The notes under the pieces were generated by a model. It saw only the letters and a list, made by a program, of their open reading frames with translations. It made no database searches and was not told where the DNA came from. This document shows, in pieces, positions 1 through 64,000 of a stretch of 64,000 bases of DNA. The DNA comes from Asparagopsis taxiformis (taxonomy: Eukaryota; Rhodophyta; Florideophyceae; Bonnemaisoniales; Bonnemaisoniaceae): assembly GCA_030407315.1 (NCBI GenBank), contig JALQPE010000083.1, forward strand, positions 1 through 64,000. Reading direction: 5' to 3'. Positions within the stretch are counted from its first letter, which is position 1. Every line of letters starts with the position of its first letter. The translations under genes and the position numbers were made by a program.

Positions 1-400
1 AACTACGGTGTTGAGAATGAAAACAGACAGTAAATTTACTGTCTGAGACAGTAAAAATTACTGTCTGGCCAAGACAGTGCGCGGAGACAGTAAAATTTAC
101 TGTCTGGAAATTTCAGAATACTGCTGCAGCAGTAAACTGGCACGAAATCTGGACAGTACCAAAAACAGTAAAATTTACTGTCCAGAACAGTAAATTTTAC
201 TGTCCGGAAGTGTTGCCGCCAGACAGTATGTGCAGACAGTACATTTTACTGTCTGAGACAATACATTGTACTGTATTACTGCACTGTCTGGGGAAATCTG
301 TAGACAGTAGTGTAGATAGCAAATTGTATTGTCTGCGGGTAGTACCGTGCATTGTTTGACAACACTGTCTGGTGGAGTGGACTTAGAGGAAATATGGAGC
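1..400. repeat. Left end and subterminal repeat region of element 1
   Basis: This stretch is dense in AGACAGT and ACTGTCT heptamers, many arranged as dyads around A/T cores such as AGTAAATTTACT. The dyad at 24-45 is a perfect 22-bp palindrome. The same sequence occurs inverted at 26790-27188. In plant CACTA elements such repeats bind the TnpA-type protein; here that role is inferred by position. Short ORFs through it are repeat artefacts. Confidence 0.75.
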
Positions 401-906
401 ATAGTGTTGGTGTGAAGGTAAATATTGGAATGGTGTGTGGTATACGACTATATTAATTGTGATGGTGCTTTACAGATAGTTGGGTGCGGGGAAGCTAGAT
501 GCTGAATAGGAAGTTGTAGAAAGGAAGATTGGGAGAACAGAACATATCTGGTTTGTCTCACCGTAAGGAGAGAATGTACAGAGTAGCTATAATATGTTGA
601 GTTTAGCATTTCAAATTATACCTATCTATCTTTGCATTGAAAGTGTCTAGTAGGAGACGTCAGTCTGGTAGCGAGGTGTGGTATGCACAGGACGTGGGTG
701 GTGGCAAAGGAAAGAATACGCACCATCCACCACTAAATTATGAAAAATAAACGTTACGGAGCACTGGGAAGCATTATTATTATGTAGAGTAGACCAGGAT
801 GGATGCATCCACTGAAATGATATTTGCTACAACACTGCTGTACTAAGCGTGACATCCTTCCTTCAAAGCAATTCTCCTTTTAGCAAACTCCAATTGCAAG
901 GTCAAG
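401..906. other. Leader region upstream of ORF1, no gene seen
   Basis: AT-rich sequence between the subterminal repeats and the ORF1 start. It is shared with the inverted copy at 26280-26790. No coding frame, RNA gene or clear repeat was recognised; it probably holds the ORF1 promoter and 5' UTR. Confidence 0.5.
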
Positions 907-2433
907 ATGAATCCCGAAACCTCCGTAAGCATCGCCGCATTTTCCGAAATAACGCGTGAGGGCTTTTCGAACATCACTGCAGAGTTGAAAGCCCTGAGTG
1001 ATAAAATGGATGCCGTCGAGAAGAGCACCATTCAATTACGCGAGACTCTCGGAAATGTCGCCAAGACTGTCTCCATGCTAAACACCGATATGCAGGAGGT
1101 CAAGAGCATCGTCGATGGGCTTCTGAGCCAGGGACAAGGACATCCGAAGAAGATCGCCTCCGAGAAGGACAGGGAACGTCTCCGCATTGCGCAGGACGCG
1201 GAGAAATCGTTCACGTTCGAAATGGTGTGTGCTGTGCTGTGTGCTGTTGTTCCAACGTACACGAAGGCAATGGTGGATAAGAGGGATAGGCATTTCAACG
1301 GATGCCAGCTAATCAATACGCTGATGTTCGCCAGGCAGAGCAATGAGCGAAAGGATGTGTTCAATAGGACGCTTGCCGGCCGGAACCACATTGAATTGCG
1401 CTGCCAAGTTGTGACCTCTTTAATCAAGAATACGTGTCAAAACAATTCTTTCAGACAGGGAGGAGACCGTTCCAGCTCCAATGGAACGTCGGAAGGTATC
1501 GAACGGTGGAGGGCGCGGGGGTATGTGACTACCGGGACCATTGAGGAGACAATTCGCGGAACGGACTCTGCTCGCATGGATGGAATGCATGGGACGTCCG
1601 AGGGAAGTGATGGGGCCGCTCGAAAGCAGAAGCGAAGAAAGGTTGGTGACAATGGGCCGTTGCACAGAAAGGAGGTAGGCATCACTGTGACGAAATCGGC
1701 ACTGACGGCAGTGACCGGGTTTATGAACAAGTCCAGAGATCATGTGCGAAACCGGTTCATCCGAGATCTTGGATTCTTTCTATACAGTGGGTTTCAAGGT
1801 TCAGTCCGAATGGAGCATCATTTGCACGACGGTGGGCTGGACATTGAGTCAGTTCCAAGTCTGTACTCGGCGCAGAGGAAAATGAATGCAGCGGAGCGTG
1901 CAGCAATGGATGACAAGAATATGAAGATTCTTCGCGACTTCATTGCAGTGCGAAAAGAAATGCTATTCAAAGTCGAGTACGAAGTTCAAATAATTGGAGA
2001 ACCGGACAAGAGGTTTTTGACTAGGAGGATCAATTTAGTAGAGGTTGCACTGAACTTTGCAGTCGCCTACATGCAATGTTCTGATAAGAACATGTTCCTG
2101 CGACGTTCAGAATACTCCTTGCAATTCATCTACATACTTGCATACGGGTTCCGAACGATTTTGAAATTTCAAAGTGGAACAGAGGTGGAAGGAGCGCAAA
2201 TCCGGGAAATCAATGAAGCAGTGAAACTGCTTCTTCCCGGGGAGCGGGTGAGTAGTCGGTTCATGAATGAGGAGGTTTTGACTATATCGCGTGATAGATA
2301 TGAAGAACTGAATGTAGACGATGGGGGGGAATCAGTGCTGGAGGAGAGCTTCAGGTCTATGGAAGAGGACGGAGGAGATGCAGAATATGTGAAGGTATTC
2401 GTCGATGATGAAATCGAGAATGAAGGGGAGTAG
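907..2433 (+). CDS. Transposon ORF1: coiled-coil protein of unknown function, 508 aa
   Basis: I do not recognise a family. Residues 1-75 form a probable coiled coil, with regularly spaced Leu/Ile/Val among charged residues. About 90-165 is a more hydrophobic helical segment containing FEMVCAVLCAVV. About 180-260 is low complexity and ends in a basic cluster (KQKRRKV) that could be a nuclear localisation signal. About 275-470 is a mixed globular segment, and the tail is acidic. The start is the first ATG, in good context, shortly after the subterminal repeats. The gene is the first ORF from the element end, where CACTA elements often carry a TnpA-like DNA-binding protein, so binding to the ACTGTCT repeats is possible but unproven. 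The copy here is open; the inverted copy is broken twice. Confidence 0.7.
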   Translation: MNPETSVSIAAFSEITREGFSNITAELKALSDKMDAVEKSTIQLRETLGNVAKTVSMLNTDMQEVKSIVDGLLSQGQGHPKKIASEKDRERLRIAQDAEKSFTFEMVCAVLCAVVPTYTKAMVDKRDRHFNGCQLINTLMFARQSNERKDVFNRTLAGRNHIELRCQVVTSLIKNTCQNNSFRQGGDRSSSNGTSEGIERWRARGYVTTGTIEETIRGTDSARMDGMHGTSEGSDGAARKQKRRKVGDNGPLHRKEVGITVTKSALTAVTGFMNKSRDHVRNRFIRDLGFFLYSGFQGSVRMEHHLHDGGLDIESVPSLYSAQRKMNAAERAAMDDKNMKILRDFIAVRKEMLFKVEYEVQIIGEPDKRFLTRRINLVEVALNFAVAYMQCSDKNMFLRRSEYSLQFIYILAYGFRTILKFQSGTEVEGAQIREINEAVKLLLPGERVSSRFMNEEVLTISRDRYEELNVDDGGESVLEESFRSMEEDGGDAEYVKVFVDDEIENEGE

Positions 2434-2699
2434 TATCGGATGAAACCAGTTTCGGTGTAGTAGACGAAGAATGAAGAAATAAAATTTCTGTTGAGTTGAA
2501 TTTTGTAATAGATGGAAGTAGATAGATGCGAGACATCAGGAAACCAGTCAGACGATAGTGTCAAGTCGAAGGAAAAGCGCAGAGACAGGTAGTGGAATAG
2601 TCGAAGTAAGAAGGGGCGAGGGTATCCGTCTTTACTAGAAATTGATGGCCACAGGAGCTCTAGAATGGAATACCCAGGAACAGGATAACTACGGATAGG

Positions 2700-3011
2700 T
2701 GTGCTTTATCATTTTTGCTCCGGACTGCAGGTGGCAGGTGGAGGAGAGGGTGGGTGGGTAGTGTCTGAATCCGCATTGAAGCCAAGACGAGAGATAGCCT
2801 CATAGCCAATGTCTTCAAGCTCCTGGCATATAGTAGTACCACTGAAAATACAGCAAGGTAAGCGTAGATGTAGTGTACCAAACGTCTCTGCGGTTGATAG
2901 AGGCTGGAAAGTGCTGTAACAAGCTCGGCGCTGAATACGTCTCCACAGTAACGAAAACGTTGCTCCATAAGTAACAGTAGCCTTATCACGTAGGTGGAAA
3001 GAGTCCACGAT
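2700..3011 (-). pseudogene. 3' remnant of the Tudor/Agenet-like ORF
   Basis: The minus-strand translation matches the C-terminal ~100 residues of the 462-aa ORF at 23104-24492, with substitutions and a different final tail. The first ~354 codons and the upstream region are missing. The break is at 3008-3011 (cgat), where element 2 has an additional 1302 bp between two ATCG tetranucleotides. No start remains, so this is a dead fragment. Confidence 0.8.
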
Positions 3012-3281
3012 TGGACTACAAAGATACGCTTAGAGATGTTACGGGGCCCAATAAATTGCATGGAAAAATATTTTGAGTATTACTTTAGTATTACATTGAT
3101 TATTGAGCTAACAGTCGATGTAGTTATCTTGTAAAGGTTCGGACAGGGGTGGAAAGGAAACAGCCACCGAAGTGCTACCACTCGCTGACACTTTGTTTTA
3201 AACAACCAACTTCTGCTTTGCGCCACCCTGGTCAAGCAGCAACCAACTATCCCTTTCTTATAAACTCTACCTTTGTTCGCC
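3012..3281 (+). promoter_or_regulatory. Upstream region of the MTase-SET gene
   Basis: In element 2 the matching region lies between two divergent genes; here the partner gene has been deleted, so only the MTase-facing part remains. TTATAAACTC at about 3258 precedes the ATG by roughly 22 bp. No other signal is clear. Confidence 0.35.
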
Positions 3282-6200
3282 ATGGAAGGAACGTTCCACA
3301 ATCACGGTGAAAAGCACGACGGATGGGTGTTCATCGACCCCAATCAAGTCAGCAAATTCGTATCGATTCGCGATGTTGATGCAAGTCATGTGGAAGCGCT
3401 CATGGAGAGCATTCGCAACAGCGGTTATGACACAGCTCATCCCGTGACTGGCAGGTTTCGAGAAGGCGTTCTGGAGATATTGGATGGAGCGCACCGCTGC
3501 ATGGCAATTGTACGTGGAATGAAGAAGGGCGTCTTTCCTCCTGGCGTTACGATTCCTATGCGAGAAGAGTCTATCGTGGCGGACACCAACAGCAGTACTG
3601 CTGTTGTGCTGGACCGTGTGAGAGCGACGACATCCAACGACATTGCAGGCCTGCAAAGGCGCATGATGTTTGTTGAGTATCTGATGATCGCCGTTGATCT
3701 CAGAGACGAGTACTGGGTCCAAAACGGAAAGGACAAGTACGCTCATATTTCGTCTGTGAGGATGGCCGATGTGTTGGGCTGGATCAAATCCTGCGATACA
3801 AGCGGCCAAATTGCTTCAAGCCTGAGTGGTAAACCGCAGTACAGCTCATGCATGTCTATCCTGGCTGTGCTTCGGCCGTATCACCGAGCAGAAGATTCGA
3901 GTTCGATTGATTTGCGTCTGTGGCAAATGTTTTGTCATGCATGGGGACTCAATGCAGAGATGGGTGATTCTCCGAGGATGGTTGAGTTTCCGAAACAGGT
4001 GGGGGTGACTAGTTCTCGTGCCGTCGAAATGTTTGGCAAGACACCCCGCGGAGAATTGTCCTCTCCACTGAACCGCGAACTGCTTTCGAGCAGGTACTTT
4101 CTAGACGGCGCTACATCCGACATGCAAGATTCTTTGCAGGCTAGCCAGAAGCGGTTCAGGAGGCTGATGGTTATGATGTGCCAGTGTATCTTGGCTATTC
4201 GCAGTAAGGAGATGGGCAGTGCGCCATCTAGGCGGGCCAGAGCCACATCCGGGGCCATTGGTGGTGGTGGAATGGTTGGAATTGCAACATCCAGTGCGCA
4301 AGCCAACGAGCTTGGATTTGTTGTCGACCGTGTGTTAGCTGCGTGGGATACCGGGGCAAGAGTGTTGGGGTATGAGGATGTTGAATCGATGTGCTGGCCG
4401 TTCATGGTATTCGATCCTGCGAGCCTTTGCTTCAGGTCACTCCCGAATCGGTCTGATGGCTGCGCGGTCGAGGAGCATCGGAAAAACCTGACCATTGTCC
4501 CGAAAACTGTAGACAGTGAAAACGGGTTCTGTGCCGACCTTCCAGTGGCTGTGGATGCAAGGCTGCGATCATTGACAAGCGCCTTCCTGCTGTCGATACG
4601 CCAATGTGTCACTGAGGTGAATGTGTTCGCCGAGCGTGGTCAGCTGATGCAGAGACTTCGAGCCTTGCTTTTCGACACTCCTGACAAGTTCGGATTGAAC
4701 TCGTTCATGCGAGCCAAGTTGAACACGTCTCATGCCCTGGATGGTCAGAGGAGGCTGAAGGCTTGGTTATTGCGAACCCGAGAGCAACGAAAGCTTCCTC
4801 TGACCATGGATGAGTTGCACAGTCTTGAGGATACGCCCGAGCCTGGCATCCTTGAAGGTGTACCTGCGCAGATGGAAATATCCGCAGCAGTGCCAAACAA
4901 TGGCAGCGAGGATATAGAAGAGGATAGTCTGGAGCCACAGAGGAAGAAGGCTAGGCTGGAGCGCGGTGGTGGAGAGGACGATAATGCGGCGGTTGCTAGC
5001 GAAACAGCAACAAGAGAAGGTGCGGCCGAGGATGACGCTATGGAGGTTGACACTGTATCGCCTACAGAAGCACCGCTCGTTGACGTCGGAAAGGAATCCA
5101 AGCCGGAATATGTCACCAAGCTGGAAGCTGTGATGGGGCGTTACATTCACACTGTGAATTGTGACGCTACTGATGTAGCCAAAGAGGTGGAGGACAAAAT
5201 TAGTTTCCTGGAAGATGGTGTGTTGGAGGACAGTGTTCAGCTTGTGCTCACTGATCCTCCATTCAACACGAGGCGGGAAGGCGGCAGAGAAAACTCGGAG
5301 TACGATATTCTGGAGCCGGAAGAGTTGGCGAGTGTTGCGTGTGAAATAGTTCGAGTTCTTCGGCCTGGCGGTCATGCTCTAATCTATTCCAGCGTGCGCC
5401 AACTCGTGGCATGGATGGATGCAATCAGAAATGCCGAGCCTGGCAAGATGATTGTGGACAGTGTTCCAGTCGTGCTATCTCGCCGACCACACAGCTTTAC
5501 GTCCAATCCATCGACGAAAACGTGCACACTTCATAATATGCACGATTTCGTTATCCATGCGTATAAGCGGGGGAAGGGTATGGCTGCATATGATATGGTG
5601 GATTACAGGTTGCACAATCCGGACATATCGAGGCACCCTGGGTTCACCAACGCGATTGACAACGTTCCGAGGTTGTCGGCTGGTGAAGCTCAATACGATG
5701 GGCAGAACAACCGACTGCGCCATGAGCAGAAGGCGTTGACCACTCTTCGTGAGCTTCTGGAACGATTTTCGAAGCAGAACGATATCGTGATGGATTTCTT
5801 CTCGGGAACATACAGCACAGCCATAGCGTGTATGACGTTGAGGGATGGTACGTATCGTCGGTTCATTGGGTGTGAGAAGGAAAAAAGGTGCCACGATGCA
5901 TCGCAGGAGTCGATACTGCATGCTTTCGTCAGTGAGGTGAAAGCCGGGCGATATGGGGGGATCTTGCAGCGTGAGGTGGAGAGTATTCTTGGGGACGAGT
6001 CGGTACCGGTCACAGGAAAAGCTCCAAGGCTTCGTCAGAAGCACATCTCAGATGCACCAGAAGGTTTGCCTGCTGTGACAGCATTGCCGAACCATCTGCT
6101 TGTGTTCGTTGCGTCAATGAAGAAGGACGGGTCGATGCTTCACAGATTGAGCGGGGTGCCTATGGACCAGTGGCCGGCCGAGGACATGCACTCGTTTTGG

Positions 6201-6749
6201 AGCATAGACCCGGACGCGATTCTGGCTGCTGATGCCGCATTCTACGGTGTCTATGTTTCGCAATCGGAGGTAAGAGGTGGTGGGTTTGGCGTATTCGCGG
6301 CGAAGAAACTGAAGAAGGGGACGGTCATTGGCTGGTACAACGGGACGATTTTCTATGCGAAGATTCGAGACTCGGAACCGCAGAGATCAGTGATGTACGG
6401 CCCGGAAGGATTTGGGTGCACAGGAGAGAGGTTCCAGGACTACAACATGGAATTGGAAACCACGTACATAGGGAGGGGTGCACCTGTTCGGAAGGTCTGG
6501 CTCGTTCCAGCGGTCTATAATTGTACCAGCTACCTCAATGATTGTCGGGTCATTGACGGAACGGAGAAAGCGACCGAGGTGAGTCGAACACAGTCAGCCG
6601 AGTTTCGACAAGGCGATGCCATAGACAAACCGGACTTTGCTTCGAATATCAAGAATCCCCATGCTGTCAAGGTCGTTCTGACCAGAGACGTTGAAGCTGA
6701 TGAGGAGATATTTGCTGACTATGGTAGAAAATATTGGCCAGCTAACTGA
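3282..6749 (+). CDS. ParB-like + DNA N6-adenine methyltransferase + SET fusion protein, 1155 aa
   Basis: The start is ATG 3282 in context GCCATGG; the frame is open three codons further up to a TTG. Domains: ParB/sulfiredoxin-like, residues ~20-80, with DGAHR at ~68-72; a helical middle; a low-complexity acidic linker ~540-615 with a basic patch (RKKARLERG). The methyltransferase ~620-910 has catalytic DPPF at ~657 before the AdoMet motif DFFSGT at ~837, the order of beta-class amino-methyltransferases; DPP[YF] favours N6-adenine. The SET domain ~985-1150 shows GGGFGVFAAKKLKKG, an NCTSYLNDC segment where NHSxxPNC is usual, and EEIFADYG near the end. Predicted actions are DNA adenine methylation and protein lysine methylation in the nucleus. 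ParB-methylase fusions are familiar from phages and prophages; the SET addition is unusual. The altered Asn-His motif could weaken SET activity. Confidence 0.85.
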   Translation: MEGTFHNHGEKHDGWVFIDPNQVSKFVSIRDVDASHVEALMESIRNSGYDTAHPVTGRFREGVLEILDGAHRCMAIVRGMKKGVFPPGVTIPMREESIVADTNSSTAVVLDRVRATTSNDIAGLQRRMMFVEYLMIAVDLRDEYWVQNGKDKYAHISSVRMADVLGWIKSCDTSGQIASSLSGKPQYSSCMSILAVLRPYHRAEDSSSIDLRLWQMFCHAWGLNAEMGDSPRMVEFPKQVGVTSSRAVEMFGKTPRGELSSPLNRELLSSRYFLDGATSDMQDSLQASQKRFRRLMVMMCQCILAIRSKEMGSAPSRRARATSGAIGGGGMVGIATSSAQANELGFVVDRVLAAWDTGARVLGYEDVESMCWPFMVFDPASLCFRSLPNRSDGCAVEEHRKNLTIVPKTVDSENGFCADLPVAVDARLRSLTSAFLLSIRQCVTEVNVFAERGQLMQRLRALLFDTPDKFGLNSFMRAKLNTSHALDGQRRLKAWLLRTREQRKLPLTMDELHSLEDTPEPGILEGVPAQMEISAAVPNNGSEDIEEDSLEPQRKKARLERGGGEDDNAAVASETATREGAAEDDAMEVDTVSPTEAPLVDVGKESKPEYVTKLEAVMGRYIHTVNCDATDVAKEVEDKISFLEDGVLEDSVQLVLTDPPFNTRREGGRENSEYDILEPEELASVACEIVRVLRPGGHALIYSSVRQLVAWMDAIRNAEPGKMIVDSVPVVLSRRPHSFTSNPSTKTCTLHNMHDFVIHAYKRGKGMAAYDMVDYRLHNPDISRHPGFTNAIDNVPRLSAGEAQYDGQNNRLRHEQKALTTLRELLERFSKQNDIVMDFFSGTYSTAIACMTLRDGTYRRFIGCEKEKRCHDASQESILHAFVSEVKAGRYGGILQREVESILGDESVPVTGKAPRLRQKHISDAPEGLPAVTALPNHLLVFVASMKKDGSMLHRLSGVPMDQWPAEDMHSFWSIDPDAILAADAAFYGVYVSQSEVRGGGFGVFAAKKLKKGTVIGWYNGTIFYAKIRDSEPQRSVMYGPEGFGCTGERFQDYNMELETTYIGRGAPVRKVWLVPAVYNCTSYLNDCRVIDGTEKATEVSRTQSAEFRQGDAIDKPDFASNIKNPHAVKVVLTRDVEADEEIFADYGRKYWPAN

Positions 6750-7025
6750 GCTACTTTGATAGATTTGAGTAAACACGCATTGACAGAGACAATAGACTGT
6801 GCATCATCTTCCAAGAGCGCTAGATATTATAGACTACACTACAACAATCGTGACATGACTGCAGGAAGGCATCTGCGGCCTGGAGTGCAAACTATCCACT
6901 TTTCCACTGCTATACCTATGGATACGAAAGGGAGAGAAACTAGAAAGATGTGAGTGCGAAATTGTGTAGCAACGCAGCATGTAGAACACCAGTAAGAGAG
7001 CGATGTAGGAGAAGCAGTCACCCCA

Positions 7026-7323
7026 TTACAGTGCGGGCCGTTTACCGGGGATGCTGACAGCAAAGTCATCGTTACGATGACTTTGCTGTAAGAAAACAAA
7101 TCATTACAGCAGCCATGATTTCTTTACCGGGTAAAAAAATTGTGGCCGCTGTAATGAAACGTTTTCTTACAGCAAAGTCATCGTAACGATGACTTTGCTG
7201 TAAGAAAGCAAATCATTACAGCGGCCACAATTTTTTACCCGGTAAAATTTCTTGCTGATTTTTTACCCGGTAAAAAATTCTTCGGCCACTGTAAGGAACC
7301 CTGGTAAACGGCTTCGGCTGTAA
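7026..7323. repeat. Foldback repeat unit 1
   Basis: The unit has inverted ends of the form CTTACAG...GTTTACC..GGGATGCTTACAGCAAAG and holds two copies of a 39-bp palindrome built on half-site TTACAGCAAAGTCATCGT (7054-7092, 7166-7204). Between them lie TTTACCGGGTAAA motifs. It is closely similar to units at 7856, 12645 and 13506. It could be a MITE-like insert or an end of a nested element. Confidence 0.7.
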
Positions 7324-7324
7324 G

Positions 7325-7402
7325 CAGCAGGGAGTTTCGTCCTTCTCCCATCTTGGTAAAGGTACCTTTACCAAGATCGGAGAAGGAAGAAACTCCCTGC
7401 TG
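7325..7402. repeat. 78-bp near-perfect palindrome
   Basis: CAGCAGGGAGTTTC at the left is matched by GAAACTCCCTGCTG at the right, with CATCTTGGTAAA/TTTACCAAGATC further in and GGTACC at the centre. Half of this palindrome recurs after unit 2 (from 8320) and, inverted, at 13440-13505. It would form a strong cruciform or RNA hairpin. Confidence 0.75.
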
Positions 7403-7855
7403 TCTCACATGAGAAGCGAAGTGTGAAGTAGGGAACATCACGAGAGGATGGTTTGGACGGCTGTTGGTCGCAAAATCTACTCCTTGTGCCGTGAGCCACA
7501 GCGACCATATGGTACCTGTGCCTCACGGCATAAAATATATATTTAACCCGCCCGGGCGGGAACCGGCGCCGGTTCCGGTGCACTATAGTCGTCAATAAGT
7601 AGGACTCTAGCTACTCACTATACAACTATAATCGTAAGGTAGGATAGCCTAAGATCGTAGTACGGAAGAGACGGATGGGAGGATGTGTGTAGAGGAAAAT
7701 TAAGGCGGCAGTACGAGTAGCCTATCGTGGTAATAGACGAGTATTTCATTGCGAGAGGGGGCGTGAGGGGGGAAACGAAAGGCGTCAGTCGTCACCAGAG
7801 AGGCTGGGATGCTGAAGACGGAGTAGAGAAATGGGGGAGAGGGTGCAGCCAGACT
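7403..7855. other. Arm sequence with TATA-like run and GC palindromes, no gene
   Basis: The segment to about 7510 is homologous, inverted, to 13380-13440. It is followed by ATAAAATATATATTTAA at about 7530-7546 and two abutting palindromes, CCCGCCCGGGCGGG (7547-7560) and AACCGGCGCCGGTT (7561-7574). A promoter is possible. No coding frame is supported. Confidence 0.45.
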
Positions 7856-8325
7856 GCTTACAGCTTTGGCAGTTCCGGCGGGGTGCTGACAGCAAAGTCA
7901 TCGTTACGATGACTTTGCTGTAAGAAAACAAATCATTACAGCAGCCATGATTTCTTTACCGGGTAAAAAAATTGTGGCCGCTGTAATGAAACGTTTTCTT
8001 ACAGCAAAGTCATCGTAACGATGACTTTGCTGTAAGAAAGCAAATCATTACAGCGGCCACAATTTTTTACCCGGTAAAATTTCTTGCTGATTTTTTACCC
8101 GGTAAAAAATTCTTCGGCCACTGCAAGGAAACGGTTCCTTACAGCAAAGTCATCGTTACGATGACTTTGCTGTAAGAAAGCAAATCATTACAGCGGCCAC
8201 AATTTTTTTACCCGGTAAAGAAATCGTGGCTGCTGTAATGATTTGTTTTCTTACAGCAAAGTCATCGTAACGATGACTTTGCTGTAAGGAACCCTGGTAA
8301 ACGGCTTCGGCTGTAAGCAGCAGGG
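7856..8325. repeat. Foldback repeat unit 2
   Basis: Same family as unit 1, longer, with four copies of the 39-bp palindrome (7886, 7998, 8138 and 8250 starts) separated by TTTACCCGGTAAA motifs. It begins CTTACAGCTTTGGCAG and ends GGCTTCGGCTGTAAG, an imperfect inverted pair. Confidence 0.7.
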
Positions 8326-8792
8326 AGTTTCGTCCTTCTCTCATCTTTGTAAAGGTAAGAAGCGAAGTTTGAAGTCGGGTAAATTGCTCAGCAAAGGTCT
8401 GTACGGCTGTGAGCAGCTCTCAGGAGTATTTTACCTCACGTGGTCTCTGTTCAGGTTATACCCTGTATATATATAGGTAGCCTAGTGTAGGTGGGAAGAT
8501 AGACGAAAATTCTACAAATAATTTATCACAGTGACGGCTCTCGTAGTCGAAATCTGCGCGTTGTCAAGGGTTGAAACTAGTCTCCCCCTACGGCCTAGCT
8601 AGTAAAATCATATAACGTTGTAGACTAATATTAAAAAGTAGCAAGCAATCTGCTGAGTAGCACTAAACTATGAGATGAAGGACAGATGTATAGATGAGAA
8701 CTGAAAAATGGGCTAAGGTAACAATGTTGAGATGAGAAAGACAGAACTTTATAGCAGGGAACAGTAGTATAGGTTTTAATACTTCTGATATG
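8326..8792. other. Arm copy and 3' flank of the dioxygenase gene
   Basis: 8326-8380 repeats the GGGAGTTTCGTCC arm sequence seen after unit 1, and TGTATATATATAGG follows at about 8470. The rest is AT-rich 3' flank of the minus-strand gene. No gene was recognised. Confidence 0.45.
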
Positions 8793-11700
8793 CTATCTAT
8801 TGCTCCTATCGTACTTGTAATATTCGACGGTGTGGATGTGGTCCGTGAGGACGTCCTTCTCCGTCTTCAAGTGAATGTGGCCGCGCGTGGGCAGGCCATA
8901 GACTAGCTTTTCGCCCGCAGGAATATCTCCGCGCTTGAAGCCGACCCCGTAATGGTAAAGGTCACCGCGACCAACCAATACCGAATAGGGTGGCACATAC
9001 AGCCTATGAATGGGAACCTTCCACATATCGGCGTCCGGATTGGCCAGGCATACATGACTATAAGGGGCAACTACTATAGAGAACCCATCGGCTCCGCTCG
9101 ACATCATGAAATATGATGGAGACTTGGTAGGACTTCCAACACTATTCGTCGTTACCTTGAAGTCCGTGTGCCCATCCTGGTCCGCAGCCCCATCTGCTGT
9201 AAGAAGCAGCCGCAATCCTGTCTTCGGGAAGAAGACAGGATCCTCACCCTCCATTCCCAGCTTGAGAAACTCCGCACAAACACCAAGAGCAAGCTCTGCC
9301 ACCAACTTGTTCTTATACATATCCAAATTTTCCTCCTCCAACTTGTCGCACAACTCACGCCGCGGCAGAGTGAGGCGCCCACGACCACCATCTATGCGGT
9401 CCTTCGCATCACCCACGTTGTGGATGAACTGCCACGGCGAAGGATCGAAGCTGGGCTTTGCGAAAGCTGGCGGCTCGTCCTGTGGCTCCCTGTCGTCATC
9501 GTTAGAATCAGACTGCTGGGAGGGTTTTTCAACCTCCTCAACCAGCGGGAACTGCCTAGCGAAGTGACCGAACAGCTCATGCGTCGCACTCCCAGCCGTG
9601 GACGATTCCAACAAGCGTTCCAAAACAATAACCCCCAAGTTTTCCAGCAACGCCCGCTTCACCGCAAAGTACTGTTCCACCACCGTATCCTCAGCACCCG
9701 GCGATGCAGCTACCTGGAATGCTGCCGCCCTCATTTCCGCCCGAACCGTCTCCACCGTCGTACTTTCCATATAGTACTTCATCCGGCTGCCAGACGCAAT
9801 TGCGCTGGGGAGAACGGCGGCCACATTCTCATCGACGATACTGTCGGGAATGGGATTCTCCTGGGCGTCGTCGAACTGGAGAACCGGCTCCCGAGAGCGA
9901 CCTCGGGAAGCCGACTTGGATTTCTTTGACGACGACTTTGATGAAGTCTCACCGAGCATTCTCTTTTTGGTAGAAGGCTCGGGCGTCGCAGAAGGCGCAT
10001 CCAAGTTACGCTTCCCGAGGATGGAGTTTTCACCCGCATCCTCGGGGGCGCTCTCCAGCTCGACGACCTCCACAGCACCACCCGCCGTTCCACCACGACC
10101 GGAACGACTCGCTTGCAGGCGGGTACTCCTTCTGGGCATCACTTTCCTCCCAGAAGTTTCCACTCCGGGCGGTGCAGAATCACTGACTTCAATGACATCC
10201 CCGTCAGGATCTGCACCGCCCTTCGCACTGCTGCCCTCGACCACATTCTCGGGAGTAGGGCCCTCCGTCGAAATCCTCGCAACCGTCTTCTGTCCAACCC
10301 CACCGGATGGTGAAGGGACGAAACTGTCATCGCTGGAGCTTCCCGAACTGCTAGCAGATGCAGAACGGGAAGCTTCGACAGCGGGGGCCGGAGCAGCAGG
10401 GTGCTGCTCGGCAGCCGGAGTCGCAGGCTCAGGCTGCGAAGCCGGTGAGACCTGCTCCTGCGCGGCTTGGACAGGACGGTTGGGGGTACCAGTCCCGGCG
10501 TGGGAAACTGGACCAGACTGTTCACTGCCAGCCTGGGGACCACGCGCAGTCGGCTTGACCGGGGTCACCGCAGGGGAGGATGCAGACACGGCAGGGGTAG
10601 TGAGAGGAACAGGGGCAACCTCGGAATTACTGGAAGATTCCAGTTGAGGTGGTGGGGGCAAAGGGATGGAGGATGAAGGGATGGGCAAGGAATTGGAAGA
10701 GGAAGGGATGGGGGCATCATCACCACATGTGGCTGGGAGCGCAGCATGTGGGATGTCTGGGTACATCGCGTGAAAGCGTTTCCGCATAATCATGTCGCGG
10801 TACCCAGTGACGCACAGGAGCATTTTCCTGGCGTCCTTCCCGAAGACAGACTTCTTACGGGGAAAAATGTTCTCCGACTTGTAACCATCGGGGGGGCCTT
10901 CCTTGGGACGGAAGTCTGCCCAACACCCCTTCTTGGGGACCATCTGAGCAAGAACTTCGACAACGCGCGAGCGAATGTCGAAGCTCTTGCTCGGGTCACC
11001 CACGCTGGGAATTGAGCCATCCAGCATCCGCAACACATCCGACACGTTCCAGTACTCGGCCACCTCCTTCACGTACCCGAAGATTTCCAACAAACCAGCA
11101 ATCCATTCCTGCCCAATGGTGCCAACCGAGTACGGTTTCAGCCCGGCCGACCGACGGCTACAAGTGTAGCGCGCCGTCATCTCCAGGATGAAACACTTCT
11201 GCACATCCGGAGCACTCCTGAACGACCCATTGAACAACAAGTTCACCGTACAACCAGCCAGATCCTCGGTCGAAGAGAACTGCACGAACTCCGGCCTGTT
11301 CGGAATACTCGACCAGTACTTGAAAGCAGGGCTTTCAATGGTCTTGAACCCTCGCGCGATCGAGACGTAGCGCATGAGCTGTCTCGGACGAATCCAGCTC
11401 AGCGCTTTCCGTTCTTTGATGTATTGAACGGTCGGCTCGATCTTCTTCTTTCCCAGGCGGTGGATATTGATGAACTCCATCACAGAGCACACATTGTCAG
11501 CAACTGTTACCTCGCTGACATTGTGGGTGTGGAAGTTCATCAGCCGTGAAAGCGGGAGTACTTCTTCGGAGCAGAAGACATCCCGGCCAAGCCGAGTCGG
11601 TGGGAGGAGAAAGTCGACTGGAATAGTTCCAAAGCGACGGTAGATGTCAGACTTGACAAACTCCTCCCACTCTGGACTGTCCTTCGCAGGAGCAGGTCCA

Positions 11701-12440
11701 GCCGACTCGAGAATGGCCTTCAACGCGGTCACTCGGTGAGATCCATCGACGTATTGCAGTCGGACTTTTGCATTGGAATCAATCACCTCGCAGACGGACA
11801 CGCGTGAAGCAATCACGGAAAATCCCTGAGTGAGAAACGTTTTCTTCAACTCATCAACGCGATGCGGCCTGACCACCCTGGACACGACTGCCGGAGGAGA
11901 AACATCCAGAGGGGAAATGAAGACTGGAATGTTTCGGCAGCTCTCCGGACTTATGTCGTAGTCCACATCCACCGGGATGGGCACTGTGCCAGGGTAGGCC
12001 AGCCTGGTGCTGCGGAGAGGCTTGTTCGGTACGATGTCACGAGCGTTGTGATCATCGACCTTCTCCGCATCCTCTGCCAAGTCGCTGCCGGACGCGATGA
12101 TCATGTCCGGAGCAGGCGAACTAGGCAGAGGAGCACCAGATCCCTCGACGGCTGGCGCCGCTTCGGCAGATTGAGCCGGAAGCGGAGTTGCGGGAACGCC
12201 AGCGTCGATTGTCGGGACAACCGCGGGATCGGAAGCGGAAGGGGGGGAGGGGACGGGCTTAGGTGCTGGGCTGAGCTGGGTCAGCGCTGCAGCAGCTTCG
12301 CAAACGTCCATGGGGACAGGGGGGGCCAGAGAAGGAGAATGAGAGGGAGAAGGAGAGGGAGAAGGAGTGGGAGAATCGTTGTCACGGCGGCTGGCAGAGC
12401 GCACCTGGCGGTCGAAAGCGTTGGGGGATTGTTGAGCCAT
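8793..12440 (-). CDS. ParB-like + 2OG-Fe(II) dioxygenase-like fusion, 1215 aa
   Basis: The likely start is ATG 12440 in context AGCAATGG; the open frame runs 23 codons further up to a TTG. The first ~150 residues are Pro/Ser/Ala-rich. A ParB-like domain spans ~170-250 with DGSHR near 234, followed by a helical middle to ~570. About 590-900 is low complexity with basic patches. The C-terminal ~1010-1205 shows an HxD pair (DGHTDF, near 1090), a distal His (DLYHYG, near 1163) and an Arg in PTRGH near 1186, the spacing expected of a double-stranded beta-helix 2OG-Fe(II) oxygenase. Such enzymes can oxidise N-methyl groups or modified bases; the substrate here is unknown. The domain recurs in the transposase at 13952-16840. 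The gene lies between inverted foldback units. Confidence 0.75.
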   Translation of the reverse strand: MAQQSPNAFDRQVRSASRRDNDSPTPSPSPSPSHSPSLAPPVPMDVCEAAAALTQLSPAPKPVPSPPSASDPAVVPTIDAGVPATPLPAQSAEAAPAVEGSGAPLPSSPAPDMIIASGSDLAEDAEKVDDHNARDIVPNKPLRSTRLAYPGTVPIPVDVDYDISPESCRNIPVFISPLDVSPPAVVSRVVRPHRVDELKKTFLTQGFSVIASRVSVCEVIDSNAKVRLQYVDGSHRVTALKAILESAGPAPAKDSPEWEEFVKSDIYRRFGTIPVDFLLPPTRLGRDVFCSEEVLPLSRLMNFHTHNVSEVTVADNVCSVMEFINIHRLGKKKIEPTVQYIKERKALSWIRPRQLMRYVSIARGFKTIESPAFKYWSSIPNRPEFVQFSSTEDLAGCTVNLLFNGSFRSAPDVQKCFILEMTARYTCSRRSAGLKPYSVGTIGQEWIAGLLEIFGYVKEVAEYWNVSDVLRMLDGSIPSVGDPSKSFDIRSRVVEVLAQMVPKKGCWADFRPKEGPPDGYKSENIFPRKKSVFGKDARKMLLCVTGYRDMIMRKRFHAMYPDIPHAALPATCGDDAPIPSSSNSLPIPSSSIPLPPPPQLESSSNSEVAPVPLTTPAVSASSPAVTPVKPTARGPQAGSEQSGPVSHAGTGTPNRPVQAAQEQVSPASQPEPATPAAEQHPAAPAPAVEASRSASASSSGSSSDDSFVPSPSGGVGQKTVARISTEGPTPENVVEGSSAKGGADPDGDVIEVSDSAPPGVETSGRKVMPRRSTRLQASRSGRGGTAGGAVEVVELESAPEDAGENSILGKRNLDAPSATPEPSTKKRMLGETSSKSSSKKSKSASRGRSREPVLQFDDAQENPIPDSIVDENVAAVLPSAIASGSRMKYYMESTTVETVRAEMRAAAFQVAASPGAEDTVVEQYFAVKRALLENLGVIVLERLLESSTAGSATHELFGHFARQFPLVEEVEKPSQQSDSNDDDREPQDEPPAFAKPSFDPSPWQFIHNVGDAKDRIDGGRGRLTLPRRELCDKLEEENLDMYKNKLVAELALGVCAEFLKLGMEGEDPVFFPKTGLRLLLTADGAADQDGHTDFKVTTNSVGSPTKSPSYFMMSSGADGFSIVVAPYSHVCLANPDADMWKVPIHRLYVPPYSVLVGRGDLYHYGVGFKRGDIPAGEKLVYGLPTRGHIHLKTEKDVLTDHIHTVEYYKYDRSNR

Positions 12441-12644
12441 TGCTTTGGTGAAGAAATGAGGAAAGAAGAGTGAAAGATTGAGAAATAGAGAAGAAGATCT
12501 GAACGACAAGCTGTTTTGCTGCGTAAGCTGAGTAAGATAGGCGAAACTTAGAGATCTGACATATTCCTATTAGTATACACCCTGGTAATGATATTCAGCG
12601 GTTGACCAATCCGAACCTTCCACATCACTTTTCGTTGTACGACA

Positions 12645-12969
12645 ATTACAGCTCAGGCAGTTTACCAAGGATCCTTACAGCAAAGCCATCGTTACGATGA
12701 CTTTGCTGTAAGGAAACGTTTCATTACAGAGGCCAGGAATTTTTTTACCGGGTAAAGAAATCATGGCCACTGTAATGTTTTGTTTCCTGACAGCAAAGTC
12801 ATCGTTACGATGACTTTGCTGTAAGAAAACGTTTTCATTACAGCGACCAGGAATTTTTTTACCGGGTAAAGAAATCATGGCCACTGTAATGAAACCTTTC
12901 CTTACAGCAAAGTCATCGTAACGATGACTTTGCTGTAAGCATCCCTGGTAAACTGCTTCATCTGTAAGC
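12645..12969. repeat. Foldback repeat unit 3
   Basis: It contains three 39-bp palindromes (12674-12712, 12787-12825, 12901-12939) with TTTACCGGGTAAA between them. The ends CAGGCAGTTTACCAAGGATC and CCCTGGTAAACTGCTTC are inverted. It lies upstream of the dioxygenase gene and opposite to unit 2. Confidence 0.7.
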
Positions 12970-13379
12970 CGTTGGTCTCAACCCTCGCTCTCGTTTCTGT
13001 TGTCCTCCATCATCTCCACCTACCTTCCCCCTACACACCACCTCTCTAATGTCACTCTGCCCACCCTTTGGTGCATGAAATATTTTCTTACCACTGCCAT
13101 AGTCTACACATACTGCTGCCTTCATACTTCTGCATGCCTACCCTTCAATCTTTCTTCCATCTTTCTCTACCGTGCTAGGCTTAGACCATGCTCTGTGCAC
13201 ATCTGACTTACTTAATATCATTGTATAGTTAGAAACTAGAATAATAATTACATCACTAGAGTACACTGCAAATGTTAGTAACTATGGTTGGTGTGGTACA
13301 CAACACCCTACCTCCTTCATGAGTAAACTTTGCGCACAGAACCGTTCAATACCAGGTAGTGCAGCCAGCGCAAACCAGG
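12970..13379. other. Spacer without recognised features
   Basis: C/T-rich, then AT-rich sequence between foldback units 3 and 4. Short ORFs here lack coding character. I see no gene, RNA or repeat. Confidence 0.4.
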
Positions 13380-13505
13380 CTTGCACGACGCAGAGTGCTC
13401 CCCAGAGCCGTCAACAGTCGTCCAAACCATCGTTGTACGATGTTCCCGGCTCCACACTTCCCTTCTCACCCTTCCCAGGGTGGGAGACGGACGAAACTCC
13501 CAACC
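13380..13505. repeat. Inverted arm sequence paired with 7324-7510
   Basis: Read on the minus strand, it gives GGGAGTTTCGTCC, then GGAACATCG and ATGGTTTGGACG, in the same order as the plus strand at 7330-7475. Together with units 1 and 4 this gives a left/right inverted pair enclosing 7.4-13.4 kb. Confidence 0.65.
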
Positions 13506-13793
13506 GCTTACAGCCGAAGCCGTTTACCCGGGATGCTTACAGCAAAGTCATCGTTACGATGACTTTGCTGTAAGGAAAGGTTTGATTACAGTGGTGAGAA
13601 AATTTTACCGGGTAAAAAAATCAGCAAGAATTTTTTACCCGGTAAAAAATTGTGGCCGCTGTAATGATTTGATTTCTTACAGCAAAGTCATCGTTACGAT
13701 GACTTTGCTGTAAGAAATCAAATCATTACAGCAAAGTCATCGTAACGATGACTTTGCTGTCAGCACCCCAGCGAAACTGCATCATCTGTAAGC
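13506..13793. repeat. Foldback repeat unit 4
   Basis: It begins CTTACAGCCGAAGCCGTTTA and ends CATCATCTGTAAG. It holds three copies of the 39-bp palindrome (starts 13536, 13676, ~13725), the last two almost abutting. Confidence 0.7.
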
Positions 13794-13951
13794 CTTCCTC
13801 ACCTCAATGTTGTAACCAAAGACGACTGCGATATTACCTTGTTCTATTCTAGTAGTGCCCACCATAGTTTCCTCCCCTTCTCATATTAAATTGAGTATTG
13901 TATATCTCCCGACCCGTCTACATACGCAAACGTCATGTACTAGCCTAACTT

Positions 13952-16840
13952 TCATCGTTTACTTGAAGGCGGCCTTGATGCCTGCCATAGAATGCTATTA
14001 AGAACTAATTTCATCAGATATCTAAACGCTCCCAGTAGTTGACATTGAAGGGAGGCTGTAGCAACTTCTCCCTGGAAGTTCGCAGTGATAGATGGGACCG
14101 GATAGGATGCTGGTACCTCACCGAAGAACGACCCTCCGTGATACACGTCCGTTCGGCATACAAGCAGGGAATACGGTGGGATGCGCACGTTCGTCACTGG
14201 CACGCGGTACTTGTCTTTCGCTGGATGACTTAGGCACACATGGCTGAACTTGGCGATACGAATGATGAACCCATCCGCACCAGCAGCCATCATGAAATAT
14301 GATGGCGAGTTGAGAGGACCAGTTCCAGTTCCCTCACGGACGGGAACATCGGTATGCATAAGTTGCTCCTGACTACCTTCTGCGGTCAAAATCAGACGAA
14401 GACCCGTTTCTGGAAAGACCACCGCTTCTTCTCTTCCAAACCCGAGCTTCAGGTTCTCCGCACAAATCGCCTTACCTAGCTCCAGAATCAGCTTGTTCCT
14501 GTACTGCCGCGCGCTTTCTTGCTCAAGGTCATCGCAGATGCTTTTCCGGTCCGTCTTGAATACACCAGTGCTGTCTTTCGGTCGAAGTGGTTTCCACGGG
14601 TTCTTCTGACTTGCACTTGAGCCACTTGTAGTACCTTGGAATGTGCTGGCCATCTGTGTGAATAACTCCTGCACTGCTTCCAAGGAAGTGCTCAGGACAT
14701 GAAATGGTAAATCTTCCCCTTCTTCTGCAGCCAGTCCGAGAGTGCGAAGCTGGGTTTCTGTGGCATCCTTACGTGTCGATGCATTCCGATACTTGCTCCT
14801 GGCATGCGTCGATGTTTGCCCGTTCACTACCGAAGTGTATGCATTCTTCGTGCCACCAGTACTGCTCAGGTCATATTTGCGGAAACTGCAGATGTGGCAC
14901 GGAGAGTTTGATGTGTGTCCAAGAACATCCAGGGTATGTGAAACTGCAGGATAGTCTCCAATGCTCCCCACTGGGTCTAGAAATACCACAATATCTTCTC
15001 CCTCTGCATTTTTCGTTGGGAAACCCTCTGTGCTTCCTCGCACTATATCTTGAACGATATATCGCAATACACAATTTGTGGACACTCCCGGAGGTGGCAA
15101 ACCAATCACTCGAACCGCTTGGTAGCTTCCCCTTTTCCGAGGCGGTAGATTGAGAGGTAACATATAGCATCCACCAAAACTTCCCTTCCTGCTTGTGAAT
15201 GGTTCAAAGTCATCCGTGTAAAGGAGAAATCGGTAAACAAAGTAGTTTCGACCATCCTCCAGCTTTCCCCAACATGGTGCATCTTCTCGCGGAGACGCTG
15301 GGTGCCATTGCGACCTGTGGTCTCCGAAACCATCCGAGAACACCCCTGAAACACGAATTTCTTCATAGTTGGGGCTTCCTAGTCTATCGGGCGGGTTTCT
15401 GGCTTCAGCAAAGCTCGCGCCCGGTGAAAAGCAAAGTAACATGGTGGATGCTTCTCCGACCTGCTCTTTCAAATACCTGTTCACCAATACGACGTGTGGA
15501 ACAATATCACCCTCTTCCATTCCAATTGGTAATAGAACGGTTATCACGTCCCCAGCTCGTGTTACTTTTCCCTTGGCTCCTGCTCCGATTACACATTGCG
15601 ATATCGCTCGCAGAGCATGCTGCCTCTCCCATTCCAATAGATGTGACATTCGCGGCTGCAGATATTTTTCGACATGCACATCATGCTCACCGTCGTGTCG
15701 AGCCTCATAGGTAACTATGGTCCTAGCATGAAGTTCCCACAACGACGTAACCGCCACTCTTCTCCTCTTCGGTTTCCCACCATCTCTGTCATTCTTCCTG
15801 AACCCTTTTGCTCTTTCGATGACGGCAACCTGACGAGCTCCTGGATGACATCGGATTCGAATTGCTGTTCCATCAGGTACATAAATGTGCTTCAAACCCT
15901 TTTTCCCATCGCTGTCAATGGGAACAACTGCTGTGCGAACGAATGGGTCGCTCAAAACACCCCTCCTGCACTTTGCAATGAACGAATCTTCAATGCTGCA
16001 CTCTGCGGTTGATTTTTCTCCTTCCGAGCTTCGATTGTTCGCATCACTGCGGAATGCTTCAAAGATTGGTCGAGTCTGGACATCTTTCAGAGCCCATGTG
16101 CTTGGGAGTACAATACGAACTTTCGCCATTCCTCCACAATTGTCTCTGTCATCTGTTGTTCCACGGGTTCCTACTCCATCTCGATGCTGTGCAGCTCTTG
16201 CTCCGCTCTTTCGAAGGTCCATCGGAAACTCGATGTCACAGCTCTTTGCATAGCAGTGTTTCCTCAAGAATGGTAGTATCTTCTGTCGCATCACAGAGTC
16301 CGACGGGACGTGCTCACTTGGATCTCTGCGGAAATTCATTCCGAACAGGGTACCTTCATAGTGGGCTCTTGTCATTCTTTGAGTTCCACTCAGCTGAAGA
16401 GCCCCATACATCGCAGGCCATTGTAGTAATGCCTTGAAATCACCACATGCTTCATCCCCAGCATTTCGGTCTATCGGGCCTCCAGTTGAAATGGAATCAG
16501 AACCTCGTCCGGTTGCTTCTTCCGATTCCATTAGCGTGCTCGATGCTACGTAGATGTCACTTCCAGCTTCATCATTGTTGCTGTACACATCAATACAACC
16601 TTCTATTGTGTCACCCATAGGGATTGGGGACTCCAATAGGTCATCTGTGGTACACTCACGTCGTAGCTCATCACCTCTCGGGATTTCTTTGTTCATGCAG
16701 GCTGCATCACTGCTGCGGATTTCTCCCTGCAGTTTCCCAGGAAGCTGTTTACTGGGACTGGCCACATTGAGTGAATCGAATCTCGCCTTTATCCTACGAC
16801 TTGTGGTTTTCTTTCGAATAGGAGTCCGTCTCGGAGCCAT
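13952..16840 (-). CDS. Tnp2-like (CACTA) transposase with C-terminal 2OG dioxygenase-like domain, 962 aa
   Basis: The start is ATG 16840. Residues ~1-35 are basic. About 545-655 resembles the core of CACTA Tnp2 transposases: DDFEPF, then YMLPLNLPP, GLPPPG, then DYPAVSHTLDVLGH and CHIC, matching the Tnp2 series DGFxPF, Y(N)LPP, DFPAYG and CPxC. The TIRs beginning CACTA agree. After a linker, ~765-905 is homologous to the C-terminus of the ParB-dioxygenase: shared GLRL(L/I)LTA, HTD near 828, SPSYFMM, a GADGF segment, PPYS and DVYHGG near 900. After about 14120 the tail stops matching; one frame over, the minus strand again matches the sister protein, including the expected Arg, so a frameshift is likely. 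The transposase would cut and join element ends; the oxygenase substrate is unknown. Confidence 0.7.
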   Translation of the reverse strand: MAPRRTPIRKKTTSRRIKARFDSLNVASPSKQLPGKLQGEIRSSDAACMNKEIPRGDELRRECTTDDLLESPIPMGDTIEGCIDVYSNNDEAGSDIYVASSTLMESEEATGRGSDSISTGGPIDRNAGDEACGDFKALLQWPAMYGALQLSGTQRMTRAHYEGTLFGMNFRRDPSEHVPSDSVMRQKILPFLRKHCYAKSCDIEFPMDLRKSGARAAQHRDGVGTRGTTDDRDNCGGMAKVRIVLPSTWALKDVQTRPIFEAFRSDANNRSSEGEKSTAECSIEDSFIAKCRRGVLSDPFVRTAVVPIDSDGKKGLKHIYVPDGTAIRIRCHPGARQVAVIERAKGFRKNDRDGGKPKRRRVAVTSLWELHARTIVTYEARHDGEHDVHVEKYLQPRMSHLLEWERQHALRAISQCVIGAGAKGKVTRAGDVITVLLPIGMEEGDIVPHVVLVNRYLKEQVGEASTMLLCFSPGASFAEARNPPDRLGSPNYEEIRVSGVFSDGFGDHRSQWHPASPREDAPCWGKLEDGRNYFVYRFLLYTDDFEPFTSRKGSFGGCYMLPLNLPPRKRGSYQAVRVIGLPPPGVSTNCVLRYIVQDIVRGSTEGFPTKNAEGEDIVVFLDPVGSIGDYPAVSHTLDVLGHTSNSPCHICSFRKYDLSSTGGTKNAYTSVVNGQTSTHARSKYRNASTRKDATETQLRTLGLAAEEGEDLPFHVLSTSLEAVQELFTQMASTFQGTTSGSSASQKNPWKPLRPKDSTGVFKTDRKSICDDLEQESARQYRNKLILELGKAICAENLKLGFGREEAVVFPETGLRLILTAEGSQEQLMHTDVPVREGTGTGPLNSPSYFMMAAGADGFIIRIAKFSHVCLSHPAKDKYRVPVTNVRIPPYSLLVCRTDVYHGGSFFGEVPASYPVPSITANFQGEVATASLQCQLLGAFRYLMKLVLNSILWQASRPPSSKR

Positions 16841-18650
16841 CTTGATGTTTTTGTTCTTTTCTTCTTCGCTCAGTTTTGTTGCATAGAATACAACTCTAAA
16901 CTTCTATGACATGACTACTATCTCAATACAGTACTACTACTTTTAACCGTTACGAAACCTTTCCAGGCTTTCATTCGATCCAATGAACTGGTTCACCACA
17001 ATGCTTTGCCCTATGCTCATTGCTTTATGCACATTGATTGCTATTTCATCCGGACTCAACATCGTTTTGCTATCTTGTATCGCATCCCCTAACCACAAAC
17101 CCAGCCAAGATGTATCCATTTCCGGAAAACGGCCGTTTATTTCGCAGTGATGCTCTAGGCACTAATACTGAATCTGATTTTCTCATACACGTACTTCCTA
17201 CTCGTATACTCTACCATTTTCGGCCCTATTTACAAGTTGAAAGCACAATCTCTCGTTGAATCGTACTCGGTGTGATATCTTAAATTAGCATAAATTTATA
17301 TATTGCAATGCAGATTCACTGCTCGCTTGCAACATGAAAATTATAAAATTTCTCCCACACTGCTGTTTCCTAGCCGCCCACATCCACGTGGCCCGCTTTG
17401 ACTGCCTGCCAAGTGTGCTCAGAGCATGCAATGACGTCATCGATATATACCGTCCAAATCATCACTGGAAGCGCGGACTCCTCGTCCAGGAAAGTGCGCC
17501 ATTTTTCCTACTCTTCACCTCCCCCTTTCCAGTAGGCCCCATATGCTAGTGTTTTTCCTATATTTCTGTAGTGATGACGTCATTATAGACTAGAGAAGGC
17601 GGTAGAAGATACAATAATTTTGCGCCTGTTCTGCCAGGTCATGTGCTTCAAAGCGTAATTCGCACCCTAGGTATCGTTTTTCTGGGCCACCCATCGCACC
17701 GCTCCGTTTCAAATTCATCACTCTATTGTTCTCCTACACGTCATTTCCGCCCGCAGAGTGCTACTTAAACAACAGATTCTGGAGATCCCTGTTTCCATCT
17801 TCATATCCGTCGGAAACAAAGCAACAACTCTGGCTGTGGAAGCAGTACAGATCATCTATACTGCTTCCAAAGCGTAAGTTGTAGATCATCAATACTGCTT
17901 CCAAAGCCAAAGTTGTTGCTTTGTCTCCGACGGATATAAACCATGATGGTACGTTTCCACAACTCACGCCACTAACCCAGTTTTCTATTCGTTTTCTCTT
18001 TCTCAGGTTTCCAGTCGGTGAGTGTTCCACTTCTACTTTCATTTATCTTTCTCTCTTACCACTTCTCCACTACTTTTCTTTTCTGCCTGTGAGTACATAT
18101 CTCAATTTGGGATGCAATGGTATTTGTTAAGGTACGTTAGTCTCCTAATCACCATCAATTTCCCTCTCCAATTCAACGTCACTAACTTGTTTCCTTTCTC
18201 TACATCATTTTTTCTTCTTCTCTTCATTTCCTAGCTTATTCATGCAGCTCAATCAGTTGATAGATTTCTAGACTTTTCTAGTAGTTTTAGTTTTACTCGT
18301 CGGAATAGTGTTAGTTGTAGTAGCATTTTTAACATAGGGATTGTTTATTCGCAATGTAGCCTGCGCAAATAAACAAATCCAAAGTGAAGCTTCCCATATC
18401 GCACCCTCTTAGATTGCTACCTATCCTACCGCGTATACCTCTCGCTAGCTCATAGTCACTACGAAATAAAAATTCCTAGCCGTACTATTCTGTCCATTCC
18501 CATATGAATACCGTCCATGCCCCATCCTCATAGCGCTAGAACTGCCTTCCTCTACCCCAGAAAGATGCCCACGACAGCGTGACGCTCCATCTCATCCACC
18601 ACTCCCAGACACCGAATTTTACTATATCAGGACACTACTTTTACTGTCTC
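16841..18650. other. Right subterminal region of element 1, no gene
   Basis: It is homologous in the same orientation to 54405-56119. It holds a strong hairpin (17808-17945), several GTGAGT and pyrimidine-AG sites between 17940 and 18240 that look like splice signals, and AATAAA near 18370. An intron-containing non-coding transcript on the plus strand is possible but weakly supported. Confidence 0.4.
17808..17945. repeat. Long hairpin conserved between elements 1 and D
   Basis: TATCCGTCGGAAACAAAGCA near the left is matched by TGCTTTGTCTCCGACGGATA at the right, and GGAAGCAGTA by TACTGCTTCC inside. The homologous position in D (about 55262-55372) keeps the pairing with different loop and stem bases. 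Confidence 0.7.
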
Positions 18651-19070
18651 CAGGTGCTGCCCAGGGCAGCACGAAATACTGTCTCCAGGTGCTGCCCAGG
18701 GCAGCACGAAATACTGTCTCCAGGTGCTGCCCAGGGCAGCACGAAATACTGTCTACAGGTGCTGCCCAGGGCAGCACAAAGTACTGTCTACAGGTGCTGC
18801 CCAGGGCAGCACAAAGTACTGTCTACAGGTGCTGCCCAGGGCAGCACAAAGTACTGTCTACAGGTACTGCCCAGGGCAGCACGAAATACTGTCTACAGGT
18901 ACTGCCCAGGGCAGCACGAAATACTGTCTACAGGTATTGCCCAGGACAGTGAAAATCACTGTCTCCAGGTATTGCCCAGGACAGTGAAAATCACTGTCTC
19001 CAGGTACTGCCCAGGACAGTGAAAATCACTGTCTCCAGGTACTGCCCAGGACAGTGCACCGTGTTGGTTC
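18651..19070. repeat. Twelve tandem 35-bp repeats with internal palindrome
   Basis: Units start every 35 bp from 18651 to 19036. The first eight have the palindromic core GTGCTGCCCAGGGCAGCAC or a one-base variant. The last four replace the right half with CCAGGACAGTGAAAATCACT. Each ends in ACTGTCT, linking the array to the subterminal motif. Overlapping ORFs across it arise only from the repeat period. Confidence 0.9.
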
Positions 19071-19414
19071 CATCTATTGTCCCAGGCAGCGTATTTCACT
19101 ATCCGGCCATGTTGCCTAGGCCAATACACAACACTATCCGCCAACACTGCCCAGTACAGTAAATTACATCATATCCAACTATTGAATAAATCATTAATTT
19201 TTACTGTCTCCATTCACTGCCTCAGACAGTACTGTGAGACAGTGTTTTTTACTGTCTGCAGACAGTGTTCCGTACTGTCTGCCAGACAGTGCAAATCACT
19301 GTCTCCAAGTGTGGCATTAATTTTCATTTGCCGCATAGTGATTTTTACTGTCTCAGACAGTAAAAATCACTGTCTCGCAGTACTGTCTGAGGCCCCCTTT
19401 TCAACACCGTAGTG
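19071..19414. repeat. Right terminal repeats and TIR of element 1
   Basis: ACTGTCT/AGACAGT dyads as at the left end, closing with CAACACCGTAGTG at 19402-19414. If the target duplication is 3 bp, as usual for CACTA elements, it would be TCC (19415-19417); its partner is outside the window. Confidence 0.8.
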
Positions 19415-22400
19415 TCCAATTCCATGTTGTAGTCCTGGAACCTCTCTCCTGTGCACCCAAATCCTTCCGGGCCGTACATCACTGATCTCTGCGGTTCCGA
19501 GTCTCGAATCTTCGCATAGAAAATCGTCCCATTGTACCAGCCAATGACCGTCCCCTTCTTCAGTTTCTTCGCCGCGAATACGCCAAACCCACCACCTCTT
19601 ACCTCCGATTGCGAAACTTAGACACCGTAGAATGCGGCATCAGCAGCCAGAATCGCGTCCGGGTCTATGCTCCAAAACGAGTGCATGTCCTCGGCCGGCC
19701 ACTGGTCCATAGGCACCCCGCTCAATCTGTGAAGCATAGACCCGTCCTTCTTCATTGACGCAACGAACACAAGCAGATGGTTCGGCAATGCTGTCACAGC
19801 AGGTAAACCTTCTGGTGCATCTGAGATGTGCTTCTGACGAAGCCTTAGAGCTTTTCCTGTGACCGGTACCGACTCGTCCCCAAGAATACTCTCCACTTCA
19901 CGCTGCAAGATCCCCCCGTATCGCCCGGCTTTCACCTCACTGACGAAAGCATGCAGTATCCACTCCTGCGATGCATCGTGGCACCTTTTTTCCTTCTCAC
20001 ACCCAATGAACCGACGATACGTACCATCCCTCAACGTCATACACGCTATGGCTGTGCTGTACGTTCCCGAGAAGAAATCCATCACGATATCGTTCTGCTT
20101 CGAAAATCGTTCCAGAAGCTCACGAAGAGTGGTCAACGCCTTCTGCTCATGGCGCAGTCGGTTGTTCTGCCCATCATATTGAGCTTCACCAGCCGACAAC
20201 CTCGGAACGTTGTCAATCGCGTTGGTGAACCCAGGGTGCCTCGATATGTCCGGATTGTGCAACCTGTAATCCACCATATCGTACGCAGCCATACCCTTCC
20301 CCCGCTTATACGCATGGATAACGAAATCGTGCATATTATGCAGTGTGCACGTTTTCGTCGATGGATTGGACGTAAAGCTGTGTGGTCGGCGAGATAGCAC
20401 GACTGGAACACTGTCCACAATCATCTTGCCAGGCTCGGCATTTCTGATTGCATCCATCCATGCCACGAGTTGGCGCACGCTGGAATAGATCAGAGCATGG
20501 CCGCCAGGCCGAAGAACTCGAACTATTTCACACGCAACACTCGCCAACTCTTCCGGCTCCAGAATATCGTACTCCGAGTTTTCTCTGCCGCCTTCCCGCC
20601 TCGTGTTGAATGGAGGATCAGTGAGCACAAGCTGAACACTGTCCTCCAACACGCCATCTTCCAGGAAACTAATTTTGTCCTCCACCTCTTTGGCTACATC
20701 AGTGGCGTCACAATTCACAGTGTGAATGTAACGCCCCATCACAGCTTCCAGCTTGGTGACATATTCTGGCTTGGTTTCCTTTCCGACGTCAACGAGCGGT
20801 GCTTCTGTAGGCGATACAGTGTCAACCTCCATAGCGTCATCCTCGGCCACACCTTCTCTTGTTGCTGTTTCGCTAGCAACCGCCGCATTATCGTCCTCTC
20901 CACCACCGCGCTCCAGCCTAGCCTTCTTCCTCTGTGGCTCCAGACTATCCTCTTCTATATCCTCGCTGCCATTGTTTGGCACTGCTGCGGATATTTCCAT
21001 CTGCGCAGGTGCACCTTCAAGGATGCCAGGCTCGGGCGTATCCTCAAGACTGTGCAACTCATCCATGGTCAGAGGAAGCTTTCGTTGCTCTCGGGTTCGC
21101 AATAACCAAGCCTTCAGCCTCCTCTGACCATCCAGGGCATGAGACGTGTTCAACTTGGCTCGCATGAACGAGTTCAATCCGAACTTGTCAGGAGTGTTGA
21201 AAAGCAAGGCTCGAAGTCTCTGCATCAGCTGACCACGCTCGGCGAACACATTCACCTCAGTGACACATTGGCGTATCGACAGCAGGAAGGCGCTTGTCAA
21301 TGATCGCAGCCTTGCATCCACAGCCACTGGAAGGTCGGCACAGAACCCGTTTTCACTGTCTACAGTTTTCGGGACAATGGTCAGGTTTTTTCGATGCTCC
21401 TCGACCGCACAGCCATCAGACCGATTCGGGAGTGACCTGAAGCAAAGGCTCGCGGGATCGAATACCATGAACGGCCAGCACATCGATTCAACATCCTCAT
21501 ACCCCAACACTCTTGCCCCGGTATCCCATGCAGCTAACACACGGTCGACAACAAATCCAAGCTGGTTGGCTTGCGCACTGGATGTTGCAATTCCAACCAT
21601 TCCACCACCACCAATGGCCCCGGATGTGGCTCTGGCCCGCCTAGATGGCACACTGCCCATCTCCTTACTGCGAATAGCCAAGATACACTGGCACATCATA
21701 ACCATCAGCCTCCTGAACCGCTTCTGGCTAGCCTGCAAAGAATCTTGCATATCGGATGTAGCGCCGTCCAGAAAGTACCTGCTCGAAAGCAGTTCACGGT
21801 TCAGTGGAGAGGACAATTGTCCGCGGGGTGTCTTGCCAAACATTTCGACGGCACGAGAACTAGTCACCCCCACCAGTTTCGGAAACTCAACCATCCTCGG
21901 AGAATCACCCATCTCTGCATTGAGTCCCCATGCATGACAAAACATTTGCCACAGACGCAAATCAATCGCACTCGAATCTTCTGCTCGGTGATACGGCCGA
22001 AGCACAGCCAGAATAGACATGCATGAGCTGTACTGCGGTTTACCACTCAGGCTTGAAGCAATTTGGCCGCTTGGATCGCAGGATTTGATCCAGCCCAACA
22101 CATCAGCCATCCTCACAGACGAAATGTGAGCGTACTTGTCCTTTCCGTTTTGGACCCAGTACTCGTCTCTGAGATCAACGGCGATCATCAGATACTCAAC
22201 AAACACCATGCGCCTTTGCAGGCCTGCAATGTCGTTGGATGTCGTCGCTCTCACACGGTCCAGCACAACAGCAGTACTGCTGTTGGTGTCCGCCACGATA
22301 GACTCTTCTCGCATAGGAATCGTAACGCCAGGAGGAAAGACGCCCTTCTCCATTCCACGTACAATTGCCATGCAGCGGTGCGCTCCATCCAATATCTCCA

Positions 22401-22590
22401 GAACGCCTTCTCGTAACCTGCCAGTCACGGGATGAGCTGTGTCATAACCGCTGTTGCGAATGCTCTCCATGAGCGCTTCCACATGACTTGCATCAACATC
22501 GCGAATCGATACGAATTTGCTGACTTGATTGGAGTCGATGAACACCCATCCGTCGTGCTTTTCACCGTGATTGTGGAACGTTCCTTCCAT
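19415..22590 (-). pseudogene. Broken ParB-MTase-SET gene of element 2
   Basis: It is nearly identical to the gene at 3282-6749 from its ATG at 22590. A TAT to TAA change at 19618-19620 ends the frame just before the SET domain, and element 1 interrupts the remaining SET sequence at 19415. The ParB-like domain, linker and methyltransferase, including DPPF and DFFSGT, remain intact, so a 990-residue ParB-methylase without SET could still be made. The few substitutions relative to the left copy fall mostly outside the methylase. Confidence 0.85.
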
Positions 22591-23103
22591 GGCGAACAAA
22601 GGTAGAGTTTTTAAGAAAGGGATAGTTGGTTGCTGCTTGACCAGGGTGGCGCAAAGCAGAAGTTGGTTGTTTAAAACAAAGTGTCAGCGAGTGGTAGCAC
22701 TTCGGTGGCTGTTTCCTTTCCACCCCTGTCCGAACCTTTACAAGATAACTACATCGACTGTTAGCTCAATAATCAATGTAATACTAAAGTAATACTCAAA
22801 ATATTTTTCCATGCAATTTATTGGGCCCCGTAACATCTCTAAACGTATCTTTGTAGTCCAATCGTATGCATCCGACATTCACTTCTAGAACGATTATTCA
22901 CATCAAATTTTATGCTGCAATCAGTTCATGGCAGACATCATCCACACTGACGTGTCAATTTTGTCAATTGTCCATTCTATTTCTACACTAGCTAAACATC
23001 TCTTCTCGACCTTTCCAATCCTCCTAGTATATACTACTCTTCAGCAGAAGGTAACGGTTAGGCTTTCACTAATACAACAATTCTATCCCATAGCTATCCC
23101 AAC
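22591..23103. promoter_or_regulatory. Divergent promoter region between MTase and Tudor-like genes
   Basis: Two genes start outward from this 513-bp AT-rich gap. On the plus strand, AGTATATACT at 23026-23035 lies about 75 bp before the 462-aa ORF. The minus-strand promoter is less clear. In element 1, the half beyond 22864 has been deleted. Confidence 0.5.
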
Positions 23104-24492
23104 ATGCTTCCTCTCGCTCCAAACGACGTTATAGAAGTTCAATGGGAACTTCGGCCGTTTGGGAGGAAGCGAAAAATTGTGTGGTGGTCTGCAATCGTCA
23201 AGGAAATTACTCGGGTCAAGACTAAAACAGACCCATTCCTCCATGCGTTGCTCGAATACAAAGCTGAATATGGTTTCGCCTCTACCCTTTCTCAAGTCAA
23301 GATCTCAGATCGTAATGAGCTCGTCGACAAGGATTCCGGAAGGGTTCTCCCGTGGCGAAGTGGTGAGCTTCGCAGTATGGACTCACCTCCATCCCCAGCA
23401 GAGAGAGACCCGGACTACGGCATTGACCACACTCGCCACCGCCACCGCGGCATCCTTCAAGATTGCACTGCGGATCAAATGAAGAAGACCATAGCAGAAA
23501 TGCTGGCAAGATTGGAAAAGCTGGAGTCAGCTGCCAAACATCCTCTTCCCCCTCCATTCGATTCCAACAACTCCATGAACTCCTCTGCTCTGACTTTATG
23601 TAGCATTCTGTTTCAGAAGCTTGGTGTGTACACGGACAAGCCCCTCTCCCTCCGGATGACAAAATCCGAGCACTCCAGGGGAATGCGACAAACATCGCAA
23701 GAAGAAATCAGAGTACAGGCTCACTGCTCCCTTGCTCAATTCCGCACTATTGCCATTCAATGCAAGGCGAAAGAGAATCGTGACGTTCTCTTCCAGCCGT
23801 CCTTTGAGGACATCACCTTTCCCTCTGGAAATGAGTCGGATCTTTCCATCATTTTCCCCACCTTTCAGGCACTATGTGACTCCATAGGTACCTCGCAACA
23901 CGGGTTCCAGAAAATATTGGTGAAGAGCAGGGCGGAACGCGATGGAGGCAGCTCATCGATTGTCCGAATTTTAGGAAATCTAGTCGACGTTGATTGCTCT
24001 CATGATGCTCCTTCTTCCGCATTTCTCGTCGGCTCATCTGCTTACGTCCTGTCCAGCCCAGACCAACGTATGACAGTTCTTTGCAGAGACTCCTACGAGT
24101 TTGACCACGTCAACAATACATTTTTACATCCCCTATGTCTTAGCGAACTATCACAGTCTAGCATCGTGGACTCTTTCCACCTACGTGATAAGGCTACTGT
24201 TACCTATGGAGCAACGTTTTCGTTACTGTGGAGACGTATTCAGCGCCGAGCCAGTTACAGAACTTTCCAGCCTTTATCAACCGCAGAGAGGCTTAGAACA
24301 CTATATCTACGCTTACCTTGCTGTATTTTCAGTGGTACTACTACATGCCAGGAGCTTGAAGACATTGGCTATGAGGTTATCTCTCGTCTTGGCTCCAATG
24401 CGGATTCAGACACTACCCACCCTCCCTCTCCTCCACCTGCCACCTTCCACCTGCAGTCCGGAGCAAAAATGATAAAGCACACCTATCCGTAG
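23104..24492 (+). CDS. Tudor/Agenet-like N-terminal domain protein, 462 aa
   Basis: Start ATG 23104. Residues ~5-85 read like an SH3-fold Tudor/Agenet module: EVQWELRP, then a basic turn, VWWSAIVKEI, a LLEYKAEYGF strand, VKISDRNEL and LPWRSGE. About 120-150 is a short predicted coiled coil. The remainder (about 160-440) has no motif I recognise. Tudor/Agenet domains bind methylated Lys/Arg or DNA, so a chromatin-reader role beside a SET-containing protein is plausible but is inference from a weak fold resemblance. The gene is divergent from the MTase gene and convergent with ORF1. This is the only intact copy in the window; the homologue at 2700-3011 is a remnant. Confidence 0.65.
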   Translation: MLPLAPNDVIEVQWELRPFGRKRKIVWWSAIVKEITRVKTKTDPFLHALLEYKAEYGFASTLSQVKISDRNELVDKDSGRVLPWRSGELRSMDSPPSPAERDPDYGIDHTRHRHRGILQDCTADQMKKTIAEMLARLEKLESAAKHPLPPPFDSNNSMNSSALTLCSILFQKLGVYTDKPLSLRMTKSEHSRGMRQTSQEEIRVQAHCSLAQFRTIAIQCKAKENRDVLFQPSFEDITFPSGNESDLSIIFPTFQALCDSIGTSQHGFQKILVKSRAERDGGSSSIVRILGNLVDVDCSHDAPSSAFLVGSSAYVLSSPDQRMTVLCRDSYEFDHVNNTFLHPLCLSELSQSSIVDSFHLRDKATVTYGATFSLLWRRIQRRASYRTFQPLSTAERLRTLYLRLPCCIFSGTTTCQELEDIGYEVISRLGSNADSDTTHPPSPPPATFHLQSGAKMIKHTYP

Positions 24493-24756
24493 TTATCCTG
24501 TTCCTGGGTATTCCATTCTAGAGCTCCTGTGGCCATCAATTTCTAGTAATCTAGTAAAGACGGATACCCTCACTCCTTCCTACTTCGACTATTCCACTAC
24601 CTGTCTCTGCGCTGTTCCTTCGACTTGACACTATCGTCTGACTGGTTTCCTGATGTCTCGTATCTATCTACTTCCATCTATTACAAAATTCAACTCAACA
24701 GAAATTTTTATTTCTTCATTCTTCGTCTACTATACCGAAACCGGTTTCATCCGATA

Positions 24757-26279
24757 CTACTCCCCTTCATTCTCGATTTCATCATCGACGAATACCTTCA
24801 CATATTCTGCATCTCCTCCGTCCTCTTCCATAGACCTGAAGCTCTCCTCCAGCACTGATTCCCCCCATCGTCTACATTCAGTTCTTCATATCTATCACGC
24901 GATATAGTCAAAACCTCCTCATTCATGAACCGACTACTCACCCGCTCCCCGGGAAGAAGCAGTTTCACTGCTTCATTGATTTCCCGGATTTGCGCTCCTC
25001 CCACCTCTGCTCCACTTTGAAATTTCAAAATCGTTCGGAACTCGTATGCAAGTATGTAGATGAATTGCAAGGAGTATTCTGAACGTCGCAAGAACATGTT
25101 CTTATCAGAACATTGCGTGTAGGCGACTGCAAAGTTCAGTGCAACCTCTACTAAATTGATCCTCCTAGTCAAAAACCTCTTGTCCGGTTCTCCAATTTTT
25201 TGAACTTCGTACTCGACTTTGAATAGCATTTCTTTTCGCAACGCAATGAAGTCGCGAAGAATCTTCATATTCTTGTCATCCATTGCTGCACGCTCCGCTG
25301 CATTCATTTTCCTCTGCGCCGAGTACAGACTTGGAACTGACATGTCCAGCCCACCGTCGTGCAAATGATGCTCCATGCCGACTGAACCTTGAAACCCACT
25401 GTATAGAACGAATCCAAGATCTCGGATGAACCGGTTTCGCACATGATCTCTGGACTTGTTCATAAACCCGGTCACTGCCGTGAGTGCCGATTTCGTCACA
25501 GTGATGCCTACCTCCTTTCTGTGCAACGGCCCATTGTCACCAACCTTTCTTCGCTTCTGCTTTCGAGCGGCCCCATCACTTGCCTCGGACGTCCCATGCA
25601 TTCCATCCATGCGAGCAGAGTCCGTTCTGCGAATTGTCTCCTCAATGGTCCCGGTAGTCACATACCCCCGCGCCCTCCACCGTTCGATACCTTCCGAAGT
25701 TCCATTGGAGCTGGAACGGTCTCCTCCCTGTCTGAAAGAATTGTTTTGACACGTATTCTTGATTAAAGAGGTCACAACTTGGCAGCGCAATTCAATGTGG
25801 TTCCGACCGGCAAGCGTCCTATTGAACACATCCTTTCGCTCATTGCTCTGCCTGGCGAACATCAGCGTATTGATTAGCTGTCATCCGTTGAAATGCCTAT
25901 CCCTCTTATCCACCATTGCCTTCGTGTACGTTGGAACAACAGCACACAGCACAGCACACACCATTTCGAACGTGAACGATTTCTCCGCATCCTGCGCAAT
26001 GCGGAGACGTTCCCTGTCCTTCTCGGAGGCGATCTTCTTCGGATGTCCTTGTCCCTGGCTCAGAAGCCCATCGACGATGCTCTTGACCTCCTGCATATTG
26101 GTGTTTAGCATGGAGACAGTCTTGGCGACATTTCCGAGAGTCTCGCGTAATTGAATGGTGCTCTTCTCGACGGCATCCATTTTATCACTCAGGGCTTTCA
26201 GCTCTGCAGTGATGTTCGAAAAGCCCTCACGCGTTATTTCGGAAAATGCGGCGATGCTTACGGAGGTTTCGGGATTCAT
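24757..26279 (-). pseudogene. Broken ORF1 (coiled-coil protein) of element 2
   Basis: It matches 907-2433 from ATG 26279 down. A TGC to TGA change at 25881-25883 cuts the frame after 132 residues. A second lesion is a one-base loss in a G run (seven G in the left copy, six here, at 24861-24866), which replaces the acidic tail. A small in-frame loss also lies near the middle (LDIES to LDMS). Confidence 0.85.
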
Positions 26280-27188
26280 CTTGACCTTGCAATTGGAGTT
26301 TGCTAAAAGGAGAATTGCTTTGAAGGATGGATGTCACGCTTAGCACAGCAGTGTTGTAGCAAATATCATTTCAGTGGATGCATCCATCCTGTTCTACTCT
26401 ACATAATAATAATGCTTCCCAGTGCTCCGTAACGGTTATTTTTCATAATTTAGAGGTGGATAGTGCGTATTCTTTCCTTTGCCACCACCCACGTCCTGTG
26501 CATACCACACCTCGCTACCAGACTGACGTCTCCTACTCGACACTTTCAATGCAAAGATAGATAGGTATAATTTGAAATGCTAAACTCAACATAATATAGC
26601 TACTCTGTACATTCTCTCCTTACGGTGAGACAAATGAGATATGTTCTGTTCTGTTCTCCCAATCTTTCATTCTACGTCCTATTCAACATCTAGCTTCCCT
26701 GCACCCAACTATCTGTAAAGCACCATTACAATTACTATAGTCGTATACCACACACCATTCCAATATTTACCTTCACACCAACACTATGCTCCATATTTCC
26801 TCTCAAGCCCACTCCACCAGACAGTGTTGTGAACCAATGCACGGTACTACCCGCAGACAATACAATTTGCTATCTACACTACTGTCTACATATTTCCCCA
26901 GACAGTGCAGTAATACAATACAATGCACTGCCTCAGACAGTAAAATGTACTGTCTGCACATACCGTCTGGCGGCAACACTTCCGGACAGTAAAATTTACT
27001 GTTCTGGACAGTAAATTTTACTGTTTTTGGTACTGTCCAGATTTCGTGCCAGTTTACTGCTGCAGCAGTATTCTGAAATTTCCAGACAGTAAATTTTACT
27101 GTCTCCGCGCACTGTCTTGGCCAGACAGTAATTTTTACTGTCTCAGACAGTAAATTTACTGTCTTTTTCCATTCCCAACACCGTAGTG
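26280..27188. repeat. Leader and subterminal repeats of element 2
   Basis: Inverted copy of 1-906, with AGACAGT/ACTGTCT dyads from about 26815 to 27165 and the TIR CAACACCGTAGTG at 27176-27188. Confidence 0.8.
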
Positions 27189-28231
27189 TGTAGGTCGTCG
27201 TTTACTCGCTCATCGCGTAGCGTCGTGCGTAAGAGGTCTTCCCAATGCGGCGTCGCGTTCGCAATTCCGTCGGTTTCGCGCGGGTCCGGCGGGTTCGTCG
27301 CGTTGCGTGGCGTCGCATCGTCGGGCGGTCGGTCTTGCGGAGTCGGCGCTTCTTGTGCAACTTGTAGGCAACCTACGGGGTTGGGCACTGCGGCGCCCAC
27401 CTTCATGCCTTTGGGCAATACCTGTATGCGGGTGCCGGCGTTGTGCACATGCACACTGAAGGGCACGGTCCTTTTAACCTGCGTTTCACCATTGGCTAGA
27501 CGCAGCAACTTCTGTCCGGAGAGGTCGGTCGCGGGTATCGTGATGCAGCGTCCGTCAGCGCCCGTGGTGACTTCTATAGCTCGCGTCGCGTGTGGCGGAA
27601 TCGACGTGCGACGCGCAACGCGGATTGGCGCGAAATCTGTTGGTCGGGTAGTCTTGGGGGTCGGTGCGCGGCGCGGTTTCGTCGGCGTGCGCGGGAGCAT
27701 CGGAACGTGGTCTCCATAGCGGGTTCGCAACGCGCGCTGCGGCCAAGTATAGATCATCCGAACCACACGGTCGATGAAGTCTGCTCCCAGGATGCAAGGG
27801 ACGGATAAGCGCGGCATCACCAGGAAAGTTTGAAGGTGCGCGCGGGCACCTAGAAGAACGCTAAGTCGCAACGACGCGTTCGGCGCGAGACGTCGTCCGT
27901 TCGCGTCGATAATCGCGCAGCGCAGCGTTGGTGGCGTAGCGTGGCGCTTCCAATCAGCACCTAGTACGTTCTCGCGAATGAGGCTCGGGCCCGCGCCGGT
28001 ATCAAGCACAGCGGTCACCGCGGTGGCCGTTCGTAGATTATATCCAACGCGTACCTCGAGTTTGTAGTTCGCGGTAGGGGTCTGAAACGGGACCACTGTT
28101 TCGGGTGGCAACGGAGGCGGTCTTTCGCGCGGCGGTTGCGTCATCGCGCGTCGCGTGTCCGTTGAGTGGAGAGGAGTCGGCCCACCCGCTACGACTCCTC
28201 GTAGGCGTTTCCCGGGTCTTCTGCGAAGCAA
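27189..28231 (-). CDS. Retroelement A protease region, truncated
   Basis: Aspartic protease of retropepsin type: AVLDTGAGPSLI holds the catalytic D-T-G, and PCILGADFID is the usual downstream ILG motif. The frame continues past 27189 into the CACTA end and stops at 27143, so the last 15 codons are foreign. The start overlaps the zinc-knuckle ORF by 43 bp in another frame, so expression would need frameshifting, or a frame has been lost by mutation. Confidence 0.75.
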
Positions 28232-28926
28232 ACCGAGTGGGGCGTGAGCTGCTCGCCGTCGTGCGCGTCGTCTTCGCGCGTGCGTTCGCTTTCGCGCTCT
28301 CGTGCGTCATCGTCCGCGGAAACTTCGAAAACCTGAACGTTACGCTGCAGGTTCAGTTCTTCGGGCGTTAGGCGCGCGTGGCTATGCATCTCGCGAATCG
28401 CGGCCTGCTGCTCGGGCGAGAGCAGTGGGCAGTTTACCATAGGGTGCCCGAATTTCCTACATATCAGACAGCGGAACGCCGCTGTGCGAGACGTGTCGGC
28501 CGGTGCCGTCTGTCTCACGATAGGCGGTGGGTAAGTTGCGCGCGGTATGTGCGCCGTGTACGGTCCCGCGCGTTCGCGTTCTCGGTCGTCGTTATGCGGA
28601 GAGCGGCGCGAACGGTCGGCGGGCGAGGCGTCGCGAGAGCGTGGCGTGCGATAATTCGACGAAGGATTACCAAGCGAGGTTGGACTTCGCATGGGGTTCG
28701 GGGTCGAGAACTTCCGTTCGCGCGGAGCGTGCGGCGTCGCAGCGGAGGTTGAGACGTTTGGCGATGAGAAGCCTGATGGCGGGGTATGCCCCACGGTCAG
28801 CGCTTGCATCGTTGGTGTTTCCTCCTCTTCCACGTAGAGCGCAGGCGTTCGTCGCAGTAGCGGTCGCGCGCTCGTCGTCGGCGTCATCGCTCGGTGCATG
28901 TCCCCATGGCTCTGCGCCATAGACAC
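28189..28926 (-). CDS. Retroelement A nucleocapsid-like ORF
   Basis: Contains one CCHC zinc knuckle (CLICRKFGHPMVNC) followed by an acidic stretch. Arg/Pro/Ser-rich sequence precedes it. It sits between Gag and protease in a different frame from both; the upstream Gag stop (28926-28928) touches the start of this frame, which begins with GTG. It is probably the C-terminal part of Gag. Confidence 0.65.
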   Translation of the reverse strand: MSMAQSHGDMHRAMTPTTSARPLLRRTPALYVEEEETPTMQALTVGHTPPSGFSSPNVSTSAATPHAPRERKFSTPNPMRSPTSLGNPSSNYRTPRSRDASPADRSRRSPHNDDRERERAGPYTAHIPRATYPPPIVRQTAPADTSRTAAFRCLICRKFGHPMVNCPLLSPEQQAAIREMHSHARLTPEELNLQRNVQVFEVSADDDARERESERTREDDAHDGEQLTPHSVCFAEDPGNAYEES

Positions 28927-30155
28927 TAGTTCAAGGTGTATCGCCGCGGGTCACGAGACAGCGCGTCCCACACGAGGTGCTGCGCATAGGGTCGTAGACC
29001 GTCGACGAAAATAGAAACAAGCGTTCGCTCGCTAAACGCATCGCCACAGCGCAGCGCGCGGCGTCGTAGTCTCGTAGCGAATTGCGTTTCGGTTTCCTTC
29101 GGGTCTTGCGTTTGTTGCGCCACGTCACGGTACGCTTGCGCGACGTCGCCTTCGCGCGCATAGGTTAGCAGGAGCCACTGAACGGCTTCCGCGTAGCACG
29201 TAATCGAGTCGACGCCCGCGCGCGAGCCTCGGAACGTTCCTCCCACGTACGTTTGGAACGTGTCGCGCGCCTCGTCGGTGAGGAAATACTTGAGAATCGG
29301 CAACGCTGCACCTTCGGATACGCCGGTGTCGTCGCATGCGCTCTTGAAATACTTCAGGAACGATAGCACGGCGATTCCGTCAGCGCCCGTGAAATTCTCT
29401 CCTTGCATCGAATGGCGCACCATTTTCGCGGTGTTAGCCAATTCGCTCGCAATTGCTCGGTTAAACGCGCGGTCCGTGTTACGCAAGCGATACGTGCGAT
29501 ACGAAAGCGCGCGCGTGAACAGCTCGTTCAACGGCTGGATCTCTACCAGCCCGGGAGGCGCGGGTCCGTTGTCGCTATCCGAACGCGGGTGGTCGTCGAA
29601 TGACAGGTCCTGGCGCGCCAGTTCCAGCCATCCTTCGGGATCCGCGCTGCGCGCGTAGTTCGTAGGGGTCCCGCACGCTGCGGTTCGCGTTCGGTTTTCG
29701 CGCGCAGCGACGTTTGCGAGCTCAATATTGTGCTCCTCGCGGGAGTCCATCGTAGTGACGATTAGGTTGTGGACTTGTGCCCTCATCTGAGCCGTCAATC
29801 CACGTGATTGGCCCATGATAGCGCGGTCCACCGCCGCTCGTACTTCAGCCTGGAGCATGCATTGGAACGTAGGGTCGTCCACTACTTGTCGAACCAAGCT
29901 CGGTAGCGTTGCGGACGGCGTAGCGTGCACGTCAGAAACGCGGAACTCGGCCTCGCGCTTCGTTGCGGCGCCATCGTCGGAAGTCTGCGCGTCGTCATCG
30001 ATGCTCGCGAGCGCTTGCGTCGGTAACGGCGGCCACGGGGAAGCGGTAGGGTCAGGGATATGTGAAGTGACCAGCGCGTCGACTGCGTGCGTTTGCAAAG
30101 CGACTGGCGGCGGTTCGGTCGTCGCGTTCGATCGCTCGGGCGCGGATGGATCCAT
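28926..30155 (-). CDS. Retroelement A Gag capsid, 409 aa
   Basis: ATG 30155. The N-terminal ~130 residues are Pro/Ala/Ser-rich. The segment ~225-400 has the shape of a Ty3 Gag capsid: LSFLKYFKSACDD, ALPILKYFLTDEARDTFQTY, WLLLTYAREGDVAQAY, then ETQFATRLRRRALRCGDAF and IFVDGLRPY, the retrotransposon Gag pattern. It forms the virus-like particle coat of the element. No zinc knuckle lies in this frame. Confidence 0.75.
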   Translation of the reverse strand: MDPSAPERSNATTEPPPVALQTHAVDALVTSHIPDPTASPWPPLPTQALASIDDDAQTSDDGAATKREAEFRVSDVHATPSATLPSLVRQVVDDPTFQCMLQAEVRAAVDRAIMGQSRGLTAQMRAQVHNLIVTTMDSREEHNIELANVAARENRTRTAACGTPTNYARSADPEGWLELARQDLSFDDHPRSDSDNGPAPPGLVEIQPLNELFTRALSYRTYRLRNTDRAFNRAIASELANTAKMVRHSMQGENFTGADGIAVLSFLKYFKSACDDTGVSEGAALPILKYFLTDEARDTFQTYVGGTFRGSRAGVDSITCYAEAVQWLLLTYAREGDVAQAYRDVAQQTQDPKETETQFATRLRRRALRCGDAFSERTLVSIFVDGLRPYAQHLVWDALSRDPRRYTLN

Positions 30156-31456
30156 CGGCGCGGTTGCGTTCGATCGCCGCCTAGGGAAAAGGGAAAAAGG
30201 GATGATGGGGAAGGAGAAAGGGAAATTCGGCGCGCGTCAAAATCTCGCGTCGGCGCGTCGAAAAATTGGCAAGTAAAAAGGGAAGCGCTTCCCGAAAATT
30301 GTCTGCGTATCGGGCGCGCGTAGTAAGGGTGAGGGGGACGAGTTCGCTCGCAGGAGGGCTTCTTCCTCGCTCGGAACGCGCAAAGACGGGTCTCGATCGT
30401 CCGCGAACCCGATATTTTCGGCACCGCCGAACCCGCGTTAGGGTTGCGAACTAGCGCGCGCACGCGCTGCGTCTTCGATCGCGTCGTTCCGCGCGGCGAA
30501 TCGTCGTAGTAGGGGTAGGGTAGTTGTAAAAACCAGAGAGGCTACAGCACCGCTTCCGGGATAGCGATACGCGCGCACGCGTCAATCGCCCTCGCTGTCG
30601 CGCACGACAAACGGATAAAAGAAGAATTAGAGTAAGCGATAGGTTTGGCGTCCCGTGCTTTCCCCAAGCGTAGTTTCTGTGCTTCGCTGAGTTCGCACGT
30701 CGGTTCGCGCAATTCTAGGTCGAGAGACCAGTTGTAGGACCAGCCGGGGTGGCGATCGCTAGGGGAGTTCTAGAATTGCAGCCGTGTCAGGGCGAGGTGA
30801 ACCGTAACGCGCTGGTTGAACTTGCGTTCGCGCGTCGCTCGGTCGCGCTGGCGAACGGGTGGTACAACGGCGGAACGCGTAGGGAACGATCGCAACACGG
30901 GATTCGCGGGCCGGCGCAAGCCGTGATCTCAGGGGGAGATCACCGAGTAAACTCGAGCACAACGCAATCCACACAGGGGTCGTAAATCCATGGCCTAGTG
31001 GCGTGCGACGCAACGCGCGCTATCGCGGTGCGACGCGGTTCGACGATCGATTTATGCGCAGCGCGCACGCGAACGTCGGCGATCGTGAGCAACCCGCACG
31101 CAACGTTGTAACGCAATCGGTCCTCGCGATTCGCTAAACGCTTAACTCGTAGCTGCGAAGATGCTGGCTGTTTATTGGTAAGGTGCGAAGCAGAACAACC
31201 ATTAGTAGCTAACTACCTAGGACAGGTTGTCCTTGCGCGGCCGGCCGGCGGCCGCTCGCTCGCACGCAAAAAGGGAAATATTTGGGAAAAAGACTTTCGT
31301 CATAAAAAACCCAAAAAGGGGAAATAAAGGGAAATTCGCAAAAGGCGCTACACGTGGCGCCAAGCTCGCAGGTTCGTTCGCGTGCACGCGTTCGCTCAGG
31401 CGCGCCGTGACACGTAATCGGATCGCTACGCGTACGCTCGCTTACTAACTAACTAA
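30156..31456. other. Retroelement A leader and presumed 5' LTR
   Basis: CpG-rich non-coding sequence upstream of the A Gag gene, with stop codons in all plus-strand frames and only short ORFs. TGTAAAAACC near 30521 could be an LTR edge read on the plus strand, but I found no convincing primer-binding site. Confidence 0.4.
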
Positions 31457-32623
31457 TTCGCGGATGCATGCGGACTCAGCCAGACGCAGTCGTTACGAGC
31501 GCGCGCGCGTCGACCGAATAAATTGTACCACAAGAATCAGTACGCTGATAGACTCGACACCGCCACGCGGGCGTGTAACTACGTGTTTACGGACCGACTC
31601 CTCGTTCACCACTACGTGCGTGGTTTGCTGCCCTCGACGCGGGCAGCCGTGACGGAACGACTCCGGTCACGCCCCGAACGAGAGAGGAACGACCTCACCG
31701 TTGTGAGACGATTGGCGACGGCTGAAGGAACGACCTTCCGTGCACGTACGGCAGCTGTCGCGTCAGCCGCGAAGCCGAAAGTGCGGTTTCCGGTGAAGCC
31801 TACGTTGGCTATTTCCGACCACGAGTCGAGGAAGTTCGCGGACTACGATGAGTCCGCGTACTTACGTAATGAACGGGCTAGCGAGCCCAGTTACCACGAT
31901 GGTAACCCGAACATCCCCGCGAGGGATGATGACGACGTATCGCTCGCCGCGGCTCACGTTGCCGAGAATTTAGAGGCGATACTCTTCACGAACGGGCCGC
32001 CGCCCAACGATACGAAAACGGCAAACGAAAAGCCGGACGAGCTCGAAGCTCGATTGAACCGTCCATGCGAGGACGTGCCGAAGCTCACGAGCGAGCAGAC
32101 GCAATTGGCGCATTCCGTAATCCCGAATGATTACTGGACGCTGTCGTGTTGGTCATGCCGCGAAGATGGCCACTCGACGTTTACGTGTCCGCGCCTGACG
32201 CCAGATCAACGGATCTTTTTCGCGTACAAGTACTACCTCTTCCACGTGAAGAGCAACCCACGTCAGGCTGAGTACTTCCGCCAACGAATGGCCAAGCGAA
32301 ACCAGGAACGACCTGGTGAGCGAGGGAATGTGACCTCGCGGAGGTATGGCACGTCGCCTACGATACTCCGAAACCCCAATCGTGACGGGGGAAGGCCCTT
32401 CGACAGGCGCCGCGGTGACTTTCGTAATGATCGACGTGACCCCCGCCCGTGGGCGAACGAACGAAATGGCCAGCGTAATGGCCGCAGCGGAGTCTACGTG
32501 ACGACTTCCGCTGACGAAACACCCCTCGAGGTGGAAACGAGTCACGATGACGAACGAGCTTCGTGGGCTCACGACGACGACGTGTCGAACGGCCTCGCGC
32601 CGGAAAACGACCAGGCGATGTAG
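31457..32623 (+). CDS. Retroelement B Gag C-terminal part with zinc knuckle
   Basis: The frame is open from 31457 with no ATG; the first alternative start is TTG 31523. YADRLDTATRACNY aligns with ATRLRRRALRCGD of A's capsid, so this is the last third of Gag. A CCHC knuckle follows (CWSCREDGHSTFTC). The N-terminal capsid is missing. The Arg/Asn-rich tail is typical of nucleocapsid. Confidence 0.65.
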   Translation, partial: FADACGLSQTQSLRARARRPNKLYHKNQYADRLDTATRACNYVFTDRLLVHHYVRGLLPSTRAAVTERLRSRPERERNDLTVVRRLATAEGTTFRARTAAVASAAKPKVRFPVKPTLAISDHESRKFADYDESAYLRNERASEPSYHDGNPNIPARDDDDVSLAAAHVAENLEAILFTNGPPPNDTKTANEKPDELEARLNRPCEDVPKLTSEQTQLAHSVIPNDYWTLSCWSCREDGHSTFTCPRLTPDQRIFFAYKYYLFHVKSNPRQAEYFRQRMAKRNQERPGERGNVTSRRYGTSPTILRNPNRDGGRPFDRRRGDFRNDRRDPRPWANERNGQRNGRSGVYVTTSADETPLEVETSHDDERASWAHDDDVSNGLAPENDQAM

Positions 32624-33829
32624 GTCACGAGCCACCCACATCGCTTGAACCCTTACGTAAAAGGGGGAAGACCGACGTCGATGATTGGTCCTCCGCAGGC
32701 TCGCCGACGAACGAGAGTTACGAAAAGCTCACGGCCGCGAAGGCCAACTCGAGTCACACGACACCCGACGTGGGGGAAGAAACGAAGTCCGACGGGACAA
32801 CCGAACCTCACACGAAGAGGAAGCCTCGCAGACGAGCGAGACGCGCTACCCGGAAGCACGACGCTTCCGAGCGCGAGAAAGCCAAGCACGCGGCTTATAC
32901 GAAGCGTGTCGACGCAAAAGAAGCCATACGGGCTCACGCGGTGAAGCGACGAATCGCTAGCGAAGACGTAGACCGCGCGCCGGTCAGGACCGAACCGTTG
33001 GTCCTCGACGGGCATACGTGCCTACTTGCGTCGAAGCATTATATCGTGTCCGGAACGATAGGACTAGACCTCAACGTGATGAGGGCGATTACCATCGCGA
33101 TGGATACGTGCAGCGGCTACAACTTGATACGAACAAGTTTACTACCCTACGACTGGGTCGACCGCTGTCTACGTGACGAAGAGCTACCGAAGCTCGGAGA
33201 CGCCAACGGGCGACGTTTGCCTATCGAAGGCGCCATCCTGCTTCGTGTCAGGCTGGGGAACTCGCTGTTCCGCGTAAAATTCTTCGTAGCCAACACGCTG
33301 GCTGTTCCCGTTATAATGGGTACGTCGTTCATGTCGAAGCATGTCGATGCTATACGCTGTCGAGCGCAGACGATCGAACTCCATCGGGGAGATACGATAC
33401 CCATTATCGCGGAAGGCGATACGACGACTCCGTACGAGGAGGGGGAAGAGACGAATCCAAACGTGGAACACCCGAAACGCCGCGAGCGTAACGCGGCCGC
33501 GAATCGGCCGAGCCGAACGTTCTCGGTTCGTCTGACGAAGTACACGCGTGTACCGGCGATGTCGCAACGGACCGTCAACGTGACGACGGACGCGACCGGG
33601 ACTCGTGTTCCTCGAACCGAAAGCGTCGGTGCAATTCCGGCATGGGCTACGCATAGCCAACGGAGTGGTCGACGTAGGACCGAGAGAGACGTTCTCTATC
33701 ATCGTGTCGAACTTCACGAAGAAGGACCGCGAATTGCCGAAAGGCGCGACGATTGCGTACGCGGTACGCTCCCCGTTGGGAATCGTCCCACTCAAGCGTG
33801 AGGGCGGCGAAGCCCTCGCGAAGTTTTGA
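32563..33829 (+). CDS. Retroelement B protease and spacer
   Basis: The basic N-terminal part is followed by an aspartic protease: AMDTCSGYNLI replaces the usual DTG(A/S) with DTC, and PVIMGTSFM is the ILG-like motif. At about 33600 the frame changes: the PR-RT spacer (VGPRETFSIIVSN, LPKGATIAYAV) continues one frame over to the stop at 33829. The DTC variant and the frame change suggest decay, or programmed frameshifting for the second. Confidence 0.65.
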
Positions 33830-36111
33830 ACCTACCGCTAGTCGACGCGACGACGCGGACAGATACGAACGGGTTGGGCGACGAAACACCAGACCCGTTG
33901 GTCAACGAAAAGGGGAACGACCCCGCCACGGATTGGCAGTCGACAATCGATTTGTCGCACCTCGACGACGAGGGCTTACGAAAGCGCATCAACGAGATGC
34001 TAGCCACACATTCGTCAATGTGGACGAGCGGACCCCTCGGCGAAATCAATGCTACGGAGCATCGAATCGAACTTGAACCGTGCACGCGGCCCATACGTTC
34101 AATGCCCTATCGTCAGGGTCCGGCTCTACGTACGATAGCCGAGGAGCAGATCACGAAGATGCTCAACGAAGGGGTTATCGAACCCGCGTCCAGCGAATGG
34201 GCGTCACTAATCGTGTTGGTGCCGAAGAAGGACGGGTCCTTACGTTTCTGTGTCGACTACAGGCGTTTGAACGCGAAAACGATCGCTGATTCGTACCCGC
34301 TTCCTCGTATGGAAGACTGCCTCGATTCGTTGGGCGACGCCGCCATCTTCACGACACTCGATTGTAACGCCGGTTACTGGCAAGTGCCCGTCTCCGCCGA
34401 GGACCGTGATAAGACAACGTTTACGTCTTTCATGGGAACGTATCGCTACGTGCGAATGCCATTCGGGCTACGAAATGCCCCCGCTACGTTTCAGCGGACG
34501 TTGGACATAATCCTCTCCGGAGTACGTTGGCAATCGTGCCTTGTTTACTTAGACGACGTAATCGTCTTTTCGAAAGACCTCGAGTCTCACCTGGATCACG
34601 TTGACCAGGTGCTTTCCCTGCTACGCGCAGCAGGAGTAACGTTAAAGCTCACGAAATGCTCGTTCTTTCAACCACGAGTTGACTACCTGGGGCACGTGAT
34701 TACCCCAGGGAAGCTGCACGTCGCAACCCGGAACAAGGAAGCCTTTCGTACGGCTACGTTCCCGCGGGATAAGACGCAATGTCGATCGTTTTTGGGCGCG
34801 GCCAACGTTTACCGCCGCTTCGTAAAGGCGTATGCCGAGATCGCTCGGCCACTCAACACGATGTTGAAGAAGGACACTTCCCCCGATTGGACGAACCCAA
34901 CGGACGCGCAAACGAATGCGTTCGAAACGTTGAAGACGATACTGGTGTCGCCACCAGTATTGCACCTTCCGAAGGCGGGACGTCCGTTCATGATCGATAC
35001 CGACGCGTCGGCGTATCAGCTGGGAGCTACGTTGCTCCAGCAGCAAAACGAAGATAAGCCCAACGAATGGGTGCCGATTGGGTACTGGTCGAAGACCCTT
35101 AACGAAACCGAACGTGGTTACTCGGCGACCGAGCGCGAGTGTTACTCCGTCGTCTGGGCGATAACGTCGCTCCGACCCTACGTAGAGGGTCAGCGGTTCA
35201 CCGTACGTACGGACCACGAAGCCTTACGTTGGCTGATGACGTTGACGGACGCGTCCGGACGACTACTACGGTGGAGGCTACGCGTTGCCGAATTCGATTT
35301 CGAAGTTACATACAGGCCTGTCCGCGTGCACCAGGTACCTGACGCTTTATCACGTGTGATATCTACGTATGACGACGGTCGACCCGTCGACGATGACGTA
35401 ACATCGTACGGGGACGCGGTCCTCGTGACGACTCGCAGTCGTCGACAACCCACACGAAGTGGGCGAGGACGAACGACGTCCGTACGTAAAAAGGCGACGA
35501 ATGCCGGGGGTCACGACGACCCGTCGAACGAGACTCGTGATGAACGAACATCAGCCACGACGGCTGGCCACGATGGCCTCGAGTTCAACCGCGACGCGTC
35601 GCTCGATGACGTTCTTGACGAGGAACCGGATTTCCTCGACGAACAGCGCGCTGCTGAAGACGATTCGGTACGCGTGCCACCAGCTGACGTTCAGCTTCCC
35701 ACTACGAGGGACGAGCTTATCGAAGCTCAACGCGAGGACGCGTTCTGTCAAACGATACTGACACGACAGTCCGACACGCAGGACGCTGCATTCTTCGAAG
35801 GCCACGACGGCCTACTCCGACGCCGGAACCCTCACGATGAGGAACGTACACAAATCGTTGTGCCGGCTTCGTTACGGCCGCGGCTGCTGGAGTTAACGCA
35901 CCACCACGTCCTCGCTGGACATCCCGGGAAAACGCGTATGTACTATACCCTACGGAGGACGTACTACTGGCCCGCGATGGCCGCCGACATCCACGCAACG
36001 GTACGAAACTGCGTCGGATGTGCGAAGAACCGCGTGAAGCTTCGCAAACGAACCCGCTACGTTTATTTCCGGCTACGGAGCCGTTGCGAGACCTATGTAT
36101 CGACATACTAG
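33826..36111 (+). CDS. Retroelement B reverse transcriptase, RNase H, integrase N-terminus
   Basis: RT runs from PIRSMPYRQGP through KKDGSLRFCVDYRRLN, MPFGLRNAPATFQ and the catalytic YLDDVIVFS near 34550. RNase H follows with MIDTDASAYQLGA, TERECYSVVWA and TDHEALRWL. The integrase HHCC zinc finger (HHVLAGHPG...CVGCAKN) comes near the end. The frame then ends at 36111 and the integrase core continues in another frame from 36018. The product would copy the element RNA into DNA. Confidence 0.9.
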   Translation: MNLPLVDATTRTDTNGLGDETPDPLVNEKGNDPATDWQSTIDLSHLDDEGLRKRINEMLATHSSMWTSGPLGEINATEHRIELEPCTRPIRSMPYRQGPALRTIAEEQITKMLNEGVIEPASSEWASLIVLVPKKDGSLRFCVDYRRLNAKTIADSYPLPRMEDCLDSLGDAAIFTTLDCNAGYWQVPVSAEDRDKTTFTSFMGTYRYVRMPFGLRNAPATFQRTLDIILSGVRWQSCLVYLDDVIVFSKDLESHLDHVDQVLSLLRAAGVTLKLTKCSFFQPRVDYLGHVITPGKLHVATRNKEAFRTATFPRDKTQCRSFLGAANVYRRFVKAYAEIARPLNTMLKKDTSPDWTNPTDAQTNAFETLKTILVSPPVLHLPKAGRPFMIDTDASAYQLGATLLQQQNEDKPNEWVPIGYWSKTLNETERGYSATERECYSVVWAITSLRPYVEGQRFTVRTDHEALRWLMTLTDASGRLLRWRLRVAEFDFEVTYRPVRVHQVPDALSRVISTYDDGRPVDDDVTSYGDAVLVTTRSRRQPTRSGRGRTTSVRKKATNAGGHDDPSNETRDERTSATTAGHDGLEFNRDASLDDVLDEEPDFLDEQRAAEDDSVRVPPADVQLPTTRDELIEAQREDAFCQTILTRQSDTQDAAFFEGHDGLLRRRNPHDEERTQIVVPASLRPRLLELTHHHVLAGHPGKTRMYYTLRRTYYWPAMAADIHATVRNCVGCAKNRVKLRKRTRYVYFRLRSRCETYVSTY

Positions 36112-37148
36112 GTCCGCATACGAAGACCACGCGTGGTAACCGATTTATTCTTGTGATAACGGACCGCTTCACGAAGCTGACTAGAGTCGTACCTCTACGA
36201 AATATCGATTCCGCCAACGTGGCGAGCGCGTTCTTCAACGCGTGGGTCTTCTCGTATGGACCCCCACGGACGCTCATAAGCGATAACGGAAAGCAGTTCG
36301 CTGCTAAGTTTTTCCAGTGCGTCTGCAACGAAATCGGCGTGACGAACGTCTTTACGTCGACGTACCACCCCCAAACGAACGGGCAGGTGGAGCGCTACAA
36401 CAGGACGATCCTGGCGATGCTGCGCAATTACGTGAACGAAAACCAGAACGACTGGAATCGATACGCATCGGCGTTAACGTTTGCGTACAACACGCATGTG
36501 CATTCGAGCACGGGCACGACGCCCTTCGATTTGATTCTCACGAATCCACCGCCACCGTTGGCGCTACACACGTCGGTAACGAACCGCGAACTACCCGACG
36601 GGGGAGGGCGAGCCACTTACGTTCGTGAGCTCGCCACAACGATGGATAACGCGTATCGAACGCTGAAGGCCGCGCAGGCACGTTATAAACGAAATTTCGA
36701 CAAACGAGTCCGTGTCTCGAATCGAAACATCCGCGCGGGAGAATACGTATTCATCGACCCGACGGACGGGACCACGAAGGGCACGAAGCTCGGTAACCAC
36801 GCGTTGGGACCGTTCCGCGTACTACGTAACGACGTACGTACGTTCGTCATCCAACGAGGAGACGTAGTTGAACGTGTCAACTCGGACCGCGTTGCGTACG
36901 CGCCAACGCCGGCGAACGCGCCCCCGCCGGAGCCATACGATGCCACCGAGGCAGACCTCGACAAGAACCGCGACGGTCCGGCGTATGTAGTAGACGACCT
37001 ACTAAACCATCGCGTAAACGATGACGGCACCCTAGACTTCCTCGTGAAGTGGGTCGGGTATCGTACCCCTACGTGGGAGCCCCGCCGGAACGTATCTGAA
37101 GAGAGCGTCTCCCGATACTTCGCACGCGTGCGACGAGCAACAACGTGA
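36018..37148 (+). CDS. Retroelement B integrase core and chromodomain
   Basis: DDE integrase core: first Asp in DILGPHTKT, second in ISDNGKQF, Glu in TNGQVERYN, all well spaced. GDVVERVNSDR belongs to the integrase C-terminal fold. The chromodomain near the end reads YVVDDLLNHRV, FLVKWVGYRTPTWEPRRNV, the chromovirus pattern, which in known elements steers insertion to modified histones. It overlaps the RT ORF by 94 bp in a different frame, so a frameshift separates it from pol. Confidence 0.88.
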   Translation: MCEEPREASQTNPLRLFPATEPLRDLCIDILGPHTKTTRGNRFILVITDRFTKLTRVVPLRNIDSANVASAFFNAWVFSYGPPRTLISDNGKQFAAKFFQCVCNEIGVTNVFTSTYHPQTNGQVERYNRTILAMLRNYVNENQNDWNRYASALTFAYNTHVHSSTGTTPFDLILTNPPPPLALHTSVTNRELPDGGGRATYVRELATTMDNAYRTLKAAQARYKRNFDKRVRVSNRNIRAGEYVFIDPTDGTTKGTKLGNHALGPFRVLRNDVRTFVIQRGDVVERVNSDRVAYAPTPANAPPPEPYDATEADLDKNRDGPAYVVDDLLNHRVNDDGTLDFLVKWVGYRTPTWEPRRNVSEESVSRYFARVRRATT

Positions 37149-38589
37149 AAGGCCACGACGGCCCCCGAAAACGCACACGAGCGTCGGGTTAAGCGCACGC
37201 GTGCGCGACGTTGCACGATGCAACAAACGAAGGCGACGAGCCGCACGAACGAGAAGCGACGGCACAACGAGTGGCCGGGACGTCCACCCTTGCGTTGGGG
37301 GGGCGCGATGCGTGCTAGAGCCGTCGCTCTTTTCGTTTTCGACACCATACGTTGGTGGAGGCACGAGCGCCAACGAAAGATTGGACGACGAGTCCACGCG
37401 CGGACGATTCACACGATGTGAAGAGCCACGACTGGCTCGACAGTGTTGACCGTCCCACGGGCAAAGGTGACGACACCACGGGCCACAGACGGACAACACG
37501 TCAGATTTTTCGCGCGAAAAATTATGCTTGGGCCAGCGGGCCATGGACGCACGGTACGAAAAATCGGGCCGATTACAGTGCGCTAATCCGGCCAAATCTC
37601 GGGACACGCGTGCCCCGAAAATTTCGTAATTTTTGCATGTCACGTGAGCCATCGTACGTCCCCGTGGACAGCCGCTGACAACGAGTCGCATCGACCAACG
37701 AGGTCAACGCCAACAGCTCGCGAGCTAACGGCAACGTGACGCCGGAAGGCGGAGAAACGACGTAGGACGGACGCGTCCCCAACAAAGATGGCAACGGCCT
37801 CATTACGAAACTTCCCGCACGAAGCGGAACGAAGCTATACGTTAGCCGACGAATTAGACCAACGGGTCTCAGCGCACGAAGCGCGCGAGTAAAGCGTGCG
37901 AACGACGAGCCAACGAGGCCGCGACGACGGACGGCGAACCGAATCGCCATCGTAAGGCACGACGCCGAACACGGTAGCCACGTACGGCAACCACGGAACG
38001 ACACAACGGTGTCCTGCCACGCGGGCATAACGAATGACGCGCGAAAGCGAAAAGCCCGCCGGCTAGTCGAAACGCACGAGCAAACCCGAAAGGGGTTGAC
38101 CACGTACGGTCACGAAGACTAAGACGCGCACGTCCGCGTCGCAACCGTAAAAGCTAACGAAGCTTCAACCTCGTACGCATTCGAAGGCGCACGCGCCACC
38201 GGCCACGTCGGCCAGGAGACGAGCGAGGTACGCGGACGTCGCTAACGATAACGACGTACACTACGGGTCGAACGCACGAAACGAAATACGAATACGCGAC
38301 GGCGTACAAGCTGGTAGCCAACGTAAACGGCACAGCTGAAGGCAACGAGCCGACGAAAGGCTGGCTCACGTAACAGCCTCAAACGCCCGCGGGCGTGCGA
38401 AACGACTTCGTCAATCGCGTCCCCGTCGGGTTCGCAAGTCGAATAAACGAAATTACGCAACGGTGTAGAGGGCGAGCATTACGTATGCCCAGGTGCACGT
38501 CGCACCACATAACGGATGAGCTAACGAAACGCTTCTCGGACGCCGCGGCGAACGACGCCACCACGCGAAGCGGACTAGCGCAACGATTG
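37149..38589. other. Retroelement B 3' region, no plus-strand gene
   Basis: Long GC-rich sequence after the chromodomain. Minus-strand ORFs of 100-220 codons overlap in several frames and look like base-composition artefacts. Nothing recognised. Confidence 0.4.
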
Positions 38590-39285
38590 CGCCACCGGCT
38601 AACGTGAAGCCGCGGGAACGTGAAGCGCGACGGCGCTAACGGTGTTAACGGCTATACGAAAAGCCAAGCCCGCCAGCAAAGTCGTTGTCAACGGAACCGC
38701 GACGCACCACGACGCACTGCCGCGTACACGCAACGGCGTGAAACGTCAAGCCAACTCACGCGCGAGTCGGCCTGACGTTTGGCGAATTTTCCGTCCAGCT
38801 CATCGGAGCAAAATTAAAATTGGCACCGACGTGCTACGTGCCAAAGATCTCGAATGCTCAACGGAATTCGACACCCGACGGGGTTATCCGCACGAGAAAC
38901 GACAGCGGAAACGAATTCCGAGGTAGTTACAAAATGATAACGCCACTGGCCAACGTGAAGCCGCGGGAACGTGAAGCGCGACGGCGCTAATGACGTCAAC
39001 GGCTATACGAAAAGCCAAGCCCGCCGGCAACCACGTCGTCAGCGAAACCGCAACGTACTGCGACGAACTGCTGCGTACACGCCACGGCGTAGAACGTCAA
39101 ACCGACTCACGCGCGCGTCGGTCTGACGTTCGACGAATTTGTCGCCCAGCTCATCGGAGCAAATTAAAATTAGCACCGACGTGCTACGCGCTAAAGAGCT
39201 CGAACGCTCAACGGAAATAGACACCCGACGGGGTTATCCGAACGAGAAACGACGGCGGAAACGATTTTCGAGTTAGTTACTAAAT
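38590..39285. repeat. Two tandem copies of a ~350-bp unit
   Basis: Copy 1 starts near 38590 and copy 2 near 38940. Both hold AACGTGAAGCCGCGGGAACG, then ACGGCTATACGAAAAGCCAA and GACACCCGACGGGGTTATCC at matching spacing, with scattered substitutions. GACACCCGACGGGG recurs once more near 39435. Confidence 0.85.
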
Positions 39286-39632
39286 GATACGCACGCCAAC
39301 GGGCTCTACGATCGAGGTTAACGTACCACTCGCAGTGAAAAGCCGCCGCTTTGCCGAATAGTTGCGCGTGTTACGAACCTGCCAACGGGCACGCGCCGCC
39401 GCGAACTCGAAGCACGGGCTACGTAAGCCATACGACACCCGACGGGGTAGACGCCACAACAAAAATTGTGGGGAGGGGCTTAACGCTAACCCCTCCCCCG
39501 CTGCAGACGACCTGCCAAACGCGAATTACGAAGCTCAACGGAGCCATGCGATTACGCAAAGAAACAAAACGAAGTTTACGAAGTAGCACGATGCTGGAGC
39601 CGACGTGGCCTACGAACTAACCTAGGAACGAC

Positions 39633-41861
39633 CTAGTAGCGACGAGAACGCTTGCCCGCAGGGTCATACGGACCAGGGCCTTCGCCGCGGCTATCGTGGC
39701 TGCGGCTGCGACTGGGCTGAACGAAGCCCGGCGCGTACGGATCGACGGTCTGCGTGACCACGGGGGCTCGCTCGCGACGCGACGCGGGATCCCTAGCGTA
39801 AGGATCCGCAGTCCCGTGACTGCGCGTATCCGAAGGGCGCGCCGAAGCGGGGTCGCGTGGCAGGTACGCCGCTGTGTGACCATACCCGACGGGGTCGCCG
39901 AAGCCGCCACCACTCGCGTAACCGTAAGGTTCATTACGAACGCCAACGGGCGGCGCGTAAGTACGAGTCGCCGCGGCGAGACGCTCGGAAATCGCGCGTT
40001 CCGTTGCCAAGCGGGCAGTCAGGTTCAACGTCTGGGCCCTGAACTCTTCGGCTACGCGAGCCACGGAAGAGATGAGGGAACGAATAACCCAGCCCTCCGC
40101 ACGAGGCGGAGCGGCCATCGACGTACCGAGAAGCCGACGGGCATCCTCATCGGAGACGCGGTCGTCCAGGCTCACGAAGCGTGGCGCGCGCTCGGCCGGC
40201 GTGGCCACATCCGGACGACTGACGCGGGCAACGTTGCCCCCTCCCGTAGCCTCGCGTGGCACGATCTCTCGAGGATCCGGCGCACGCGGCGCTTCGTTTT
40301 GATGGCCACGACGGCCAGAACGCGTCCCTCGGGGGCGCTCGTTGCCCCCGAGGCCGCCGAAATAACCGGTACGATTGCCACGACGGCGTTCGGAACGGGA
40401 AGCGACCCGCGGCACGTAAGCCCCATCGCTACGCACGGAGACGAACTCCTGGTTATCGCCGCTTGCGTAATCGGGACGTATAACCCGATACTCCGGCCCC
40501 AACGCAAGGGCGCCGCGAACCTCAGCCAACGCGCTGGTAACGGAGACGAACGTGTCGGAACCGTCCACCGAGATTGCACGAAGCATCTCGTAGTCGGCCA
40601 GGAAGTCCAACGTGGACTCCGGCAGTAGGCACGCGCGCCCGAACACACGACGTTCCACGAACAGCGAGCATGCGAGCATCGCTGCGTGTTCGATATCCAC
40701 GGCCATGAGGAAACGTTCCTTCACGGGGGCAGGCGCGTCCTTCACGGCATCGGTAAAGTAGTGCACCACGCGTGGTAGCAACGTGGACGACCCACGGGGG
40801 TACGGAAACTCCTCTACTACTTCCGGCAACGGCGGGAAGTAGAGCTCGCTCGGGACGACCCACGGAGCCGACGCGTGCGACACGCGGTAGTCGTCCGCGT
40901 TCACGTGACGGAGCGCGAAATGGTCGTCGTACGACACTACGCTCTTGGAGATGACGCTCAACGAAAGAGCAGTCTTCCATTCGGCACTTTGCCTTTCGGA
41001 AAGTGTCCGCGGACATACGAAGACGGACGCCACCGAGATGAACGGCGGTTCCTCGGGCGTCCCCTTCCACAGGAAGGCGTCCATACGATCGACGTAGATC
41101 GCGTCGTTCACGTCACGCAACCACGAGCGGTCGCAACGTATCGACGCCGGGATCTGGTAGCGTTCCGATCCCGGTGGCCCGTTGGCGAAACGACGCCCGG
41201 CTGCCCGCCCCCACGTATCCTCGGCGGAACGCATATAGTCGACGACCGCGCGGGCGTCCAGATGATCTCTGGCCAACGTGGCGAGATCGTCATCCGTGAT
41301 ACCCACGCGAGGCAACGCAGCCCACGCGTGGGTCAGGACGCCTACGTTTAGCGCCGCACCGCCACGTGAGGCGGTGCCGACTGTCCCAACGGGGTCACCA
41401 CCCTCCGGCGAGGGATCCTGGCGAGGGGAACGCGGCGAGCCATCACGACGAGGCACGCCCGTGCGGGCCGCCGCCACAGCACGACGCGAACGAGCGGCCG
41501 CTGCCATCGCGGCTACACCCATCGACGGGGCCGCGGCATCCGGAATGATGGGTGACGAATTCCCCGAGTCGGACGCCGTTGCGTCATCATCACGTGGGGC
41601 ATCGGCCCTAGCAGCCTCGGCAGGCGTCACGGAAGCCACCAGGCGAGACGGAGCCATCGGGCGAGACGAAGAGGCGACGGCCTGAGGAGCAACGGCTTCT
41701 CCCGCCCTAACGGATGGGGCGGGAGCGACGGACGCTTCCGTCGCTGGCGCCGCACCGGCTCCGACGAGGGAGGGAGCGCCCTGCGAAGGGTTCCTCGCTC
41801 CACCTCCAGCAGAGCCGGCGGGCCGCGGAGTGTTAGCATCGGTACTACGAGTCGTAACCAT
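39633..41861 (-). CDS. Antisense ORF in retroelement B, 742 aa, unknown
   Basis: ATG 41861 (context ACAATGG) opens a frame starting MVTTRS; the frame is open another 48 codons up to a TTG. The first ~220 residues are Ala/Pro/Ser-rich; ~225-480 looks globular (LRHVNADDYRVSHASAPWVV, VDIEHAAMLACSLFVERRVF, LDFLADYEML); ~620-650 is a helical segment; the tail is Tyr/Arg/Ser/Pro-rich. No zinc knuckle or enzyme motif is visible. It lies between the chromodomain and the 3' LTR on the opposite strand, as antisense ORFs do in some plant Ty3 lineages such as Retand. An extra Gag-like or RNA-binding protein is possible. Confidence 0.55.
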   Translation of the reverse strand: MVTTRSTDANTPRPAGSAGGGARNPSQGAPSLVGAGAAPATEASVAPAPSVRAGEAVAPQAVASSSRPMAPSRLVASVTPAEAARADAPRDDDATASDSGNSSPIIPDAAAPSMGVAAMAAAARSRRAVAAARTGVPRRDGSPRSPRQDPSPEGGDPVGTVGTASRGGAALNVGVLTHAWAALPRVGITDDDLATLARDHLDARAVVDYMRSAEDTWGRAAGRRFANGPPGSERYQIPASIRCDRSWLRDVNDAIYVDRMDAFLWKGTPEEPPFISVASVFVCPRTLSERQSAEWKTALSLSVISKSVVSYDDHFALRHVNADDYRVSHASAPWVVPSELYFPPLPEVVEEFPYPRGSSTLLPRVVHYFTDAVKDAPAPVKERFLMAVDIEHAAMLACSLFVERRVFGRACLLPESTLDFLADYEMLRAISVDGSDTFVSVTSALAEVRGALALGPEYRVIRPDYASGDNQEFVSVRSDGAYVPRVASRSERRRGNRTGYFGGLGGNERPRGTRSGRRGHQNEAPRAPDPREIVPREATGGGNVARVSRPDVATPAERAPRFVSLDDRVSDEDARRLLGTSMAAPPRAEGWVIRSLISSVARVAEEFRAQTLNLTARLATERAISERLAAATRTYAPPVGVRNEPYGYASGGGFGDPVGYGHTAAYLPRDPASARPSDTRSHGTADPYARDPASRRERAPVVTQTVDPYAPGFVQPSRSRSHDSRGEGPGPYDPAGKRSRRY

Positions 41862-42455
41862 TGTGGTTACGCTGTACACGATAATTACGACGAGTGCAAC
41901 GAGCACGACGACGAGAGCCACGCGGGCTAGACGAAACAAGAGAACGAAAGGAACGGAGGTAGTAGTACCCAGCGGGGGAAAGAGGTAAGGGAGAACGAAA
42001 GGCAACGGCCTGGATGACGATGGTGAGAGGAAGGGTGAGCGACGATCGCTATCACGTTAAGCCGCGGCTTAAATAACCTTCGGACGACCGTTTTCGTAAT
42101 GCCCGCTGGCAGATTCACGAAAGGGGCCGCGGCCTGCGCACGTATCGCGCTGAATTGAAGCACACCCGCGTGGTGGAATTGGACACTGCATTCGTTGCAG
42201 GGAAACGCCTAAGCGAGGCATTGACGAACGATGCCAACGGGCGGGCCTCGATGATTACGAAAGAGCCGGAGCGCACGCGCGCGCTCCGGCGCCGTGGCGA
42301 TTCGATCAGCCAACCGGGCCGCGTACGTTTAAACGAGATTTTTCGGGACAACTGCCACGTCCGCAGTTGTACCCGAAAAGGCGCCACGGCCCCGTGTCTC
42401 AGGCGCGTCCTGACGGGCCTCGTGTGACCGGGACGTCCACGTGTGGGGGTGGGGC
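41862..42455. other. Region between the antisense ORF and the LTR
   Basis: Probably holds the promoter and leader of the antisense ORF. A purine-rich run, GTGTGGGGGTGGGGC (42441-42455), just before the candidate LTR could be the polypurine tract of B. Confidence 0.4.
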
Positions 42456-43022
42456 TGTGTAGTATACGTGGCCAATTCGAAAATTGCAAATATTTACGTT
42501 TTCCGCGGAATTCGAATTTCGGCGGACACGACCGGCGACAGCAATGCACGAACATTGCTGGCGCATGCGCGCGCGCAACCGGCACACGTGTGCAACGAAC
42601 GTACTGGCAACGGCCAACGGACCAACGGGTCCCTACGTGTGACCCACAAGGTCCTTTCCCATTCGGGGACGTTACGAGCAGTGTTTACACTGTAAAGCGA
42701 TGCCATCGTGGCTATATAGGTATTGGCATCGTGCCGGGAGGGAAAGGGGACAATTCATCGAACGAGCAACGGCTCTAGTCTACGACTGACTTCTACGTTT
42801 TACGTTTACGTTTTGCCTAGCGAGACTTCGTCTCCGTCGAGCTGCGTACTCCCTACCCATCGCCGCACGTAAGGCTGATTGCGTGTAGTGCCTCCGGGCT
42901 TGGTTGAGAGCGCCTCCGGTGACGTACCACCTCGTTTGCTAACGTAATCCTCGCGTGGATTGTTGCGTCGTGACGCTCGTGTCTACTCGCTAACCTATCT
43001 CTACCGTTCTACCTAACATACA
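42456..43022 (+). repeat. Candidate 3' LTR of retroelement B
   Basis: It begins TGTGTAGTATACG after the purine tract and ends AACATACA, giving TGTA/TACA-type ends. TATATAG at 42713-42719 would be the internal promoter. No second LTR is available to confirm the edges, and the right edge could reach the insertion point of element C at 43152. Confidence 0.4.
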
Positions 43023-43152
43023 GTCAAAACACCAGCGGGTGGACTGTTCGTTTCGTTTCGTAAGGACAGCGTGTCCACTAGCTCGTACCAGCTACTTCGT
43101 CACCGAACTATCGTTCCACACCGTTCTTAGTTCTTAGACTTCTTCTGTCTAT

Positions 43153-44700
43153 AACACGGTTCAGTAATAAAACAGAATAAAAAAACTAGAACAGAATTTG
43201 CTGGATATGGGAAAATGGTAGCGTAAACGGCGCCTAGACTACAGTGCGTAGCACTGTAGAAAGAAATGCTGCCACGTGTGCGTGGTTCCTGCTATTGTAA
43301 AATTAGCGTTGTTCCTTGAATAGTTTACAGCATTGCTACGGTGAAAAACTATTATTGAAACAGCTGCATTGAGTTCCTGTCGGTTATGCTGTGTTCTGCC
43401 TGTGTGGTTACACTGGTCAGTGTTTATTTTAAATCAAATTTCAAGAATTGCACATGACATGCAGTTGCACTTGGCAACCTTGAGGCAAGCTTGCGCGGCT
43501 GTGCTTGTACCATTTGCTCGTGTCCCAATGGCCGTCGCTATTGGCGGGCACCAATTCATCAGCTAGCTGGCTGGTTGTGGGCTGCTGGCTGTACTAGTTC
43601 CCTTGCGAGGATTTTGGGTGAGGCAGGCTGACTTCAGATCATTGTACTACATGTATGGTGATTAGTAGTTTTAGCTGGGGAGAAATTTACGATTCTGATT
43701 TGGAAGATACTGTGCACTAGCTGAAACTATACGCACGCCGACAGCTGCTATTGTTGCACTATGTCACAAAGAAATGCATTCCAGGCAGTGTTCGACACTG
43801 CAGTGCTGAGTGTTCCTGAGCATATTGGTTCATATCTTAAATTCCACTGCAGTGAGCTGAAATGCGACCTATCGAAGTTTGAAGCTGCCGCTGACTGATA
43901 AGTTTCACGTCCATATACATATGGAAAAAACCATCAAATATTGTTTCCAGTTGTAGTGACTATGAATAGCAAAAAGTGAGATGACTTGTCAGTGTTTAAG
44001 TCAGTGGCTATGTAGACAGATGCCACAAGGATTTCCGACTGATTATTTGATGCGGGCAAACCTGCTGGATACATGGGGAGTCTGCCAGCAGCGGTAGACT
44101 GCCGCTTTAAATACCAGTGTTTAACATCCTGTATCACAGGGGAATAATGCAGTCAGTATGTAGTGTGTAGTAGTGTTGCGCTATGAGGACACGTATGATA
44201 GGGAAGAAATGATATTTCAAACGGGTACAGCTGTCACATTACTATCATAGGCTGAGCACAAGACGGGGCTGTTCACTGTTCAATGAGTCGTGCACATCAT
44301 TGATGTTATACGATCGTATAACATCGCACGAGCACCTCGAGGTGCTCCGTTGTGTGACAAGGTACACTGTACACTGACCGCCAATGAATGAAGCTTTTCT
44401 GTTGGTAGAATAGAGTTTGGAGGATGGCTACCATGTTCGGAGGTTGATATACATCACTACAAGTCCGTATTCAAACTGCACGGGTACGTTTGCGGTATGC
44501 ATTATATGATGATACCTGAACAATGAAATGCCGTAGAAGATTTCTAGTGGTAACAGAAGTAATATTCAACTTGTATGGAGTATACCATATGCATGTATAG
44601 ATTTGACTATAGCTTCATCTTCATTTCCTAATGTTGGTTTGACTGTTCTGATTTGGTGCAAGTTCAATTGAACCTGCACAGTATCTATAGGTAAGATTCA
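43153..44700. repeat. Left terminal inverted repeat of element C
   Basis: About 1548 bp matching 52579-54126 inverted, with only a few differences. It contains a perfect 24-bp palindrome at 44302-44325 centred on CGATCG and an 18-bp palindrome GAGCACCTCGAGGTGCTC at 44330-44347. Small ORFs of 65 and 67 codons occur in both arms but show no coding pattern I trust. Confidence 0.9.
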
Positions 44701-45307
44701 TCCTACCAATGGGTGTACAACAACTGCACTTATTTTATAAGAAAGGAGAAATGGTGAAGCTGGGCAAGGGAAATCAACTGAATGGCTCCTGTCAGCCAAG
44801 CCGATGGGCCCAACCGCAGGCAGTAGCACGTTCACGAGGTTCTGAACTTCATCTAGCACGAAGTGTAACGGCTGGCACTCCTTCGTGTAGCGTACTCATA
44901 GTATGCAATTGAAGTCCGTCAAGAATGTGTACACAAGCGGAAAGTACCAGACCGCCGTCAAAATAGGAACTGGGTGTCGCTATAGCGACCCCTCAAATGT
45001 CTATCCAAGCTATAGTTTCATAGACGTGTACACACAGGTGCCGCAAACGTTCAGCTGTACAGTTCTGTAGGCTTCGGGGTTTACACTTGCACAGCTGAAA
45101 CGCCAAACAAAGCAGCTAAACGGAAAGGGAAAGACGGTTGGAGTGTACGTGCACGTATGTAAGCGCAATAGCAGTCGTGCACAGATTAAGATATGTCTAT
45201 GGTATACATAGTTTGTGTAGTAGATTTCGAAGCGCTTACGTAGGAGGTAAATACAGAACGCGCGCTCTAAAGAAGAACAAGAGGAAATTTAATCCAAAAG
45301 TTACATG
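44701..45307. other. Gap between left arm and transposase, nothing recognised
   Basis: 3' side of the transposase gene. No repeat, RNA or coding frame is supported. Confidence 0.4.
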
Positions 45308-47434
45308 CTACAGACAGGTGGATAGAGATTCTTTGATTCGCTTTGAGTCATCAGTTGAAAGACGATTGTCTCGTCGCAATTTTGTTAAACGCGCCAAGAC
45401 GGTATTGGAACTAATTTCTGCCGTCCACTCCTTGTTGTTGCTCAGAATTGCTCGCCTATATTTCGAAAGGTGTGGATCTTTCTTGTTACCGTAAGCTTCT
45501 AGCCACACGATTTTCAGTCGATGGATAAGACCATCCCCATTCGCAATAACTCCATCAACGGAAGCAAGCCAGAAAGGGCAGCTCTCATCATCAGTTCGAA
45601 TTGCAATCATATCATCAATAGAGTAGCTATAATCAATGACGGATTCTTCCTCAGTGTCACTGCCTTCAGTCGTAATCATTCCATCCCTCTTACGCGAGCA
45701 TTTTAACTGTAAAACTGATTCTGGAGATGAACTCTTGCTCCAGTGTATAGGATCCTTTCTTGGTTTGTAAATCGTATCAACAAGCTTCTCAAGCTCATCC
45801 ATCTTGACTTTGCTAGCAATTCGAGACTCCGCAGAGAAGATACCACGGCGTACTTCGAGAAAGTTTTCTGGGGGAGTGGTAAATGTTGGAGGAGCTGAGA
45901 AAATATCCGGTGTGAACTTTAGGAATCCCCCTGACTTATCTGAATGCAAATAGTTCCATTCAAGCTGACAAGCCTCTTTAACAGAGACAGTAGTTCTGGA
46001 CCTTTCATATCGACTTCTTGGTTCTCCAGCCTCCTTAGAAAAGCGGAAGTACCTGAAGTGCGAAAATGGGGGCACGTTAGCGAGGCAGTGAGACTGTTCG
46101 AAAAGAGACGACAGATTTATGACATGCAACATATGGCTGACATGAGGCTGGGGAGTATATGAACATGACAGCTCATGAATTAAATCCTGCAAGGTAACTG
46201 CAGAGTGGGTCTTGAGCCGTTTGGAGGTACAGGAAAAGCTTTGGTCGATATCCTCGTGGGTATGACCTACAGGTAAAAATGACACTTGTATCTCTGAAAA
46301 CACTTCCAGTGCCACGAGGCATTCTATGTAAGAAAAGAAGTACCGATTCTTATTCTCACGCGTACAATTGTCGACCTGAACAAATAAAACATCTGGTAGT
46401 CTCCCCTCCATCTCTTTCCGGGATAGCCATCTATGTAGTGCTTCAATAACGTGGTTAGCGCCTGTTTTGTGCTCGTCCGTCATAGTTAACAGTGTAAGCT
46501 TATTCGGAGACGCGTGCTCCAGTATGCCTGTGAGGTGTACACCAATTTTGTGACCCCGTTGTGTTGCCTTTGTTTCATATGGCCAATGCGGAAGTCCATA
46601 AGCGCTTTGGGATGCTCCGTCTATGATGATGCTCGCAAACTTCTTTGGTAATTTTCTTGCCAGTTCTCTGTTCTTGTAATACTGTAACCGTTCCTTTTCA
46701 ACGAATTGATGATGCTTCTTTTGTAGTTCACGGAGCGCGTCAGTCTTTAAGCGATCTATTCCTGCATCTGCTAGTTGTTGCCTTAGTTGTTCACACACGT
46801 CACACTTTGAGAATCGATGTACCCGCCTGCACTTGATATCCTGGCAATATGATTGCCACACGGTGATAAAATACGCGTAAGTAGGAACAGCTAGAATGTT
46901 TCCTGTACCGTCTTGTTCTCTCCATTGCATCTCGAAACGTTCATACACATGCTTCTTCTCAAAATACGGTAGATGTAGTTGGCTGCAGTCCGGCATTTTG
47001 TTGGCAGTGCACTCTGCAAGATATTCGAGAAACGATCTTATGGAATCTCTAGCGGTTTGTTTCGCGCCTAGAATAGGCATACGTATGATCGATTTCGAGC
47101 CGGAAGATTTGGGAGTTTCTTTGACTGCACATTGTAGAAATCTAGACATCCCAAATCCAACCTCCAGGAACCTGGAACATACTTGAAGACCATCAAAGAA
47201 ATATCTCTGCTTTGTTATGTTGTTCGTATCAACAATCCTTAGCATGGATATCAATGATAGTTTTCGCTGTGCCTGAGTCATTTCGAAGAACCTTTTCCTT
47301 TGTGCTTTGAAATACACCTGATTCACTCTAGTGAAGCAGCGTTTTCCCTTGCAGCACTTCCATTCGGATATATTGAGGTCCATTGATTCATTCGCATTCC
47401 GTAAACGTTTGATTTTCAGCTCAGAGAGACCCAT
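45308..47434 (-). CDS. DDE transposase of the type associated with DUF7869, 708 aa
   Basis: ATG 47434. Near the N-terminus WKCCKGKRC is a possible zinc site. About 205-260 has HRFSKCDVCEQLRQQ followed by a long helix (HHQFVEKERLQYYKNRELAR), a series I recall from DUF7869-type proteins of algae and animals. The probable catalytic set is Asp in IIIDGASQSAYGLP (~270), Asp in VQVDNCTRENKN (~354) and Glu/Asp in GHTHEDIDQSFS (~394). About 620-665 (DDMIAIRTDDE, FWLASVDGV, LKIVWLEAYG) resembles an SH3-like chromatin-binding fold. It should cut and rejoin the ends of element C. Family naming is from memory. Confidence 0.7.
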   Translation of the reverse strand: MGLSELKIKRLRNANESMDLNISEWKCCKGKRCFTRVNQVYFKAQRKRFFEMTQAQRKLSLISMLRIVDTNNITKQRYFFDGLQVCSRFLEVGFGMSRFLQCAVKETPKSSGSKSIIRMPILGAKQTARDSIRSFLEYLAECTANKMPDCSQLHLPYFEKKHVYERFEMQWREQDGTGNILAVPTYAYFITVWQSYCQDIKCRRVHRFSKCDVCEQLRQQLADAGIDRLKTDALRELQKKHHQFVEKERLQYYKNRELARKLPKKFASIIIDGASQSAYGLPHWPYETKATQRGHKIGVHLTGILEHASPNKLTLLTMTDEHKTGANHVIEALHRWLSRKEMEGRLPDVLFVQVDNCTRENKNRYFFSYIECLVALEVFSEIQVSFLPVGHTHEDIDQSFSCTSKRLKTHSAVTLQDLIHELSCSYTPQPHVSHMLHVINLSSLFEQSHCLANVPPFSHFRYFRFSKEAGEPRSRYERSRTTVSVKEACQLEWNYLHSDKSGGFLKFTPDIFSAPPTFTTPPENFLEVRRGIFSAESRIASKVKMDELEKLVDTIYKPRKDPIHWSKSSSPESVLQLKCSRKRDGMITTEGSDTEEESVIDYSYSIDDMIAIRTDDESCPFWLASVDGVIANGDGLIHRLKIVWLEAYGNKKDPHLSKYRRAILSNNKEWTAEISSNTVLARLTKLRRDNRLSTDDSKRIKESLSTCL

Positions 47435-49271
47435 CCTGGTAATAACTAACTCTGGTGGAGAATAAAGCCCTTCTCCCTCTTTTCGCTGTCCTCATTCGGC
47501 CTCTTTTCTTTGGGTATCTTCTTTTATCAGTTCAACTTCAGATGTTTTGATGAACGAATGAGAAGTCTTAAATAGTGGTAGAAGGGAAGATGATAATAGT
47601 TTCGTTACAGAATTTCATTCATGGCAGGACGAGCTTTAAGAAACTAGACCAGTCTAGAACTCGAAACGAAACGCCCTTGAATCCAACGGCTTTTTACCAG
47701 TATCCTGACACTGCATTTCAGGCTGAATGCAATACTCTGCGTCGAAGAAGCAGGGGAAGATTTAGGTTCCATGCGGAAGAGAAACGTATAGACAGCCGAT
47801 GATTTTTTAAAGAGATGGCCGCACTAGATGTCCGAAATATCTTCACTCAGAAACATATTGTTTCGATATCCTCCGATCCCGCGTAATGTATCAGCGAGTC
47901 AGCGTTCACATAATTATTGTATTCCAATTCCAAACGAAACAGCCTGTTTACTAGCTGTTTCTCTTGAAACTGATACATAATATCACCGCATTCAAGTGAC
48001 ACTCGAGCTTTAGTGACCGTTCATGCCAACAGTGACCTGTCTACCTTCTGACAGTTGACCATCCAAGACCTGTTTACAGGTTGCGGCCTGTAGGTCAGGT
48101 CTGTCTGAAAAGTTATGTTTTTGGTGGGGCACACGCGAGACAACAATGCTTGCAATCGATAACTAGAGGAAGCTTGCGTCATGACTCGCAACAGCTCCAC
48201 TGTACGAGAGGCATACTAAACCTCATATGGTCATGTAATGGGAATTACACCGGATATGATAAACTTTTCGTGCTACTACATGCTCTCTGAGGTATAAGAA
48301 AGTTGAAAAGCTGCGGCCTTCCAACTGTCATGACGAAGTATGATAGAAATGTATGACAGAAAAAAATTCATGGATATAAGATCGCTTCAAAATGAGGAAT
48401 CTGGTGTAAGTTACTATTGGTCCAACCAATGACGAACTGTTCATAACCCTAAATGGAACTGTGCTGTTCTACTTATTCATGGATACTTGGCCTGTGCTTT
48501 AGTTTTCCATTCTATTTTGAAGACACGTATGTGTCTCACGTGATATTACGTACAGGAGCATGTGACCCGTCGAAAATGTTCACAGGCCAACATCTCTTAG
48601 AGCTCTTTCCAATCCGAAAGGTATTTTTGTCTCCCAGTATTCGATCACATGATGGACAGAATTTACAAATAGAAAGGCTGTGCAGATACTTTAAATTTCA
48701 ATTAATTGTGTGGGGCTATATCAACCATTGAAGTTCTCCTTGAATACTAGGTGTTATTCAACGAAATCAGCTTTCTTAACGGAGCGTGTTGTTCTCTGTT
48801 TCTGATATTCGGTGACATCGCAGTTAACGAAAGCAGCTCTGTAGCTCATAAATTGCACTTTACAAACAGCCAAATTTCACTCTATGATGATTCCAATCAG
48901 TTGATACGGTGCTGACATCCAGAGAAGTATCGGAAGGATTTCAGTTCAATTCCTGAGATAATATTCATACCCTATCTTTCCTTTCAAGCATCTTGGATCT
49001 CCTCGAATAATTGTTTTCTACAGTTTCCTAGCAAGCTTTTTGCGATTCGAAAGCTCGTGAAAACACAAATAAGTCTTTCACAGATCCAGAAAAGATCAAC
49101 GAGACACTTCTACTTGAATTCTTCTCTTTTAGGATCCTGAATCTCTACATTTTATTCAAGAGCAAGAGAAGCACAAGAGTACAAGCATCACCTACACCTA
49201 CCGAGTTCCTGGAGAACAACTTCAAGAATCTTTGCTGTTGCAGAGATTGATTGGGATCTAATCTGCAAAGG
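47435..49271. other. Divergent intergenic region of element C
   Basis: 1.8 kb between the transposase (-) and methylase (+) starts, AT-rich, with only short ORFs. It should contain both promoters. The pyrimidine-AG at about 49130 could be a 3' splice site for a 5' UTR intron, which is unproven. Confidence 0.45.
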
Positions 49272-52199
49272 ATGAACTCAGCGAAAGAGCATTTCGCTCA
49301 ATTACTAGAGGGAGCAACTGCGCAGAGCCTAGATCCAATGTCATGTTTACCGTTCACACGAATTAGGAATATCGTGGACGGATGTGTTGAAGTTCTTTGC
49401 AACATTTTTGAGGAGCTAGGAGGTTTGACAACAGGAGGGTCAATGGCATATGCCATCAGGCTAGAAGGTGTGTACGCCTCATATCCTCTGGAATACTTTA
49501 GGGAAAAGATGGGGAGTGAAGAGGATGCCATTAAGGAAGTGAGAAAAAGAGAACTGTGGTATGGAATAGTGGACGGTGAGCACCGTTTGACGGCGTTGCA
49601 GAAACTTATATGTAAGGATCCAGCAAAATGGGCGGGTTTCTCATGGACTGTTACGATACTCAAAACGTCTGCTTCAATGGCCGCACTTCGCGCTTTTGCC
49701 AGAGCATGTAACCAGAAAAATGTCGACGACTTCGTCGTCATCCCAACACAGTACGACGTGTTGAAAAATCTCAAACAAGACTATACCACATTGAGCGCGA
49801 AACTGAACAGAAAAGCCAAACCAATAGAACTTGCAATTTATTATTCCGGAAGCAAGGAAGCTTGTACCTCAACTATTAAGCAGCTGGCAGGCTGCGTTAT
49901 AAGGTTACCTCAGTCTGTTATAGATACAATTGGAAAAATTGTGAATGAAGAGAACAAGGAGTTGGCCATGCGCATTCACTACAAGACTAACTCAAAACAC
50001 TCAAAAAATGCTGCCGTTGACTCAAGGATATACCGCAACTTAATTTCTTCTTCAACGTTGAAGGGGTCTACTCCCTTCATGAATGCAGAAGGTCCAGACG
50101 GAGAGGCAGCTCAGCTGAACTCGCTGTGGCGCATTCGAGAGATTTCTCGGTCATCCGGGTATGGTCCAATGAAGCCGTCCGTACTCACTGAACAGTTCCT
50201 CGCTGCGAGTGCAGCTGTACAAGAAGTGCGCAAATTCGAGAAGCTTATGGAGACGGTATTATGGCCGAAAGAGATGGAGGTTATGCGAAGGAACGCGGAA
50301 AGAACACAACTATTTGATGAAGAAATAGCCGCTAATTTCGGAAATCTCCTTGAACCGCTACCTGCTTTCTACAAAGCGTTCAAATTGTCATGTCCCGCTG
50401 TTGCGCATCAGAAGCTCCTCAAATTCCGAGGAGATATGGACTGTTCGTCTACAGGACAGAACAAAGATACTGAGACTAGAAAGGGCTCTCCGTTGAACGA
50501 TGTGTATAGTGAAGAAAATGAGCCCTCTCCCTCCAACACTGGAAATCATTCAGTACATGGTCATCTACCAACGGAATGTGGAGTAGACGATTCAAAACTT
50601 GAAGCATCAGAAGCAAACTATGGCGCGCTCGGAAGCAGAAAAGTTTTGGCTCATTCTGACAAGCGCTCAAATTGTTCTTCCATTCCAGAAGCTTCAAGTA
50701 ATGATTGTTCTAATTTAACGTCAGGAGACAGAGAACATCGAAGCCCACAACTCGTTTCAGCTCTAACAGAAGAAATAGCGGATGTGGAAAGTGTCCTAGA
50801 GAATGCAGGGATGAAGTGTTTTGCAATGGAGTGGCAACACTTCGAGAAACACAGCGGAACATACGAGTCGTTGAAAGGCAGAGTGTCAACAATTCTTACA
50901 GACCCTCCATATTCACTTCAGAACGTATCTGCCTCCGGAGCTGGATCTACCTATGACGACTTTCTGGACGACAAAGAAATCACTGCTTTCACACAGTTTT
51001 CAAGGAGACTTCTATGTCCAGAAGGTTCGGTTGTCATGTTCACTAGCTGGCAAACTTTTCCAAGATGGTTCGCGTCCTTCTCTTCTAATGGCTTTCAGGT
51101 TTTAAATTACCCAATTGTCGTGGCCAAAGATACTAAGACTATACGGCGAAATGGTCGTCTCAAGATGCCTCAATGTGCTGTGGACTTTATTCTTTTGGCA
51201 TATGCCCCTGGAAAGGTCAGGGATGGTTCTCGTGCCATAGATTTCGACTGTCCGTATCAGCTAATCAATTGCTCTCATAGCAGGAAGTTCAACATTATAG
51301 ATGGCGTTCCTGTCCCTAAAGCTAAGCTTCAGCATATTCATTCAAGGAAAATTGTTCGTGTGGAGGAGAAAAATATAGACCTGTTGCAGGAATTGTTAAC
51401 TTCATTCTGTCCTTCCGGTGGCATCGTCTGTGATCCTTATGCAGGAACGTTGACAACAGGTCTAGCATGCCTACAAACTTCCCGTGAGGCTATCTTAATC
51501 GAAAAAGACCAATTGTGCTTGTCATTGGGAAAGGAAAGGCTTGCAAAAGTTGCTGCTGACCTCATGAAGAAAAAATCAACGTCAAATTTAACCCTTCGAA
51601 GTGAAGGAAGAGTCAGGGAAGCATCTACGGAAAATGTTCATCAATCACCGGATCAGGTTTGTCGGGAGCCGAATACGGTCTTACCTGGTTGTGGAAGGTC
51701 TCGAGGTTGTGCTGAGAAAGTTGAGAAGGAGGTGGAGGGATTGGCTAGTCGAGATACTCCACTTTCATCGGAGGCAGTATTATCTACAGATATCTGTCCC
51801 AATGAGCTTCAAAAACGCAATCTAGAACCAAAAGGACCAAAACTGAATTCAGTACGAAAAAGTAAGAGGCTCAAGAAGAATAGTGCTGAAACCTCAAGTG
51901 GAACTGCTTCGAAGAAAAGGTTAGGCGAAGAGGCTAATTGTCCGATAGAGACTAGTCCAAGAACTCCTACCGATGGGCAAACCACAACCAGAACCAACTG
52001 TATTCTCAGTGACCGCTGCAATGTTCTTGCATTGATGCCTGATGGCCATTTTGCAATGACAAGTCACCGGTGTGATATGTGTGGAAAATATATTCATTCT
52101 CCCTGTGAGTATGGGAAGCGAGTACTTGGTCTAGCTAACCGATGCGAGAAGTGGTCATGTTCTAAGGAGTGCTTCGAGCATTCAATGCAACTAGAGTAG
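49272..52199 (+). CDS. ParB-like + DNA N6-adenine methyltransferase with C-terminal Cys-rich domain, 975 aa
   Basis: ATG 49272; the frame is open seven codons further up to a TTG. A ParB-like N-terminus spans ~40-140 with DGEHRLTAL at ~102-110. A helical middle reaches ~370, then an acidic/Ser-rich linker to ~500. The methyltransferase ~500-760 has DPPY at ~544 and CDPYAGTLTTGLA at ~720, the beta-class order and the adenine-type motif. About 780-920 is a Lys/Ser-rich linker. The C-terminus (~932-970) has CDMCGKYIHSPC, then WSCSKECFEH, a probable zinc-binding module. Predicted role: adenine methylation of DNA, perhaps of element C itself. It resembles 3282-6749 in plan but not closely in sequence, lacks SET, and sits in an unrelated transposon. 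Confidence 0.82.
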   Translation: MNSAKEHFAQLLEGATAQSLDPMSCLPFTRIRNIVDGCVEVLCNIFEELGGLTTGGSMAYAIRLEGVYASYPLEYFREKMGSEEDAIKEVRKRELWYGIVDGEHRLTALQKLICKDPAKWAGFSWTVTILKTSASMAALRAFARACNQKNVDDFVVIPTQYDVLKNLKQDYTTLSAKLNRKAKPIELAIYYSGSKEACTSTIKQLAGCVIRLPQSVIDTIGKIVNEENKELAMRIHYKTNSKHSKNAAVDSRIYRNLISSSTLKGSTPFMNAEGPDGEAAQLNSLWRIREISRSSGYGPMKPSVLTEQFLAASAAVQEVRKFEKLMETVLWPKEMEVMRRNAERTQLFDEEIAANFGNLLEPLPAFYKAFKLSCPAVAHQKLLKFRGDMDCSSTGQNKDTETRKGSPLNDVYSEENEPSPSNTGNHSVHGHLPTECGVDDSKLEASEANYGALGSRKVLAHSDKRSNCSSIPEASSNDCSNLTSGDREHRSPQLVSALTEEIADVESVLENAGMKCFAMEWQHFEKHSGTYESLKGRVSTILTDPPYSLQNVSASGAGSTYDDFLDDKEITAFTQFSRRLLCPEGSVVMFTSWQTFPRWFASFSSNGFQVLNYPIVVAKDTKTIRRNGRLKMPQCAVDFILLAYAPGKVRDGSRAIDFDCPYQLINCSHSRKFNIIDGVPVPKAKLQHIHSRKIVRVEEKNIDLLQELLTSFCPSGGIVCDPYAGTLTTGLACLQTSREAILIEKDQLCLSLGKERLAKVAADLMKKKSTSNLTLRSEGRVREASTENVHQSPDQVCREPNTVLPGCGRSRGCAEKVEKEVEGLASRDTPLSSEAVLSTDICPNELQKRNLEPKGPKLNSVRKSKRLKKNSAETSSGTASKKRLGEEANCPIETSPRTPTDGQTTTRTNCILSDRCNVLALMPDGHFAMTSHRCDMCGKYIHSPCEYGKRVLGLANRCEKWSCSKECFEHSMQLE

Positions 52200-52578
52200 C
52201 TTCTTATTGGTTTTCATCGCTGGTTATACTACGTCTTTAAAAGAATGAAAGATTTTAAACAACTATGAAATCATAGTGTATACAAGTTGCTAGGCTTTAG
52301 AGAGAAACAACTTGATGAATGGGAATCAAGATTACAATACAGTACTATGTTCTATGGCTCAGACTGGAAAGATGAAGCTTTTCTATTGGAACAATTTTCT
52401 TTTTAACCTCAGTGAAGTAGTTTAGGTGCGGGGAAACTAAAATCGATCCCGCAGTATTGCTCTTCACCTATCCTTCAAATGATCACGCAGAAATATATCG
52501 CTATTGGCATGCAATAAACAAACCATGTATCCAATAAACATATCTTGCTTTGTGCACGACTGCTATTGCGCTTACATA
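52200..52578. other. 3' flank of the methylase gene
   Basis: AT-rich sequence between the methylase stop and the right inverted repeat. No feature recognised. Confidence 0.4.
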
Positions 52579-54126
52579 AGAATCTTACTTATACATACTG
52601 TGCTGGTTCAATTGAACTTGCACCAAATCAGAACAGTCAAACCAACATTAGGAAATGAAGATGAAGCTATAGTCAAATCTATACATGCATATGGTATACT
52701 CCATACAAGTTGAATATTACTTCTGTTACCACTAGAAATCTTCTACGGCATTTCATTGTTCAGGTATCATCATATAATGCATACCGCAAACGTACCCGTG
52801 CAGTTTGAATACGGACTTGTAGTGATGTATATCAACCTCCGAACATGGTAGCCATCCTCCAAACTCTATTCTACCAACAGAAAAGCTTCATTCATTGGCG
52901 GTCAGTGTACAGTGTACCTTGTCACACAACGGAGCACCTCGAGGTGCTCGTGCGATGTTATACGATCGTATAACATCAATGATGTGCACGACTCATTGAA
53001 CAGTGAACAGCCCCGTCTTGTGCTCAGCCTATGATAGTAATGTGACAGCTGTACCCGTTTGAAATATCATTTCTTCCCTATCATACGTGTCCTCATAGCG
53101 CAACACTACTACACACTACATACTGACTGCATTATTCCCCTGTGATACAGGATGTTAAACACTGGTATTTAAAGCGGCAGTCTACCGCTGCTGGCAGACT
53201 CCCCATGTATCCAGCAGGTTTGCCCGCATCAAATAATCAGTCGGAAATCCTTGTGGCATCTGTCTACATAGCCACTGACTTAAACACTGACAAGTCATCT
53301 CACTTTTTGCTATTCATAGTCACTACAACTGGAAACAATATTTGATGGTTTTTTCCATATATATATGGACGTGAAACTTATCAGTCAGCGGCAGCTTCAA
53401 ACTTCGATAGGTCGCATTTCAGCTCACTGCAGTGGAATTTAAGATATGAACCAATATGCTCAGGAACACTCAGCACTGCAGTGTCGAACACTGCCTGGAA
53501 TGCATTTCTTTGTGACATAGTGCAACAATAGCAGCTGTCGGCGTGCGTATAGTTTCAGCTAGTGCACAGTATCTTCCAAATCAGAATCGTAAATTTCTCC
53601 CCAGCTAAAACTACTAATCACCATACATGTAGTACAATGATCTGAAGTCAGCCTGCCTCACCCAAAATCCTCGCAAGGGAACTAGTACAGCCAGCAGCCC
53701 ACAACCAGCCAGCTAGCTGATGAATTGGTGCCCGCCAATAGCGACGGCCATTGGGACACGAGCAAATGGTACAAGCACAGCCGCGCAAGCTTGCCTCAAG
53801 GTTGCCAAGTGCAACTGCATGTCATGTGCAATTCTTGAAATTTGATTTAAAATAAACACTGACCAGTGTAACCACACAGGCAGAACACAGCATAACCGAC
53901 AGGAACTCAATGCAGCTGTTTCAATAATAGTTTTTCACCGTAGCAATGCTGTAAACTATTCAAGGAACAACGCTAATTTTACAATAGCAGGAACCACGCA
54001 CACGTGGCAGCATTTCTTTCTACAGTGCTACGCACTGTAGTCTAGGCGCCGTTTACGCTACCATTTTCCCATATCCAGCAAATTCTGTTCTAGTTTTTTT
54101 ATTCTGTTTTATTACTGAACCGTGTT
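52579..54126. repeat. Right terminal inverted repeat of element C
   Basis: Inverted copy of 43153-44700, including the paired palindromes at 52932-52949 and 52954-52977. Confidence 0.9.
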
Positions 54127-54130
54127 CTAT

Positions 54131-56673
54131 CACGTCGTCATGAAAGTCAACAAGGACGAATGAAAATGCGCTCTCCAATGCGATTATCAGTATCCCCGAC
54201 CTCTTTCGAGTTTTCTGCCACCAAATCTGTTCGCACGAGTTGCTCCATCGTTGCAGACTTCTTCAACCACTTGTGAACGACCTCTGACATTCACTTTGCG
54301 AGGGATAAACTTGCATTCCAGACGAACTGTACTGAGCAGTAGTGATGATTGTCTTGCTAGCTGAGGGAGAATTAATCTACTCCGCTACTTCTCTGCCACT
54401 ACATTCAACCGTTGCAAAACCTTTCCAGGCTTTCATTCGATCAGATGAACTGGTTCACCACAATGATTTGCCCTATGCTTATTGCTTTATGCAGAATGAT
54501 TACTATTTTATCCGGCTGGACCTGCTCAAAATCGTCTTGTTATCATGTATCGCATTCTCTAAACGCAAACCTGGCAAAGACGTATCCATTTCCGTTTGTT
54601 ACGCAGTGATGCTCTAAGCACTAATACTGAATCTGATTTTCTCATACACTTAGTTCTTACTTGTATACTCTACCATATTCTAGGCCCTATTCACGAGGTG
54701 GAAAAACGATCTCTCGTTTAATCGTATTCGGTGCGATATCTTAAATTAGCATACATTTATTTATTAAAATGCAGATTCACTGCTCGCTTGCAACATGAAA
54801 ATCATAAAAATTCTTCCACACTGCTGTTTCCTAACCGCCACCATCTTCGTGGCCCGCTTTGCCTGCCTGCCAAGTGTGCTCAGAGTATGCAATGAAGTCA
54901 TCGATATATACCATCTACATCATCACTGGAAGCGTGGGCTCCTCGTCCAGGAAAGTGCGCCATTTTTCTTACTCCTCACCTCCCCCTTTTCTGTAGGCCC
55001 CATATGCTAGTGTTTTTCCTATATTTCTGTAGTGATGACGTCATACTAGACCATAAAAGGCGGTAGAGGATACGATAATGTGCGCCTCCTCTGCCAGATC
55101 ATGTGCTGCTTCCAAGCGTAATTCGCACCCTAGGCATCGTTTTTCTGGGCCTCTCATCGCACCGTTCTGTTTCAAAATTATCCCTCTATTGTTCTCCTGC
55201 ACGTCATTTCCGCCCGCAGAGTGCTACTTAAACGACAGATTCTGGAAATCCCTGTTTCCATCTCTGTATCCTCCGGCAACAAAGCAACAATAAATACGCT
55301 TTGGAAGCGGTATAGATATCTATATCACTTCCAAAGCGTGATTATTGCTTCTTTGTTTCCGACGTATATGGAGATGGAAATGTGGAAACGTATCATATGG
55401 TACGTTTCCACATTTCACGCCACTAACACAGTATCCTATTCGTTTTCTCTTTCTCAGGTTTTCAGTCCGTGAGTTTCAGTCGGTGAATTTTCCACTTCTC
55501 CTTTCATTCATCTTTCTCTCTTACTCGTTCTCCATTTCTTTTCTGCTCTTCCTGTGAGTACATATTTCGATTTGGGATGCAATGGTATTCATTAAGGTAC
55601 GTTAGTCTCCTAATCACCATCAATTTACCACTCCAATTCAACGTCACTAACTTCTTTCCTTTCCCTACATCATTTTTCTCTTCTTCTCTTCCTCTCCTAG
55701 TTCATTCATGCAGCTCAATCAATTGATGGATTTGTAGGCTTTTCTTGTGGTTTTAGTTTTACTCGTTAGAATAGTGTTAGTAGTAGTAGAAGCAGTTTTA
55801 ACATAGGGATAGTTTACTCTCACTGTAGCCTGCGCAAATAAACAAATCCAGAGTGAAGCTTCCCATATTGCACCCTCTTAGATTGCTACCTATCCTACCG
55901 CTTATACCTATAGCTAGCTCATAGTCATTACGAAATAAAAATTCCTAGCCGTGCTATTGTGTCTGTTCCCACGTAAATACCGTCCATGCCCCATCCTCAT
56001 AGCACCAGAACTGCCTCCCTCTACCCCAAAAAGATGCCCACGACAGCATGATGTTCCATGTCATCCACTACTCCCAGACACTGAATTTTACTATATCAGG
56101 ACACTACTTTTACTATCTCCAGGTGCTGCCCAGGATAGTGAGAATCACTGTCTCCAGGTGCTGCCCAGGACAGTGAAAATCACTGTCTCCAGGTGCTGTC
56201 CAGGACAGTGAAAATCACTGTCTCCAGGTACTACCCAGGACAGTGAAAATTACTGTCTCCAGGTGCTGCCAGCAGCAGGGCCGCGCACTGTCCGCTCATC
56301 CTATCTGAGACAGTGCACCGTGTTGGTTCCATCTGTGGTCCCAGGCAACATATTTCACTATCCGGCCATGTTGCCTTGGCCAATACAAAACACTATCCGC
56401 CAACACTGCCCAGTACAGTAGATTACATCATATCCAACTATTGAATAAATCATTATTTTTTACTGTCTCCATTCACTGCCTCAGACAGTACTGTGAGACA
56501 GTGTTTTTTACTGTCTGCAGACAGTGTTCCGTACTGTCTGCCAGACAGTGCAAATCACAGTCTCCAAGTGTGGCATTAATTTGTACTTTCCGCATACTGT
56601 TTTTTACTGTCTCAGACAGTAAAAAACACTGTCTCACCGTACTGTCTGAGGCCCTCTTTTCAACACAGTAGTG
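54131..56673 (+). mobile_element. Orphan right end of a CACTA element (D)
   Basis: From about 54405 it matches 16945-19414 in the same direction, ending in the TIR CAACACAGTAGTG at 56661-56673. Transposase and cargo are absent; element C sits where they should begin. The 54131-54404 segment has no match in element 1 and no convincing ORF. It carries the conserved hairpin (about 55262-55372), a palindrome around GGAAACGTATC/GGTACGTTTCC (55381-55409) and a short 35-bp array. Confidence 0.75.
56120..56294. repeat. Five 35-bp tandem units in element D
   Basis: Units start at 56120, 56155, 56190, 56225 and 56260. All are of the CCAGGACAGTGAAAATCACT type seen in the last four units of element 1; the GGGCAGCAC type is absent here. 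Confidence 0.85.
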
Positions 56674-57453
56674 TACACTATTGGCTATTGATTAGGGTGT
56701 GCATGCGAGCTGCATGAACCCAAGTGGTTGCCCAATAGTATTGGTTGTAGCCGGATCGGCAGGTGCAAGATCATTGCATAGAATACAGGTAGTGTAATAC
56801 ATGTTACTAGTTTACAGTGTAAAGGCGCTCGGCCAAAATAAATTACCCCTTGTGGGTCAGTCGTAGTGGACCCGAGGTCCGGTAAGCACTCAGCTCACCT
56901 GTAAGGTAGTTTACATTGAGGGAGGGTCCTACACGTGTGCCTCGTGGGCAGTTGGACAGCTTACCTGAATGGTGAGTCCCGGGCTGGGACTTGGCCAATC
57001 ATGTGGCAGCACGTGCCTATTCGGGGTAAGCCCAAAATACTTACTACAAGATCCAATTCTAGCGTGGCACTCTGTAAACCCGCAATTGGATTCTGATAAA
57101 CTATTGATATTTTTATGTGATTAAAACCAGATATATTATATGTTTCACATTGTACGAAGCATTCACACGTCAAATTACAAGTTGATCAAAGTTATAGATT
57201 GAATTGTTTACTACACTCTTCTCACAACCCCCTCTGCCCCATTGATTTGCACAATCAAGCCAATTTATGATAACTGGTTATGCTGTATACAGACACTGTA
57301 AACAGTGTACAATTGGAGTGGCTGCTACAATCAAAATCAATCCATTTTGAGCTTATGTTGCAAGCCAATTAAATCAGTTTGCATATAACTATTTATCATA
57401 TCAATGCCTTAGTATTTCTTCACTTCCAGTGGTCCATAGTATCCCATAGTTAG
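56674..57453. other. Unique region after element D, no gene seen
   Basis: Mixed-composition sequence with no supported ORF. ACACTGTAAACAGTGT near 57294 is a small palindrome. It may be 5' flank of the next gene. Confidence 0.4.
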
Positions 57454-57461
57454 TATATATA
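57454..57461 (+). promoter_or_regulatory. TATA box of the small two-exon gene
   Basis: TATATATA lies 61-68 bp before ATG 57522, followed by a C/A-rich leader, a plausible core promoter. Confidence 0.5.
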
Positions 57462-57521
57462 CTTCTATTTACTTCCGCACAGTGCACCACCGCCACTCCT
57501 ACCTACCAACAAACCAGCACC

Positions 57522-57895
57522 ATGTCAGCCCATAAGCCATCTACAAGACTCAGTGAGTCCTCGGAAGCAGTTGTTATGCTGCGCAAAATGTTTCGCAATG
57601 GGGATCTAACAGGCTTTGAAACTGCCGCGGACGTTAAAAGAATGAATGAAATATTTCATCCGTTCAAGGACGCTGCTTGGAGCGCGCGTTTTAGAGCGAT
57701 CAGGGACGAGGAGATGCAGTATAAGGATTGAAATGGTATTTTTTAATTTTTTTTGTCAATTTTAATTTATTGAACTTTGCCACTAACTACTTGTTCAGAT
57801 GGAAACCCAGCTGCAACCCTAAACACGAAGTCAACCCCATCCCAAAGGTCGGGAAAGTGTTTGAAAAGGCGTTCAATCACGCCTGCGGACGATGA
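57522..57895 (+). CDS. Small two-exon protein, 97 aa, unknown
   Basis: Exon 1 is 57522-57718 and exon 2 is 57799-57895. The 80-bp intron starts GTATAAG, has a long T-rich tract and ends TTGTTCAG; removing it keeps the frame and adds 31 codons with KPSCNPKHEVNPIPKVGKVF. Unspliced, the frame stops after 69 codons. The start has a TATA box upstream and a CACCATGTC context. The N-terminal half is helical and charged (MLRKMFRNGDLTGFETAADV). I do not recognise a family. The splicing is a prediction from sequence only. Confidence 0.5.
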
Positions 57896-59163
57896 GGTAG
57901 ATGGTCATAACAAAATGCAGGAGAGTGGTACTATTCCAGGCTCCACTATTTTTCCCCTTTGTGCCTACAATCAGTGTGGCAAGACGAATATTCTGCTGCT
58001 GATTACGTTTCATTGGCTGTATTGCTTCCCTCTTGTAGTGCAATGCCACTTGGCGAAGCGCTTACAGCTAGGTGTTTCACCTCCAATTTTGGGCACCTTA
58101 CCCAATTCTTTTAATTCTCAACTATTTTGGACTATCTATTCTAACAGCAGTGCAATCACTGAACACGTGGCACGTAACACCAGTGATACACTGAATTGTA
58201 CACTACACCTAACAGTTTGCACTGTATTTACAGTGTGCCAGCGCCGCCGGCGCACCCGTCACTTAGGGTTTTTCGACCACCCCACTGTATCAGTATTTAG
58301 CCCACCTATTGGACACCAACCATAAGGAAATTTAGGGCTACAAGCCACATATAATTTAGTATTTAACTAGAGGCGAACCGCCATGTCCTTTGATTGTAAA
58401 AGCCAGCCGGAAGCTCGGTGTCCAATCCACCCCCAGGGTGCGTTTTGCCTACTGATTCAGTGTGCTTCTCCCTTGGCTATGGTGCTTGGCACTCTTCCGG
58501 TGTCCCTTTTCGCTGATTCAGCTTCTCAATGTCGGGACGCTGTATCAGCATTGCCCCTACCACGCGTCACCGGTGGTGCGCGTGCCCCTCAATCAGGTGT
58601 CTTCGGCCGCCTGGTGCCCACCCGGAGGTATGGTTGCGAGCCACTCCCAACTTGCGTTTCGCAGTCTCATTACAGCCTGCTTCGACTTTGGCTATAGTGT
58701 CTGGCCTGCTTCTGGAACCAATTCCCCGCTGTATCCGCTTTCTGTCCTGGCTATCGTGCTGCCCCCCCCCGCCGACCAATCGGACTTGGTTATTGATGTG
58801 CTCCCAACTATCGTTTTGCAGTCTCATGGAAGCCTACTTCGTCTTTGGCTATAGCGCGGACCGCGCCGACACCGGTCTCAACTGATTCAGTCTGTGACTG
58901 GTTACTCTGCTGGATCAGCTTCCCTTTCCCCGATACCACGCGTCACCGGTGGTGCGCGTGCCCTTCGATCAGGTATCTTGGGGTGCTTGGTGCCCGGCTC
59001 TTGATCCACTGCCCCTCTCCCGCTGTACCAGCGTATCGCTATATGCATCGCTGTACCAGCGCCCGCCCTATCCTATAGGGCTCCCCCTTCTTCTTCCCTT
59101 TTTGCTTCTTATACAGGGCACTCACCCCTTTTGTGCCTGGTGTCCTCCCTTCTTCCCTATTAG
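57896..59163. repeat. Region with degenerate internal repeats, no reliable gene
   Basis: CACGCGTCACCGGTGGTGCGCGTGCCC occurs near 58560 and again near 58937 (described by position; its core is CACCGGTGGTGCGCG). CTCCCAACT..CGTTT.GCAGTCTCAT recurs at about 58645 and 58800. A run of ten C lies near 58760. Overlapping ORFs in three frames between 58383 and 59191 reflect these repeats and low complexity. The arrangement looks like a decayed repetitive element. Confidence 0.5.
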
Positions 59164-59216
59164 GGTTGGTGAACCACCATCCTTTTGGTGAACCACCATC
59201 CTTTTGGTGCACCACC
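59164..59216. repeat. Short tandem repeat, 19-bp unit
   Basis: GGTGAACCACCATCCTTTT occurs twice, followed by a partial third copy (GGTGCACCACCAT). Confidence 0.8.
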
Positions 59217-59261
59217 ATGACTCACCATGTGACCACAGGATTCTAGACGGATCGTCTGTGT

Positions 59262-59412
59262 GGCCTTACAACCCACACTAAGGCAGGCGATTCGCCTTTG
59301 CTCTACCACACTCGACCCGAGCCTGACTACCGAGACAGGAGGGCTCGAACACCTCGCGGTGGCTTGCCTATTCGGCTTACAGCCAAGGCTGCCCGTTGTC
59401 GAATCGACCAAG
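59262..59412 (-). ncRNA. Two tRNA-like segments, possible tRNA-derived SINE
   Basis: On the minus strand, TGGCTTGGTCGATTCG resembles an A box and GTGTTCGAGCCC a B box about 65 nt on. Further along, TGTGGTAGAGCAAAGGCG and GGGTTGTAAGGCC form a second A/B-box-like pair at normal tRNA spacing. I could not fold either into a clean cloverleaf, so a tRNA-derived SINE or decayed tRNA pair is more likely than functional tRNA genes. Confidence 0.3.
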
Positions 59413-59811
59413 CCATTGCACTACACCTCTGGTATTAATCTAGATATTGCTACTAGCAAAGTGGTGGTTGACGGGACTGTTTTTCAGGTTACTATACAGT
59501 GGCCAGTGCAATTCACGGATGTTAAACTGTTGCACCAAGTTTGGTTGCAGGGAGAATATGGTGAGCCAATGCAGTCGTACCACCCCAAAATTATTGGCTT
59601 CCAGAAGTTGCTTAAGGCGCTGCGCGACGGTATTACTGAAGGAATCCAATCCACATGCTGCATTCCACTACCATTTAAAGTGGAATTCAGCGTGCCTGCT
59701 AAACAATACTTAGAGTTTAGAAATAGTGCCAACATCCTTTACGTCGACCTGAAAGCGCCGGTTGATCAGTATGCTGACATTCAAAATACGGTCCGAATTC
59801 TCGTGAAGTAA
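59413..59811 (+). CDS. Possible exon or gene fragment, unknown
   Basis: The frame, continuous with the tRNA-like segment upstream, encodes about 130 residues with alternating hydrophobic strands (VVVDGTVFQVTIQWPVQF, VEFSVPAKQYLEFRNSANIL) and a normal stop at 59811. There is no ATG at the plausible beginning, so it could be a last exon or a remnant. The other strand has no better frame. No family recognised. Confidence 0.3.
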   Translation, partial: PLHYTSGINLDIATSKVVVDGTVFQVTIQWPVQFTDVKLLHQVWLQGEYGEPMQSYHPKIIGFQKLLKALRDGITEGIQSTCCIPLPFKVEFSVPAKQYLEFRNSANILYVDLKAPVDQYADIQNTVRILVK

Positions 59812-60360
59812 TGGGCAACATTTGATTTTTTACATAAACTGTGCATTGCTATTCGCAATGTGCACTGAAGCGTCCTGCATACTTCACGTTTCCCGCATGC
59901 TCCAGCCTCAGAATTTTAATCAAAAGTAAGTTGCTATAACCCAAATTGGGCGCAAGCCCAACACGAGGACCCTGTTTCCGACAACTTGGCGACAATCAAG
60001 TGTTTTCACCATTTTTTGTGATTTCGGGATTTCAATGGAGTTGTCGTGGTTTGCTGACGTGAGAATTAAAATGTAAGAATTCACTCTGCCCTGTCACACC
60101 ATCAATCTCGCCGGCGAGTCTTCTAGTGACAAAATTGGAGCTAATCGTTTTTTTCAATTTAATCTAGGGTGGTAAAAAGTGGCCTCATATGAGGCCACTT
60201 GTCCGACAGACACTAGTCTGACGAGTTGTCTCGTCCTCTTATAGCCCGCCAGACTAAAATCTACTGTATCCCTCCAATGATGACCTCAGATACTGACATC
60301 AGCTTCTATTGTCCTTCAGTAGCAGTACAATCATCACATTGGATCATGCACTCAATAAAC
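59812..60360. other. Non-coding region with a 24-bp palindrome
   Basis: 60177-60200 is a perfect palindrome with half-site AAGTGGCCTCAT. A few bases after it comes GTCCGACAG, similar to the MITE terminus downstream. No gene was seen. Confidence 0.5.
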
Positions 60361-60362
60361 TA

Positions 60363-60978
60363 AAAAAGTCCGACACAGTTAACGAACGACATGGTAAATC
60401 TTGCTTTTTTATTCAAAATAGTAGAAAATGGCGTTGTTTAGAATGTAGATAGCGTAGCAGGAACAAGTCCAATTCGTGTCGGACAAAGTGCAATAGGTAG
60501 CTTAGACTATCCGCTAATTTTCCATGCAGATAAGTAAAGGATCACATTTATCAACTTAGCTACAGCGAGACTAAAAAATTCGGGCTATTTGGTACTGCTA
60601 GAGTTGATTTCGTCGTGGCAAAGAGTTTCGACTTGCGCCAGGGGAATCGACGGTGCACGACGGGGGGTACCACTGTACAGTACGCCAGCGGTAAAATCAC
60701 TACCCTCCCCTGTACTCGCCGTGGCGCGCCCTTTCGGCAAAAAAATTTTGGCCATGGCGGCACGGTTCCGACCGTTCAGCTGTGGCCGAAATTTCTGATG
60801 CCGGCGGGAACAATCGCCGATTGCGGCGCTACGTAGATAGCTAGAACTCTAGGATAAGCTATAAAAATTGGTTACTCAACTAGCTTTACGTAGAACTAGG
60901 AACGACCGGAAACGGACTACTAAAAGTACAATTATTTTTAATTCTCCAATGTCGTTCGTTAACTGTGTCGGACTTTTT
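60363..60978. mobile_element. Mariner-type MITE, 616 bp
   Basis: 30-bp terminal inverted repeats begin AAAAAGTCCGACACAGTTAA (60363 on) and are matched perfectly in inverted form up to 60978. TA flanks both ends (60361-60362, 60979-60980), the Tc1/mariner target duplication. Inside there is no transposase; the interior is GC-richer than its surroundings. Confidence 0.85.
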
Positions 60979-61435
60979 TAACTTAGACGCCCATTCTGTA
61001 AAGTTGCTTCCAACCACTGCAATTTCTCTATTTTCCAGTACTGCATTAGTATCACATTAACCGGAACTTCAGAAATCGTCTTCTGCCCCCTTTTGATGGT
61101 GCTTCAATTCTAATCGTCAAGTAGCAGCTGAGACATGCCGTCGGGGGCTGTCCTCCGATGGCTGGCTAAGCGAATTACAGTGGCACCAACGTTACACTAA
61201 ATCTACTGGATGTAGTATTGAGTGCAATATTTCAACAATATTTGTATTAAAATTTCGCCTTTTTGTTCTGAAAATTGTACCAAATCAAGAACCAGAGAAC
61301 GTTACAGCGAGGTAAATGAGAACAATCTTCATTCCGCCTAGCTGTACCATTTGCTGCCAACTCTGCTTTTCTGAGTCACATTCGCAAGATTACCGCTGCC
61401 AGAAGTACCGTTTCAGTCTCGCTTATTTGTGTATC
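60979..61435. other. Upstream region of the lipase gene
   Basis: AT-rich, with an upstream in-frame ATG at 61316. It should contain the lipase promoter; no TATA box is obvious. Confidence 0.4.
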
Positions 61436-62935
61436 ATGAACACGGTTGACGAACGCACATCAGTCCTGGATGCTTCGACCCTATGGAAGATAGCGCACCA
61501 ATTATGGGCAGCTCGGACTCGCTTGTCTCTACGGACAGGTGGCAATATTCCTTCTACAACACAGTTTGCTATTGCACTACGAATGTTTGTTGCCGAACGC
61601 GATAGACAACGTCTGGAAAATAGCTCATCTTCACCCCAACGCGAATCATCCCCTGCAGTTGAGGAAAGTCCAGAATCCGGAGAAGACATGAGTCACCCAC
61701 CAGGTATCAATGGAAATATATCTGAACAGAAGAATGTGCAAACTCTTCTGCATTATTCTTCCATAGCTTTTGCTGCATACGCAAATAGCGAAAACGAGAT
61801 TCATCACCACCTTGAATCTATGCGAGGTGACAGTGTGTTGGAAGCCAAATGGTTTTCAGAAAAATGGCGACCTGGCTACTTCATTTGTAGGGACATGGAA
61901 ATGGATTGCATAGTTCTCTCCGTGCGAGGTTCAAAGGAGGTTTCAGATTTTATAACAAATCTTTGTGCGGAAACAGAACCATTCTTGAATGGAAATGGCC
62001 ACCAAGGTATCATCAAGTCAGCGTATAACCTGCAGAGTGCTGTTCGTTCACGTCTTGCTTCGTATGTGGAAATATTCAAACCAAAAAATGGCATCGTCCT
62101 GGTCGGGCACTCTCTGGGAGGAGCAGTTGCAGCTGCATTAGCTATGATTCTAAGATCTGGATCTTCGGAGAATGAGTTTGATCAAGAAAGCGAATTCGCA
62201 AGAGCACTTTTCCGCAGCGTGAGCTGTTTTTCGTTTGCCCCTCCTCCGTTTATCAATGAAGATTTGGCTGTTGAATCCCGTACAATGAATATCACCACCA
62301 TTGTGAATGGGCTAGACATTGTTCCAAGATTAAGCGCTTCATCTCTTGATCGATTATTGCTGTCAGTGTCTCGCTACGATTGGAACTCTGATGTTGGCGA
62401 GTCGATGGGACGTGCGATGGAGACAGCCACAACAGGAATCCTAGGGCGACAAGGAGCGCGATCACTATCCTCAGCTATTGCACAAAACGGGATTTCTAGC
62501 GTAACGATGGCGTCAAAGTTAATTGGGGGAGGGGCTCGGGAAGCTTTACGAAATTCACAAGTAGCGTCGAGTGGGTTCTGGAGAGCAGCACTAAATGCCA
62601 CAGTTTTTGCAACTTCACTGATAGAAAGTCAGCTTTCTAACCCTCAGCAAAACTCCAATGAAGAAGCCGATTATTCGTTTGCTGCGCAGCTGGGAATGTC
62701 TGTCAGGGATGTAGAGCAATCTGTAATCGAAGAACCACCGGTTGAAATGTTGCTAGCTGGAGTAATATACCATCTCGAAAAACCATTTACGGCACCAAAT
62801 GAGGTGAGCGAAACACTAGCGTCAATCATAGTGGAAAGGGATGCGAGATACTTTGCAGATGTGGAAGCGTCCGGATGGATGATTCATGATCACCATATGA
62901 ATGTTTTGCAAAGTGCGTTAATGACATTATTGTAA
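61436..62935 (+). CDS. Class 3 (sn-1 diacylglycerol lipase-like) lipase, 499 aa
   Basis: Alpha/beta hydrolase with nucleophile Ser in VLVGHSLGGA. The Asp in NGLDIVPRLS and a His in the C-terminal IHDHHMNVL complete the expected Ser-Asp-His triad. SFAPPPF before the Asp motif is typical of DAGL-type lipases. The likely start is ATG 61436, giving 499 residues; an in-frame ATG at 61316 would add 40 residues, partly Cys-rich, without a clear signal peptide. No membrane segments are visible, unlike animal DAGL alpha, so a soluble or peripheral enzyme acting on diacylglycerol or related lipids is inferred. It is single-exon, AT-richer than the retroelements, and looks like a normal host gene. Confidence 0.85.
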   Translation: MNTVDERTSVLDASTLWKIAHQLWAARTRLSLRTGGNIPSTTQFAIALRMFVAERDRQRLENSSSSPQRESSPAVEESPESGEDMSHPPGINGNISEQKNVQTLLHYSSIAFAAYANSENEIHHHLESMRGDSVLEAKWFSEKWRPGYFICRDMEMDCIVLSVRGSKEVSDFITNLCAETEPFLNGNGHQGIIKSAYNLQSAVRSRLASYVEIFKPKNGIVLVGHSLGGAVAAALAMILRSGSSENEFDQESEFARALFRSVSCFSFAPPPFINEDLAVESRTMNITTIVNGLDIVPRLSASSLDRLLLSVSRYDWNSDVGESMGRAMETATTGILGRQGARSLSSAIAQNGISSVTMASKLIGGGAREALRNSQVASSGFWRAALNATVFATSLIESQLSNPQQNSNEEADYSFAAQLGMSVRDVEQSVIEEPPVEMLLAGVIYHLEKPFTAPNEVSETLASIIVERDARYFADVEASGWMIHDHHMNVLQSALMTLL

Positions 62936-62975
62936 TTTGAAAAGTTTAGAAAATATTGCATGTCTGGCGTACAAA

Positions 62976-63299
62976 TTAAAAGGCGTGAATTGTGGTCGGT
63001 GCCGGCGAGTTTGACTGTCTAACCTTATCTCGTTCTTCAAAACCAGGCCGACGGCCATCTATGTCGACCTCAATGTAGTCATCTTGATAATGTTCAAACT
63101 GGGTAACTTCCGAAACTGTGTAGCTGTTGTTTCTCAAAGCTGTAACAATAAATTTGGCGACCAACGAGAGCATGAATAAGAGATTCACGCACAGTATGAA
63201 TATGTATGTGGCTTCGCAGAACGCCTTGGAGATGGATGGGTTGTGAGCATGGTGCGATGCGAAGAGCAGCGCAAGGTGGTGTGAAAATGAGGTAGGCAT
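62976..63299 (-). CDS. Small single-pass membrane protein, 107 aa, unknown
   Basis: ATG 63299. One hydrophobic segment (~30-53, YIFILCVNLLFMLSLVAKFI) is followed by a charged tail (EHYQDDYIEVDIDGRRPG). It is convergent with the lipase, with 40 bp between the stops. No family recognised. The composition of the tail argues for coding, but the ORF is short. Confidence 0.45.
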   Translation of the reverse strand: MPTSFSHHLALLFASHHAHNPSISKAFCEATYIFILCVNLLFMLSLVAKFIVTALRNNSYTVSEVTQFEHYQDDYIEVDIDGRRPGFEERDKVRQSNSPAPTTIHAF

Positions 63300-64000
63300 G
63301 TTGGGGTGCGCAAAGTGCGTGGCAGAAGTGCATTGCGGCGACGATTAGAAATGTGTGGTACAAGTATATGAGATAAGGTGACGAGGAGAGTTACTGCTGT
63401 GGCTCAAATTGACTCGGAATCCATCCACAGCAATTTGATTCAATGTAACGGATGGGTCAGAACTTGACTGCCACGAAATTGTTGTCATAAATTATTTTAA
63501 TATATGTTTCTGACAAGACAAGTATGATTTGGTTAGCGAAGAGCAATAGACGTCTAATAGACGGTGATCAAGTGGAATCAACACACGGACAAAGAAGAAT
63601 TACAAGAATATTGTGGATGAGATGGATTTCTTGATAGCTGGCAATGATGCGGAAATTGACGAACAAACATGTATTTTAAATGTTATCGGCGGTTGCTCGT
63701 CAACATTCGAGCAGTTCTAAGCGGACAGGCTGAAAGACTATGTCGGCAAGCTTCCACGGTTGCAGAGGAACGATTGGGGAGTGTGGCGAGCGTGAGGAGT
63801 GCAAAATGAATTTGTAACATGCACTATGTTGTGAATAGGCGAGCACATGCGAGAGGCAGTAGGCACGAGACATGCTGAGATGAGATGAATTTTCGGGAAT
63901 GATTATAAAAGGAAAAGGTTACGCGATGTCGAAGCGATGCGAATGTGCAGTCGATGATAGTGTTACTGCAGTGCTAGGAAAATTGCATCGGATTGCAGCG
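63300..64000. other. AT-rich end of window, mostly without features
   Basis: No complete gene was seen. A short Gag-like relic is listed separately at 63601-63720. Confidence 0.4.
63601..63720 (+). pseudogene. Possible Copia-type Gag relic
   Basis: About 39 codons end at TAA 63718. The stretch DEQTCILNVIGG...STFEQF resembles the 'ILNLLRGLPPSYEQF' type motif of Copia Gag. Nothing else of the element is present. The match is short and could be chance. Confidence 0.25.

Follow-up and report, generated by a model that had tools for sequence, protein, structure and literature searches.

Transposons of the red alga Asparagopsis taxiformis encode ParB-like proteins joined to predicted DNA- and chromatin-modifying modules

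The window analysed here is a 64,000-nucleotide stretch of Asparagopsis taxiformis DNA (assembly GCA_030407315.1, contig JALQPE010000083.1, positions 1 to 64,000). It opens with a CACTA-ended transposon, element A, inside which two large proteins, P0001 on the plus and P0003 on the minus strand, are encoded tail to tail. The features of this part are as follows.

1–19414, plus strand: element A, 19.4 kb, with ends CACTACGGTGTTG ... CAACACCGTAGTG
907–2433, plus strand: open reading frame of 508 amino acids; two Pfam matches, both under the cut-off, and no confident family
3282–6749, plus strand: P0001; ParB-like part (residues ~17–116), middle, amino-methylase (652–875), SET domain (1001–1148)
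7025–8380: cluster of palindromes separating P0001 and P0003 at their 3′ ends, with 39-bp palindromes CTTACAGCAAAGTCATCGTWACGATGACTTTGCTGTAAG and others
8793–12440, minus strand: P0003; low-complexity N-terminus, ParB-like part (~165–345), middle, low-complexity linker, oxygenase-like part (1000–1215)
12645–13732: second palindrome cluster, upstream of P0003
13952–16840, minus strand: transposase-like open reading frame with a second oxygenase-like domain at its end; a CACTA-type segment (GD.PA...GH.S..PCH.C) was read by eye
18642–19414: right subterminal region, a 35-bp tandem array with GTGCTGCCCAGGGCAGCAC palindromes
19408–27188, minus strand: partial second copy of element A

A preliminary description of this DNA had named P0001, P0003 and a third protein further downstream, P0002 (49272–52199), as sharing one ParB-like domain. 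All three open reading frames are present and intact and carry the DGAHR, DGSHR and DGEHR motifs described; P0003 was reassigned to the minus strand, because stops break the plus-strand translation and the minus strand is open over 1,215 codons.

The limits of element A were identical in three further copies (C1856, C1805 and C2407), which rules out that P0001 and P0003 lie in separate elements. The terminal CACTA inverted repeats CACTACGGTGTTG...CAACACCGTAGTG were present in two of these three copies, the left end of the C2407 copy being CACTAAGG. In the window, the left end coincides with the contig start, and its first base deviates. CACTA elements typically leave target duplications of 2–3 bp; the C1856 copy is flanked by a 2-bp duplication (AA), its matching empty site lying within an LTR retrotransposon relative, and no target duplication was seen around the C1805 and C2407 copies. 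Motifs AGACAGTA/TACTGTCT are common to the right and left subterminal regions, and left ends matching with up to three mismatches occur 724 times in the whole genome (350 + 374; control, 0). A CACTA-type transposase profile search of Pfam returned no match for the open reading frame at 13952–16840. The partial second copy contains a 1.3-kb insertion (22866–24162) and a P0001 copy without its C-terminus (19618–22599).

P0001 is found in at least 40 genomic copies at 99–100% identity (the best 40 of 3,826 candidates scored) and P0003 in at least 38 at 97–100% (the best 38 of 7,236), all genome copy lists being lower bounds (40, 38, 150, 150, 150 and 107 scored). The large number of near-identical copies of the element and its two genes points to recent activity. 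A methylase partner lies tail to tail within 10 kb of 18 of the 38 listed P0003 copies; 17 could not be judged in this respect and three abut contig starts. Conversely, a listed P0003 partner accompanies only 10 of the 40 P0001 copies listed, and for the P0001 copy on C224, a contig long enough to hold one, there was no P0003 among the matches listed. The pairing is seen in listed copies and not proven universal.

Further downstream lies a transposon of a different type, element B, which encodes the third protein.

43153–54126, plus strand: element B, a DUF7869 transposon bounded by 1547-bp terminal inverted repeats (99.7%), with CTAT on each flank
44302–44347: palindromes GATGTTATACGATCGTATAACATC and GAGCACCTCGAGGTGCTC in the left inverted repeat, mirrored at 52932–52977
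45308–47434, minus strand: DUF7869 protein (PF25273, E = 1.2e-50), the presumed transposase of element B
49272–52199, plus strand: P0002; ParB-like part (~20–150), middle, amino-methylase (538–747), Cys/His zinc-like module (~925–970)

Several DUF7869-type subfamilies with open frames were found, across which the P0002 N-terminus recurs at 34–80% identity, and GATGTTATACGATCGTATAACATC has 30 exact copies in the genome (control, 0).

Similarity to ParB is clearest for P0001. Searches with its N-terminus returned 23 phage records at E up to 10 (best E = 1e-4; nine of the 15 listed rows annotated as ParB or nucleoid occlusion), five plasmid records (three KorB, one ParB, one hypothetical; best E = 5e-4) and three PHROG ParB families (E = 0.003, 0.16 and 0.36). 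A profile built from four phage ParB-type proteins placed 38 of 38 open reading frames from five transposon classes at ranks 1–38 of 754, a ranking that is biased to DGxHR proteins, DGxHR having guided the choice of three classes out of five (PF01555 and position led to the L033/L039 type and to the frame of a second CACTA-type family, described below), that counts many frames repeatedly from overlapping loci and that omits L030 and L051–L054. E-values in this search ranged from ~1e-9 to 4e-9 for P0001 and 0.0015–0.024 for the P0002 family to 0.1–0.65 for the L033/L039 type, 0.17 for the ParB-like part of the second CACTA family and 0.43–0.44 for P0003. Against 3,015 decoys, seven of eight ParB-bearing proteins outranked every decoy; the eighth, P0008, stood at rank 13 and dropped to 58 when P0001 joined the profile. 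Taken singly with the phage-only profile, P0003 scored E = 1.7, the best shuffled decoy 1.8. The DG-x-x-R box aligned in five sequences (DGAHR, DGSHR, DGLHR, DGEHR and DGHHR), P0008 having DGLHS.

The claim of a common ParB-like N-terminus thus holds by profile; pairwise, hhalign gave low probabilities (P0002 family–P0001, E 0.0025, 12%; P0002 family–P0003, E 0.0008, 24%; P0001–P0003, E 0.048, 1%). With E up to 1, Pfam ParB_N (PF02195) had a single match genome-wide, a bacterial-type ParB frame on C1526, and matched no transposon protein. Phage searches returned five matches for the L039 ParB-like part, all at E ≥ 6 and without a ParB annotation, and none for that of the second CACTA family. 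The model predicted for the P0003 N-terminus was unusable (mean pLDDT 37.4) and so speaks neither for nor against the proposed fold. We regard the N-termini as similar to ParB by profile, weakly for some members, with P0001 and the P0002 family alone convincing singly.

A different role is conceivable: the N-terminus may be an enzymatic or regulatory domain of the ParB/Srx group (SerK/SbnI serine kinase, GmrSD_N) that forms no clamp, with targeting coming from elsewhere. Six of 17 solved sequences retrieved by a five-member profile at E up to 10 are SbnI or free serine kinases (best E = 0.14), which we take to share the ParB/Srx fold, and P0002 has a weak GmrSD_N match (E = 0.042, under the cut-off). 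Since these matches fall below significance, unrelated proteins appear among the solved-sequence matches and partition-type ParB proteins match P0001 better, we consider this unlikely.

The methylase assignments are firm. Both P0001 (E = 2.3e-16, 60.9 bits) and P0002 (E = 1.3e-14, 55.1 bits) match N6_N4_Mtase (PF01555; cut-off 26.7), with a DPPF motif in P0001 and DPPY in P0002, and the methylase parts match phage methylases. What had been described as adenine methylases are therefore methylases above the Pfam cut-off, of a family that leaves adenine unspecified; the solved proteins that P0002 matches best are 8urk/9c3u (methyltransferase) and the adenine methylase DpnA, N4-cytosine enzymes scoring lower. 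The SET module of P0001, also part of that description, was borne out (E = 4.5e-6, 27.5 bits; Pfam cut-off 22.4), and SET scored 29.5 bits in L040. The zinc-like module of P0002 is a by-eye reading, the only zinc-finger match having E = 0.06. Protein database searches returned one near-identical match for P0001 and four matches for P0002.

The C-terminus of P0003 may be a 2OG-type oxygenase, judging from its motif and from conservation in the second CACTA family: the HxD...H...R triad is complete in both proteins. The oxygenase-like end of the frame at 13952–16840 aligns with it at 49.7% identity over 155 residues (E = 6e-45), its aligned arginine of the triad missing. P0003 belongs to no Pfam family, its residues 165–1215 had no match in the protein database, and the oxygenase parts matched no Pfam family even at E up to 10, no PHROGs family (TET/JBP included), no 2OG-Fe(II) oxygenase among solved structures and, for the phage and plasmid sequences searched, nothing. 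Structure prediction for the C-terminus gave an unusable model (mean pLDDT 34.7). Of the 2OG oxygenase originally proposed, then, motif and conservation stand, with no family or structure-library match behind them.

A second, divergent CACTA-type family, whose transposase is Plavaka (E = 8.8e-23), encodes a similar gene set. Its methylase-SET protein resembles P0001 (E = 9e-43), and its ParB-oxygenase fusion, a single frame in five of five copies checked by coordinates, resembles P0003 in both the ParB-like part (E = 4e-4) and the oxygenase (E = 3e-17). This family also has a 43-bp palindrome. A ParB-like domain with differing modification modules thus occurs in CACTA and DUF7869 transposons, as had been proposed, and recurs in divergent families; a strict image of a ParB scaffold carrying every module fails for the methylase-SET protein of the second family, which has no ParB-like N-terminus.

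The ParB-like N-terminal domains are under purifying selection. Between P0003 and its relatives at L020 and L021, dN/dS was 0.16 and 0.11 in the ParB-like part, 0.05 and 0.04 in the middle, 0.36 and 0.44 in the linker and 0.34 and 0.45 in the oxygenase region, which is hence less constrained than the ParB-like part and middle and close to the linker. Between P0002 and L036, where dS is saturated, dN was 0.16–0.22 in the ParB-like, middle, methylase and zinc parts and 1.0–1.1 in both linkers. These values bear on whether the genes are passengers, captured from host or bacteria and of no use to the element. Captured fragments are frequent in transposons and the constraint on the oxygenase is modest; against this stand frames that are open across numerous copies, the likeness of the gene sets of the two CACTA families, open frames in several DUF7869-type subfamilies, and dN low in domains as compared with ~1 in linkers. 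We hold this explanation to be highly improbable.

Element A holds 26 palindromes with arms of at least 9, five mononucleotide shuffles 0–1, and exact 25-bp cores of the 39-bp palindromes number 8,457 in the genome and 0 in the control, ruling out chance. Of 14 sites in L049, 11 have exact cores, as have 7 of the 12 in L050, in matched stretches 74–92% identical; in L029, a close copy, three of nine cores have mismatches. The palindromes may be a separately inserted element, or may have been kept alike through gene conversion. We treat the 39-bp palindromes as candidate binding sites, their tie to the ParB-like domain being one of co-location.

Such sites could also serve transposition itself: the ParB-like domain would clamp element DNA, at subterminal or internal palindromes, to help assemble the transposition complex or to control the promoter of its own gene, while newly made DNA would be marked by the methylase, timing events as in bacterial transposition. 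Partition sites of their own are the known targets of ParB-type proteins, the clusters lie between genes on both sides of P0003, and the many near-identical copies indicate recent activity. This account leaves the SET domain and the oxygenase unexplained, and the subterminal repeats of element A, the usual binding sites of CACTA transposases, differ in sequence from the internal palindromes; we rate it as rather unlikely.

That putative DNA- and histone-marking enzymes are mostly joined to a ParB-like domain, in several transposon families, suggests that the elements may mark themselves. We favour, with a probability of about 0.5, the reading that these DNA transposons carry their own targeted modification enzymes, which ParB would guide to mark the DNA and chromatin of the element itself. 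The ParB-like domain would recognise palindromic sites on the element and bring the amino-methylase, together with the SET histone methylase in CACTA elements, to its DNA and chromatin; a separate ParB-bearing protein would bring the putative oxygenase. Most probably this would keep the element's own copies in chromatin that withstands silencing by the host and in which transposase can be expressed or transposition can proceed. A mark set by either host or element would be removed or oxidised by the oxygenase; the writer/eraser pairing of the preliminary description, in which the oxygenase erases the methylase's mark, is unproven. More tentatively, ParB on parS-like palindrome arrays might steer the DNA and histone writer and the separate oxygenase as a sequence-guided epigenetic identity tag, present in two or more CACTA-type families and, in a methylase-zinc version, in the DUF7869 group.

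Countering host silencing could also be the sole function, through two independent tools rather than a writer and an eraser sharing one mark: an oxygenase that strips host methyl marks and a methylase-SET protein that writes a permissive one. Silencing escape has been proposed for the TET/JBP genes of fungal DNA transposons (Kojima 2025, PMC12730594), and 6mA accompanies permissive chromatin across eukaryotes (PMC12695648); against this account, no match to TET/JBP or any other oxygenase family was obtained here. We see it as possible, on a par with the identity tag.

Transposons coding single epigenetic enzymes are already known. TET/JBP genes occur in EnSpm, Plavaka, Kyakuja, Dileera and other fungal DNA transposons (PMC12730594). 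Like these, the present elements include CACTA/Plavaka-group members, encode an iron/2OG-type oxygenase, as predicted, and form several lineages per genome; unlike them, they have no TET/JBP match and combine a ParB-like N-terminus with a methylase-SET protein encoded alongside it in one element, and ParB is absent from the text of that article. SET domains are likewise encoded by DNA transposons of the HarbingerS and MuDR types of Phytophthora (cited in PMC12730594); the SET domain described here sits in CACTA-type elements and is joined to a DNA amino-methylase, to which element A adds a ParB-like domain. Among the literature titles and abstract starts listed, none reports ParB in eukaryotic transposons; one paper, on maize (PMC8855575), contains both terms, ParB and CACTA.

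On the phage side, the ParB-like domain matches the ParB-type proteins of Leptospira phage LE1, Milano and Whouxphf. Fusions of ParB with a methylase are known in phages. No phage record matched over 80% of P0001 or P0002, and scans of viral contigs with P0001, P0003 and a P0002 alignment found no relative. VANDAL elements, to whose anti-silencing the name VANC is tied, carry no such enzyme domains to our knowledge. Their anti-silencing is sequence-specific (cited in PMC12730594), and the elements here would, as proposed, share with them a transposon-coded, sequence-directed control of their own epigenetic state. If this is true, the joining of bacterial partition-type targeting, a DNA/histone writer and a matched oxygenase would illustrate how selfish DNA builds a system of self-recognition and self-marking. 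The N4-methylcytosine enzyme of bdelloid rotifers is reportedly a host gene, not transposon-coded and without ParB. What our elements are predicted to have in common with it (PMC8885841) is bacterial-type base modification in eukaryotic DNA, and they would offer a ready test of the role of such amino-methylation in eukaryotes, with the second CACTA family, whose writer is free of a ParB part, as a natural control.

The window covers positions 1–64000 of contig C83, and the LTR retrotransposons, CACTA-type and DUF7869 elements in it point to a eukaryotic source. Element A, the CACTA-ended carrier of P0001 and P0003, has limits common to copies at C1856, C1805 and C2407. Its termini read CACTACGGTGTTG...CAACACCGTAGTG, with one change in the C2407 left end.

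Features of the window
1–19414: element A (window position 1 is the contig start)
907–2433, plus strand: 508-aa ORF of element A
3282–6749, plus strand: P0001, ParB-like with methylase and SET, element A
7025–8380 and 12645–13732: internal palindrome clusters of element A, with P0003 between them
8793–12440, minus strand: P0003, ParB-like with an oxygenase-like C-terminus, element A
13952–16840, minus strand: transposase-like ORF of element A with an oxygenase-like domain fused in frame, the aligned arginine missing
18642–19054: tandem array of a 35-bp unit (11.8 copies), six or more of which carry a GTGCTGCCCAGGGCAGCAC palindrome
19408–27188: second element A copy, partial
43153–54126: element B, inverted repeats of 1547 bp (99.7% identity), CTAT on either flank

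Searching the 141.5-Mb assembly (3,156 contigs) for element A left ends with at most 3 mismatches returned 724 (350 forward, 374 reverse), and none for the reversed control. The C1856 copy is inserted in a retrotransposon of which an uninterrupted relative lies in the window; its flanks, once joined, aligned best (93.3%) after removal of a 2-bp duplication, AA, while no target duplication was visible at C1805 and C2407. LTR retrotransposon stretches of the same kind as this target occupy 27143–38103 and 39633–42056. The second element A copy holds a 1.3-kb insertion (22866–24162), overlapped by an ORF without family that extends past it (23104–24492). Element B codes for a DUF7869 protein (E = 1.2e-50) and P0002; about 0.3 kb past it, 54398–56678 is a lone CACTA right end from a related element, 85–88% identical to parts of 16936–19415. 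A lipase class 3 gene at 61316–62935 on the plus strand (PF01764, E = 2.7e-17) is likely a host gene.

The preliminary description assigned a ParB-like N-terminus to P0001, P0002 and P0003. Residues 1–130 of P0001 matched 23 phage records at E ≤ 10, led by a Leptospira phage ParB-like protein (E = 1e-4); among the 15 matches listed, nine were annotated as ParB or nucleoid occlusion and the others as hypothetical or otherwise. Plasmids yielded five records at E ≤ 1 (best E = 5e-4; three KorB, one ParB N-terminal, one hypothetical). The N-termini of the second family (divergent CACTA-type with a Plavaka transposase) and of L039, a P0002 relative, matched no phage ParB. A profile built from four phage ParB-type proteins (L051–L054) was applied to 15 proteins of the elements, mixed with 3,015 decoys made by shuffling or reversal; ranks 1–7 went to P0001, P0006, P0007, P0002, the second-family ParB, L039 and P0003. 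P0008, a distant P0002 relative from another source, ranked 13 (58 once P0001 joined the profile), and listed element proteins lacking the motif ranked 96 or beyond. A second test took in 754 ORFs (100 aa or longer) from the loci covered in this genome, counting overlapping loci and omitting L030. Ranks 1–38 all went to the five ParB-bearing classes, whose 38 ORFs include many near-identical copies; the next ORF had E = 6. P0003 alone was marginal with the phage profile (E = 1.7 versus 1.8 for the best decoy; 0.43 in the ORF test), reached E = 1.2e-4 after P0001 and the second-family ParB were added, and matched the latter at E = 4e-4. hhalign gave low probabilities, and the Pfam ParB_N model, run over the genome, matched no transposon protein. 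Weak matches also fell on other members of the same superfamily: six of 17 sequences were SbnI or serine kinase, with E = 0.14 at best, and GmrSD_N gave E = 0.042. Structure prediction of the P0003 ParB-like region gave no usable model (mean pLDDT 37.4). The sole PF02195 match in the genome, a bacterial-type ParB protein (L030, C1526), probably marks a bacterial contig within the assembly.

As for the enzyme modules, the amino-methylase and SET domain of P0001 and the methylase of P0002 each exceed the Pfam cut-off. The original observation is confirmed, and extended to further loci. The C-terminal Cys/His module of P0002 matched a zinc finger below threshold (E = 0.06). The proposed 2OG oxygenase of P0003 retains HxD, a distal H and R, shared with the second-family protein (30% identity, E = 3e-17), and on this motif alone we read it as 2OG-type; its C-terminus matched nothing among families, structures, phages or plasmid-type proteins, nor did the second-family oxygenase among plasmids. 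The domain fused within 13952–16840 resembles it (50% identity, E = 6e-45). In P0008, SPPS replaces the expected DPPY, perhaps a catalytically dead methylase copy.

PF01555 methylases occupy at least 150 places, the number scored out of 2,605 candidates, and fall into several classes of frame length. At C1850 (L044, L040, L045), a Plavaka transposase (E = 8.8e-23) adjoins a coiled-coil ORF, together with a methylase-SET protein matching P0001 287–1151 (E = 9e-43) that lacks ParB, and with ParB and oxygenase frames that are separate in this copy; these two share one frame in all five copies checked by coordinates (C321, C474, C254, C613, C547). Each domain is found in at least 150 places, oxygenase (150 scored of 3,306 candidates) and ParB (150 of 1,346), the matches listed being all 100% identical. 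The P0002 N-terminus has at least 109 matches (107 scored of 651 candidates; identity 100% down to 34%), many within open frames of 960–1,106 aa and some interrupted by stops; at C197, L039 adjoins a DUF7869 protein that shares 38% identity with its counterpart in the window. From the C1850 and C197 loci, the pairing therefore recurs within each transposon group, at one further locus per group. Of the 38 P0003 copies listed, at least 18 lie no more than 10 kb from a P0001-type methylase that runs in the opposite direction, tail to tail; another 17 had no such partner among the methylase matches listed, and three abut contig starts on the expected partner side. Among the P0001 copies listed, 10 of 40 have a P0003 among the matches listed. 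At C224 the contig continues on the expected partner side of P0001 with no P0003 among the matches listed, where an intact one should rank, and the pair is therefore probably absent from some copies.

Candidate binding sites are suggested by palindromes in the element sequences. Element A holds 26 whose arms reach 9 bp or more, while five shuffles gave 0–1. The 25-bp core of its internal clusters has 8,457 genome copies, about 12 per left end with partial copies included, and its control none. The exact core occurs at 11 of 12 sites in the window, 6 of 9 in the close copy L029, 11 of 14 in L049 and 7 of 12 in L050, in the last two within matched stretches 74–92% identical. L049 (C4) and L050 (C10) are divergent relatives with palindrome arrays, and their fetched pieces contain a stretch like the P0003 3′ part (86–87%). 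The element A ends bear another motif, AGACAGTA/TACTGTCT. The element B palindrome GATGTTATACGATCGTATAACATC has 30 genome sites, comprising 13 pairs 8,651–8,652 bp apart and four single sites. In the second family, a 43-bp palindrome (L045 148–190) lies between the methylase-SET and ParB-oxygenase genes; its core occurs 157 times exactly genome-wide, its control never.

Between P0002 and its relative L036, dN was 0.17 in the ParB-like domain, 0.16 in the middle, 0.17 in the methylase and 0.22 in the zinc module, versus 1.0–1.1 in both linkers, with dS saturated; against L033 and L039, domains gave 0.59–0.83 and linkers 1.2–1.4. For P0003 versus copies L020 and L021, dN/dS (small counts) was 0.16 and 0.11 in the ParB-like domain, 0.05 and 0.04 in the middle, 0.36 and 0.44 in the linker, and 0.34 and 0.45 in the oxygenase. 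Changes relative to L018 were too few (middle 0.36). Differences from L017 were almost confined to the oxygenase region (0.45), as after domain exchange between copies.

In the simplest account, the ParB-like domain would recognise the element palindromes and perhaps spread from them, as partition ParB spreads from its sites, bringing either the oxygenase or the methylase-SET writer to the element's chromatin; silencing might thereby be evaded, or a permissive state established. Adenine is the presumed target, and the direction of the oxygenase is likewise presumed. The earlier interpretation, ParB-guided marking, is partly supported. Because the second-family writer lacks ParB, the two proteins may work together, or the writer may find its target otherwise.

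Among the papers listed, from literature largely outside subscription journals, none reported ParB in a transposon of a eukaryote. The main text of PMC12695648, on MT-A70 6mA enzymes, contains neither ‘ParB’ nor ‘demethyl’. Kojima 2025 (PMC12730594) describes many DNA transposons of fungi, EnSpm and Plavaka included, that encode TET/JBP oxygenases, and cites SET genes in HarbingerS and MuDR. Transposons with epigenetic enzymes are an already known kind; what is unusual here is the presumed targeting domain together with the paired modules.
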